A DNA stretch of 64,000 nt from Macrocystis pyrifera (taxonomy: Eukaryota; Sar; Phaeophyceae; Laminariales; Laminariaceae): NCBI GenBank assembly GCA_031763025.1, contig JASSKH010000020.1:1550001-1614000 (forward strand). Reading direction: 5' to 3'. The notes beneath the pieces are model-generated. The model worked only from the letters and a program-made list of their open reading frames with translations. It had not been told where the DNA came from and searched no databases. Each line of letters starts with the position of its first letter. Position 1 is the first letter of the stretch. Below are positions 1 to 64,000 of this stretch, piece by piece. Made by a program: the position numbers and the translations under genes.

Positions 1-956
1 AGCGGTTTCTTTCTCTCTACTCAAAATTGTTTTTTTCTATTGCACCCTTTCGCAGTACTGACGCACTAACAGCCTCCAGTTGCACACGGGCACGCCCTCA
101 GCCATTGCGGACATGTGCTCAGCCGCAGGCGGGCGTCAGCCCGCCAGCCCCCTTCGTATCAGGTATGATTTACTCACCGGAAATATTGCCCACTATAATA
201 GTGGCAAGCTACGTGCAACGTTGGGAAAAAAAATACAAGTATAGACACACACAATCCTTGAACTCTGCGCCTTCAGGTTTTGCCTTCCTTATAGATCGGA
301 TGTATACATAGGTGATGTATATCTTGCATTAGACAATACAAAACTCGAGTACGAACGATCGGAAAATCTCACACACCATACATGGACGAATTTAGACGAA
401 ATCCACGACCTCGCAGCAGTTGTTTCTTACGTTATATGTACCTGGAATATTTTTTCACCCGATGAGAGGCCACTCGGCAGGGTAACCCTCCCATTTATTG
501 TCACCGGAGGGTTCGTATTGGTCTCTGGTCTCCGAAGGCAAATTTGTTTGCGTCCCAATTTGACTGAGATACAGACCCAGTTGTCCCAGTGACGTAAACG
601 TGGTAGTGCAAATGCAGGTACCCCCCCTACAAAAGCACCAGTCTACAGCAGTTACTACAGTGGCAGTGGGGTACCCAAGTCAGGATGCCCACGGAACAAG
701 CCAGTTTTAGCTATCCTATGTTTCATCCGGTCATATATCAGACAGTGCACCTATATAGCTTTTCGTATAAGCGTCATTATCGTTTTGTTTAGGCATACGT
801 ACGTAGGTGTCACAGGTCGTGACTCGCCGATTTCACCGCCCTTTACTATTAATACGTACGTACTGTCTTCCCTCGTACGCTCACAAACGGGGTATCCCAC
901 CGTTTATCCCCATCCCATTTAGCAATTCCGCCCTTTTGGTTTAAGTGTCGCATCAT

Positions 957-978
957 TTTATATATATATATATATATT
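957..978. repeat. (TA)n microsatellite
   Basis: An uninterrupted run of about ten TA dinucleotides. Confidence 0.7.
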
Positions 979-1004
979 TTAGCAGCTCAGTTTCGGGGTG
1001 ACTT

Positions 1005-1113
1005 ATTTCGGGGCACCTTAGTAAATAGGACCCAATATTGTTAGTTAAAATAGGGAGATATAAAGGTTTTTGTGTGTACCAAAGGTCCTCTTTACTATGG
1101 TCGCCCTTAAAAT
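1005..1113 (-). mobile_element. MITE-like foldback element M1, copy 1
   Basis: Reverse-orientation copy of the about 110-bp element at 55961-56079. It shares TAGTAAATAGGACC, AATATTGTTAGT and GGTCCTCTTTACTATGGTC, and the two ends are inverted complements of each other. Confidence 0.65.
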
Positions 1114-1252
1114 AGCACATATAATAATAGTAGGCTCTTATTAGCCCTCTCCTACAACGATTCCTGCCTTGATTTTTTATTGCGAGGAGACTGCTGCAGT
1201 CATTTCTTCCCTTGTCGACTCGCGTCGAATCGTGCCTACCCACGCCTTATTT

Positions 1253-1552
1253 ATTTATTATTGGGGATTCTTCTCTTTTTCATTGTTTTTTCGGTTTGGT
1301 TTCTTCGTTGCTTCTCTACTTTCTTCATGGTGTATTTTGGTTGCTGGCGTATGTTTGTATGCATGTTGTGTCGGCCGCACCTACGTAGTGCGAAGGCATG
1401 GTATTGCGTAGGCTATTAACGCATCACGGTGTGTTATCTCTGTGTCGTAGTCTGACCACAGCTCGTATCTTTCTAGGGTGAAGAATCAGCACGGACACTG
1501 GGCTTGCTGGATGTCGACGAGTAGAAGAACGGTTTAATGTGAAGAACACACA
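1253..1552 (+). repeat. Dispersed repeat R3, copy 1
   Basis: About 300 bp matching the reverse complement of 7990-8297. Shared blocks are TTCGGTTTGGTTTCTTCGTT, GCGAAGGCATGGTATTGCGT and GGTTTAATGTGAAGAACACA. The frame reads like a hydrophobic peptide, but no family was recognised. Confidence 0.65.
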
Positions 1553-1621
1553 GGCCATACTAGAAGGCGCCCGCTCAGCAATCGGTTGAATATTTATTCG
1601 GCAAAAATAGTCAAAATATCG

Positions 1622-1690
1622 CCACAGTGGGAGTCAAACTGCGGGTACCACGCTGGTAACACCTCAACAAGCCAAGCACGAGACTACATG
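1622..1690 (-). mobile_element. tRNA-like sequence with boxes A and B (second SINE type or tRNA relic)
   Basis: On the minus strand TGGCTTGTTGAGG (1662-1674) resembles box A and AGTTTGACTCCC (1629-1640) resembles box B at tRNA-like spacing. No clean cloverleaf acceptor stem is visible, so it is probably a SINE head rather than a functional tRNA gene. Confidence 0.4.
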
Positions 1691-1904
1691 GGTGACTGGC
1701 GCTCGTAATGATATTCACTTGTAATCAAAGTCCAAAATGTACCGTGTTGAATGATTGTGTTTTATTTGGGTGACCAAAGCCTACTTCGTGATTCACTCTC
1801 CGACTTTTGAAGACAGAAGATGCGTATTAAACAATAAAGTTATCATCATTTCCAATAAAACAAGACCATGAATAGCAACAGACTACGCACACCTTGCGGG
1901 CTCG

Positions 1905-1950
1905 CGCGCTGGCGGGCAGGCAGGCAGGCGGGCAGGCGGGTAGGCAGGGG
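1905..1950 (+). repeat. GGCGGGCA/GGCAGGCA minisatellite
   Basis: A run of GGCGGGCAGGCAGGCAGGC-type 4-bp units in an otherwise moderate-GC region. Confidence 0.6.
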
Positions 1951-3436
1951 GCGGCGTGTAGTGTGGCGGGCAGAATCGAAAGGACTCACCCACGGGAAGA
2001 GCGACCCACGTGCGACAAATGTTCGAGACGCGAAACCAGGTAGTAGCTGTTCATGTTCACGACTACCCGTGCATTTCGTACGGTGCGGGCGGTACTCCAG
2101 ACAGAAGCACATTATCTTTTTAGAACTGAAGTCCCGTGTTGGGGACAACCAGGTCAAATGCTAAGGAACTTATCCTCGAGACGGGACTGCAGTCCCAAAA
2201 GGGTTAAGTCAGTCGTCATGGGATAGCTGGTTAGTACAGCAATAGTATGGGTTAGTTCTGATATAACGGGGAGAACCCTAGGTTGAAGTTGGGTGGGTAC
2301 CCGCGGCCATGGTGTAAATATTAATATTAATAGTTCAGTTTGCCCATTGATTTCCGTGTTTGTGCGCCTTCTTCGTCTCGCGTTTATGAGGTGGGAAGTG
2401 TCGTTCTTCTCAGCCAAATTCTGATATTTCAATGAATTTGCGAATCTCCCCAGGGCCCCAGCACCTGTGCTTGGCCACCGACGCCTCGCTTTGGCAGTTA
2501 ATAAGGAGACATCATCAACGACAACACACGAAAGAAACGAAAATAAAGAGCGCAGAAGCGACGAAACGAAAATCGAAAACGAAAAGCAGTACGAGCACCG
2601 GTAACTTATACTGCTTCGGTAGTTAAGGTTTCGGATTGGACCACTTTTTCTGTGGTTCATAGGTAGGATATTCGATGTATATATACAAGGGTGCTTCGTC
2701 GAGAGGCCTTCAAAGGGCCTCCGACGTAGCTAAGGCCCGCAGGCAACCCTCAGTCAACGGCTAAGGCACGTCAGTTTACGATGCCAAGGAACCGTTGATG
2801 TAGACGCAACGATCTGTGCTCGAAATAAGTCCAATAAAAACAGGTTCTACTGTAACAACAGTTGATCCCTGACGTAAAGCATGATGTAAAGAAGGTCCGT
2901 GACATCGAAAGTGACGGGCCGCCGACTAAGCCAATCCCGGCACGCAACGGACAGCTAATTTGCTTCAAACGGCAGTTAGTTGACGATGCCAAGGGTCCGT
3001 TTAGGATGAAATAATACGATCGAAAAATATGTCCTCCTGTTTCAGATATTAATGGTCCCTGACGCATTGGATGTTCCCCCCGTAGGCAATGACAAAGCAC
3101 GAAACAAAAAGGTTTTCTTCCCTAAACTCTGCCGCACACCACCCTCGGGTCATGCCAAAAATCTCTGCCCCCATAAAACACACAACCAGTCAGAGTACCC
3201 AAGCGAGACTCTCGTACGATGCACGATCGGCAACTGAGAATCCTCGCCTGATACGGAAGAAAAACGCCAATGCCATGATAATGCATAATATACCGTTCTT
3301 GAGAAAAGTATTATACTCTCTCTCTTGTCCCGTACAGGCCAGGACAGATACGGGAGAATTAATCTACGCTACCCGGGAATCTATCTACGTCCCCCTGCGA
3401 CGAATCGCAGAAAGCCAAAGCCAAGATGTAAGCAAC

Positions 3437-3699
3437 CGTTCGAGGGAGGGTATGCTATTTTCTCGTCCCATACAACCCACGGCAGGTAAAACAGACTGAT
3501 CTACGCTCTGCGGCACGACAGGTAATGGAGAAAGCATCTACGTAGTACGCACTCAGGCTGTAAAGCGTTCGAGGGAGGGTGTGCTATTTTCTCGTCCCAT
3601 ACAACCCACGGTAGGTAAAACAGACTAATCTACGCTCTGCGGCACGACAGGTAATGGAGAAAGCATCTGCTACGTAGTACGCACTCAGGCTGTAAAGCG
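3437..3699 (+). repeat. Tandem duplication, unit about 129-133 bp, two copies
   Basis: Both copies begin CGTTCGAGGGAGGGT and end CACTCAGGCTGTAAAGCG. They are nearly identical; the second has a short insertion (GCTAC). No gene recognised. Confidence 0.85.
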
Positions 3700-4021
3700 A
3701 AAGTAAACAGAACAACTATGGTTTCCCATTGTCCCCTAAAACCCAACAAACAGCGCTCTTCAGCAATAACACCAAAAAGAGAAACCCTGGGTCAAAACAC
3801 AGTAATTTCGTGGGACACAAACACCGACAAAATAAGCGGGCGGAGGCGGGCAGGTTGCAACAACGGTCGTGTCATCCAATCTGATGAGTGTTTGGGCATC
3901 GAACGAAGCAACCCTCACCCGTTAAACGAATGTGTGTGACGATTTTGAGAGTAAAACATAAAAAAACCAAAAGGAAAAATACACAACAAAACACACAAAA
4001 TTCTCTAGTTCTTCTATTGTG

Positions 4022-4300
4022 CGTTTTTGGGGACAAACCACTCTATTTTCGTGTGGTTTGTCCTCAACACGGCACTGCAGTAGTACTAAAAGAGTTAATC
4101 TCCCCCCAAAACATAACACGCAGGGACATCAAAGGAACAACACATCGGCCAGTGTGTCTGCTGCTGTACTGCACAGTGAGTAGTAAAGAAATGCACACCA
4201 GGCAGTGTTCTTTTTTATACTTCACAACAGTGGGGAGGCGGGAAGGCGGGGGGAGAACCTGCTCTGTGAACGACCCCGGATGAAGGTTATATACAAAGCC
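4022..4300 (+). repeat. Repeat family B, diverged copy
   Basis: Shares ACAAACCACTCTA, ACTGCAGTAGTACT, CCCCCCAAAA and the GACCCCGGAT block with the copies at 6728-7196 and 8765-9105. Confidence 0.5.
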
Positions 4301-4526
4301 TCCCAGAAGGGAGAAAAAAAAAGAGAGCAAAGCAATTCGCGCGAATAAATATAAATAATAGGTTGTGCGAAAGCTCGGGAAAAACAAATACATGTTAAGC
4401 TGAAGACTTAAGTGCAGAATGGAGGGAGGGAGGATACAAAAAAATAATCTCTCTCCAAGGTAAACAAAAAGACTGTTTCACCTTGTATTCTATCTGGTAT
4501 AGTGTACTGCTGTGAAAATATGTTCT

Positions 4527-4545
4527 AGTACGGGGGTCCATCATA

Positions 4546-4579
<34 letters not shown>

Positions 4580-4988
4580 CAATCACTTTTACTTCCCAGC
4601 CCACTCGTAGGAGGTTTTACCCTCGACGATCTTCTGGACAAGCCGTGGTCACAGGTGTCGTCCCTTCTCCCCCCCGGTACGTGCCTTTAGTTTTTATCGC
4701 GCGTAGGGTTCAGCATTCCCACTGCTCGTCGATTTTCATCGAATGCGCAGCCAACTCACGCTTTCGCGCTTTCCGCTTATCAATTTTATGCAAGAAAAAG
4801 TCCCTATGAGCATGCACTCGGTGAGACTCGAACTCACGAAATTGATCTTGACAGGCTCGCGGACCACCTACCAAGCCACCGGGGACGCCGGCATATATAG
4901 GACCTAGGGTATACACAAAGAACTATGTATATACTTCCCTATTTTCATGAACAATTTTTGGTTCTATTTACTATCCGTTCCCCGTAAT
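4527..4988 (+). mobile_element. MITE-like foldback element M1, copy 2, split by SINE copy 1
   Basis: The left terminal repeat TACGGGGGTCCAT lies at 4529-4541 and the right terminal repeat TATTTACTATCCGTTCCCCG ends near 4988. SINE copy 1 (4549-4892) sits between them, so the MITE is older than the SINE insertion. Confidence 0.65.
4549..4892 (-). mobile_element. tRNA-derived SINE, copy 1 (full length, minus)
   Basis: Head GCCGGC at 4887-4892 on the minus strand, then a tRNA-like part with box A (TGGCTTGGTAGG) and box B (AGTTCGAGTCT), a conserved body ending near AAGTGAT, and a 29-nt A tail (T run 4549-4577). It is inserted inside a foldback MITE (4527-4988). Confidence 0.85.
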
Positions 4989-5029
4989 ATTAATATTTAG
5001 CTGTTGGGCGATGTCGCAGGACATGAAAA

Positions 5030-5165
5030 GAACGTCATCATTGTGCACAACACGATCTCAGCGAAATCGATAGTGGGGAAGGAGGAGAAGAGCTTCCTTT
5101 ACGACCACCCCGAACCTAGGTTATAAGGCAGAGGCTTGAAAGGGTTGTTGTTCTTCAGCAGTCTA
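5030..5165 (+). repeat. Repeat family B, 3' fragment
   Basis: Contains GGGGAAGGAGGAGAAGAGC, CGACCACCCCGAACCTAGG and AGAGGCTTGAAAGGGTTG, the conserved 3' part of the family. Confidence 0.55.
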
Positions 5166-5268
5166 TTGAAATGATAGTTATATTTTATTGTCAGCCTAAT
5201 ACTTTTTTCAACGTACTGCTGGAATTTCAATACTCACTGCTGTTCAGAAGTATTTACTCCAACGTAAA

Positions 5269-5604
5269 GCCGGCGTCCCCGGTGGCTTGGTAGGTGGTCC
5301 GCGTGCCTATCAAGATCAATTTCGTGGGTTCAAATCTCACCGAGTGCATGCTCGTAGGGATTTTTTCTTGCATGAAAATTGATAAGCGGAAAGCGCGAGA
5401 GCGTGAGTTAGCTACATTCGATGAAAATCGACGAGCAGTGGGAATGCTGAACCCTATGCGCGATAAAAATGAAGGCACGTACCGGGGGGGAGAAGAGACG
5501 ACACCTGTGACCACGGCTTGTCCAGAAGATCGTCGAGGGTAAAACCTCCTACGAGTGGGCTGGAAAGTAAAAGTGATGAAAAAAAAAAAAAAAAAAAAAA
5601 AAAA
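5269..5604 (+). mobile_element. tRNA-derived SINE, copy 2 (full length, plus)
   Basis: Box A TGGCTTGGTAGG at 5283-5294 and box B GGTTCAAATCT at 5327-5337 give an RNA polymerase III promoter layout. The body is about 240 bp, with a 26-nt A tail at 5579-5604. This is the clearest copy of the family. No target-site duplication is obvious. Confidence 0.88.
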
Positions 5605-5842
5605 CACGTACTCGGCAGTTGATTTTTAATATAAAAAAGAATCACTGTTGCTCAGACGTCCAGTCACAAACAAACTTCACGACAAAAACGTGCGTATGTG
5701 ATCGGTTTACATGAAAAAGGTATCCCCGTTACGACAAAGAATATATGGTCAGCTAGTTGGAGAATTTCAATGATGTGGTATCTTATTGCGCCAAAAAGAT
5801 TTTACCCTGGAAATAAAACAACGAAAACAACACTGCATCATC

Positions 5843-5960
5843 TTTTTTTTTTTTTTTTTTTTTTTTTTACTCATCACTTTCACTTTCCAGCCTAATTCGT
5901 AAGAGGTGTTACCCTCGACGACCTTCTGGACAAGCCGTGGTCACAGGTGTCTTCCCTTCT
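5843..5960 (-). mobile_element. tRNA-derived SINE, copy 3 (5'-truncated, minus)
   Basis: A 26-nt T run followed by only the 3' part of the SINE body. Similarity stops at about 5960, so the tRNA-like head is missing, as expected for incomplete reverse transcription. Confidence 0.8.
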
Positions 5961-6029
5961 GGAAGAAATCACATTCGTTTATTGAAGCATTGATACCCCC
6001 CTGATCCACAACTCCTGGAAAACAGATCT

Positions 6030-6620
6030 TTGGTTATTGGTCCCTCGGATCAAGCCCTCAAAAAAACATCCCAGTCGATTTTGTTTTTTTTTGTTAAATC
6101 ATCACTTTTACTTTCCAGCCCACTCGTAGGAGGTTTTACCCTCGACGATCTTCTGGACAAGCCGTGGTCACAGGTGTCGTCTCTTCTCCCCCTCGGTACG
6201 TGCCTTTATTTTTGTCGCGCATAGGGTTCAGCATTCCCACCGATCGTCGATTTTCATCGAATGTAGCCAACTCACGCTTTCGCGCTTTCCGCTTATCCAT
6301 ATTTTATGCAAGAAAAAGCCCCTATGAGCATGCACTCAGTGAGACTTGAACCCACGAAATTGATTTTGACATGCACGCGGACCACCTACCAAGCCACCGG
6401 GGACGCCGGTTCGATGTACCGTTTTAATTACTGCAGCAGGAATTACCACACAGCAAATCACATGCTTATTGTGGCGATGGAGGAGAAGAGCTTCCTCTAC
6501 GACTATCCCGGATCAAAGCTATATGACAGAGGCTTGAAAGGGTTGAAACAGTAGTGAGGAAGAAGACCCTCTACTATTAATACTTACTACTACTGTATGT
6601 AGTACTCTTCATGGGTACAC
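6030..6620 (+). repeat. Repeat family B, interrupted by SINE copy 4
   Basis: The 5' part GGTCCCTCGGATCAAGCC lies before 6078 and the 3' part (GAGGAGAAGAGCTTCC, CTATCCCGGATC) resumes after 6410. The intervening sequence is SINE copy 4. Confidence 0.6.
6079..6409 (-). mobile_element. tRNA-derived SINE, copy 4 (minus)
   Basis: Full-length copy with a short, interrupted T run and head GCCGG at 6405-6409. It splits a repeat-family-B element, whose parts lie before 6078 and after 6410. Confidence 0.82.
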
Positions 6621-6727
6621 GTACATACCTGGTGGGTAAAATTGCCGAATTCGGGGAGACGGAATCAAGGACACAAAATACCAGAGAAACACAGAATACA
6701 CTCTATACACCCTATTAAAATAATATT

Positions 6728-7196
6728 AATATTAATAGTTGTTTTTTGTTTTGGTTTCATTTTCTGGTCCCTGAGATCAAGCCATCAACCCCTTCGTATT
6801 GCAGAACCATTTCGAGGCCAAAGCACTCGAATTTCATGTGGTTTCCCCCTAAAAATGGGACGCAGTACTACCGCTTGGAATTGGAGTGGTTAGTCCACGC
6901 AACGAGACTCCAGTTCTTGAAGGGTTAGTCTCCCGCGCCCCTGGAACAACACGTAGGCATCAAAGAAAGGACCGCATGCTCGACAACATAGTGGTAGTGG
7001 GGAGGAAGGAGAAGAGGTTGCTCTACGACCACCCCGGATCTAGGTTATGCAAGACAGAAGCTCGAAAGGGTCGAAACAGGGAGGAAGAAGACTATCTACT
7101 ACTACTGCTGCTGTATGTAGTACTCTTCATGGGTAAGCATACGTACAAAAAAAAGTATCCCCGTTAAGCCTTGATTGATGCGTACCTGATCAAATA
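6728..7196 (+). repeat. Repeat family B, near-complete copy
   Basis: Runs from TTGTTTTGGTTTCATTTTCT through GGTCCCTGAGATCAAGCCAT to TTGATTGATGCGTACCTGA. The adjacent copy starts a few bases later, so the two are in tandem. No long ORF and no transposase motif. Confidence 0.65.
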
Positions 7197-7198
7197 CG

Positions 7199-7980
7199 TG
7201 GCGATACATAAGTTCTTTTGTTGCTTTGGTTTCATTTTCTGGTCCCTGGGATCAAGCCATCAACACCTCAGGACTGCAGTTCCGTTTCGAGGTGGACAAA
7301 CCACTCAAAATTCATGTGGTAGTACTGAAGCCCCATTTTGCGGGAAAACCACATGAAGTTAAAGTGCTTTGTCAACCAACGGGACTGCAGTAAAAAATGA
7401 GTTACCCCCCCCCAAAAAAAAATACAACACGCAGACATGGAAGAACCGCTCGCTTCACATCAGAGTAGTGGAGAGGGAGGAGAAGAGCTTGCTATACGAC
7501 GACCCCGGATCTAGGTCATAAAATAGAGGCTTGAAAGGGTCGAAACAGTGAGGAAGAAGACCATCTACTATTAAAATACTACTGTCTGCTGCTCTATGTA
7601 GTACTCTTCAGGCATCCCCGGCGGGTCCGCGAGCCTATCAAGATCAATTTCGTGAGTTCGAGTCTCACCGAGTGCATGCTCGTAGGGACTTTTTCTTGCA
7701 TAAAATTGATTAGCGGAAAGCGCGAGAGCGTGAGTTAGCTGCGCATTCGATGAAAATCGACGAGCAGTGGGAATGCTGAACCCTATGCGCGATACAAACT
7801 AAAGGCACGTACCGGGGGGGAGAAGGGACGACACCTGTGACCACGGCTTGTCCAGAAGATCGTCGAGGGTAAAACCTCCTACGAGTGGGCTGGAAAGTAA
7901 AAGTGATTGTGAACGAAAAATAAATTGGTAAACATACGTACAAAGAAAATGCATCCCAGTTAAGCCTAGATTGATGCGTA
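7199..7980 (+). repeat. Repeat family B, copy interrupted by SINE copy 5
   Basis: Same order of blocks as 6728-7196. The 3' end ATACGTACAAAG...GATTGATGCGTACCTGAC is displaced to 7935-7985 by the SINE at 7611-7908. Confidence 0.65.
7611..7908 (+). mobile_element. tRNA-derived SINE, copy 5 (plus, box A deleted)
   Basis: Near-consensus body and intact box B, but the head reads CCCCGGCGGGTCCGC, so about 12 bases containing box A are missing. There is no A tail. It is inserted in the 3' part of a family-B repeat. Confidence 0.8.
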
Positions 7981-7989
7981 CCTGACTAA

Positions 7990-8297
7990 ATGTGTGTGTG
8001 TGTTCTTCACATTAAACCGTTCTTCTACTCGTCGACATCCAGCAAGCCCAGTGTCCGTGCTGATTCTTCACCCTAGAAAGATACGAGCTCTGTGGTCACA
8101 GACTACGACACAGAGATAACACACCGTAATGCATTAATAGCCTACGCAATACCATGCCTTCGCACTAGGTGCGGCCGACACAACATATATACATACGCAG
8201 CAACCAAAATACATCATAAAGAAAGAGAAGCAACGAAGAAACCAAACCGAAAAAGAACAAGAAAAAGAAAAGGAGAAGAATCCCAAATACATGAATA
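7990..8297 (-). repeat. Dispersed repeat R3, copy 2 (inverted)
   Basis: Inverted copy of 1253-1552 with many small differences, so the pair is old. The two copies enclose about 6.4 kb of SINE-rich DNA. Confidence 0.65.
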
Positions 8298-8764
8298 AAA
8301 TGGGAAGCCAAAGCTCAGACACACACATACTTACCCCGAGCATGAGCCAATAGCGACGTGCAAGGGGAAAGATACGAGAAGGAAAAAGGGGATTATGCAT
8401 CCCGGTGAACACTTAACTAAGTAAAAAGAGCAATAGTGAGTGGGCCAAAATACGCTCGTCACCCACCCACCATGTAGTACTTCTTTCATAAGGATAAGAA
8501 GGGAAAAAAATCAAAATGCATACCGAATGGCCGCAGCAGTTGGCGGTACGAGTAGCAAAGACAAGTCCAACCTATTAGTCGGCCTGGTACTTTGCTACCC
8601 TATCTGCGGTCTCTCTGCTACTCTCTTTTAACGCGGTTTCCCTTCTACTCCTCCTGTTCCCCCCCCTGCCCCGATACACTTGTACGGTGTTCCTTCTACC
8701 CCTCCTGCTGTTACCCCTCCCCCCATTCCCTCTAACACTACCTGCAGCGGATGCACTAAGTACG

Positions 8765-9105
8765 TGGCGACGAATATGTTTTTTTTTTTTGTTGTTTTGG
8801 TTTCATTTTCTGATCCCTGGGATCAAGCCATTAACCCCCCGGTACCGCGGTCCCGTTTCGAGGTGGACAAACCACTCTAATTTCATGTGCGGTAGTACTG
8901 CAGTCCCATGTTGCGGGAAAACCACATGAAGCTAGAGTGCTTTGTCAACCAGACGGGGCTGCAGTACTTAATGGGCTGCCCCCCCCCCAAAAAACAACAC
9001 GCAGACTTTAAAGAAAGGACCGCATGCTTGTCAACATAGTAGTAGAAGTGGGAAGGGAGGAGAAGAGCTTGATCTACGACCACCCCGGATCTAGGTCACG
9101 TCTAA
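8765..9105 (+). repeat. Repeat family B, copy
   Basis: Starts GTGGCGACGAATATG, then TTTCATTTTCTGATCCCTGG, and ends GACCACCCCGGATCTAGGTC. It lacks the last part of the family. Confidence 0.65.
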
Positions 9106-9181
9106 CAATGCTAAGGACGACGGAGAGGCCAGGATTCGGAAATGGTGAATGTAACTATCTTACTTATAGTTCTATATATAC

Positions 9182-9496
9182 TTTTTAATCATCACTTTTA
9201 TTTTCCAGCCTAACTCGTAGGAAGATTTACCCTCAGCGACCTTCTGGACAAGCCGTGGTCACAGGTGTCGTCCCTTCTCCCCCCCGGTACGTAGTTTTTA
9301 TCGCGCATAGGGTTCAGCATTCCCACTGCTCGTCGATTTTCATGGAATGCACAGCTAACTCACGCTTTCGCGCTTTCCGCTAATCAATTTTATGCAAGAA
9401 AAAGTCCCTACGAGCATGCACTCGGTGAGACTCGAACTCACGAAATAGATCTTGATAGGCTCGCGGACCACCCACCAAGCCACCGGGGACGCCGGC
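9182..9496 (-). mobile_element. tRNA-derived SINE, copy 6 (minus)
   Basis: Full-length body and head (GCCGGC 9491-9496) with several substitutions and almost no A tail, which suggests an older insertion. Confidence 0.82.
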
Positions 9497-9499
9497 ATA

Positions 9500-10640
9500 C
9501 CTGTTATGTACAAATCAAGGCAAAGGTGTCCCGCAAAGCAGTCCAGCGATTGAGCAGTACCGCCCCTCAAAGCTACCGTACGAGAGGCTAACAGGAAGTC
9601 CAGCCTGATATATTTTAGTCAAATAAATCATGCACGAGGGTTACCGTAGAGTCAAAGCAGGACGTGAGCCGCACCCTATCCCTGCGTCCTCGCTCTCCGA
9701 TATACTCGTACTCAGCATATAGGCTGATGTCTCGGTTACTCATGTTTTTCAGTGCGTAGTGTATACATGCTTTCGTTCCCCTCGCTACCCCTGCCAGGCT
9801 TATAGCGAGTGGAGAAGTTTGTTTGGCTTGCGCAAGGTCAGAACCGCAAGCTCCGAGGAGCCATGTTTTTGGGGATCGGGGGAGAAGGGGAAATTACTGT
9901 AAGGGAGTGGCAACGAGAGCTCGTGCAAAGGAGAGGGCCGATTGAGCAAAGGCGTTGAGGCGGCCATGGAGAACGGCTGCATGACAGCAAACGGAGACTC
10001 ACGACCGGCGCGCACACGATCACGAGAGCAGCAGCTATCATTTGCTCCCGATTTTTCCGCGTGGCAGTGGTTTGTACCCGATATTGCGTCCGCGGTCCTT
10101 GTAGAATTGGCGATGTGTATACCCTTCATCAGGGACGTGGTACGCTGTGCTGCACCCTTTTAAAAGACGGTCCTGGAAGACATGGCGTTCGTTGATATTT
10201 GTAGAGCGTTTTATTGTTTTATTGATAGTTTTTCACTCCATGCGAGCGAGTCGTAACCTTGACAGCACCCCAAACAGCAGGCGTGTTCCTCTATGTGTTT
10301 ACGACTAGCGCTCGATACGTACCGTGCAGACAGCACTCCGGACAGCAACCGCTGTAAATCCGTAACCACGGGTTTTTCTGTTGAGGGAGCAGGGCGAACT
10401 GCCATGTCATATTGTATTCTCTTTGCAAGTGGATGCCCGCGGCTAATAGTTCAGTTCACTCATTGCGTTCACTTCATGTGCACGCCTTCTTCGTCTCGCG
10501 TAATTTTTAGTAAGAGTGGGAAGCGTCTTGCTTCCCGGTCGTTTTTGGTTACCAGGTACTCGTATATATTAGTTATTCTGATGTTATTAATGTAATGGGT
10601 CTCCAGCACGTTTGCGTGACCACGGATTCTTTGATGTGAG
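9500..10640. other. No gene recognised; one possible exon end
   Basis: A minus-strand stretch ending at about 9991 reads MIAAALVIVCAPV before a good donor (GTGAGT), but no acceptor or family supports it as an exon. Confidence 0.4.
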
Positions 10641-10643
10641 GAC

Positions 10644-10859
10644 ATTCAATGGAAATCGATGAGCAATGCATGGGTATGCTGAACCCTATGCTTGACAATA
10701 AATGAAGACATGTACCTTGACACTTGACAGTAAATGAAGGCACGTACCGGGGAGTAGGGACAAGGAAAGGTAGAAACCTGTGACCACGGCTTGTCCAGAA
10801 GACCGCGAAGGGTTAAACCTTCCATGAGTTTACATGAAAAGTAAAAGTGATAAAAAAAA
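10644..10859 (+). mobile_element. tRNA-derived SINE, copy 7 (truncated, diverged, plus)
   Basis: Only the body from the ATCGATGAGCA region to GTGATAAAA is present. It contains an internal duplication of the GACA(G/A)TAAATGAAG segment and is the most diverged copy. Confidence 0.7.
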
Positions 10860-11014
10860 TGTGAGAACAACAACACAGAATCTGATACTGCCATTCGCCG
10901 TTCCTATCGGTAGATAGAGTGTTTTAGGTGTATAACTCTCGAATATGATCGTTCAGTGATCACGTGTTGGATTCTACTGCTGTAGATACATTTTTGTCCC
11001 TTTTGGTCCCTTTT

Positions 11015-11440
11015 TTATTTCCTTTTTTCCCTCGTTCCTGTTTTCCCGTTTGCCCTCTGTGCGCCTCTGTTGTGTCTCTGTATCTGCAATTTTATTCCTT
11101 GCTTTATGCTTTTGCTTTTGCTTTGCTTCGTCATCCTCCTTTTCGTTTTTCGTCCATCAGTGTTCTTTTGCTTCCCTGGTGTTCTTGGTAGCGGACTAAG
11201 TATGGTTTCTTTGGTTCGTATATCTGTTGTACATCCCTCGCTCAGCTTTCGGGCCGGCAATCTGCGATAATCTGCGCATTCTCTTGGGCATTTCCTTTCT
11301 TTTGCTTGATTTTTGTATTCCTCTATCTTCCCTTTTTTATTTTGATTTTGAATCGATTTTTCGACATCCAGTTGTTTTTTATCCTGTATTTCTCTGTGGA
11401 TAGTATGCAGTCCTCTCGTTTTCTGTGGCGACTTGTACAA
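11015..11440 (-). other. Lysine-rich open frame in polypurine sequence, doubtful
   Basis: 141 open codons, very rich in Lys, Arg, Gln and Asn, from a T/C-rich plus strand. No domain is recognised. Such a bias keeps a frame open by composition alone, so I do not call it a gene. Confidence 0.2.
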
Positions 11441-11908
11441 CGTACCGCATGTACCTGATACCGTTACGTACGTGCGCGGACCTCACATTTTATTTTTGTC
11501 TGAGGTGTAGATGTGCTTCAGTTAGTACCACATGTATTTTTATACTGAGGTATTTTCCACTCCAGAGTTATTGGAGCCTGTCCTGCGATCACGGACCGCA
11601 TTCAGTTTACTCCAGCAGCGATCACGGACCGCATTCAATTTACTGCGGCAGTGTACCTGTATCGTGGCGATGAGATCGATGTCAGAACAACGACCACACA
11701 GCAAACTACCCCTGAAGTACGAGACGGCAGAACGACACTGTGCTATTTTTTGTCGAAGGCTCTTCACTTCATGTGATGTCAACTCTGACCATACTATTGT
11801 ACAGGGTTTAGAGCGGCTTTCCTCGCCGAGCACAAATGCTTGCCTTGCTGCAACTCTTCACACATACCGGTATGTGGCGAACTACTGCATATGTACGGGA
11901 GTTCACAC

Positions 11909-12046
11909 CTGATACGTGTAGCTGATGTCCTGGGAGCTTTTTCGGGCATAGATGTGATGTAACTGAGGTACCTGGGAGTAGGCCAAGAGGATGCCTCCAA
12001 TCAGCCCCATGACGTCGAAGAGAGTGTCTTCCGTCCAAGAAACCAT
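11909..12046 (-). CDS. Probable first exon of a PQ-loop (SWEET/cystinosin-like) membrane protein
   Basis: 46 codons starting at an ATG (12046) and ending at a good donor, CAG|GTGTGA. The peptide has a hydrophobic segment GLIGGILLAYSQVPQL followed by HHIYARKSSQDISY. That is the PQ-loop signature: helix, Pro-Gln, short basic stretch, Lys-Ser, aspartate, Ser. An in-frame stop precedes the ATG by five codons, so this could be the true start. PQ-loop proteins carry small solutes across membranes. I could not find the following helices downstream on this strand, so the rest lies in unrecognised exons or this is an orphan fragment. Confidence 0.55.
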
Positions 12047-13509
12047 CGCCTTCACACACTCCTACTTGGTTGCAGCACTCTTTCCTCGTTCTCAGGGCTG
12101 TAACCACAGGAGCAGCAGCTGCAGTAGAGTAGCTGTATCGTCGGAAGCAGGCTCTTGTACGTCGTTGAATCAGTTGTGGGTAACACCACACACACTCCAG
12201 TCTATGGGGCAGGTAGAGGTCTAAAAGTCGCGGGGCGATCGCCAACTATGCCCACGTTGTTGTCGCAGTAGTTTGTCGGTGTTTGGTGCTGCCTCTTAGA
12301 TGGGAATCACACGGCACACTTGACGTGAGCACAAGGAGGCGGGGAGAGAGTGCGTCGTCGGTTACCTTTAGTTTCCCCCACTCGTACTACAAAATAATGC
12401 TGCAAGATTTCGATGTGGTCCACTTACAATGCGAGCAAGTAGACGGGGGGGCTATAGCTGTGGGTCACGTCATGCCCCCCCCAGAGAGCATGGGAACGAA
12501 CCGGATGGAATATTATTTGTTGCATGAATTGATGCTGATTGGTTGTGGGAAACAAATAGATTCAGTGCAGCCCGAGAAAAACTACTGTATATGTATCTAG
12601 GAAGAGGAAGAAGAAGTGTTGCACCCCTTTTTCTTGTTTGGGAGGACCGAACGGCCCGACCGAACGGGAACATATAGGATCTTATTTGATGTAGATGGAC
12701 ACCACCGAAGATGGATGTGGACATGAGAAAAAGATACCCTCAATCACCCTTTTCTCACCCGTATGGGAATGAATCACGCTATATATTGATTTTTGCGCCC
12801 CGGCTTTATTTCCCGCCTCCGCAGGGGTCTCCTGAACACGAATGTTTATGAATTTGCGTTTTTTACTGAATTTCGCACTGCTGTGTTGAAATATGGCAGA
12901 GTATTGATCTAAGGGTCAGGGGATAGACAGAATCACACATATCTTTCAGTCTGATCGCGTGGAGTTGTTGCCGAATGCGTTTTAGTCTAAATATTAGAGT
13001 ATCGCCGTCGGGAATGCGGAATGTGGAATGAAAAGGCCTTCTGATCGTACCGTAATTGGGTGACCCGGGTCCAACTTCCAACGTCGTTACTAATATTAAT
13101 ACTATTATTACGTACCCGTAGTCTCAACGAGTAGGCATGGGGGGCAGGACAAACAGGCAAAACGAAGGGCGAAAGTATATATTATTCGAGATGTAAAAGA
13201 AAGAAAATAAAAAATGGTGACACGTAATCTTTTTCCTCACGGCACCTATTGGCCGACGGACGGCCATTTGCTCACGACTCGGTCGTTCGAACGTCAATTG
13301 TCCGTTTGCTCGGAAGCTTGCTGGCGGCCTTGGGCCCCCTTCTTCGTCGATCGCCGCCCACTTGCTTCATCGTTCGCTCGGTCGATCACCCGGTTGCTCG
13401 CGCGCCGCTGGTAAGGTTACACACCAGGTCAGACGATTCTATATACTTCGGACGGTATAGATACATTTGTGCGTCTGTGATTTTGACGGCCGCGCTGGCC
13501 GTGTTGTAT

Positions 13510-13844
13510 GTTTTTTTTGTTTTTTTTTTTATCATCACTTTTACTTTCCAGCCCACTCGTAGGAGGTTTTACCCTCGACGATCTTCTGGACAAGCCGTGG
13601 TCACAGGTGTCGTCCCTTCTCCCCCCCGGTACGTGCCTTTAGTTTTCATCGCGCATAGGGTTCAGCATTCCCACTGCTCGTCGATTTTCATCGAATGTAC
13701 AGCTAACTCACGCTCTCGCGCTTTCCGCTAATCAATTTTATGCAAGAAAAAGTCCCTATGAGCATGCACTCGGTGAGACTCGAACTCACGAAATTGATCT
13801 TGATAGGCTCGCGGACCACCTACCAACCCACCGGGGACGCCGGC
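13510..13844 (-). mobile_element. tRNA-derived SINE, copy 8 (full length, minus)
   Basis: T-rich end from 13510, near-consensus body, boxes A and B, head GCCGGC at 13839-13844. Very close to copy 1. Confidence 0.86.
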
Positions 13845-14565
13845 TATATACGTCGTACTGGTCCCAAATGCTTCGTACATCAACGGAATTTCATGCGGTA
13901 TTCATAGAGGAGGTTCTTCGAAGTTTATTGTGTTACATTTCCCGAACCCCCGAGGCGTCCACATAAGGCACACAATACTGCTCAATAACTCTTGGCTACC
14001 GCTCCGGCCCAGCTCAGCTTTCCAGTGTCTCCTCTTCTCTGCTGATACGAATATCGTGGTAGGGCCAATCGATGGATGGCCTCATCCTAGGTCAGAACTT
14101 CACTGTAGGGTGGCTGGCACGACCGGTACAAACGAGAAAGGAGCTTGCCCCGGATATTTGAAGCGGAGGACGGGGTCTGGAGACGGGCAGGACCATGGGC
14201 CAAAGCCTGGCCATAGAGAGTGACTTTAAGCACAATACACTGCAGAGGCAGAACGGCAAGCTACTATCTTGTAAGCTTCAACCCTTGGGAAGCCAGGCAG
14301 CAATTATCGCAGGGATCGACTTCTCTGTCTACGATAAAACGACCGTTGAGATATCCAGTTTTACGCCCAAACGCTTGTTTCTTTATTCGTACCGGGTGGG
14401 TGTCGCAGACGACTATACTGACGATTAAACAACATTGAAAACTTGTTCTTCAAGTATTAATACTACATGTAGCAATAGTGCAGCTAGCTGTAGATCAACA
14501 TGGTATATATACCAAGGATTATAAGAACGTCATAAAACAGGACAATTTCGAGACTACTGCTGATG

Positions 14566-14910
14566 TTTTTTTTATTTTTTTTATTTTTTTTTTTATTTTT
14601 ATCCATCACTTTAGCTTCCCATCCCACTCGTAGGAGGTTTTACCCTCGACGATCTTCTGGACAAACCGTGGCCACAGGTGTCGTCCCTTCTCCCCCCGGT
14701 ACGTGCCTTTATTTTTGTCGCGCATATGGTTCAGCATTCCCACTGCTCGTCGATTTTCATCGAATGTAGCCAACTCACGCTTTCGCGCTTTCCGCTTATC
14801 GATTTTTTATGCAAGAAAACGTCCCTATGAGCATGCACTCGGTGGGACTTGAACCCACGAAATTGATCTTGACAGGCACGCGGACCACCTACCAAGCCAC
14901 CGGGGACGGC
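14566..14910 (-). mobile_element. tRNA-derived SINE, copy 9 (minus)
   Basis: Long T-rich tail region (interrupted by A) followed by the full body and head ending ACCGGGGACGGC. Box B reads GGTTCAAGTCC on the minus strand, the canonical sequence. Confidence 0.84.
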
Positions 14911-16150
14911 TAGTCTGTCTACAGCAGTAAGTACAAGTAGGAATTACTACAAAGACGTCTCTGGTACCCTTTAAAACAAAGGTGTAGACTCAACCGTGTA
15001 CCGGTACCAGAATATGAGAAGTACCACGTACTGATACATCCGTGTAAGACGCAAAATAACGCGTACCCTCGATGAATTTCGAACCAATTGTCTCGATCAC
15101 AAGGCGTTCAAACATATGATATGTTGACTCTGTTGAACGGGCTCGACTACCAGGTAGATACTGCTGTTATCGACAGGGCTGAACTCTAGCTGACTCGGTC
15201 AGTAGTCATGATACCGTCGTAAAAACCAATCAGTATATTGGGTTGCAGCAGTACACTGGTCGGGGATTGCTGCGGTCATCGACAAGAAAAAAATCACGAA
15301 GAATGTCGAGAATAAAGCATGCACCGTGCCGCGATGATGTGGCAATTTTACAAAAAGAATTAAGTGTTGAAACGTATGAGCTCCTCCCTCGTCATCTCTT
15401 CTCCTCTCTCTCGTTGCACTCCTCTTTCTTCCCGGAAAGCATTTGATAGGTTTTACTATTGTTAAGCGTATTTTTTGGACGTACGAAAAACTTAAACGCA
15501 GCTGGCGAATATCCTGACCGAGTCGATAAGTAGTTTACGACGTCAAGTGCATACTCTGTCAATGTCAGTGTGCCCAGCCCTGATCATCGAAGCATCGCTC
15601 ATGGTTTGCACTCTCCGCGGTGTCGAAAAACACAGTTTCGAAAATTCGCGAGAGGTATGTGTTATATCTACAGCAGTACTAGAGACGTTCCACGGTAGAG
15701 GTTCACCCTAAATTCCTGAGGCTCGTATGTCTCCCCAAGGTATGATGCCGAATTCAACAAGGACCTAATTATGAATGCGGCTGGTGCTACACACATCTCG
15801 TTCATGCACGTACCCATTTAGCCCAACAATGTAACGCGCGAGTTGTGTACTCTTTCTTCGACTGGCGCCGGGCAAGGATGCCGTGGTGACCCAAAAAGCG
15901 TTTTTCGCAAATGTGGTACCTCTATCGTAGAACGCCTCACAATGCAGCATTGTTGATGCACAGTACAACGGCTGATGTTCGCAAATGTTCGTCGTGTCTA
16001 ACTGTACAACTGGGTTGCGTACATCATACAACGGCAGCAGCAGTTACAGCGGTGCATGATACAAATTATATATATTATGGTCTAGAAATGGAATGAAGAA
16101 CACATGCGCATGCTACCGTAAGATATCGGCCCACCGTGCCGTCGAATCAG
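14911..16150. other. No gene recognised
   Basis: Short scattered ORFs only. A CTATCGTAGAACGCCTC segment near 15923 recurs in introns of the GH81 gene. Confidence 0.5.
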
Positions 16151-16517
16151 GCTGCTCAGATTTACCCACCTACGAAACATCATGTATTTATTCGTTCTCA
16201 GAACAAACAGGGCCGTAGGCCGTCTGGCACACATGCACACACTCAAGCTCTTTCAGTTCGTTGCAAAGACTGCCACCTGCATTCCTGTTGTTCCACCCAG
16301 CCTGCGGATCATACGCCTGAGCCATCTCCTAGTCTGGTGTAGGGGAACACTGCCGGCAACAGGATGAGCTATAGGAAACGGAAGGGGTGGAAAAGGGTTG
16401 TGACCGTCTGCTCACATCCCCACAGTGTCCGGGTTCAATTCGTGCTTTTCCCTTTTGCCTACATGCTGTGTCCAATCCTGCGAACCCCTCGGATCCTTGG
16501 ATTACCTCCGTCACATC
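16151..16517 (+). repeat. Dispersed repeat C, copy 1
   Basis: About 365 bp sharing long near-identical stretches with 23946-24315, for example AAACATCATGTATTTATTCG, CAAGCTCTTTCAGTTCGTTG and GGTGTAGGGGAACACTGCCG. No conserved reading frame holds across both copies. Confidence 0.75.
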
Positions 16518-16999
16518 CTTTCCAGCTGGTGTAGCCGGGTAAGGCAAGCCACGCGACATCCTAGACGGTGGACCCGAGGTATTCTATGCCCGCCAAACTG
16601 AGGGAAGAAAACCCGAATAAATTTGTTTTTTTCGATAGGAAAGGCCTTCGACCAATATGCACACTACGTGCGTCGCCTTGCTCTCTTAACGCGGCGTACA
16701 CTGTTACGCCCCCTCCAACTACGATGCCGAATGCTCGCTTGGCTCCTAAACTCCCTACAGTTCCCCCGACGTACAATAACTGTACCACCTAACACGATTG
16801 TGCCAATCGATAACAAAGATCGCAATCGTCGCGCCTCCAAGATGAAAACTAGGCAAAAACAGAATGTCAGAGATCGCAAGGAACTCTTTTCCTTCGGGCA
16901 ATAGTCTCCCATTTCCCCCCTACTCTCGCCATAGATACACAGACCGCGACGGTAATGCGAGATGGCAGGGCCTTTTTTTCGTGAATTCAACATAGCAAT

Positions 17000-18470
17000 C
17001 AACTGGCGCCTACCAAAACAATGAACTCCTGCAAATTCGTAGTACTGTTGCCGAGCTAAGTGGGCTAGTGTTTCTAAAGAGCCGCTGGTCTAGAGCAACG
17101 CCCCCGAGCGGCATCCCGCTCATCCCCCCCCGCTTAGAACAAGCACATCCAGAATCACCACCCCGGAGCAATAGCGTAAGACGCTCCTCGTCCATCAACC
17201 CCCCCCGAAGCTCCGAAGCAGACACCACCAAGGCAGGTGAGCCAGTGTTACGCGCGGCTGTACTCGAAGATCGACCCCGGACGAGCTGCTCGATCTTTGG
17301 TACGGCGGGCCCGCGGTTCCACGCTCGCCTTCCCACTCCAAATCCCCTTATTTCTAATTCCGTCAGCTCTTCCCAATCGTTGTCGGTGAAGCGGACGAGC
17401 CAATACGGCGAGTAAAGTCGTAGACCTGCCCGGGTCGCCCCGCGCGCCCCTTTCCGCCCTCGACCGGCTGATTTTCGTGGCGATCGCGAACTTTCTCAGC
17501 GCCGCCTTTCTACTCAGCGCGGAGCGTATCGTGTCCACCTACAGCGGAGTGAAGCTTGTCAAGTGACTCCGCCTCCGAGACCCAGTGACACCTCCCCGTC
17601 GGAGTACCCGCCGCGGTACCCCCATCTCGCGACCCTAGCAGCGCTGGCTACCCTCCTGTCCAGTAGCGTATACATTGGTGCTGCTGTAGTCGAGTGCCCG
17701 CCGAGCCCCAGGTCCGCTCCCCGCGCCACCTGCGCGAACGGGGGGGTCCAACCAAGCTACCTCAGGGTGCTGCCGTGGTCGTCCCACGACCCGTTGGCGA
17801 CACCGCTGACGACGCCTGCTTCTCCGTACCGCCGCCTCTTGGACGCCGCCCGTCCACCCCCGTCGGCGGCGAACGCACCGACACCGTGCGGAAAAGAGGG
17901 GCCAGGGTCGCCCCACGAGGTGCCCGCACCGCTCGGGTCACGTTGGCGACACCGCTGACGACGCCTGCTTCTCTGTACCGCCGCCTCTTGGACGCCGCCC
18001 GTCCACCCCCGTCGGCGGCGAACGCACCGACACCGTGCGGAAAAGAGGGGCCGGGGTCGCCCCACGAGGTGCCCGCACCGCTCGGGTCACGTGGTCGGGG
18101 CCACACGGACGGCGCCGACGCCCGTGCCGATCAACGAAGTGCCATCGCTGCCGTGGCCACCCCTATCGTGGCAAACTCCGAGCATGACGGCAAGCCTGTC
18201 GTGAAACGCGAGGGTGCCCAGCGATCTGTCAGTCAAGCCCCCTTCCCCAGATGTCTAACGGGAGACGGCGTGTCGTGAAACGCGAGGGTTCCCAGCTGTC
18301 TGTCAGTAAAGCCCCCTTCCCCAGATGTCTGAAGGGAGACGGCGCCGAGGTGAGTGTGAGGGATGCTGTCAATCATCGGTTCCCAGCAGCGAGGGCGCAA
18401 GGGGCGGGCGTGGTCTCAGCATGCGTGGTTTCTTCGAGCATGGTTCGGTGGCGTGCGGCGTGATCATGAC
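17000..18470 (+). other. GC-rich island without recognised gene
   Basis: GC is clearly higher than in neighbouring DNA, with several overlapping long open frames on both strands as expected for GC-rich sequence. One short frame, 17415-17565, reads DRLIFVAIANFLSAAFLLSA like a membrane helix and stops at TGA. No domain was recognised. It contains a 149-bp tandem duplication and, at 18190-18345, a second duplicated block starting GTCGTGAAACGCGAGGGT. Confidence 0.5.
17794..18091 (+). repeat. Tandem duplication of 149 bp, two copies
   Basis: Copies start TTGGCGACACCGCTGACGAC at 17794 and 17943 and are almost identical. Since 149 is not a multiple of three, any single frame entering it would change, which argues against one continuous coding region. 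Confidence 0.85.
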
Positions 18471-19600
18471 CCTCAGGATAAATTACTGGGTGGTCGAGTC
18501 GATTGACAGTAAGGCGATTCATGTCATGACAAGTCTTGTTGCTGTAGCTATCAGAGTATAACCGCCGCTCGGCTGTTCCGGCTACATGTTCTTGAACTCG
18601 CTAATCTAGCCTACTCACCACCCCCCTTTACGCACTACCTGCGCGAGGGAGAGCACGAACACGCGGTATCGATTGTAAAATACCTACAACCATGTTGACT
18701 GGCTACCAACCATGATGATGTCTCGACCAATTACTAATTTCTCGATCCTGTACGCCCATCCCTGAGCCGGAGTCATTCAGCCCGCATGAGCGCGAGAACA
18801 TTGCAACAACACCAAAACACTAAATAAGGGTCAGTACACCTGGAAGGATTTGCACATCGTGCAGGTACCGTGTTTCTAATAGTATTAAAAAAAACATCAC
18901 GCGCTAAAGGGGAACAATATGATTACCGCGTATCAGGCAGTTCCGGCTGGGGTGAGGCAACACTGCATTCCAAAACGTGGCTCCCATGGTTACAAGATTA
19001 GGCCCCAAATGGGCAGGCACAGCGGACACGATAACACTGCGAACGGGCAACGCTGGGTTTAGGTGGAAATGTAGGTGATATCTGAGCCACTTGGATGATC
19101 TCAGTGACTTCATGCCGTTGCAGGCTTCCGACGAATGCCTCGCCTTCCCCCCTTCAACGAGAGTGAATACGAAAAAGGAAACGAAGAGGAGGAACAAAGA
19201 GACCTTGAGAGCCTGACAGTTAGGTCCAGGCAACTGTCGAGCCTAACAGTCAGGTCCAGCCTATCAGACACATGTCAGGGCAATATTTTCCTTGATGTGT
19301 CCTTCACCCGCCAAAAAATGAAGAGAAAAGGACATAGTGATAAGGCACAACAATAACCACGATGGACACGCACGCACTGCGGACACGGTACGGCAGTAAA
19401 CTGCCGGACACTACAGGCGTCAGTAAAGGTCACAGACAGTGCGGTCGGTTGCACGGGCAAGCGGGTTTGCAACAAGCAAATACGCAAGCATACAAACAAC
19501 CAAACAAACAACAAAAGCGAACAGAACAAACAAGAAGAACAAACAGAGGAGCGAACAAACAAACGGACGAACGACATAAAACTAAACGACAAACAGGCAA
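18470..19600. other. No gene recognised
   Basis: Short open frames without domain similarity. An AAAC-rich stretch at 19480-19600 keeps the minus-strand frame open and is not convincing as a gene. Confidence 0.5.
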
Positions 19601-19605
19601 CAAGC

Positions 19606-19885
19606 CCCGTGGCAAGGCTCAGACCTAGAGGGGCCTGGTTGCCGTCTCCTTTTAGCATGGACGGCAGCAACATCAGTCCCAATAAATACAGATCCGACCA
19701 TTCTGGGCATTCACCCCGCCTCAAGATAGAAACAAATGAGCATACAAACAAAAGAAAACGAAACAAATACAACTAAAGCAAAATAAAACAGGTGAAAGCC
19801 CCGTAGCTAAGGCACAAACCTAGAGGGGCCTGCTTGCCGTCTCCTTTTAGAATGGCAGGCCGCAACAACGGTCCCAATAGGCAGA
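19606..19885 (+). repeat. Diverged tandem repeat, spacing about 190 bp
   Basis: AGCCCCGTGGCAAGGCTCAG and AGCCCCGTAGCTAAGGCACA each precede ACCTAGAGGGGCCTG and CCGTCTCCTTTTAG. The flanking sequence is AAAC-rich. Confidence 0.6.
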
Positions 19886-20354
19886 GACCCAATCACGTTG
19901 GACATCCACTCTCTATCCGAGAAATGAACAACCAGTCAAACAGACAGACCAACGAAAACAACCAACACAATACATTAAATAAGAGGTGCCACGTTGGCAG
20001 CGACTCAGAGTCACGCGTCGCGACAGTGCCGAGTGGCGTTCGGCGATAGCAGCGGATACGCAGACGGGCAAATGGCAAGCGACGCGTACAGTGGAACCCG
20101 GGACGTCGGCAAATTAGCAGCTGGTAAGCACATTAATATACGCGATATACGAGAGTGTGTTCATCTATTGCTTCCCGCACAGCATGCTGAAAGCGGCGGG
20201 GCATATCAGCCGAACATTTCAGTACTCCAGGCACCATGTTGCTATCTCTCTACAGGATAGAGACAGCAACAACGGTCCTCCCAGGCTGAGACAAACCCAT
20301 ACATTATGCATGCACCCACAAAATAAACGAAGTAAAAATGTAGAGAGCATACGA

Positions 20355-20965
20355 ACAGACCGTGTAGATAGGACAGGCGCAGACCTCGTGAAAGTTCGAT
20401 TCTGTCTCCCACGACTGGCAACCACACAGCACCACTTCCACGAGGCACAGACCAGTCTCTCCTATACCATAATAAACAGGTGCAGGTGGGACAGGCACAG
20501 ACCTTGTGGAGGCTCGGTTCAAGACCATAGCCATGTCCCCACAAGGCACAGACCCATCCCAACATCAGGTACAGGTAGGACAGGCACATACCTTGTCGTG
20601 GCTCGGTTCAAGACCATAACTATTTCCCCACAAGGCGCAGACCCATCTCAACAACAGGTGCAGGTAGGACAGGCACAGACCTTGTCGAGGCTCGGTTCAA
20701 GAAAATGTCTGCACAAGGCACAGACCCATCTCCAATAAAAACAAAACGCATGCCAGATAGGTATTAATAGGATAGGCGCAGACCTCGTGGAAGCTCGTGG
20801 TTGTCTCCCACGACTGAAAATACATCACTACCATTCCCACGAGGTACAGGCCCATCTCTTTTAATCCATCACAATTGAAGCACAGGTAGGACTGGCACAG
20901 ATCCTGTGTAAGCTTAGTTGACGACACTATTCGCTTTCCACGAGGCACTGGCCTATCTCTCCTTT
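20355..20965 (+). repeat. Tandem array of about six units, 89-120 bp each
   Basis: Units begin near 20371, 20491, 20580, 20669, 20772 and 20891 with (A)CAGGC(G/A)CAGACCT(C/T)GTG. Each ends with a partly inverted motif CCACGAGGCACAGACC or CCACAAGGCACAGACC, so each unit could fold on itself. Not a CRISPR: units are long and diverged and there are no unique spacers of uniform length. Confidence 0.7.
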
Positions 20966-21836
20966 CTGACACCATGAAGGCATAAAGGTATAGCGCGAAA
21001 AACAAGAGGACACTAAACACAACATAAAACTAACAAAGCCCACAACGACAAACAACAACACGTTCCAGGTGCCGGGTATAATAATATTAGTGAAGACGTG
21101 CTTTCTGCGGAGGGCCTCATCTCGATGCAATTTCTTGACGTCCCTAAGAAAGTGAGTCTCAAGTTGTTTCTGTCAGGTTCTTATTCATGTAGTGGGTCCA
21201 TACCGCTGTATACTTGAGTAATAATTGACAAGTACTTTACCGAGGTATTCTCGTGTCCTGCGACCACGGCGATGAGTTGAATGTGAGAACAACAACAACA
21301 ACTAAAAAAAAAAAAACAGCAGGACTACTATTTTAATACTGCTGTAGTACAACAGCACAGCAGCAAGTATCGCAAGCTACTGCTGTACGTATCCTCGTGT
21401 GCATAAAACCCAGAGAGATTTCAGGGTCCCATAGTACAAAAACAAAACATAGTTGGATGCGTAGAACGATCCCCAGTTCGTGCAAGCGCGTGTCTCGGAC
21501 TAGATCGACCATGCGGCTAACAAGTTATCCATGCGTGGGTACATCGTCCAATGTTCGTTAGCCGGCATATTATTACCACTTACTACGTAGCCAATTGTTG
21601 AAATTTCATGCGGCATGCCGGTGTATGTTAGAGAAAAGTGCAACACTGGACGTTGTTGCAAATTGCGCAGCATGCAGGTAAATTTCTATCTAGACCGCAC
21701 ATGCGGCCAACGAGTTCTGACAACGAAAGTTGTTAAAACACGCCGAGTCCTATTAATACTACTGCTGTACAGTCGATGCGTACCCGGACGAACCCTGAGC
21801 ATGACTGCCTGCGTATCTACATGGCCGTCGAACATC

Positions 21837-22255
21837 GAATCACTAAAACGAGCAAGCGACATCGACCCGTCCGTGCAGCAGTATGATAACTAAGTACCGA
21901 GGTAAGATATCTCGCATGCTACGGTTCCTGTAGGACTGCAGGCGCTTCCGTATACGAGTGGGCGTGAAGCATGAGTACGAAATATGCACCTTGTGGACGG
22001 GTCTAGCGACGTTCACGCGGTAGGTGGTGCCGTCAGCAGCGTGTCTTATATACGAATTACTAAAACGAGCGAGCGACAGCGACCCGTACTCGCAGCAGTG
22101 CGCTATCTACTTACTGAGATAAGGTTTCTCGCATACTGCAGGTTCATGTACGACTACAAACGCTTCCGTATACGAGCGGGCATCAAGTATGGATACGAAA
22201 TATGCAGCTTGTGGACGGGGATAGCGACGTTCATGCAGTAGGTGGTGACGTCAGC
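21837..22255 (+). repeat. Diverged tandem duplication, unit about 219 bp
   Basis: CACTAAAACGAGCAAGCGAC (21841) and TACTAAAACGAGCGAGCGAC (about 22059) open two copies, each ending with GTGGACGGG...AGCGACGTTCA and GTCAGCAGCG. Confidence 0.75.
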
Positions 22256-22777
22256 AGCGGATCTTTTTCGTCTCATCTAAATCCTTCTACTTTTCTCTGC
22301 GGGCCCTCTGGCGAGCAAACCGGCGGTACGGCCTTTCACCGACTCCCCTCATCTCCCTGCCCTGTCCGCTCTGTCCCCCGCTGGCGTACGGACTGCTCTC
22401 ATGCCTCGTGTACGAACGTTGTCTCGCGTTGTTGCTGGTTAGCGTAATACATATATATTGTAGAAATTGCTGTAGTATTTCATACGGCGCCTGTATTATT
22501 AATGAGCGTATGGTTCACTGCTCGGGTGCTGATTCTCCTTATGCTTTATGCCCAGTATGTATGATTTTGTATGATCTGTATGGGGGCATTATTTCATCTA
22601 GCGGGGCGTCGCGACAAGTCCCCCCTCCCTCGTCCGAGTTTGCAAAGCTCCCATGTGACGAGGGGTGGGCGCTGCGACCTAACAAGAGACTATGTGCCGC
22701 GGCAGACTTCATGATACCTCCATCCACTAAACAGACCTGCGTTGAACACATGAAATGAGTGTGTAGCGCTACTACAC

Positions 22778-22960
22778 TCACGCATTCCAAACCTCAGCAG
22801 AGGGTGGACTCTGCTAAACGAGGCGCAAGCCACCCCCCCCTCGCGGGGAGACGGAGTCAGCTCTAGTTCACCCACATTAAACCTCCCACGGCGTGCAGCC
22901 GCAAGACCCACGCGATATCCGCCCGCGGTCCCGCGAACCGATCGTGACCTACCGAAGATT
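22778..22960 (+). repeat. Repeat D, copy 1
   Basis: Shares CAGCAGAGGGTGGACTCTGC and GGAGTCAGC-type blocks with 23244-23420. The two copies are diverged direct repeats about 465 bp apart. Confidence 0.6.
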
Positions 22961-23243
22961 CCTCTGAACGACGGACTCAGTCACGACCTCCCCGCAGACG
23001 TACCGTCGAAATCTTTACTCAAAGCTAGGGTTCACTACAGCTGTTTACGCTGTGGTTACTCTCCGCGTCTATGAGCATATTAGTCTATGATTCGCCATAG
23101 GGAACCAAGAGCAACCTCGCCCCCGTCTGAATCAGTCAGAGAGAGCTTGGTGCCGAAACACGACGCAGAAATATGATGCGATACACGGGATGCAGGATAA
23201 ACCCATCGAACAGAATCCCGTTGGACACGTGTGAGGTGTGCGT

Positions 23244-23420
23244 GAGACTACTGCATTCGTTCATGCCGAAGCTCGGCAGAGGGCGGACTCTGCTGAACGA
23301 TTCCTACCACACGGCCCTATCTCGAGGGGCGTGGACTCAGCCCTCGTTCACTCGTGCTACACCTCTCACAGCACAGCCTACGGATTCGGGGCTAGGCATC
23401 GCCTCTGCGGTGGCCACCCT
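23244..23420 (+). repeat. Repeat D, copy 2
   Basis: Contains CGGCAGAGGGCGGACTCTGC and CGTGGACTCAGCCCTCGTTC, aligning in order with 22778-22960. Confidence 0.6.
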
Positions 23421-23945
23421 CCGTGGGTACTGTGCCATCATATCTTCTGTGAAAACTCGGGAGCCACGGCGCCGAGCAACACGCAGACGGCGAGCAAACC
23501 CACCGCATGCCGGACGCCGCCGTGGCCGATTGCCCGCTTTACGATGTCCCGTTCGTGAGTCTAGTGCTTGGCTAGTGGCGTCGCTACTTATCCGCTGTAG
23601 TGTACTGAGAGATACCCGGTACGAGTCTACACAGTATGGTGATCAAGGTGAGAAGGAAACTCCCCAAGACCTCCTCACACCTCAGGAGAAACCCCGACCA
23701 GCAGGAGCAACATCAACCAGTAGGAGCAACATATATTATTACTAGAAAGCCTGCAACGTGGGTTCTCCTTTAGGCACTCACGGTAGTTTACAGGCACAGA
23801 CCATGCCACCGGATTGGCCACCATGTCATCCGAGTTCGATTCTCGGATTTGACACCATGTCATAGAGTCAAGCGGTGCCCGTGTCATGCATGATGGCGCA
23901 ATCTCGCCGGGCTCTCCGGCCGAGATAGCTTATGTTCCTCGAAAG

Positions 23946-24315
23946 GCTGCTCAGATATACCCACCTCCGAAACATCATGTATTTATTCGTTCTCAGCATA
24001 AACAGGGCCGTAGGGCGTCTGGCACACATGCACACACTCAAGCTCTTTCAGTTCGTTGCAAAGACTGCCATCTGCATTCCCGTTGTTCCACGTTGCCTGC
24101 GGAACATACGCCTGAGCCATCTCCTAGTCTGGTGTAGGGGAACACTGCCGGCAGCAGGATGAGCTATAGGTAGCTGAAGGGGTGGAAAAGGGTTGTGACC
24201 GTCTGCTCAAATCCCTACAGTCTGCGGACATAATTCGTGTTTTCCCCTTTTGCCTACCACTGCCGCGTCTATTTCTGAAAACCCCTAGGGTCCTTGGATT
24301 ACCACCGTAACAGAT
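23946..24315 (+). repeat. Dispersed repeat C, copy 2
   Basis: Direct copy of 16151-16517 about 7.8 kb downstream. Divergence rises at the 3' end, after the TTTTGCCTAC block. Confidence 0.75.
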
Positions 24316-25049
24316 GTTCTAACACGCCGGAGAAAGCAGGACGTAGACAACGTCGGAAATTGCCTGGCCTGCAAGTTCCAGTCTTATATACAGTACCTGG
24401 TGCAAGACACCAACCGATCTCGATGCAGTTGGACAAGGCAGCCAATGCCGGCGCGAGGCTTGAATAGAAACGACGATTGTATGCGTTCAACAGGAAAGTA
24501 CTGCTTCCAAAGGACGTAGTGGAAGCGCATTGCGACTTGACAACGTGCGTGAGTGTTTCGTCGCGTTTTCTACGTGGCATGGCCACGGCATCTGTGATCT
24601 GTGATGGGGTGGATTTGAGGCATGTATAATGTCAAGAAGAGGATGTGTTTTGTAGAGTAGGGGTGCGTGGCCACCTTCGCGGGCAGTGGTTGTAAAGGTG
24701 ACAAGGTCGCGTTGTTATCGGCGTCAGTTGTTGATGTGACCATCTCTTGCGGTGTTTTAATATGATCGAATGTTTCCTCGGCGCGGCGTCGCTTTAGGCT
24801 ATGAGGAATTTATTCAACTTCTAAGTATGAAGATTTGGTCTATGGCTGGATGAGCTGTTTGGGCTACGACTGAATTAGTTGGTCAGGGCTGCGTAACTGA
24901 CAGGATATTGTGGAGCATTGTTGTCGCTATTCTCTAAATACGAGCGCAAGCAAAAGAGAGTTCAGAATTTTGAACCAGTGTTGGCGAACTCTGTTACTTC
25001 AGCAGGCCCTGTAAGCGAGTGATGGCCATCTGCTTTGCTATAACTGCTT
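24316..25049. other. No gene recognised
   Basis: No motif, repeat or splice-bounded exon noted. The minus-strand frame at 24299-24586 shows no family resemblance. Confidence 0.45.
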
Positions 25050-27139
25050 TTAAATCCTAAAGAAGGCATCCTTGAGTATCACGTCTGAATCAAAATGCAT
25101 CACGTGGTTAAGCTTTGTAGCTCCGATAAGTTGTATCGAGGCCGATCGCACTCTATCCCCCTTCAGCCGACGCGGCATTATGGTTATATTGACTACTGGA
25201 GCCCGTTCGTTTAATTTGATAGCAAAACGTGTCTCTCCAGCCCCTGCATCTAACGTTGACTTAGATCCGCCGAAGCATAAGTGCTCGTGCTCTTCGTTGA
25301 CTTCATCAGTTTTGGTGATGGAAGAATGCACCGTAATGACACATGGAAATCCAAGGCCGATTGGAGGAGCCCCCACTATCGCACAAGAAAGTCACGGATT
25401 GGGCACCACAGCGAGACGTGCTGTGGTTCGACAGGGACACGGAAAATAATGATTCCATTACCATCCAGAAATATCAGGGACCTGCAGGAGCTGCTTCAGG
25501 AGTGGCCCGAGGGGAGGCACAATCTGTGGATGGTTGCCTTGTGTAATTTCGGCCGGCCCGCAACGCCAGTCAGAGAGTCTTGCCGTCATCATGCAACGTT
25601 TTATCATAACCGCTCGATAAATGATTACTCATTGTGTCTCCCCATCAATTTCGCCCTCGACATGGACACGTCTTTGTCAACCAACTAGCCCTAAGACAGC
25701 GTATACGAGAACTCGAACAACAATGTTCATTCTACACACAGGTCTTCCACAGGTTGAAATTCCTATACGACAAACGCATGGACAAGGCATGCGCCGGATG
25801 GGCCACAAAGCTCGTGGAGGTAGAGGTGAATATAACATGAAAGACAACATCAGATTCAACAACAGCAACAACAGCAACATCAATGCAATAGCAACAGCAA
25901 TGGCAACAGTAGCACCGACATCAACAACAACAACAGCGGCAACAGCAACAGCAACAGTGACACGAACACCAACGCTACGAAACCACCACAAATACAATGT
26001 GTCCGTCGGACACGGCAAGCCTGTAGCTATTCGGAAGGCGGGGGCCGGACACAGGGACTGCAGCAACAGCATTCAAGAAGCGTACTTATACCACCAGAAC
26101 ATATGTCAGACACGGAGACGTTCGTCTTCGACGACGCAACGTAAACAACAAAATAAGTGCTCACAACACAAAACGATAAACTCTTGCTGCTTGGCGTGAA
26201 GGCACAACCCGACTGTACGACGTCACACGCCGACGCCCTCTAACACGACAAACCAAAATATATATTCAAACCCAAATACTACTCCCAAACAGCACAAACT
26301 TTGTCCTCGCAACGGTACTAAAAACGGCGCAAGTCTGGACCTATACTGTAGACACCACACTCCCCATCGGCGCCCACAACCCAAACGAAAAAAACACACC
26401 GAACCAAAGTCAACCGGTTTCAACAGTGACTATAACGGTGAAATCCGTCGGCCTATAGCCACAAATCAAGCACGAATCCTACTGTAGTACACGCTTCGCT
26501 GACTCGTTCGCGTGCAATCGCCTAGAGCATGAAAAGACGGTTCGAAACATTCTAACACAAAATAGACGTTACCTCTGCAACCAACCTCTATTATTTTCCA
26601 TGACAAACAAACTCCGGAGCAAACTCGCCGTATTGATCGCTCCACTCCGCTGACAAAGTACACTGTAGATATGGTCGACATTTCCCCATGTACGATGGAA
26701 CGCTTTCGCTCGCAGGAAAAGAGGATAATCTACTGTACAATCCCAAACACCAACTCTAAAACAGTGTCTAACTCCAACTCGCGTGTCCCTAAAAAGCCTC
26801 CGCACTAAAACCACAATTTGCACCACAGATATGCGGCACGAATACCACTCACATCCTGTGCCATTTTTCGAATGCAACAACAATGTACCATTCTCCCTGG
26901 CAATACATCAACGAGTACGCAAAGGCGCGAGGGCTTGACCAATTATTCTGGCATTTGGGCTAGATGATGTAACGCACCAGCCGAACGAACTGCAACATGT
27001 TCGCCCATCAAACCTATCTACTGCGATGGAGTCGTACTTCTTCGACCACAAATTTGACCTCAACCATTTATTACTTACCCTGAGCTCATCACCTGAGGGC
27101 TTAACTTTCCAATATGCCGTCAGTAGGTTTTCATCTTAA
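25050..27139 (+). pseudogene. Possible decayed gene or mobile element: protein-like frames broken by stops
   Basis: The plus strand from about 25.85 kb is strongly A/C-rich. Open stretches lie in changing frames: 25343-25546, 25634-25840 (coiled-coil-like LALRQRIRELEQQ), 26180-26653 (one TAG at 26456), 26652-26963 (three TAA) with MYDGTLSLAGKEDN and SPWQYINEYAKARGLDQLFW, and 26960-27139 ending in TAA with YFFDHKFDLNHLLLTLSSSP. I do not recognise the family. A/C-rich DNA has few stops by chance, so part of this may be compositional. Confidence 0.35.
25857..25965 (+). repeat. CAA/CAG/ACA trinucleotide-rich tract
   Basis: Imperfect AACAACAGCAACAACAGCAA repeats that would encode Asn, Gln or Thr runs depending on frame. 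Confidence 0.75.
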
Positions 27140-27639
27140 AATAGTCTGATACTTCCGGTGAGATTGTACACCCAGCCCCACTGCTGTAATCTTCTTGTTT
27201 TCTAAACAAGTCGATGGTGGGGATTGTTCGACCGTAAACCGCCTGCATGGTTGAATTCGTATGACCATACACCTTCGTGTACCCTTATATCCCCACAATG
27301 CCAAGACGGAGCACGTTGGCATTTCGCCTATGAGCCGGATATTGCGTGCACCGAGCGCGAAGCGCCGCCTTCAGATGCTGAGTGTGTCGCATGAAATGTG
27401 AGCTACATGCTACTAAGACACGCTTGCCAGGAAACGTGTCTTACATTTCGATGGCTGCTTCAATTCGTGGCGGGGGGTGAGGCCTACATCTTACACAAAG
27501 ATAAGCCTCAGAAATATTCATCGAGAGGTACCCAAAAACTATCGTAGCCCGGGTCCCTTCAGCTCCTGTTGGGGTGCTGCATACAGTACGCACTGCAGCT
27601 CCGTTTCGTGAACAGTCCGGAGGATTTCCGCGTTTACGC

Positions 27640-27754
27640 TTAGTTCTGCTTGGGTGCCGTCATTGTGAAGGAGTCGATGTTGAACCCCGCGGAAAGCGTG
27701 CACAGCCAAATTGTAGCTGGACCGGCTGAAAGGCCGCCCGTCCCTCCTCCGGAG
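27640..27754 (-). CDS. GH81 gene exon 25: last exon and stop
   Basis: 115 nt. Acceptor TTGCAG. Encodes LSAGPATIWLCTLSAGFNID then SFTMTAPKQN and TAA (27640-27642). 'GfNiDsf' is the usual final CBM6 strand, so the protein ends immediately after the second module. Confidence 0.93.
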
Positions 27755-30700
27755 CTGCAATTATGGACGCGTTTCGAGATATTTACAGGACGAAAGATTG
27801 AGGAGATTTACGGTCACATTTGGACGGTAATATATTGATACGGCGCGTTCCACGTCTAGCTTTTTACGACCTAAACAGGTTATGTTGACAAATGTATATC
27901 CATCGCAGTGTATGATCTCACATTGACGGGGATGATTTCCTACTCCGGAAGCGAATCAGAGGAAACGCGCGAAAACAACGCATTCAACACCTCTACCTCA
28001 CCTATACGCTACCGTGTTCCGGGACTGTCTTCAGCATGCAAGATTCAGGTTATGGGATGGTTTAACTTGTTTTTGCTGCGTCTACCAGACTAGGCGGAAC
28101 AAACGACCGGTGCATTCAAAACCGAAACATGCGAGGACAACAAGTGTGCGACACAAACGCTGCAGCAAAGCACACGGGCGGTGGTAACATATCAACATTC
28201 AACATCGACTTTTCCGTTTAGGTATGGAAGTCGATCCAAATGCGCCACAACGCTGTTGGGGTATGGGAATGGTTACAACTCCGCGAGCGAGGCACATACC
28301 CCACTTACACGATCAGCGGCACGAAGATGGCCCATCCTCCAGTAGACTCCACTGACACGAGTCCACTGAGGTCGATGTCGTAGTCGTCGCACCCCGTGCC
28401 ACCTGAGACCACACGCAATGACCCAGATACCCCAGGAGGGGATGCCACTTGGAAGGCAAACTCGAACTCATCGGCTGCGAAGAGTGACAACACGGCGACG
28501 GGGGAGGGGGGAGGGGCATACTCATGTTATGCTTGGCTGTAGTCAAATGAGCTTGAACCCTCGCACCTCTTCATCGCCGGGACGGACCACGTCGGATTTT
28601 CTCCGACAAGGCGGGGGACGGGGGGGGGGCGTGGTTCATCGCCGGGACGGATAACGTCGGAGTTTCACCGACCAGGCGGGGGACGGGGGTGGGGTGGGAG
28701 GTTGGGTCGTTGAATGTGATGCCCTGCTTTGATACGTTGTTTTGCATTGTGGTTGCTTTAGTTCGCCATATCCGCGCCCGTGCATCGGCTGTTGGCCTCG
28801 TGACGGGGTTGGATGTTTGTCATCCATCGTTACGTTTTGTCGGCATCGTCAGAAGCTACCCACACACGTTCGAAATAGGCCAAGTCGAAGGTATCTATTT
28901 GCCTTGCCTTCGGAGGTATCTAGCCAGACGCATCCGAGGGGACGCACGCCTCTCTCCGGCATTTTGTAACGGTTTCAAACCCGCATGTATGAAAGGATAT
29001 CACGTCGTGCAGTACTTCACAAACATATTCAGGTAAATGTCACACACTTCCATCAGAATACATACGTATTCATGTAGACAAGGTCTTCACCTCGCTTGCG
29101 GTATTTACGATTGCTCATTTTTTTAGTGTACGTGTTCGAAGTACGTCACGTCTTCACATTGGCCACGCCATCCCACTGTCGGCTGTTAGCGGTGACTTTA
29201 AATACTTAGATACAAGTTCAGAAACTCAGTAATCCCACATAGCGTATAATAGCCTGCAGACGTCGCTCCACTAAATTTGACAAGACACCTCCACGGCTCC
29301 TTGATAACCGAGAGAGCCAGCGGCCTAGCTTAACCTCAACGGCTTAGTTCAGCGCACGTGTGAATACCTCGCGATATACGGAATCACTCAGGAATACAGT
29401 GCCCTCTGCTTCATGAAGAGAAAGTGTCGTATATTGGTTGTCTAAACTAGCATGCCTTTCTCTGAAAAGAATGCCGTATGTTCGATGGCTCGAGCAGCGT
29501 ACACGGTGTGAAATGAAGAGCAAACGTTCCTGATGAATCTGAGGGGTAGACTCGCTCTTAGCATACCTGCGTACTCCACCTCGACCGTGTACCGCATGTA
29601 CTCGCCAGCCCTGTTCCATCCCACGGTGTAGCCACTACCGTCTTCAACGATATCAACCGCTTCCTCCGTTCGGAACGCCTGTGTATAATTCGGTTCCCCA
29701 GGCACGTCGACGACGAAGACGGGGAACAGGGTTAGGTGATAAATACTACGGTATCCTGGACGGCCACAAATATGGATACTGCTTGGTCTACGCTAGGACG
29801 GTCGAGTGCGAACACGTCTTGAAATTTGACGGCTGCCGTTGTGCGATAGCGCATCGTTAGAAACGGCTGGTGCTTCTAAAGTACAAGCGGTATCGCGTTT
29901 CAAAGTTGGTGACCCCGAGCAGCTAAACACAGAACGCCTACACGTGTCCCGCCTACCAACAACATCATTCCGAACTGAAGCCACTACCCCACACTGACTC
30001 CAGGACCATGTTTTGTCCCCAACACAAACGATATCTGGAAATTTGGAAAGGTTACGCAACTACTGCAACGTATGTGTTGAGCTCTCTCTGTCCCTCTCAC
30101 CCCTCCGTTGTTCTCGGTGTCTGTGTCCGAGTATGCGACACCTTCGCCACCTTCGTCGAACTCCTCGACCTCGATTACGCCCGGGACGACGGCAGCGACG
30201 CCCCCGTATGGGCCGCCGACGTTATCCGCAGGGGCGAGCGTAGCCACCACGGTTTCCGTCGTCGTTGGGCCCGACGTGGGGAGCAAGAGACCCCCCGTTT
30301 CCGCGAGGGAGAATGAGTCGATGCTGAAGCCTTCGGAAACTACGCACAGCCAGATGCAGGCCAAGCCGGCCGACAGGCCCCCGTTTCCCTCCGACCTGCG
30401 CGGAGGTCAGGTTCGAATGAAACGCGGGTTGTACTAGCGGTGTGGGGGCTCGTAACCAAAACAAGCTACAGGAGAATACTAATACGGGGTACTGTATATA
30501 CGGTGCGGAGTGGCGAGACAAAAGAGCTGAAGTCTTCGCTCGATACCAACGTAAGTCACTTACCTTTGTAGTGGGGAAGGGGGAGGTGAGCCTTCTAGAT
30601 GACCCGACTATGCGTCACGACTAGGAGGTTGACAGAATAGAGGGGCGACGATTTGTAATGGCAATGAACAATAAACGAAACCAGATGCGTATGCAGTGGT

Positions 30701-33700
30701 GAAAACGATGGTTTTGATATATATGTAGGGAGGAGTCAGTTGTGTGTTCATTCAACGACGAAGCATGGCGGGGGAGAGGTCAGGCGGCAGCTTGGTCATG
30801 GTTCAGCAAATACACCTATCTCCACTACCACACTCCTCGTATGCCATATATAGACTCGTGTTGCCGTTGGGCGCAAAATCTCACATGTCCAACAGAATAC
30901 ATTCACTGCAATGTTTTTGGTTGTTTCAATTTTTCGATTTTTCTCTCTCATAGAATGTGTATTTCGTTCTTGTCGCACCCAGTACGACGACATGCAATTG
31001 CATTGTCCACTTTGATTACTGCATGACACTGTCGTATCTCTGGGTGGTAGGTTTGTGACCACAGAGCTTGTTTATCTCAAGGATTGAAGAATCGGCAAAC
31101 ACTGGTTGTGCTGGATGTCGCCGGGTAGAACGAACGGTTTAATGTGAAGCACGCACACATTTTGTGCCTGTCGTTTCGACTGCGATGACATTTTATCAGG
31201 TGTGCAACGTATGTTGTTTGTTGCAGTTGCCATCGAGCTCATCTACTAGATTTTGATTATCCAAACAAATTTGTGCGGTAGAATCAAAACCAGGGTGTAT
31301 AGGCATGCGCAGGCGTATGCGATCGGCGAGCGCCGGTAGACCTAAACCGCGGAGTCAGAAAACACTCTGCTAACTCCAACGCTGTTCGGGTTTTTTTAAA
31401 CTTTATATAGCAGGACAAGTGACTGGTAACGCGTGGCAACGGTATCCATACGTCAGAAATGCGTGATAGTGCGCGCACTTAAGACCTCAAAAGGTTGAGA
31501 AACTACCAAGGGCACATGCCAAGGTAAAGGTGCACCAATGTTATTCTGAGGTTTGTCGCTTGACGGTATAGTATTCGTGTGTAATCCACAGACATAAATT
31601 TAGAGGAAGAGCAACCCGATGAACAATACCATAACCTATTTAAACTGTGTTCGTAGGTGTACAAACGATACTATCGCCTAGAAAAACAAAAGGGTTCGGA
31701 CATTTTTAGATTAAGAAACCCCGTCATTCCGAAAATACACTTAGGGCTAGACCCCTATCTCGTAAAACGCATCCATAACTACGAGTGCAGCGCAAGCATA
31801 TCGCACCAAAACAACGATGCGTGACACAACACCGGTGGCACGGTTTGGCCCAAACAAAAAAACCGAATGACCGAGCTCCCGACCTGAGGAAGGATCCAAC
31901 GTCACTGGAAACCCAAACTACGTTGAACGTTACCACTCTAAGCCGAAATATAAGAAACGTATAGCCATTCATGTGATTTCTAAGCGGTTCTCGTATTTAC
32001 GCTCAGAGTGGTGTGAACCTAGGCAAATGCTATTTGCTCATTCTCCTCCGATGCTTCGTACGTACGGTTTTGGGGGTAATTGGAAAGATCCCCGAGCGAG
32101 GAACGTCGCAACGTTTAAGAGCAGTTCTGAATACCGTAGCATTCGTGCAGGGACAAAATGGGAGACATCAGGAGTTCAGGCACGGCAAGATACTCACACA
32201 GACACATAGACGAAATCATCCCACCCGCCCGTTGAGGGTACAGTGACGAGGCCGCTGAGGTCGTTGGTGTAGTCGTCGCAGCCCGTTCCCCCCGCAACGA
32301 CGCGGAAAGACCCGGCGTTTTCGATCGGCGCCCGTCACCAGGAACGCAAACTCAAACGAACCGACTGTCCGTGCGATTTGGAACCGGGGAGAGAGAAGGA
32401 TGTCGTTAGGCCTTCCTTATGCGGAAGGCGCGAGTGCTTACAGTAGTTTAGACGCACAGCCGGGCGTATGTAAGCGCCGATATGATGAAACAGTTCAAAC
32501 GAGCAGGCGCGAAACAGGTTCCTGATTGTATTACGCATGTTTCAAACGTTCAAGGTGCGTGAGAAATCGCCAACCAGACCCGTCGTAGCAAAGAGGCATT
32601 GCTGTGGCGTGCTTCAGGAAGGGGCGAGGTTCTGAAGAAACGATTTTTACCCTCCTCCCTTAAGGAACTCAATGCCACATCCGAATGGACATCAATATGT
32701 GTTGCTCAGGATAAGCTATGAATGTTAGCAAGTGGACGTTTAGACCCATGCGTATCAGTTCGACGTGCAGTTTCTACGCTCGGATAAGCGTACGAGTACC
32801 TTAGCTTGGGCATACAGCTAAATGTAAATGTGTGTGAATTACGAGCCTGACTCGTTTTTGTGCAACTCAAATGGCATGCTGCAGCCCGATGGTCCAGTGA
32901 ACACCACGGTAAACGTGTTTTGCTGGGTGCCGAAGGTACTTCAAATCGATAAGTACGTAAGGTTTGTGATCAAACAAACGCGGATCACATCGCCTTAGGC
33001 GCTGTGATCTGTCTCGTACCGTCTTCAGTGACGTTGACTGTGAACCTGAGGTATTCATCGATCCGCATCCAGCCCACGTAGTAGCCGTTCGCGGTATTGC
33101 TGACATCCACCGCCTCGTCCTCTCGGAAGGCCTGCCAACGTGAAACGAGACCGGCGAGGTGTACATGGAATACGCGAGTACCACCAAGATGGCGCACGCA
33201 CAGTAAACATAGAGGTTTCATACCTACACGCTGTTGAACAGGTAGGTGTGCCCTTTTCGAGATAACACCATAATTATTTTGAAGGCAGACCACCTGGAGT
33301 TATTGAGGGTAATAATTCTAGCATGATAGGATGGACAAACGCAACGTTCAACGGTCTTGGTCCCATTTGGAATAAATGCAAAGTTGACGACAATGCCCAG
33401 ACACGTTTGCGAGGGACACCCGTAAAGCGCAGCGCACGGAGCCGTTTGCGCCGAACGTTGAAAGCCATTTCCGCCGCCATGACCTTCATAACCGGTTCAA
33501 CAGACTTGGGAGTCGTACTATTTCCTAACGAAACTACCTCTTGCACACGGGGCCTGCTACTCCTCATATCTATATTCAATTCGCAGGAACGGGTGCCAGA
33601 AATGATATCGGTGTCAGGGATTAACACGACGGCACGCCGCGTGGTTGACATCGACATTGCTCGCCGGGCTACACCGCCCTCCTCAATTCGAACGATAAAA

Positions 33701-36700
33701 CGCAACGAATGCGATGCTTGTGAAATTTCTTGAACAGAACAACAACTAACGCTGTGTTTCCCACCCCTCTAATATTGGTGACAAACGAACGAGCAATCAT
33801 GGGTATCTTCGCACACGCTCGAATGAAGGATACCCCCAAATCATGACGGCATTCCAACGACACCTCGTCAGCAATGAATGCGTTCGAACGAAGGCTTACC
33901 GACGGACGTTGAGCACACCCTACACATAAGAAGATATGGCCAGATTAGATCAGGGGAACTTTAATGAAACTCACCCCTCCGATGTTACTCTCGTCTGCGT
34001 CGGAGTAGGCGACCCCCTCGCCACCAACATCGTACTCCTCCGCCTCGATCAACCCAGGGATTTGGGGCGGATTCCCCCCATAGGCTTCATCAGCCGTCGG
34101 AAGCACCTCATCGAACGTCGTCGCAGGAGTATCGTCAGCACCCACCTGATGTGCGGGTGGTGTAGGGAGACGCAGCGAGTAAAGAGACAGTCGGACACAT
34201 GGATCGTTCAGAGGCAATTGGCGCATACTTTGAATGAGCATTGTGTGTTGCGTGGTTATCGCATTGAATCATATCTGCCGTACTGCATTGGTAGCGAAAC
34301 GCCGTCAACTCGGTGACTTCGGTATGCTGCTGGACAAGCGCAGGGCTGCCGCTCTGTTCTGATGGGAGACAGCGACCGACCGATGGACCGATATTCATGG
34401 CGTTTCCAGGTTAGGTAAAAAACAAGAAAAAAACAAAGTGTAGGATAGAGACATGGGGTGGGGCAGTCAGGCGAGTTTACCGTCTGCACATAGCGCAGTC
34501 TATCGAGGACAATCGATTGATATATGTTGATCGTCGTACAAACCTTTTTGGGATGGCACCAATTCTTTTAGGGACGCAAAGCTTGCACCTGGGTGTCGGC
34601 TGAATGGTAAAAGCAGTATCAGGCTTAAGAAGCGGCCAGAAACATGAACAGATGGCGCCGACAATTAAAATGTTTAGATCTACCAAGGCAATAATTTGAT
34701 CCCTCGCTGACCTGGTCGTGGGCGCAGTATGTGCTGCACTCGGGTCGCGTCGCGGCCCAGTAGAGAGCCCACGTCCGGAAAAGGTCGTTGTCAACCTCGC
34801 TCGTTCTACCAAAACGTAGGTGAACACAGGACCGAAGTTGTAGCGGCCGCGGCGGCAGCAGCGGCAGGGGTGGCGGTGGCACGAGCAGGACGAGACATCG
34901 GGCAGCATTAGGGACGGCCGGATGACGCGGAACGTGTCGATCGCTGAATGTGGGCATCCTAAACTCAAACGAAGGACAAGAATGCGAAATCGTCCAAAGA
35001 GCAAGATTGACGACGACGCCTGCGCAGTATTCAAGTATCGAGATCAAAAGGTGAAGGCGCAGAATAGATGAAACAGTTCGTAAACTCACGGATCATTGTT
35101 CCCGTTGTCTTTCCTTTCATGCATACGTTTGTGCAGCAGACGCGTACGCGCAACCGTCGAACTGGGTCGTTGAAACACTAGCCTGCTTCCGCGTTGCTGG
35201 CATCCGTGTGTTCCGCCATGAGTCAGTGCAAAAACAAAACAAGATACTCACAGCATTTTGTCGAAGGCCAAGTGCTTCTGCACTGTCGCGTAGCTCATGT
35301 ATAGAACGGTTTGCCACACTCCCTCCACGTCGGTTACGATAGGTTCCAGCCTCTGTCACGATAGCAGGATTTATTTCGTCAAATAGTCAGTTGACCAAGC
35401 AGGCGAGCGACGAACAGAAAAAATACAAAGCACGTTAAAGAGAGACTGAAGTATTTCGCTACTACCGTGTAGGCTAGAGATGCGTGGACTCTGGTCTGGG
35501 GGAAGGAGGAAGTCCACAGGTGAGAAATATAAAAATGGTTTCACAGCCTGCGCAGTACAATTTATTCTAGAGTATGAATGTCCTCTCTGTAAGCACCACG
35601 ACCTTTGACCGCCAGATGAAGTGGTGGGCGGAGTTGGACGTGGTTGTTCGATCCGTGGCAACAAACCCCACTACCACGGTTCGTGTGTTGCACCATGTTC
35701 AAAAATGAAAAGACGCCACTATGTCGTATTTTGAACGAAATATATATTCGGAGGAAGAGTGTTCATCACACCTGATCCCACTCCTCGCTGACGAATTGAG
35801 GGTCACGCACCCACTCGGTGACGGCAGTCACAGGTATGTTCTGTGCGCGGGATAGGACAACGAGAAAGTAGAACGCACACAGGTATCAGGGTGTGAGAGT
35901 TTGTGCCGCCGTCCCAGCACATTGGCGACAAAGTATGTTTCGTTGGGTTCCCTGTATTACCCGTACGCAGGTGATATATCATTCATGCACTTGATTCGAT
36001 GCGCGTTGTACCACGACATGTCCTAATACGCAACATTCATCAGTTCAAGGTACATCGGTTTGTTTTGGACAACCAAAACTCCAAGTATGGCGCCTCAAAG
36101 TCAAGATTTGCTACAGCTACCACCGCACGTGTTGAACGACCCCCCTTCCCCTTCCTGCACTTTCCACAGGTGTCAAACAACCACTCTTCACCATAGAGAA
36201 GACACACAAACGAATTAACATCGAAACAGGTTTGAAGGCATCACCTGGATTCCGTGGATGTACTCAATGTTGTCGCCAAACCACGTGGTGTAGTCGACTT
36301 TGCTCTCGAAGTATACCCCAGTAACCTGTCGAGAAATCGCGGTATCGCGTGACCGCCGTGGTATTACGCAAAGTGTGGGAGGGAATAGGTTGTACAGTTC
36401 ATGCGCAGTACATTTTGAGGCGTCCTACGATAGAGATTTAATTTTCTGAGGATCCTCGCTTAAAGGGCTCACACGAAAAAAATATACTTCAGCTAAAATA
36501 TTTTTTTATCCCGATAAATAGTCCCATCCCAAGTATAAATAAAATGATTGTTTTCGAAACACGATTGACGTTCCGACGATTTTGGGTTAAGGAACCACGT
36601 CATTCAGTAACAAAACGAGCGAAAATTTGCTACCTATATCGTAGAACGCGTCTATTCACAACGATAAATTCGGTATTCCACAGTGGTGGCTTCGAAAACA

Positions 36701-39700
36701 ACCCGCGCGTGCAGCACACGGCAAGAGGACTCGATAACTTGACACACCAATCCCGGGCGAAAGGCCTAACACAGAGGTATATAGTCATCACGAATGGCAA
36801 GTGCAAGCCGTCACAGGATGTACTGCCCGGCAAGTGTTCCGGTGGCGTTTACACGTTCCGCACCGCTGCCCAACAAGGTGAACAACAACATGCTGCACAC
36901 GACCGGGGAGCGTTCAACAGTGGGACACAAATCATCCTGCCGAAAAGAAACGCCAACATACACAGATGACCCGAATGTCGGCGAGATTCACCTTGTTTCG
37001 GACGTAGTCGGCGGGATGGTTGGTGTTGTCGTCTTTCAGGAGGAAGTACTCGTTGACAGATCTCGCCAAAACCCCCGTCTGCAGCCTGCCAAGCCCCTCA
37101 AGCTTCGAGTTTCCCGTGGCGATGGCCCACATGGTCATGGCGTAGTAGAAGTTTACGTCTTCCGACGATGATTCCTGTTGCCAAGACCATCATCGACAAA
37201 GTAAGGCAAGCGTGACGGGAAGGTATCGTACTGTCGCCAGCTTGTACCGTTCCACATATAGCCCGAAATATTCTACCGATGGATACATAAAGTAACTGGT
37301 ATTACAGTGGTAGGGGCGAATGGATTTTTTTTCATTTATGGCGTAGTTATTGTGGGTATGTTAACTTTAATAGAAAGAGGGAGGCGATGTCAGATAGCCA
37401 TTCCGTCACACTACACACTGTAGATGTGTTTGAGGAAAAAAGGAATACTGTAGACATCTTGAGAGGGAAGCTTTGTTTTAATTTTTTTGTGTGACGAGCA
37501 CCAGGCGCGTGTATGGCACGGCTCTTGCTTGATGTACACGCGTTGGCCGGGTGGCATTCATGTGATACAGATCACTCACCTCATCCCCACACGGGCCATT
37601 GTGAATATCGTGGACCCCCCCAAGGTCATGCTGTATACATGAACATTTTTTTCCGGTCGCTTTGATGTCTGTCGCTAAAATATGGTTGGCATTTTATCTA
37701 CTTCCGTACTACTTTGCGCTCGCAAGCGTCGTACTCTCCTTTCTGTGTTTCCGCTTATCACGTTGCCGGTCCATGAATTTTCTGCATCTACGGCCGGGGA
37801 AAACTCGCGGGCTTTGCTGGGTAGACAAGGCGTCGCTCCCTTATTCTCACCTCCCCGACCTCCGAAACGTTACTGGTCGACGCCCGTCGCAACGATGTAT
37901 TCATGCGCTACAATATGGGTGCATGCTAAAACACGGGGGTAGTTATACCTTATGAGGCTCCTCACTTTATAAGTTTTTTGCCCCAGTCAAGCCTTGGCCA
38001 TAAAATTGACACGTTTAACTCGACGAGCGATCCTACCTCCTAGGTTTTTCATATATAGAAACTACGTTCAAAGTTGGTAGCTTTCTCATTTAACGAGTGC
38101 CATCGATCATGAATGATTTGGCCGAAACGGGATGCCCCATTCTGTCGCATGGCTCTGGGTGAGCTGATTCACGAAAAGTGCCACTCCAGGCAAATGGAAA
38201 GACATTTACCTCGTTCTTCCCGTCGTAAGCGAAGAGCAGACCCCTGGACCAGCTGTGGCCGCAGAACCAGTCGAACGAACGGAACTGGGGGAAGTACGGG
38301 TCGTCCTGCAAGTAAGGGAAACAGCAACAGCAAACAAGAGGCCAGGGAGCACAACTCGGCAACATCTGAACGTTGTCAAGACCGTTGTTTTCACAAAAAT
38401 CTGTACTAACGTTGTAAAACCTCGTGACTCTACCCTCCAACAAATCCCGCTTATACCAAGTAAATACATCATGGGCGTCGCAGCAGCGATGTTGGTCTGA
38501 CCAGCCATTCGATACGATTAGATCACGGTGTTGCCAGAGGAGACTTTCATAAAGCGGACTGTATATTGTTCCCCCACAATGTGGGTACAGTTGAAACGGG
38601 GTTGGAAATGTTGACCCGAAATGTCTACGCTACCGACGGCACTTATGGCGCCTGAATGTCCTCACCAGCGTTTCGGCCACAATTGTTAAATGTGATTTAG
38701 ATATCTCCACGTGAACCAACACGCGAACGCAACACGATATGCCCAAATATATATGTCGGCGTAACGTTGGCAGTGCGGCCATCTGTAGGAATACGTTACT
38801 CGCTGTTTATCTCTAAAATGTGCACATATATATCCATCTCTCTTTGCCCCCCAAACACAAAATCCGGTACAGTATCCGTTCGCTGCCGTGTCCTTGATTT
38901 TACGTTACTTCGTACAAGTGCACGTTATCAGTGCGTGCATGTTGACGATTCAGAAAATCGTACAGTCGGTCATCCGGCCGCCACCGAAGGCTTAGTGAGG
39001 CCAGCCTAAATCACACCAACTCCCACCTTGTTGGGCCCGTTGACGTCACGGATAAGCATTTCGACCCAGTTCTTGTTGTCGGCAGTGGCCCATGACGGCC
39101 GAAGGTGGGCCAAAGCTGCCGCTACGTTTATGAGGTAAGAATAGTGGAAGTGCTATCATACGTGTCATCGAAGCAACGAAGATCAGGGCAGACGAAGGGG
39201 GAGTCGGGGCGAGGAGGCAGCCAAAACGGTCCTGAGTCATTTAGGGCAGCGAGGAAACGTTCTACGATTAGGTCATCACTTGGGTGTTGACCAAAACATA
39301 TCTGGCTAAGGGGTTTTCTACACTGACTAACTACTCCATATCGAGGGTCAGGGGGGGAGGAGCCTGAAACAGCTTCAAGAGCACGTGTACGGTTGACTAC
39401 GGCTGAGGACTTCCAAATTTTAAACGCACCCGGAAGCGGTGATATGGAGGAGCCGCAGCTCTACCATATGGACAAAGGTTTCGGCATGAAAGAGCCATGC
39501 AGTAATGCTCTACTCCAAATATGAGTACGTGCAGCCGGCAATAGCGTTTCTTTTGGTGCGCGGTACATATCCACAGGTGGCTCTGCGTTGCGGTAAGGAG
39601 AACAATAGCGCCCCAACTCTTCCTGCAATGGTAAGTGCCTGGTGCTAAAATAGAAGGGTCTCCAATCTTCCCTGTTGCGTGTAGTCCAATCGGGCGGGTA

Positions 39701-42647
39701 GGCTTGCAAGCATGTTGTTACCGCAGCGTAATTGTTATCCCTAATGACGGTGCATATAGCGAAACGAATAAACATAAACACACGAGATTTCAAAGCAGTA
39801 GAGTAGTCACCTGGCGGAGTGGTTCTGAACAGGTGAGAACAAAGCGCCTGAATAGGACCCCCCTATGTTAGAACCACTCTAGTGCAAACTCCTGGTGCAG
39901 GCGATTGCGTATTGCTTTGGGTGGTGAGTACAAAAAATAATTTTGAATTATTTTTGTTTTACTTCATACGATATGGGCGCCGAGAGTGCCTTATTGCCTC
40001 TGTGCAGTGGTGACGATCTTAGTCGATCGTGCACATTGCTGCCTCTGGTGCTGCTTCTGGTTGTAGTCTCTCACTCACGTGGTCGTTGTACAAAGAAGCG
40101 TATAAATCAGCGCTCTCCCCGTCTTCTTGGAGCCCGAGCGAGCCGAAGACGCCCCCCCAGGTCTGCGGCGAAAACCGGTAACAGGCACCGAGGCACGACA
40201 CGGTATGAGGGGGACATCATGCGTGGCCGTAGACGTATTTACAACGTGATTATGAAAGCCCTGGTCGGAATACGTCGGGTTTTCACCATCCAGGGAGGCT
40301 TTTATAGCACGAGCACGAAGGTTGCGGTAGACGGTTCGAACCAAAGCGCGGTCTTCAGGCGGACGTCATTGTACACTGATGGCAAGCGCCAAATAAATTG
40401 CCAAAGCAGGGGGAGGGGGGCAAATTTAGGCCTTTCTTGAAGGGCGCTTTGTTCCGGAAATGACGATATACCGAATTTGTTTGCTATCGCATCGGTGCTT
40501 AACGAGCCTGGAGAATGATTCGTTGTGATATAGGTGAGGAGTTCAAGCACGGATAGAGACATAACAGCAGGTACTCGATCGCAGCAAGTCTCCACCACCC
40601 ACCGGCTGAACACTCATGTACGCCATATTTTGCAAAAATATTCACTAGCCGTTTTCAGCTGTTTTGTCCAGGATAACCACACAGAACCTGAACGTTATAC
40701 CATCTGGTTCGTTTCATGTCAATAGCACATTCGACGGGAGGTAAGGCCGCCCCCTACCTACAGCCACGACCGACGACGAAGAGCATCATGAGCAGTATCA
40801 ATATAACCAGTGCAGGGCGCTTGCTAGTTTGCTCACGCTGGCAGGGTAAAGGGCTGTCACTCACGCCTAACCAGAACGCTCGCCCATCTCAGACCGGTCG
40901 CGCTTACACTCCTGCAGCTTAATCACTGTCAATCACAGCTGAGGGGAGTTTTCGACCACACACACCCCCCTTCCTTCTCAACGTACGTGACCCATGTAGG
41001 GCGATGAGCTTACCGTGTCGTATACAAGGGGGTTACCATTGACGTGGCCGAGGTAGGCATCGAATGCCGTGACCGTCTCGTCCACACAGGCCTGCGTCAG
41101 GTCATCCCTGGGAATCCCCGTTCATCAATAAGAGTTATCAGGGGGTGAAGCGGGCGATAGCGTTTTGATTTTTTGCCGTATTACATACAAGACAACCTTG
41201 GAGACGCCTCGTAGCAAACACCGCGGTATCGGCACAAAGAGGGGGCGACTGTTATTACATTATGTCTCGTCCAAATGAGCGTGCAGGTACTGCTATGGCA
41301 GAACGTGCGTTGGGAGTTGTCGTGCGAAGATAGTACTTGGTCACCACCCGACGCACGCACGCCTGTCTACGCACTTACCATCGGCTAGAGCCCACAACAC
41401 CAAGCACGCCCGCTTGACGCTAAAGTAGAGGTGACGGTACGTGGTGCTTTTGAAGAACAAGTCAAAGTAACCTACGACCTATTGTTCAACAAGTAATTTA
41501 AGTCACCTAGTGAAAAGTAGTCAGGGAGTGCGTCATTTCTAGATACCAGAGGAAGAGAGTCCACTACCCACCGGCCACTTCTTGGCCACTTCTTGCCTAT
41601 GTAAAGTTGTATATATACGTGTATATTCCCGTAGGCATTCTTACGGAATATCTTCCAATGAACACGAACTAGTTTCCGGGCGACACCAGTATTTCTAGGC
41701 ATACCCGACAGGGAGGAACGGCAAATTCGACATCTTGTATGTGCGGAGTAGTAGAGGCGTGGATCCAGTCATTTACCTCTCACCCCCATATCGATTTTTC
41801 GAGTTGGGGCTTCTGTTGATTTAAGACTTGTACGCATACATAGCTGAACTTCTAAAGCTGAACCTCTAAGGATATTACGAGGTCAGGTTCGGGAGGTATC
41901 AGGTCTGGGTTGTTCAGGTGAAATCGACCACGCTACCCTACGCAATACTTGTCAATTGGTATCGTTTAATCACGTAGGGTATGTGCTGCACTCCTAGTGA
42001 GAGTGTTTGCTACACATTTCTTCCGAGCAGCTTGATTCTGTCACAAACACGCCTGCAATAGGTTTCGGCCCACCTCCCAATCTCTTCTGCGATGAGGCAC
42101 AGTTGCGCGTACGCCATCAGGTTCTTGGCGCCAAGGTACACGCTCGTTCCCGCCACATCGTTGAGATCGAGGGCCACGTTTATTTCGATCTCGAGGAAGT
42201 GCTCGATCCAATCCCTTCATTCACGCACCCGGCCAAATAATGTAGGTGCAGAGAAAGCAACAGCAAAACAGCAAGTTTCCGTCTGAGAAATATTGGCGAC
42301 ATTGAATTTTCACTGTAGCGGTGAACATGCGGCAATATCGATACAAAATACGACCATTGCACAGAGAAGGTATACCTTGGTGGTTATCCGCAGACACCAC
42401 TAGGCTCGAAGGTTTCGATTTGAACCCTGCCAGACTGAGGCGTTCTATATGAGGTGTAACATCTACCCCAGAAAGCGCGAGTTGTGCGCATGCAAGTTCG
42501 ACGCGAGTCGATCAGAGAAGAAAGTGATGTACCCTTATCGTGGCAAAAAGAAAAGACAAGTTGCGTTGTGGGGAGGGGTGAGGGGACCTTGGTATGGGAC
42601 TCCGCATCTGAGGTACTACTAGATATCAAAGAAGAAACATGTGCATA

Positions 42648-42729
<82 letters not shown>

Positions 42730-45700
42730 GTGAACGCTGCTAACCGTTTGGTCAACACGAAAAAAGTGATTATTTAGTTGAGGCCTCCTCAGTCCGGGGA
42801 TTATTCGGCTAACATGTGCGACAATCTAATCGCAGCAACCGTCAAGAAGTCGCCTCTACCAACTAACACCTCCTCTGAAGGTCCACGAAGTAATGCTCAC
42901 ATTTCCGTGTCACTTGTGATGGCAGACATGTCCGGGACCCAGTCGAAACTCGGCAAGTCAAACTCGAAGAACCTCCAGGTGCTGCCCGTCACCAGCTCCA
43001 TGTCCCCCTTCGTGGGACTGCTCATGAACAAGCCGGTTCTGTTGCTCGCGTCCAGCAGTGCCTGGGGCGTAAATGTGTCAGATCAAATGAAGAAATGATG
43101 GTTGAAAAGACCTTACGTGTAATTTGTTTGGCGCTGATGTAACTTCTACCGTAACCTTGTGAGTAAACACCCCCCCCCCCCCGCCGACCAACGTTTCGAT
43201 CTCCCTAGGACCGTACCATTGACGGTGTCGATAGGAAACGACACGGTTTCGGGCAGCCTTGGACGAGATTTGTCCAGCGCCACCCTCGTTCGTGCTCACC
43301 TTCTTCTTGCTGTGGATATATCCAGCTTGAAACGTCGGCCCGGGGGGTGTACTCGATGTCATACATCGCTGTAATCGTATCGCACACTACTGACCCGGGA
43401 ACGGGGGTGTGTTTACTCGCATTCTAATGGTAGGGAAACCAAAACAATCAGTTCGATGCGAATCGAACTCATGTATAGAGACATTTTACGATAGGTGCAC
43501 CACCTATCTTGGACAAAACCAGTCATGGCTAGTAAGGCTTCACACCGAAGACAAACTACCAAAATTATCGGCGTTTTTAAGCTTCGTTTTTCGGCGAAGG
43601 TCGCAGCGTATTTTGCTCGAAACTTGGGATGTTGTTCTCGGCAAACTGTGCATACCGAATACATGTGCGAGTCCTGTATACATACGTCCAGGGCGTTTCT
43701 GTGTCTCCCATTACTTCGGGCATGTCATTGCTCGCCGGGGAAAATAAGCATGTACTTTTTAATGCCATCTTCAGGGTGAGATACACAGCTCCGCAAGTGA
43801 AGAGCATACGTATGGCAGATGCACCCGCTACTGCTGCAGGATGCATCCGTCCCACGTCTAAACGAGCAAAACTGCACTCCAGCTGTGGGTCATCTCGATA
43901 AAAGGAAGCAACGCCTTCAAGCTGCCGGTTACACGGCTGCGTGCGTCTTCTAAAGAAATCGTGAAGGAGATCACGCCGGGGAACCCCCCTAGACGCCAAC
44001 AAGCTCACAAGGACGATGATACACACGTGCCACACATATTGGTTTGGCCCACACCGGCTTGCCCAGTTTTCGAGGCAGTGCCATACGTCGTCTCTGCGAC
44101 ATGATGTTGATATTCAAACCAACAAGTTACGTACTGTGATAACAAACGCACACCCCCTACCGGCAAGCACTTGCCAAACCACGAGCAGTTCGAGGGAAAT
44201 ACTCCAGCTGTTAATTGAAGGAAAGAAACCTTGGTTCAAACCTTTTCAAGATACACGGAGAACACCAAAAATATGTCAAATTCAGAAGAGCATGGTACCG
44301 GACGACTGCATGGGAGAACGTCCCAACGTACCAAACAAACAGGGCCGTCCAAGCGGTTAGTGTGCTCAACACTGCGTAGCTACATCACGCTCAATTCTAA
44401 CAAACGGGACCACCAATACGAACATGGTTCGGGGAATGCCACGGTCGGGATCGAGGAGTACTTCCTTCCACACAGATTTCTGACTGGCAGGTGCTGCTCA
44501 AGCAAGGAACTACCCCATTTCTAAGTGTCGACCACATCTTCGCTATGCCTTTGGCGCCCATAGTATTGGGAGTAACGTGGAACCCTACGCTGGAGGGGTG
44601 GGTACCACGTCGGAAGTCTTTCGTGATAAATAGAAATCAAGTTTCCCCGTGTACCGTAGCATCCATCATCTGCCCACCCCAACTCGAAAGCGTGTCTTTC
44701 ACAGGTACAGGCGTGTGTACCGCAGACGCTGGCGTACAAATAATTTGATGGGTAAAGCATACCTGTTGGTGGGGCAGTGCGTAGTGCAGAAGACCGGCTC
44801 CGTCACCAGCGGTGGTCCACCGGATCTTGTACTTGCCCCTTGACTCACGGGTGATGTGCTTATGCGCCTGGCGGGTTCGTTGTATGAGAGGGTGGAGTTG
44901 CGGCGGATTAAGAGACGTTTGAGGCAATACCTTTGGGTGGGCACTTGGCCGTATCAGTCTTAACTGGAACTGGCCTCGTCAGCTAAAGAACTCTCCTCGT
45001 ATCGTCGCTAGACCGTATAGTGGGCCTGAAGCGTCGTACATATAAAGGTTCGACGGCGTAGCATCACAACAATTTTCGTTCGTTTAAGCCGAGGGCGACC
45101 AATTTCCTCTAGCTTACGACCAAACGTAGAGGGTTTTCAGTCTGGGCATAGACAGGCCGTGGGTACTGCTGTTGTTCAAGTATCAGAGTCTTTGGTGGTG
45201 AAGCTATATCCCTAAGCGATTAATAGAAATATGCGCTAGTCTTGTGGTGTGCAACGAAATTGGGGAAATACAGTTAATCAACACCTCGATCGTTTCGCGG
45301 CGACCTTCTCTCCAGAAAATATCAACCCATCGGGGCCGTGTCGCCGCCGTCAATGCAATCGAGCTGTTCGTGCAGCTTAAACACAACAACGTTTCGAACT
45401 CTAAATGTCACACTGTGGTTGGTTTGAGTCACTGCTACCGAATTCTGAATTTTTTATTTTTCGCGCAGTGTCCACCTTTCAATAAAAGCTTACTTCGCTT
45501 CCTGACCGACAGCACACACACGTAACGCCTGCTTGTAAACATCGTCCAGGGACGCATCGAGTTCCCCCGAATTTGCTTATACCGTGTGCTACGCAGCGGT
45601 AGCACATATGTATGAGGCTCCTCATATGATGAACTCACAAAATCTCTTCGGTAAAAACATGTTTTCAATCACTAAATGGGCGCTCAATCTCCGGCTATGG

Positions 45701-48700
45701 TAGGTGTTCTCCGAAAAGAATATATATATATACCTGGTATATTGACGGCGGAGTGTAACGGTGTTGGTTTCTGTCGTTTCTAAGTTGAGGCAGAACCCGG
45801 CAGTCGAAACTGTGTCGAACTAAATAACGATCAACCCTGTATGTAGCTCGCGCCTTACCCTGAGTTCGCCGCTGACGGGATAAGACCTAGCGTATTCGTT
45901 GAGTGTGTCGACGGCTTCCTCGTATTGTGGGTCGTCTTCGTCGTATGGCACGCGCGTAGCCCTGAGCGTACCGTTCATGGTCGAAGTCGCCTTCAGCCTG
46001 CACCAGAGGAGGTGGTTGTCAACAGATCAAGGAGAGAAGCCACGGAGATCCGAAGATGTGTAAACCCGCCGTCGTGCGTCGAACACGCTCGGACGTTGTG
46101 TCGCTGTCAACAGAAGACGATCCGAAGATGTGTAACCCGCCGTCGTGTGTCGAACACGCTCGGACGTCGTGTCGCTGTCAACAGGAAATCGGTTGTACTG
46201 GTGCTACGGTAGACGTGGGGTACATCGTGAAATGTATGACGCTGCTCGCTTGAGGTTCTGCTGGGTTTCACTAAAAACAAATACGAGATTTCAGAACAAC
46301 AATGATAGTTACTTAAGGTAATGAGAAACTTCACGGCCTACATCATAGATCTGGAACAAATAACATGAAACAAATTTAACCAAAATGTTTCGTAGTTTGT
46401 CAGCCGAGACGCGCAGTATGATCAAAATCACGTTCGGCAAAAACACGTGCTACGTGCCCCTATCGAGCACGCGTCATTCGTGAAGGAAGAAGCAGGTAGA
46501 GTTGTCCACCGCGCACGAGGGATCGTTCCGAACGGAAGCGTTTGGGACTTAACACTCTACGTTTGTTGGTTTGTCACGTTTTACCCTTTTGATCCATTTC
46601 CACTCGCCCTATTCGGCCGTACCGCGCACGGGCCCTTCATAAGCTGTAGTATGTGTGTCACATATCGACGGGAGCAGCAAAGCGGGGTCGGCAATGTGTT
46701 CGATGCGAGCTCTGCTGCACTCTAGACTCGAGAATTTTCGTCGGAAAGACCAAGGTCACATTACGACCGTTTGGTACGGGCCTGCGCCATTCCTCTGTGG
46801 CTGAGCAAGGTCGACTGTCTCCTCGGCTTCTCGAATGAGAGGGTCGGGTAGTCGCTGAACGAATTTCAGGTGTGAACTGCTATGATATACGTTGCTGCCC
46901 AGGTAGATAACACTCAGACGCCCAAGCAACCCTTGTTATCCCGCCAGGACACTGAAGCTGCATGTACGAGTACGCAAAAGTGATAGCCGAGAACGATTAC
47001 ATGTACTGGCGAGTTATTGCTATCGAAGAAACATGTCCTTGAATTCTCTGTTCACATGAAACCGATAATCGATACGAAAAATTGTTGTGTGCTCCCCAAA
47101 CAAGGAAACTTAACAAACTGAACAACATCACGACCCGGTGATTTCTTTGATAGAGAAATCGTATACCATGTGTGGAAAACTAGGAAATTTGTGAAAAAAA
47201 TTCAGAAAATAGGACAAAGGACGTTTCGTGAATATCGTTATCATGCTACCAAGTGCACAATGTATCGCGCAAGGGCACCAGGAAACCGAATTTATATGCA
47301 TATTTATTGCGTAGAACGTACGTATCGTCGAGAAATCTCACGTGCTGGGCCTTCCGTTCTGCCCAGAGATATAGACAAGCTCAATGTCCCTGTCGCTTGA
47401 GTACAGGATCCAGGTACTTTCGTTGTTCAGCTCTATCACGAACCGTCCGCTCTCGGAGGTGTGACTGCCACTCGAAGCGCTCTGTCAAACGATGCACACA
47501 AGCGCGGGCGGCGTCGACACAATGCGATTATTTCGCCACTTACTAATGATGTTGTTCGTTTCAACCGTCGCAGAGGTAGAAAGTTGCGTATGGCTGCACA
47601 GCCTGTTCTACGGCACTTGGGTTCACGTGCACCTGAACATACATCGACTGGAAGTCTTGAGGACACTTACAGTTCGAAAAATTAGAAAGTGTGGGAACCG
47701 CTCAAGGGGTGGGGATACGCATCGAAGGGATAATATAACAGGGACAATATTGTTTTGAACCAAGCCATTGTTGACTGATGGGGGCTGTCTACCGAGGAAC
47801 CACCCAGTACGGTTTTCTCGATACATTCGGAGGCGTGCCACAATAGAGGTGCACACTACATACCTGGTAGCACCTTTAGGCCGTTGCTGGGTTTTGTTTC
47901 ATTGGAATTATCAACTGAGGAACTAACCCAAGATGGTTTTCAATAACTACCGAGGCGTCCTACGAAAAGGGAGATGTTTAAGCCAAACTGTTTCTTCACT
48001 GGAACCGGTAGGGTTCTAAACTGAGTAACAGGCTATTAATAGTAAGGCATGCCTGCTCCTTTACGTTGCGCATGTTTCGTTATCAACATACAGTAGAAAA
48101 TGGGGTTACTCGTCGGCTTCACAATTTATTGGTAAAGCAGTTTTCGGATAGCACATGATAGTCGTCAATCTCAAGTTCCTCAGGAAAATCGCCGCCGCAC
48201 CCCGTATCGTAGCGTGCGTCTTTGAGTAGAAACCGTGTCTCAGTACATTTCGTGCTCCAACTAAGGCGAACAAACATGCCCTCGATACCAAGCGTTCGAA
48301 CGTACCATGTATAATATATACCGGAACGGTTTTCGATAGCTGTTACTGATTTGGTATCCATGAAATGATCGTCAGCACTTACGTTACCGTTGACTCGCAG
48401 GATGGCGTGGTTGCTGGAGACTTCGGGGGTGTAGTCCTCGTACAGAACCGTCGCATACGCCTACTCGAATAAACCAGACGTCAGGAGACAAATGAGAGAG
48501 CAAACACCAAACGACCAGTTGCGTTAGGTGGGAGGTGCGCCACTGCCCTCTTTGCACTTTTCAGCTCAACCACAGTTTCAGACAATCTACGGCATACATC
48601 TGGGCCGTTACGAGGAGGTTCCAAACGTGAAATGGGCCACCGATACCAAGCGTTCGATAGCGCAGCAGTGTGTCATGTTCGTGAGTACTAACAAGAAGCA

Positions 48701-51700
48701 CAGAGGTTCTCACATAAGTAATGTCTCTGTTTCGGGCATCATTTTCTGCCTAATAACACTGGTGTGGGACTGTTGTGACATAGACTAACTACTACAGTAG
48801 TAGGCCTGAAACATAAATCAGGAAAGTGGAAGAACAAGATAAATATGGAGCCGAGAGCCATACAAATACACTAACACTACAGAGGGCACGCACGCATCCG
48901 TCTACCAGGTATCAGGTAGTCCCTGCTGAAACAGATTTCGCCAATGCCAATCCTCTCGACGCCAACTCCCCTTTGATGGGCGGGTTGGTATGACGCGTGT
49001 CGGCACATTTACTGTGCGATTGTAATCGCGATTAGACGATTTCAACGGCTTAGGTGTCCTCCCCGTACGTAGCACAGAACGGTCGCGTTACCTCGAGCAC
49101 AAGACATACTGTGAGGAAATTCCAAGACGTCATTCGACGTCTGTCTGTGCGTAGCTCTGCCACGCTGAACAACAGCGTTGCAAATATTCGCGCAAAACAT
49201 GTCCGGACGGTTGGGCTTTTGAGGTACGTACGTCGACCGGTTCGTATGGTTGTTTTATGACGTATTTGCTGCAGGACTAGCGCATCCAAATATTTGTCTA
49301 GGTTAAGTGAAGTAAAGATTTTCGAAGTAACGCTTCCGGGGCCATGTTGAATTCCTCGCGAGAGAAGAAGCTCGGAAATATAGGCGCCGATCCTGCAGCA
49401 TAGTTGCTTCGTGCTTACCATCCCGCGAGTGAGGTACGTGGTCATGCTCCCCTCGTCCACATCGTCTGAGGAAAACACAATCGTAGCGGAAAACCCCTCC
49501 TCGCCGAAGTCCGTCATCGTCGCCTTCTGGTTCGTGTACAGCTCCTGCGCCACACGAACGCCGTACCAAACGGCCGAGAGAGAGCCGAAGACGCGGCACG
49601 CTTGAAGGATCGTCCAGTATGCCAGGTAGGCAGTGGCGGGTCGAGTATGGGAGTAAGCGACCACTTCTTCGCACGCAAATGCTACAATTCGGCGAGTGCT
49701 ACGGTACATGTAGCACGAAAAAAAACGGTATGAGGATCTCCACTTGAAGAAGACCCCTTTACTTCGACCAGCAACTGATTTTAAGGAACGCCGCAAGTGC
49801 CCAACCCGAACTTTTACAGCAGGCATACATCGTATTGTAAGACGCTACCGGCATCCCAATGGCATTGGGGCGACGGAGCCTGGTCGAAAAGAAACAATTG
49901 TCCGAGTAATGATTTACCCATATCTTAGCAGACGTCACGAGTTAGAAGCACGTCCCAGTAACGAGAAGACAGACAAAGTTTTACGCCTGGCACATGGCGG
50001 AGAGTATCCCTCCGAGTGGTCGGTCCCTCTTTCTCTAGACGTTAGTGTCATCGGGGGCATCATATCGATCTCATCTGGATGTATCCTCCGATGCAGTCCA
50101 GTGACTGACGTGTTGCTGCGTAAAACCTGTGCGCTACCCTTTATATTTCGGCCGCTTCGTGTTTCTACCCGCGGTCAGATGTTTTCCCCCCGGATTTCGA
50201 AGCAAAGAACTCTTGCACTGCATAACGAGACGACTGAAATCGGTGACCGTGTTTGCGTCCACTGGTGATTATTCTGGGTGACTCAACAACAGCGAGAATA
50301 CTTGAACACACGTGATGCCGCCTGCTTTGGCGGTGAACTCGCTTTTCTCTCAGGCGTGTTTCAGTCGAGGAGCTATCTGCATATCTCACCCAAAACGTTT
50401 TTGTGGATACAAATGCGCTCCTAACCCGATGAGAAAAAACGATAGGACCGCTAACAATGGTTACACAAGAACGATTCTGCGGTAATTGATAAACTGAGAA
50501 GCCTCCGCGTCAGTCAGAGGTATCTCGGTTGGCCCTAATGTGCGCCGGCTATCGCAAAACGCGTCGCGTGCATGTGAGTAGATTTCCTTTCTGCACGTTC
50601 GACAAAATTCCAAGGAAACATCACGACGTCGAAACGACTCCAAAAAGAAAGTTGCGGTGTCACGTATCTGGTACGAGGTATATTACTCTCGGTTGGGTTT
50701 CACGGCAGCAACTAGTTGCAATAATCCTCTCAGCTGTTGTGTTTCTCTTTCAACCGAATCGGATATACATGTTGTACCTCGGCGCTGAAAATGATGTCCT
50801 TGGTTCTGGCTGTAGCATACCACTTAAGCCTGTTGTCATCCTCTCGAGGGCCGTCGTAGGCCTCGGGGTAGCTGACGTACATGCCGAACGGATGGTCCTC
50901 GTTGACAGTAACGATGTATGGCAGGGTCCATGCGCTGCGCTCGGGTCCGTCGAACTGAAATGAGTAGCACCAAGCACATCGCCAAGCGCGAAGGAGACGT
51001 CAAAGTTATTCGTGCTGTGAGCGCATGCCTGCTACGATGGAGGTTGCCGGTTTGCCAAACCAGAAACAGATTTGACATTATACATCAAACGTTACCCACT
51101 ATTAATGGCATTATTAACGTAGTGCATATACACAATATTACGACTCGTACTGCTGAAGCACTCTGTCGCTTCTACTACTACCACTACTATGGTGCCGTAC
51201 TGCGACTACTACTGCTACTACTACCATTTGATTCGCTTTCTGCTACTACTGCTGTTAGTTCTACGACTTCTCTCACTATTACGGATGACCATAATAGTAA
51301 AAACACCTGCGGTGCAGACAAAAAAAACTATATATTTACCTATTTTTACTAACAAAATTTGGTCCCGTATACTATGATCCTCCGCAATAACTGCAAATCG
51401 CTGCTATTCTACTATACCACTGCTGCAGACTATTACGAGAAATATCACCCGTACCACTAATAGTATTATGGAGCAAGGCTGCAACGTCCATCACTCCTTC
51501 CACTAGCACTACCACCACTACAACTAGTATACCGCTATCACTACCACAGTAGCAGTACTACGACTGCTACCACTTCCATGTATAAGTAGGCCTGTATACG
51601 TATTACAAATATTTTGCACTCCGACAATACATCGTACATGTTCCATATCGCCTTCAATCGAATAGCTTCGTAATACAGCGGCGGTAGTGCCTCGTGGTTT

Positions 51701-54471
51701 TGATGGTTTGCTTCGATGGCTGCGATGGCTGCGATGGCTGCTAGTTGGGCCATGTTGGGTACCTGTGATACAAACTACAACACATGAATATACGAGGATC
51801 TGCAATTAATATTTATACGACTGTTTCCACCTTTCTGGGCGTCGGTAGGGAGGTACCTACAGCCCCGAAAACATCCACCGATAGTCTATCACAAGTACAA
51901 TCAAGTTCATATACGTAACGCCTCACAATCAAATACGGTTGGCTTGCGCTTACGACACTGGCTAGGTAGGGTCGTTTGGAGCTCGTTTCGCTTGCCGTGG
52001 CACAGGAATATTTACCTGGTACTCCACATATATGTAGACGCAATAATCCCTCCATCATCAGTCACAACGCGAAAATAATTTCTTTTTGACTCCTGATTGC
52101 TCAAAAATTTGAAAAAACAAAATTATTCAATACGTCAGCTGTGAGTTCGAATGATTAAATAGTTGTTTCTCAATTTTGGAAGCTGCGTAATACGCCTCGT
52201 CTATTATCTCATTTTCACTGAATTGTACCTGGTACAAGCGTTGTAACATGCCGATTTATGATGGGGAAACATGAATATCTCAGCAAATGTTCCGCGTGCG
52301 TCCTACGACGACCAGGTTGCTACGTTATGGTGTAAATATGTAGACGAGCCTCCGTACTCTAGAGACCCAAGGTACTTTGTAGATGGAGGAAAGCTGGAGT
52401 TTGGGGGCAGAAATGATCTTCCGTCTCCTGGTACGCTGCTTTGTCAAGCAGGAAATATGTACCTCAAGTACATCACCACCGAAACACGTTCATCATGCTG
52501 CCCAATGGGTGACGGCTACTTCATGTAGTGTACATAATAATGGTAGATGCTTCTGTGGATACACCGACAATATATTGCCATGTGTCTCGGAAAAGTACAA
52601 ACGAACCTAGAACCCAATGTTCAGCGCTACATAGAACTCCGATTGATCTTGGAGAATCACCATGAACGTTTATTGGTCATGATTGCGACGTGCTATTACG
52701 GATCATCAGTCGAGGTCGCGAACTTTCAGCTTGAGACTTGGTTATATTCTGTGCATGAAAAGAGGATAAGGTAATTGTTTTTCTGCTGTACATAGCAGAA
52801 AATACCTCCCTTATCATTGCATCTTTGACAATACCCACGTGAACTGCATGCGGTATACTTTGTGTCCTTCTCGTGTTTACTCTATTGTGCTTTCTCCTCA
52901 GACACCATTGACTGAATGCAGGCACAGCGACGATGCCTCCTAATTTCCAGGTATTGCCATCGTACGTACGCGGCTATCACACCCTTCTTGGATTGCGGGT
53001 GGCCGCGGATCCCGGCGGATTCACGTTGCCGCTGTTACAGTACGGAGTCGACCTGTAGTCAGAATAATTTCGCCACGCAAACCAGGCTCACCAGTACGCT
53101 GGTTAGTGTACGGGGTGGGAGGGTAGTTGCTATCATGCGTAGCCGTAGTCCCGCATTCATGTATTACCGAGACAGAGTTCGTCGGGTTTCTACCGACAAG
53201 ACATAAATTGATGCACTCAGCGCGAAGCGCCGAGAGGTGTGCAGCGAGTCATGTTAATAGTGTGATGCAAACCATTAAGAAGTGCTACTTCGATGAGTCA
53301 CACACTTGTGCACCAGGTGTAGAGTTATATCATGTTGTATTGGCACTACAGCAGAACATGAGGCACCTCTCCGACCGGAAACTTTTAGGGCGCTGATGAC
53401 AATACCAACTGTTCCTTATTCTCCCGACCAGAGCAATATAATATTCCAGATATTTATCTCCCGACTATTCACAATCGTGTAATTTAGTTCACTGCTGCAC
53501 TTCTCGCTCGAATGATATTTTATAAATTTTGAAATACGTCAGCTGTGAGTTCGACTGATTAAATAGTTGATACTCAACTTTGCAAGCTGCGTAATACGCC
53601 TCGTCTATATAGATATGTAAAAAAGGAAAAAAAAATCGTTAGTCTCATTTCGCAGATCGCCGGTCCGCCACACGAAATATGGTTCGACAGTCTCACACCT
53701 CGGATCAGAGCATGGTCTACGAATTAATAATTTGCATACAGCAGGGCAGACCCTAACCTGCCTTTTGGAGGTGTTGTAGAGAACGTGTGTGATACTGTAC
53801 TTACAAATCCAACCCAATAAACATGCCGCCGTAACGCATGCAGGTTGCACGGCTCCCACCCGGCAAGATGAGCTAGATGATAACAAACCAGGTACAGGAG
53901 TCAAACTGCTCTGGGATATCCATATCATGGAAGCGGCCGAACTCGGGGCGGTCGGTTCGAGGCGCGACCTCACCCCGCGTACGTACGAGTATCATATCCT
54001 TATTGCTGATCTCGCCGCGCACCAAAACATGGAACAAACTATTTCTGAGCACGTATCATTCTGCGCGAAGAGGACAGCGTAATTTTTGTATGCATGATAT
54101 GCGTCTACTGCAGCGCCGTAGTCATCTATAGCGTACACACTACCTTTTGTTTGTTTTTGTAGTGCCCGCCAGAGAGTAAACCAGCACCGCACCCTACCGA
54201 CGCAACCAAAGCAACCCAACGCGCTCACCAGAAAGTTGGAGTAGAACTTGTTGGTGTGCAGTCGAGAGGGTCGCACATCGAGCCCCTCGGACACCCCTGA
54301 CGGCTCGATGGTGTTCGGCTCCCGGGCGAAGGAGGTGGGAGGCTGTCCGTAGGGAAGTGTTAGTGCCTCGGGAGCGACAAGGTCCCATCTCGAAGCACAT
54401 ACGGCAGTCGTGGTCATGGAGGTCATCACCAACAGTCCGGCGGTCACTTTACTTGCCATGGTCGAAGACAT
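27640..54471 (-). CDS. Secreted GH81 endo-1,3-beta-glucanase with two CBM6 modules, 25 exons (one frameshift in exon 21)
   Basis: Predicted to cleave internal beta-1,3-glucan bonds (laminarin, callose or similar) outside the cell or in the secretory route. I joined 25 exons by GT-AG sites and reading phase: 54229-54471, 50778-50954, 49419-49544, 48383-48460, 47342-47481, 45859-45997, 44763-44867, 42901-43061, 42074-42214, 41014-41107, 40079-40162, 39027-39152, 38210-38305, 36992-37174, 36245-36325, 35772-35840, 35252-35352, 34712-34805, 33975-34145, 33020-33131, 32198-32364, 30101-30395, 29567-29678, 28309-28474, 27640-27754. The product is about 1124 residues if one extra base in exon 21 is discounted: signal peptide 1-26, GH81 about 70-746, CBM6 about 777-926 and 968-1118. 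Family motifs TNKFYSNF, SPTKGDM, NDHHFHY, FRSFDWFCGHSWSRG and ESSSEDVNFYY are present. Asp495, His499, Glu571 and Glu575 match the residues shown essential by mutagenesis in yeast Eng2 (recalled). Introns range from 404 to 3274 nt. The substrate is inferred from the family. Confidence 0.93.
28309..28474 (-). CDS. GH81 gene exon 24: CBM6-2 core
   Basis: 166 nt. Acceptor TCGCAG, donor GTAAGT. Encodes DEFEFAFQVAS and SLRVVSGGTGCDDYDIDLSG, the CBM6 core in one uninterrupted frame. It is the intact counterpart of the disrupted exon 21. Confidence 0.93.
28572..28700 (+). repeat. Tandem duplication, unit about 65 bp (GH81 intron 23)
   Basis: CATCGCCGGGACGGACCACG at 28572 and CATCGCCGGGACGGATAACG at 28637, each followed by AGGCGGGGGACGGGGG. 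The unit contains G-runs able to form G-quadruplexes. Confidence 0.8.
29567..29678 (-). CDS. GH81 gene exon 23: CBM6-2 middle
   Basis: 112 nt, phase 0 to phase 1. Acceptor ACACAG, donor GTATGC. Encodes AFRTEEAVDI and YTVGWNRAGEYMRYTVEV, paralogous to exon 20. Confidence 0.93.
30101..30395 (-). CDS. GH81 gene exon 22: end of CBM6-1, linker, start of CBM6-2
   Basis: 295 nt. Acceptor CGCGCAG, donor GTGAGA. Encodes the last CBM6-1 strand (CVVSEGFSIDSFSL), a Thr/Pro/Gly-rich linker, then PGVIEVEEFDEGGEGVAYSD that opens CBM6-2. It is the hinge exon of the duplicated module. Confidence 0.93.
31012..31165 (+). repeat. Dispersed repeat R3, partial copy 3 (in GH81 intron 21)
   Basis: Contains TGACCACAGAGCT, GATTGAAGAATCGGC, TGCTGGATGTCG and GGTTTAATGTGAAGCACGC, matching the 3' half of R3. 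Confidence 0.55.
32198..32364 (-). CDS. GH81 gene exon 21: CBM6-1 core, carries a one-base frameshift
   Basis: Acceptor GGACAG, donor GTGAGT. The first half reads GSFEFAFLVTGADR, and the second half reads AGSFRVVAGGTGCDDY in a different frame. The two halves align to exon 24 without a gap if one base is removed near the AAAA run (plus-strand T run 32318-32321). The exon is 167 nt against 166 nt in exon 24. Read as is, translation stops at 32216-32218 after about 889 residues. Confidence 0.88.
33020..33131 (-). CDS. GH81 gene exon 20: CBM6-1 middle
   Basis: 112 nt, phase 0 to phase 1. Acceptor TGGCAG, donor GTACGA. Encodes AFREDEAVDV and YYVGWMRIDEYLRFTVNV, the CBM6 signature containing the GW..xGEyl-type binding-face motif. 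Same length and phases as exon 23. Confidence 0.93.
33975..34145 (-). CDS. GH81 gene exon 19: linker and start of CBM6-1
   Basis: 57 codons, phase 0. Acceptor ACATCAG, donor GTGAGT. An acidic, Pro/Thr-containing linker is followed by PGLIEAEEYDVGGEGVAYSD, the standard N-terminal CBM6 strand (IEAEdyd.GGeGvaY.D). The layout matches the 3' half of exon 22. Confidence 0.92.
34712..34805 (-). CDS. GH81 gene exon 18: end of catalytic domain
   Basis: 94 nt. Acceptor TTGGTAG, donor GTCAGC. Encodes FRTWALYWAATRPEC, the final GH81 motif ('trTn.LyWiatRp'). A linker begins in the next exon. Confidence 0.9.
35252..35352 (-). CDS. GH81 gene exon 17
   Basis: 101 nt, ends two bases into a codon. Acceptor TGACAG, donor GTGAGT. 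Encodes GVWQTVLYMSYATVQKHLAF, matching the C-terminal GH81 helix with a conserved Trp. Confidence 0.92.
35772..35840 (-). CDS. GH81 gene exon 16
   Basis: 23 codons, phase 0. Acceptor GCACAG, donor GTGTGA. Encodes NIPVTAVTEWVRDPQFVSEE, completing the 'hGIq-iP.t' motif begun in exon 15. Confidence 0.93.
36245..36325 (-). CDS. GH81 gene exon 15
   Basis: 27 codons, phase 0. Acceptor CGACAG, donor GTGATG. Encodes GVYFESKVDYTTWFG and EYIHGIQ, conserved GH81 sequence ('k.dy.TwFg....ihGIq.iP'). Confidence 0.94.
36992..37174 (-). CDS. GH81 gene exon 14: catalytic Glu motif
   Basis: 61 codons, phase 0. Acceptor CAACAG, donor GTGAAT. Begins ESSSEDVNFYYAMTMWA. Glu571 and Glu575 are the two glutamates conserved at i and i+4 in GH81, one of which is the proposed general base. 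Confidence 0.95.
38210..38305 (-). CDS. GH81 gene exon 13
   Basis: 32 codons, phase 0. Acceptor CTTGCAG, donor GTAAAT. Encodes DPYFPQFRSFDWFCGHSWSR, one of the most conserved GH81 blocks, followed by GLLFAYDGKNE leading into the catalytic Glu motif. Confidence 0.95.
39027..39152 (-). CDS. GH81 gene exon 12: HFHYSY motif
   Basis: 42 codons, phase 0. Acceptor TGATAG, donor GTGGGA. Begins HFHYSYLINVAAALAHL and includes WVEMLIRDVN, both family motifs. The usual HYGY glycine is Ser here. His499 corresponds to the functionally important His of yeast Eng2. Confidence 0.93.
40079..40162 (-). CDS. GH81 gene exon 11: proposed catalytic Asp
   Basis: 28 codons, phase 0. Acceptor GCAG, donor GTGAGT. Encodes TWGGVFGS at its start and ASLYNDH at its end. 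Asp495 in YNDH is the conserved acidic residue of the GH81 'yNDHhfHyGY' motif, which is split by the intron. Confidence 0.93.
41014..41107 (-). CDS. GH81 gene exon 10
   Basis: 94 nt, acceptor TTCCCAG, donor GTAAGC, ending in phase 0. Encodes TAFDAYLGHVNGNPLVYDT; the 'n.lvYD..WGG' motif continues into exon 11. Confidence 0.92.
42074..42214 (-). CDS. GH81 gene exon 9
   Basis: 141 nt. Acceptor ATGAAG is the first AG after a pyrimidine tract; donor GTGGGC is weak. Encodes SVYLGAKNLMAYAQLCLIAE, the helix in the (alpha/alpha)6 barrel where most GH81 enzymes read 'dsYwfGK.la..a.lA.ia'. Boundaries are fixed mainly by phase with exons 8 and 10. Confidence 0.85.
42651..42728 (+). repeat. Uninterrupted 78-nt poly-G tract (GH81 intron 8)
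   Basis: Seventy-eight consecutive G on the plus strand, poly-C in the GH81 pre-mRNA. It lies between exons 8 and 9, about 170 nt downstream of the exon 8 donor in transcript direction. Could be genuine or an assembly or sequencing artefact. Confidence 0.9.
42901..43061 (-). CDS. GH81 gene exon 8
   Basis: 161 nt, ends two bases into a codon. Acceptor GCCCCAG, donor GTGAGC. Encodes TGLFMSSPTKGDMELVTGS; 'SPTKGdM..vvGs.W' is a GH81 hallmark. The next intron holds the 78-nt poly-G tract. Confidence 0.92.
43170..43182 (+). repeat. C13 homopolymer (GH81 intron 7)
   Basis: A run of 13 C, the opposite homopolymer to the G tract about 440 bp away. Confidence 0.8.
44763..44867 (-). CDS. GH81 gene exon 7
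   Basis: 35 codons, phase 0. Acceptor CGCCAG, donor GTATGC. Encodes GKYKIRWTTAGDGAGLLHYA followed by LPHQQ; 'LlmyALPHH' is a strongly conserved GH81 segment. Confidence 0.92.
45859..45997 (-). CDS. GH81 gene exon 6
   Basis: 139 nt. Acceptor GGTGCAG, donor GTAAGG. Encodes MNGTLRATRVP and LNEYARSYPVSGELR, matching the GH81 'G.lRva..p' and 'L..ya..YPv.g' motifs. Ends in phase 0. A 72-bp tandem duplication lies just upstream in intron 5. Confidence 0.92.
46047..46184 (+). repeat. Tandem duplication of 72 bp (GH81 intron 5)
   Basis: GATCCGAAGATGTGTAA at 46047 and 46119 begin two near-identical copies, each ending TGTCGCTGTCAACAG. A third TTGTCAACAG (46016-46024) lies next to the exon 6 acceptor. 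Confidence 0.85.
47342..47481 (-). CDS. GH81 gene exon 5
   Basis: 140 nt, enters in phase 0 and ends two bases into a codon. Acceptor TTTGACAG, donor GTGAGA. Encodes GRFVIELNNESTWILYSSD, the GH81 segment with a conserved Trp in a 'tWllY' strand. An alternative AG 17 nt downstream would break the frame, so the upstream AG is chosen. Confidence 0.88.
48383..48460 (-). CDS. GH81 gene exon 4
   Basis: 26 codons, phase 0. Acceptor GAGTAG, donor GTAAGT. Encodes AYATVLYEDYTPEVSSNHAI, continuing the 'RGMpYvt' motif from exon 3. Confidence 0.9.
49419..49544 (-). CDS. GH81 gene exon 3
   Basis: 42 codons, phase 0. Acceptor GGCGCAG, donor GTAAGC. ELYTNQKATMTDFGEEGFSA corresponds to the GH81 'vtDwgdfsvtv' strand, and MTTYLTRGM precedes the conserved 'pyvt' motif continued in exon 4. 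The frame stays open far into both flanking introns, which makes the exon look longer than the family alignment supports. Confidence 0.9.
50778..50954 (-). CDS. GH81 gene exon 2
   Basis: 59 codons, phase 0 at both ends. Acceptor TTTCAG, donor GTACAA. Contains SAWTLPYIVTV and HPFGMYVSYP, matching the GH81 segment in which a Pro-Tyr strand is followed by a GxxVSYP motif. Joined to exon 1 it reads through NFL-FDGPE without a gap relative to the family. The preceding intron is the longest of the gene (3274 nt). Confidence 0.92.
51165..51245 (+). repeat. TAC/ACT trinucleotide-rich tract (GH81 intron 1)
   Basis: Imperfect CTACTACTACCACTACTA-type repeats, with similar sequence again at 51495-51570. 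Confidence 0.65.
51272..51394 (+). mobile_element. MITE-like foldback element M1, copy 3 (in GH81 intron 1)
   Basis: Left end ATTACGGATGACCATAATAG and right end TACTATGATCCTCCGCAAT are imperfect inverted repeats. The interior TATTTTTACTAACAA-ATTTGG matches the copy at 55961-56079. Confidence 0.65.
52129..52205 (+). repeat. 77-bp direct repeat E, copy 1 (GH81 intron 1)
   Basis: ATACGTCAGCTGTGAGTTCG through GCGTAATACGCCTCGTCTAT, closely matching 53532-53608. Confidence 0.8.
53532..53608 (+). repeat. 77-bp direct repeat E, copy 2 (GH81 intron 1)
   Basis: Second copy of 52129-52205, same strand, about 1.4 kb away, with few substitutions. Confidence 0.8.
54229..54471 (-). CDS. GH81 gene exon 1: signal peptide and start of catalytic domain
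   Basis: Encodes residues 1-81. Two in-frame ATGs are possible (54471 and 54459). The first gives MSSTMASKVTAGLLVMTS, a typical secretory signal with likely cleavage after AVCA. The exon ends in TNKFYSNFL, the conserved N-terminal GH81 motif, followed by donor GTGAGC. It ends in phase 0. The frame is also open upstream, so a more distal start cannot be excluded. Confidence 0.9.
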
Positions 54472-55960
54472 TGGTGATTTATATGTTTGCCTGTGTCTTT
54501 CGCTTCCAGTATCGTTATATCTGAGACGGTGGTGGTCCCAGCAAGATGGTAAGGGGGCATGGACGTAGTGCGCGGGCGTGGGGAACACACTCCGTCGAAT
54601 GACAGTAGCAGCGGGGGGTCACTGTATTCATAGTGCGGCAGTAGGCAGTTGGGGAAAAAAGACACTACAGCGGTAGGAGTAGTTCTGCTTGTATACGACG
54701 AGGCCACTGAAGGTGCAAATTTACGAGCAGAAAAAAATCCCACTTGTCAGGTACCAGCACAAAACACAAGTGCAAACACATCTTCTACATCTCTCCGATT
54801 AAGAGGAGCCGCATCGATGTCGATCCAGCCACAGGTAACTAAAGTACTCTAGCCACACGATTGACTCACCACCACAGCACTTGACTCGCCCCAGCGCCGT
54901 CGCCTCCTGGAAGTACTTCAGGGTTGAACTCTTTGGTTGAAGCGCTAGTGTGGCTGAAGGGGGGTAGCAGTAAGTGTCTCAAGACGAATCAACTCTTCGT
55001 GAGGGCATTGGGGGTGGCGAAAGAAGATTGATGGAAGAATCGCTCGCTTGAATATTACCCTTGCTGTGCCCGCACTACGGCTCGTGTTTCCTTTCCTCAT
55101 CGGGCAAGTTACCCCGCAGAATCCGGCGTCCCCTTCGCGAAGCAATATTTTCAGTTTTGATTACATCAGAACGAGCCCCCGGCAGGGGAGGAATCACCGT
55201 AAACCACTACTACTGATGTATGTATGCTGTTGATCGTAGAAACTGTCTAAAATGTACTGGCATCTGCTACCTGACATTAGAACATGAACATATGTATAAT
55301 GCCTGCGTACCTAAAATTCGAAACAATTTCCGCAGAGGTCAAAACGCGCTTCCCGACAATTAAATATAGCAGCAAGAAACAACAGGTCATACTCAAATAA
55401 TCCCTCGTGCCAAAGTAGTTTGGAACCACCGAGAGCGAAAATATTTATGAAAGTTTGTTTTATTTTACCGCCTTGTTATATCTCGAACTACTGTAGTACC
55501 GTAGGACATTGAGGCTCGTATACGGTTTGAAAGGACGGGACACCAGTCCCAACACCAGCGGAATGGATGGCGAGATGCATGACGAAGCGAGGGTTGGGTT
55601 GATTCGGATTCGTCGAAATTTGGTCTCGTTTGCGGCCAGTTTGGAACATACCAGGTACGCCAGCAATTTATCTGAACGATTTCTCAAGGATCGTCATAGT
55701 TAAAAGGAGGAAACTTTTTTGTAGAGAAACACAAATAATTTTCCTCCTTGTTTCCAGGGGGAAGTATCGTGTACATAGTAGTCTATGAATTGTATAGAAA
55801 GAGATTACCTCGTACAATCACACAAATCATTCAAAATACACGTGTTAATCCGAATATCCTGTTGGCCCAAAAACGAAGTACTGTAGCCCCATCTCCATTC
55901 GCTGCAACGTAAATCCGCAGACCACGCATCTTGGTATGCACGTCACAGTAGACACACAGC
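54472..55960. other. Upstream region of the GH81 gene, no other gene recognised
   Basis: Should contain the 5' UTR and promoter of the GH81 gene on the minus strand. I could not identify a TATA-like element with confidence. A plus-strand frame near 55590-55700 (LIRIRRNLVSFAASLEHTR) is short and unsupported. Confidence 0.4.
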
Positions 55961-56079
55961 GCAACTATTACGGGGGTCCATAGTTAATAGGACCTACGGC
56001 ACATACAAAAACCTACATATTCCCATATTTTTACTAACAATATTTGGTCCTATTTACTATGGTCCCCCGTAATAATTGC
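55961..56079 (+). mobile_element. MITE-like foldback element M1, copy 4 (best preserved)
   Basis: Terminal inverted repeats of about 33 bp: the left begins GCAACTATTACGGGGGTCC, and the right ends TGGTCCCCCGTAATAATTGC. There is no coding capacity. The length and structure fit a non-autonomous DNA transposon. Confidence 0.75.
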
Positions 56080-56092
56080 TTTTCGATCTATG

Positions 56093-56190
56093 TTAACCCT
56101 TTCAGGACCGTTGTGCCGTTTTAGGGGCGAACTACTTGGAACTTGACTGGTTTGTTGTCCCATACGGGACTGCAGTTTTAAAAGGGTCAA
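56093..56190 (+). mobile_element. Foldback element F2, copy 1
   Basis: 98 bp beginning TTAACCCTTTCAGGACCG and ending CTGCAGTTTTAAAAGGGTCA. The ends are inverted repeats of about 26 bp. It lies 13 bp after M1 copy 4. Confidence 0.6.
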
Positions 56191-59100
56191 GTCGTGGTCA
56201 AGAGGATTATGTGCATGCTGTATTTTGGAATATCATGCAAACAAAGCAGCTCTATCAGTAGTTATCTGAGACCTGCACGCTGCCAATAGGCGCGATATGA
56301 TACGGCAGTTATCGTCCCCCTCGTAAGAAGCATGAAATCAGGTGCTAGGCTAACCATCCCTATTCTGGCGGAGCGAGAGGGAGGTAAATCTATTGTTCTT
56401 TCGCGCTAAACGTATGGTCCGCCTAGGCCACTACTGTATACATGTTGTTTACAGTATCTTAATGCTACATTTATCAAAAGTCCGTACTTTCACGAGAGGA
56501 CCGATTCTTGGAAGTGTTTATATTGGGTTTTCGTCCGCCTTGTAGCTCTAACATGTATCATTGTCTCTTCTGCTTCGTTTCCGTCCTATTCCCTATCCCT
56601 TCTAATGGCTCTCCCTCTTAGCCCTAACTCAGATCGGGGGCTAAATAGCAGGCCATCCTCCCACCTTCCCACTACACTTCGTGCATTCGTTCTTTATCGC
56701 GATAAGAGTTCATCCAGGTAAATCACGGGTTGACTCGCGTCAAATTCCTGTTTGTATACATAACGAATATAGGATTGCAGAAAAAGCACCGTTCTGCAAC
56801 AATGCTTGTGCAAACCACCCATGATCGATCGATACATATGTATTAATGTACATATACGTTTACGCCTGTCGGCGCACACCCAACACGACCCCAAACAAAG
56901 AAATGTCCTTATCCGTAGACACGACCCTCCCCCGGCCATGCTGTTGTGGTGCTTAGAGGTCGGCGAGCACGGGAGGCCGCGCGTCTTCGCCGCTCGTTTC
57001 AGTGGCGATCCCCTAAGAGTTGTTGACACGTATTGAGCAAAAATGTATCAAGTTTTATTCAAAGATTTTTCATGGATACTCACCAAGCCCAAGCTCGGCA
57101 AACAAAAGGCGATATCGACGGACGTCATTAGGGATATTTTTTGTTGAATGGGCCTGCTTGTATACTGTCTGTCTGCACGATGTGATACCGAGAAACCAGA
57201 ATGTCGATATCGGATGAAGATCAGGTGATTTGTCTCCTATGAGAACCCGGATAGAAGGCATGAAGGCGCCACCAGCGTAGCAAGAGATACCATCCGTAGC
57301 ACAAACCGACCAGTCGGCGCCCATACACAAGGCAGGGTGGGTAGCTGCAGACTGGAGAATAACTCGCGAGGGAGGGGGCGTTGATGAGCTGCACGCGCAC
57401 TCTGACTACAGCAGTGTCGGTGCACCAGCTCCAATAGCCGAGCGAGCTGAAACGCTGGCGCGATGTCGTGCTCTTACGAATAAGCAGAGGAGGCAGCTAC
57501 CGGTACTTCTTCCGGTAGCAAAACGATGACGAAGTGTACATACCGGTATGTTTGCACCTCACGGGCAGAGCATTTAAGAGAAAATGATAGTAACCCCCCC
57601 TCCCTCCCCGTCGCCGCTAGTTAAAGATTGGTTAAGACAGGTGAAAACTGCCATCTACAGCGTGAGAAGATGATTGCGTCAACGAGCCGGGCCGAAGTAC
57701 GTATAATTCGACAACACGGCATTGACCAGCTGCCGAGCGACCTGGCATAGTCTGGGGGGAACCGTTCGTGTATACGAAGTAAAGAGCTACGCAACAAGAA
57801 AGTACGCTTTCATGTCCCGTGCAGAACTCTATCGAGAAGGTACGATATGCACTTCGTATACACCACTCTGCGCGTACAAAACAAGACCGCTTGGTGCTTA
57901 CATTCATTTCTAAACGGTCCTTATTTTTCTGCCCGGAGTAGTACCAGGTAATACACTAGAACTTATTACATTGCTCGAGAAAATGGTTGCCATCCGCTGC
58001 TGGGTACGAAACTAAGGGGCAATTGCTACATAATGGTTGATTAGATCTGATATGATTGGGTTTCTTAGGGTTAGAGCCGGGGTTTGGTCTTATTCGCCTC
58101 CTACACAATAGTAGTAGCCCTCGACAACACCTTTCGAACACGTGGCAAGCACCCCTGTATGCACGTACACACGTAGCTTGAAGCAGGTCACAAGGGTAAG
58201 CACGACGCCGGCGTTGACTAAACATGATGTGTCTGCAAACCAGACAGCAGTAACCATAACCTTCGTGAAACGTGTTGGTGTGTAAAAATAAGGTAGGGCG
58301 AGGTTACAGTAAAACAAAGAATCACCACCCTTTTTGTTTCCTTAGTCCCAGGCAGAGAGGGGGGGGGAGGCAAGGGCATATACAACAGTCAAGTTGAACA
58401 ACCCTGAAAAACACTTACGAGCACATGTTTTATTTCATTTCTGACAGAATTCTCAGCTCACTATGAAGTTTTTTCCGAGCCCTACATGGTGGCGCGTGTG
58501 GCGCTCCGTTTTCTCTTGTATTTTAGGTTTCGTGTAAACATGGGGTGGGGGCACATTTTACTACGACCCCCAGTAATAGGCGACCGCAGTCTAATGGCTT
58601 GACTAAGGACTATTCACGTTGCGTCCGATCGAATAGTTCACGGGTCAGGCTGTTCTTTGTTCGCGGGATAGGAAGAAATTCCTGGTGGGATCAAGGTACG
58701 GGCATGCCCCTAACGAAAACCCTTATCCAGGCGTAGAACGGCCCAACAACGGACAAGGAACGCGGTGGCGCCGCTTTTGCCTTTTTTTTTTTGCAAATTG
58801 CGAGCCTTTGCAGACCGTAGCCCTTCCCAGCTCACTCTATCTGTATCAGGGACTACACCCTTGCCGATTTGTTTCCCGGAAACCTCCCTTCGACCAGACC
58901 GTGAATACTACCGCCTTCGCTGAAAGTCCGGTGAAAGCAACCCGCCGTATTACACCATCGAGGGTTCTAAGTTGTATGCTCCCCCTTATCGCCATCCTTG
59001 ACCCTTTTTAGAGCTCGGGGACCAAGTACATCGAGTTCAAGTGGTCTTGCCGCAAAACGGGAATGCGGTTCTAGAAGGGTCAACAAGCGACCGCTGCCTC

Positions 59101-60537
59101 ATTATTTCACCGACCGCCTCCTACATTGAAAGCGAAACGACCGGCCTCAAACATACCGCAGTCAAACGTTTTGTGTTAGTGAAAGCAGCGTCTGGTCTTA
59201 AGTGAGTGTCTGGTGCCCTGAGCAATCGTGGAATCCATCCTACCCCTAAGGGTTTATCCCTCCGGGTCCCAAGTGTTGTTCCATATTACATACGTACGTC
59301 CATATCGTACGGCTTACTTCTTACGGGTATGGCCAAAAGCCAGGTTGGAATGTTGCATGACGACTAACAAAGATAGATCTTCCAGAGGTCGGGTTGATGA
59401 TTGCTTATGACGAGATTTCCTGACAACGACATAGCCAGATCGTCAAACAACCTGGAATTCTGATCCCCGCTTCACGACGTATTCGCTGGTATTAACATAA
59501 CCTCCAACCTAGAGCGGAAAGGCCGGCGGGGGGGTGTGAGGGTCCACATACCCCCGACGCCTGCACCCTGCACCTCGCTCAACGCATGTCTCTGATGTAA
59601 AAGGCTGAAACGCCTCCTCCCAGGCTGCACCCACGCATAGTCCCTCTACACTCTCAACATGGTGTTGCGTTGCCGCGAGTCCTGCTCTTGTCGTTAACCT
59701 TCGTAATTCTACCCCCCCCACCTCCCCATACAATGTAGACCAAAAACCGAGCATGAAGGTGGACCGCCTCACATGCGCACACATAGATACAGCATGGTCA
59801 CCCCAACATGTTCAATTCACATGAAGGTTGGGTCTTGTGAAAAGATACCCGTAAAACTATACCGATTTCCATTGGGCGGTGGAAATCTGGTCTGACATTA
59901 TTCCTAAAATCCCCGACATTACATACCAAGCGCTAAATGAAGGGGAGGGGTGGATGATACATGAAATTAAGTCAAGACCTATTATACTCATGAAACAAAC
60001 ACCTTGCATTTGATCGACCACATGACCTAAGAGAAGGAGCACCAAGCGGTACGTAGATATCTTGATATCTTGAAGGATAGAAGCCGGTACAAAATGTGGG
60101 GATTGTTGGCCAAGCTTTCGGCAGTGAAGGTCTACTCGGGAGCATTAGTGGGGTAGTTACCCATGGTGAAACGTACATATGACGGAGAAAGCGACGTACG
60201 GGGCATCCCGATGTGTGAGTAAGACTTTATGTTATACAAGCCGTCCTCGAACCTTGCACGGTGAAAATGACCTCCCTGGAGGAAAGTAACCAGTACAGCA
60301 GCGGGGCAAGAAGATAGAAGATACGATCGTGGGACGCCAGGATGGTTACCATGCAGATCGCCTGACACAAACGTGGGGTACTTGTGTTAAGGGTGTTGAA
60401 CTTGGCTCCAGGCTACGAGCCCGTGTTGGAGACACTATTTAGTGTGGTGCGCCGGCAAAAGAACGGAAAGACACCAGACCCTCAACGAGTACTAGGATTA
60501 GGAAGTCCCAGTAACTTGAACACTTCCCACTACCAAT
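56191..60537. other. No gene recognised; few weak exon candidates
   Basis: Apart from a foldback element and a partial M1 end near 58541-58578, only weak candidates are seen. A minus-strand frame at 57070-57330 is Cys-rich (GADWSVCATDGISCYAGGAF), and one at about 56945-57010 could be a terminal exon (GIATETSGEDARPPVLADL then TAA). Neither has a recognisable family. Confidence 0.35.
58998..59083 (+). mobile_element. Foldback element F2, copy 2
   Basis: 86 bp beginning TTGACCCTTTTTAGAGC and ending GCGGTTCTAGAAGGGTCAA, with the same inverted-end architecture as 56093-56190. Short GGGACTGCAGT...GGGTTAA pieces near 2180-2205 may be relics of the same family. Confidence 0.55.
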
Positions 60538-60796
60538 ATGAACACAAACAAGCTGGAGATATTCTCGGAAGAGATTAGGAGAAAGACGGTGAGGAAGGGG
60601 GGGGTGGAGAAAGAAAGATTGGCAGGGTAAAGTACCAGTAGTGCTGATATTTGGAGTTCCTAGCGACATGACAAGGATTGAGTTCAAGAGGAAGTGCGAC
60701 GAAGTAGGACTGTATTGCTTTGCAATAGGAAACGTAGAACGAGAGGGAAAACACTTTCGAGTCACTCTGAAGCTGAAAGCGAGCATGGAGTGGTAG
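60538..60796 (+). pseudogene. LINE 5' ORF1-like segment
   Basis: Starts MNTNKLEIFSEEIRRKTVRK in frame 1, slips at the G8 run, then reads KVPVVLIFGVPSDMTRIEF and FAIGNVEREGKHFRVTLKL to a TAG at 60794. The alternation of short strands and helices could be an RRM-like ORF1 domain, but that is a guess. The frame continues past the stop into the endonuclease ORF. Confidence 0.45.
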
Positions 60797-61080
60797 AGGA
60801 TAGAGACAGAAAAAGTGTCGTCATGGGTTAGAAGACTAGGATGGAGAGTATGTATCGCTAATGGAATAACGAAACTAAGACGTAGTCCTAGGGTGAACGA
60901 AGGTAGGGGGAGGCAGGAACCAGCAAGTGGCTCAAAGGGAATGGCGGAGAAACATAGGGGCGCAGAACAAGCAGACAAGAACAGGAACGGAAACGAAAAT
61001 AATGCTCAAAGAAGACATAACAGAAATACTCGTGGCGACAACGCAGAAAGAACAGGTAATACTAGAGCGGATATTGAAAC

Positions 61081-61870
61081 GAAAAGGAGGCTGAGAATAG
61101 GATCATGGAACGTATGTAGCTTCGCCATGGAAGAGCGCAAAAGAGTCGAAATTCCCGAACAAGTAAGTAAGCGCGACCTAGACATAATGGGAATTCAAGA
61201 GTCGTGGGAGAAAGAAGGAGGGGAGATAGGATCCAAAGTTGGAGAGTACGCATGGATAGGCAAAAAGAGGAAGGGACAGAATAGCAAGAATAGGGGGGCG
61301 GGGGGTGTGGGGTTCCTAGTCAAAGAATACCTGTGTGACATAATAGAGGTGATCAAAGACACTAAATTCGACGAAAGCATATGGATTAAGATTCCAGGGG
61401 AGCGGGGAGCGAACGATTACCTCTTAGGAACATATATATGCCCCCAGAGTCGAAGAATACGATAAAAGATATACAGAGGAAGTTCGGAGAAGTAGCAGTA
61501 GATGTACAGAAGTATAAGAGGCAAGGAGAAGTAGTACTATTGAGAGATTTTAACTCAAGAATTGGGAGGGCAAGCAAACTGAATGAGAACACTGGACAGT
61601 ATGGGGAAGTAACTAAGATTAAGAATGGGGAAGAGACGTTGAAGTTCCTCAAGCACAACGAGATGAAAACGTTGAACGACAGAGTAAAAAAGGCAGAACC
61701 GGAATGGACTAGACAGTGCATACAAAAGGGAGATTGTTCTATCCTTGACTTTATAGTAGTAGAAAATGGAAGTGGTAAGGAAACGGAACTACATGTATGC
61801 GCAGCGGACATAGGAACTACGGATCACTGTCTAATATGGACAGACAGTCAACAGACCAGAGTTATCAAAC
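61081..61870 (+). pseudogene. LINE APE-type endonuclease region
   Basis: Motifs in order: RIGSWNVCSF (Asn at 61109-61111), DIMGIQESW (Glu at 61199-61201), GAGGVGFLV, VVLLRDFNSRIG (61531-61566) and TTDHC (about 61816-61830). These are the Asn, Glu, Asp-Asn and Asp-His signatures of apurinic-like endonucleases, which nick target DNA for target-primed reverse transcription. The usual Gly of GDFN is Arg here. The frame shifts near 61432. Confidence 0.85.
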
Positions 61871-62587
61871 ATAGAAGAGGCAGGAAATTGTATCGATGGA
61901 GAATAGATAAACTAGAAGTACAAGAGAAACGGGAAGAGTTCCAAGAAGAGATGGCCAAAAATGCAGAGAAATTTTCCGAGCTGTTGGAAAGAATAGGTAC
62001 AACAAGGAACGATATAGAAAGGGATGATGCAGGAGCTAGGATAGTAGAAGGATGGGAGCAGTTGGTCAAGACCACAGCAAGTAAAGTAATAAGGAAGAAG
62101 AAGTTGTAGTGATAGTATGCAACAGAGCGGTAAAATGGTGGGATGAAGGAGTGAAAGAGGCCAAAAGAGCAAGGAGAAAGGCACACGCAAGGTATACATC
62201 GAGTAAAACTTCGACAGCCAGAAAGAAAGTAAAAGAGATGGTAGAGAAGAAGAAGAAAGGGATATGGAAAGACGTAGTAAATAAAAAAAATGAAGACTTT
62301 GAGGGCGGGATGAAGCAGATGTGGGTAGGGATAAAAGGGATACTTGGCAGACAAGCAGGAGAGGCAGACACGGGAATAGCTACTCCAAGAGCACAGAACG
62401 GTAACATGGTTAGTAGTTCGAAGGGGAACAGGGAGGTACTAATAGAGCATTACCGAAAGCTAGGAACACCCACAGCCAACGAAACGTTCGATGCAGAATT
62501 CGAGAAGGGAATCAACGCGTGGGCAGAGGCGAACGTAGCTACATCAGAAAGGGAAGACAGTGATTCGGGAGGGTTACAGAGAGAGTT

Positions 62588-63840
62588 CACAAGGGAAGAG
62601 GTAAAGAAGTGTGTAGCTCAACTTAAGAATAGAAAGGCAGCAGGGGCAGATCAAATAGTGAATGAATTTATGAAGTACGGGGGAGAAGGAATGCTTACCA
62701 TGATGGTTATGTTGTATAACTGGATATGGAAAAACGAGTACGCACCTAGGAGGTGGAGAGAAGGAGTAGTAGTAAATTTATTCAAGAAAGGAGATAAGGC
62801 TGACCCGGGGAACTATAGAGGGATAACGCTACTAGGCACAGTAGGCAAAACATTTTGTAAGATTTTGAACGATAGAATGGGAACGATGATGGAGAAGGAA
62901 GACAAAATAAGCGAAGGACAAGCAGGGTTTAGGCCGAACCGTAGCTGCGTAGACCATGTGTACAACTTAGGTAAGATTATTCAAGGTAGGAAAGACGCGG
63001 GACTAGCAACGTACTGATTATTTCTAGATGTGCAGCAAGCCTACGACACAGTATGGAGAAATGGATTGTGGAAAAAACTGTGGGAAATAGGAATCAGAGG
63101 AATATGTGGAGAATGATGAAAAAGATGACGGAATGTGCGAGAAGTGCTGTGATGCTGGACGGGGAAATATCGAAGTATGTTGATGTTTTACAAGATGTTG
63201 CACAGGGATGTACGTTGTCACCTAACTTATTCAAGATATATATTAACGACCCGATAGTAGCAGTCGAGGGAGCAAGGCAGGGAGTCACGGTAGGGGAAGA
63301 TACGGTGTCGGGATTGATGTTTGCGGATGACTTCGTGGGGATATCAGAAACACCCGAAGGATTGCCGAAACAAATAGAGAAGGCGCTAGAATACACCAGG
63401 AAATGGAGGGTGACGGCGAACGTCAAGAAATGCGCAGTAGTTGTTTGCAACGAAGATAAGGTAATCCCGGTAAATTTCAGTTGGAAGTGGGGAGAAGATG
63501 AATTGCCGATCGTAGACCAGTATACATACCTTGACGTAGAGACCTCAAAAGACTGCTCTTGGGATACACATAAAGCAAAAGTAATAGGAAAGGGTAAGGC
63601 ACAAGTAGGCAAGATGGATGCGATCCTAACAGACCCGAGCCTTGACACTAGGATTAAGAGATGTATCTTGATGAATGTGATAGTACCAAAGCTAGAATAT
63701 GCAGGACAAGTATGGGGAGGGAACGCGAAACTCGTAAAACAGTTGGAAACAGTACAAATGACAGCAGCTAAAAAAATCCTAAGATGCTCAAGTACGACTA
63801 GTAGTACAGTATTAAGAGCAGAACTGGGAATGCGCCCACT
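62588..63840 (+). pseudogene. LINE reverse transcriptase region
   Basis: Recognisable RT blocks: LKNRKAAGADQIVNEFMKYG, NLFKKGDKADPGNYRGITLL, QAGFRPNRSCVDHVYNL, FLDVQQAYDTVW (63021-63056), VAQGCTLSPNLFKIYIND and the catalytic FADD box (63320-63331). The region continues with KWRVTANVKKCAVVV and GMRPLKTNRDM. A TGA at 63015 separates the GFRPNRS block from the first catalytic Asp block, and a frameshift follows near 63100. Confidence 0.9.
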
Positions 63841-64000
63841 CAAGACAAATAGAGACATGAGAAAGTTGAACTGGCAATATAAAGTAAGGAACATGCCAAA
63901 AACGAGGTTGCCAGCCATAGTTGATAAAGCTGTATGGGAGAAAGTATCAAATGGACGAGCTGGAATAAGGTGGGATGGCGTAGTTGAGAAAGTATGGAAG

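Follow-up and report, generated by a model that had tools for sequence, protein, structure and literature searches.

A 25-exon GH81 gene with two CBM6-like modules, and a frame break in its assembled sequence, in the giant kelp Macrocystis pyrifera

We analysed a window of 64,000 nucleotides from the genome of the giant kelp Macrocystis pyrifera and found on its minus strand a gene of 25 exons in which a GH81 domain is followed by two CBM6-like modules. Judging from its sequence, this gene likely belongs to a small family of GH81 endo-beta-1,3-glucanases in the giant kelp; its product would be secreted and anchored by CBM6 modules, and the break in its reading frame is most likely an assembly error. 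The protein is an ordinary enzyme with an unusual modular layout, whose probable substrates are beta-1,3-glucans such as laminarin, the main storage glucan of kelps.

Gene structure and GH81 domain

The gene was rebuilt from minus-strand reading frames carrying ordered GH81-like peptides, followed by a splice-aware chain search and a comparison with paralogous loci of the same genome (P218a, P218b, P200, and P211, see below); the chain models had 22 and later 24 exons, and 25 once they were compared with the paralogues. The final model lies on the minus strand, which the first-pass annotation of this DNA had left unsaid, and extends from the ATG at 54471 to the TAA that ends at 27640. Its exons measure 69–295 nt (mean 135) and its 24 introns 404–3274 nt (mean 977). 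Both gene ends, the number of 25 exons, the exclusive use of GT-AG introns (24 of 24), and the presence of very short exons had all been proposed in that annotation and were recovered by our model, the shortest being exon 16 (69 nt, 23 codons), followed by exons 4, 15, and 11 (78, 81, and 84 nt, respectively). The exons are as follows:

Exon 1, 54229..54471, minus: start codon at 54471 or, alternatively, M5 (54459), then a hydrophobic leader and the GH81 N-terminus, ...NKFYSNFL; donor gtgagc; matched in P218a and P211
Exon 2, 50778..50954, minus: GH81 N domain; matched in all four paralogue loci
Exon 3, 49419..49544, minus: GH81 N domain; matched in three of the four paralogue loci
Exon 4, 48383..48460, minus: 26 codons; from gene model and paralogue comparison
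Exon 5, 47342..47481, minus: from gene model and paralogue comparison
Exon 6, 45859..45997, minus: from gene model and paralogue comparison
Exon 7, 44763..44867, minus: LHYALPHQQ segment; recognised via paralogue comparison
Exon 8, 42901..43061, minus: from gene model and paralogue comparison
Exon 9, 42074..42214, minus: donor GGGAG/gtgggc (border at the slash), placed from paralogues
Exon 10, 41014..41107, minus: acceptor CCCAG/GGATGACC (border at the slash), placed from paralogues
Exon 11, 40079..40162, minus: 28 codons; YNDH at its end, Asp aligned with D475 of 4k35
Exon 12, 39027..39152, minus: HFHYSYLINVAAALAHL...; from gene model and paralogue comparison
Exon 13, 38210..38305, minus: FRSFDWFCGHSW; from gene model and paralogue comparison
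Exon 14, 36992..37174, minus: EESSSED (with the last codon of exon 13), GH81 signature region
Exon 15, 36245..36325, minus: 27 codons; from gene model and paralogue comparison
Exon 16, 35772..35840, minus: 23 codons; from gene model and paralogue comparison
Exon 17, 35252..35352, minus: from gene model and paralogue comparison
Exon 18, 34712..34805, minus: end of GH81 C domain
Exon 19, 33975..34145, minus: linker and start of first CBM6 module (CBM6-1)
Exon 20, 33020..33131, minus: CBM6-1
Exon 21, 32198..32364, minus: CBM6-1; one letter too long, frame broken within the exon
Exon 22, 30101..30395, minus: end of CBM6-1, linker, start of second CBM6 module (CBM6-2)
Exon 23, 29567..29678, minus: CBM6-2
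Exon 24, 28309..28474, minus: CBM6-2
Exon 25, 27640..27754, minus: end of CBM6-2 and stop codon

Translation may instead start at residue 5 (54459), which aligns with a Met of P218a. When a single minus-strand frame was searched unspliced, Pfam returned only weak fragments (GH81 E 0.0025, CBM6 E 0.27), and the half of that frame searched against the PDB matched only a proline run. A further exon candidate in intron 7 (43392-43301, minus strand, peptide TAMYDIEYTP) was rejected because its phases do not fit; the same peptide occurs in introns of other loci, so that it is probably a repeat element. Intron 8 contains a run of 78 G on the plus strand (42651-42728), a likely trouble spot for the assembly. 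Outside the gene, on its 5' side, open frames at 61438-63017 (plus strand) resemble a LINE-type endonuclease and reverse transcriptase, as named by eye, within a strongly purine-rich stretch, and a Pfam search of one plus-strand frame of positions 1-27600 found nothing.

The first-pass annotation had also proposed an HMM search of the joined protein, which matches both GH81 profiles in full and far beyond chance: GH81 N (PF03639) with E 1.2e-53 and 182.9 bits against a cut-off of 25.6 (profile positions 8-314 of 323), and GH81 C (PF17652) with E 5.6e-109 and 365 bits against the same cut-off value of 25.6 (positions 4-348 of 349). NCBIfam gave no match for the two parts searched, the GH81 C part and CBM6-2. 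With a rough early exon join as query, the best PDB matches were the GH81 entries 5xbz (E 2.5e-78) and 4k35, both of which we take to be the Rhizomucor miehei enzyme. The catalytic residues D475, E553, and E557 of 4k35 (in YSDHH and QESVPES; numbering counted on the printed alignment) have aligned counterparts in the kelp protein, namely the Asp of YNDHH and two Glu of EESSSED. The motif EESSSED is one residue away from the EESTSED given for Phytophthora GH81 (excerpts of PMC4176579), and P218b and P200 have QESTSED.

Residues 5-26 are moderately hydrophobic by hydropathy, the only criterion applied, which makes the secretion proposed in the first-pass annotation plausible; the leader of P218a is clearer. 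The protein would then enter the secretory pathway towards the cell wall or vacuole and hydrolyse internal beta-1,3 bonds of laminarin or of a callose-like glucan, while its CBM6 modules would keep it on the polysaccharide.

The frame break in exon 21

With exon 20 ending in phase 1 and exon 22 beginning in phase 2, the frame is kept only if the length of exon 21 (32364-32198) is 1 mod 3. It measures 167 nt, whereas the matching exons measure 163 nt in P218a and 166 nt both in P218b and in exon 24 of the same gene. One frame yields GSFEFAFLVTG from the first part of exon 21, and another yields GSFRVVAGGTGCDDY / GSFRVVAGGTGCDDYTNDL from the second part, with no AG acceptor between the two. Because of this one letter too many, translating the 25 exons straight through meets a stop codon after 889 residues, within CBM6-1. 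The first-pass annotation had described a complete gene with exons joining in phase; that phase is lost at exon 21 and, owing to this break, completeness does not hold for the assembled sequence.

We attribute the break most probably to an error in the long-read assembly rather than to a dead gene. The M. pyrifera assembly was made from PacBio reads with Canu and polished with Racon, short-read polishing being unmentioned in excerpts of the paper that describes it (PMC10498591), and an assembly of this type would be prone to single-letter errors. Were the break real, the gene would be a recent pseudogene, or else encode a GH81 enzyme without CBM6-2 and half of CBM6-1. A recent real mutation removing CBM6-2 is possible, and the length of exon 21 relative to its counterparts, together with the stop after residue 889, fits it. 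P218a is frame-broken too, in its exon 13 (GH81) and in its second CBM6, and two affected family members would also fit decaying copies. However, exons 22-25 are open 3' of the break, the CBM6 exons are under constraint, and the other 24 exons retain their phase and splice sites, so that we regard a real break as rather unlikely.

It is also conceivable that splicing bypasses the break by joining exon 20 to exon 24, leading to an in-frame enzyme with one hybrid CBM6. This junction is indeed in frame (both exons in phase 1) and gives 933 residues without internal stop, but such compatibility is an automatic consequence of the phases of duplicated modules, and a bypass of this kind seems to us quite improbable. 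If the break is, as is most likely, an assembly error, the living gene probably encodes both CBM6 modules. For users of this gene model, the break is a practical warning.

CBM6 modules and paralogous loci in the kelp genome

The layout of one GH81 domain followed by two CBM6 modules, already put forward in the first-pass annotation, finds support in the Pfam matches to GH81 N and C together with PDB matches for the CBM6-like modules. CBM6-2 reaches 25.0 bits in Pfam (E 2.5e-5, positions 9-124 of 125), below the cut-off of 28.9 for PF03422. Owing to the break, the Pfam query held CBM6-1 only in part, as exons 19-20 plus the beginning of exon 22. The best PDB matches were 2y8k for the pieces of CBM6-1 (E 1.7e-15) and 5g56 for CBM6-2 (E 5.4e-14). 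Unlike the CBM6 of these two entries, which we take to accompany a bacterial xylanase, those of the kelp are attached to a different catalytic domain, are each encoded by several exons, and are repeated. They may favour insoluble glucan, by analogy with the CBM56 of the bacterial GH81 enzyme PsLam81A, which serves linear glucans (curdlan, pachyman) and not laminarin (excerpts of PMC9609564).

A search of the kelp's own genome yielded 54 exon matches, distributed over the present locus, two loci on contig C218, one each on C200 and C211, and a divergent one on C221. Four of these other loci (P218a, at C218:3570000-3615999, P218b, P200, and P211) carry the exon series whole or in large part, which brings the GH81 loci to five with a clear exon series plus the divergent one. 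At the DNA level, all 25 exons but only 6 of the 24 introns are matched in one or more of the four loci (blastn, plus-strand, 1e-5), and matches of an intron to several loci at once suggest repeats. Exons 3, 5, and 6 were unmatched in P211, as was exon 1 in P218b and P200 within the stretches fetched. Exon borders fall in the same place for 64 of 77 acceptors and 70 of 79 donors, counts that use provisional borders for exons 9, 10, and 20, include cross-matches between CBM6 exons, and consider only matches reaching to within 6 residues of an exon end.

For the GH81 exons, dN/dS (Nei-Gojobori) is 0.225 with P218a (724 codons), 0.164 with P218b (656 codons), 0.174 with P200 (636 codons), and 0.135 with P211 (526 codons), the last at a dS of 2.7, near saturation; the codons of the broken exon 13 of P218a are included and can only raise its value. 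For the CBM6 exons other than exon 21, the values are 0.245 (277 codons), 0.224 (304), 0.351 (101), and 0.156 (165) in the same order, although here a best match may join modules that are not orthologous, and a single place may be used for two exons. P218a was excluded from the kelp alignment A1, and its row in the tree described below omits the end of exon 13, where the frame is broken; the divergent C221 locus was excluded from A1, the dN/dS calculation, the intron test, and the tree.

The number of CBM6 modules, counted in the paralogues by exons of the exon 21/24 type, differs among loci. P218a has three, one of them frame-broken; P218b also has three, its last exon lying beyond the stretch fetched; and P211 has one. 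In P200, at least two were seen in a genome search with a CBM6 query only, the exon-by-exon comparison showing no CBM6 match after exon 19 within the stretch fetched, and C221 has none among the matches listed. Within each module of the present gene, exon borders occur in phases 0, 1, and 2, and exon 22 is shared by the two modules, closing the first and opening the second. Kelp CBM6 might accordingly be a phase-symmetric exon cassette whose copying or skipping alters the number of binding modules on GH81, from none detected to three, with the frame intact, a reading that we advance tentatively and consider doubtful. If true, it would mean that kelps tune binding-module number by duplication and perhaps by splicing.

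The same CBM6-query search gave at least 125 matches in the genome (150 of 216 candidates scored). Among them are tandem arrays of CBM6 exons with a spacing of about 2 kb, at C214:1686555-1698850, C210:10084761-10095498, C199:81378-90167 and 6778543-6785373, C205:11857377-11864214 and 11973619-11982402, C147, and C222:8634081-8640136. Several arrays on different contigs have identical scores and may therefore represent multi-CBM6 genes copied recently; no convincing Pfam match came from the first 7 kb of the C214 array.

Bacterial relatives and known GH81 systems

Bacterial and archaeal genomes were scanned with the peptides YNDHHFH and FDWFCGH as guides. This detected 122 relatives and returned 79 loci, including some from Flavobacteriales, Myxococcota, Planctomycetota, Ignavibacteria, Elusimicrobia, and Actinomycetota, with a best identity of 37% among the matches listed. 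The best bacterium scores 244 bits against the kelp domain, compared with 279 bits for the Rhizomucor enzyme (40% identity over 377 columns). A tree built with a quick method from 87 rows, of which 5 are from kelp, 3 from the PDB, and 79 from bacteria, places the kelp rows in one clade (SH-aLRT 99) that joins R. miehei (99), with the caveat that long branches were flagged, including that of R. miehei, which is the only other eukaryote. The entries 5v1w (28.7% identity to the kelp GH81) and 6fop, which we take to be the Bacillus halodurans enzyme BH0236 and a C. thermocellum one, respectively, are placed across the tree from the kelp clade.

These results bear on the comparison with bacterial GH81-CBM6 proteins, and the tree, that the first-pass annotation had suggested, and on the related idea that the kelp gene was acquired from bacteria as a GH81-CBM6 unit. 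In its favour, Myxococcota, Planctomycetota, and Flavobacteriales have GH81 relatives whose identity reaches 37%, and BH0236 has a GH81-CBM6-CBM56 architecture (excerpts of PMC9609564). Nevertheless, the kelp domain is not nested among bacterial GH81-CBM6 proteins in our tree: it groups with the Rhizomucor enzyme, the closer of the two in identity and score, even though that branch is long, and lies far from BH0236. In addition, Pfam CBM6 (E 0.001) was found in none of the 20 bacterial GH81 relatives scanned out of the 79 loci, and a profile of two kelp CBM6 modules, less sensitive than the Pfam scan, matched none of the 79. Acquisition as a unit thus appears extremely unlikely.

In Saccharina japonica, GH81 is expanded and has been proposed to act in the breakdown of laminarin and in defence (excerpts of PMC4421812), and GH81 proteins are candidate laminarin hydrolases in stramenopiles (excerpts of PMC7965971). 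The expansion of GH81 in brown algae is already known, and the gene described here is a member of that known family; the five clear loci and one divergent locus found here compare with four GH81 genes per brown-algal genome in excerpts of PMC11468063. GH81 enzymes are candidates for laminarin turnover and for the release of defence-eliciting oligosaccharides (excerpts of PMC4421812 and PMC7965971), and an enzyme of this type from a eukaryote, with CBM6 modules that vary in number, provides a defined system for asking what binding modules do in a self-glucan hydrolase. The word CBM6 is absent from the main texts of PMC4421812 and PMC11468063, as is CBM from that of PMC7965971, and we found no description of a brown-algal GH81-CBM6 protein in excerpts of the open-access literature, although genome annotations may well list one.

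Compared with known systems, the kelp gene shares family and lineage with the GH81 of Saccharina and other Phaeophyceae, and differs from the published accounts of these by the two CBM6-like modules that follow its GH81 domain. For the 11 characterised GH81 enzymes of eukaryotes listed in excerpts of PMC9609564, no binding modules are named apart from the CBM52 of S. pombe Eng1. RmLam81A (4k35, 5xbz) is the closest solved structure and its catalytic positions align with those of the kelp protein, but it consists of the catalytic domain only (same excerpts). BH0236 of Bacillus halodurans combines GH81 with CBM6 as the kelp protein does, but with a single CBM6 and a CBM56 (same excerpts) where the kelp gene has two CBM6-like modules.
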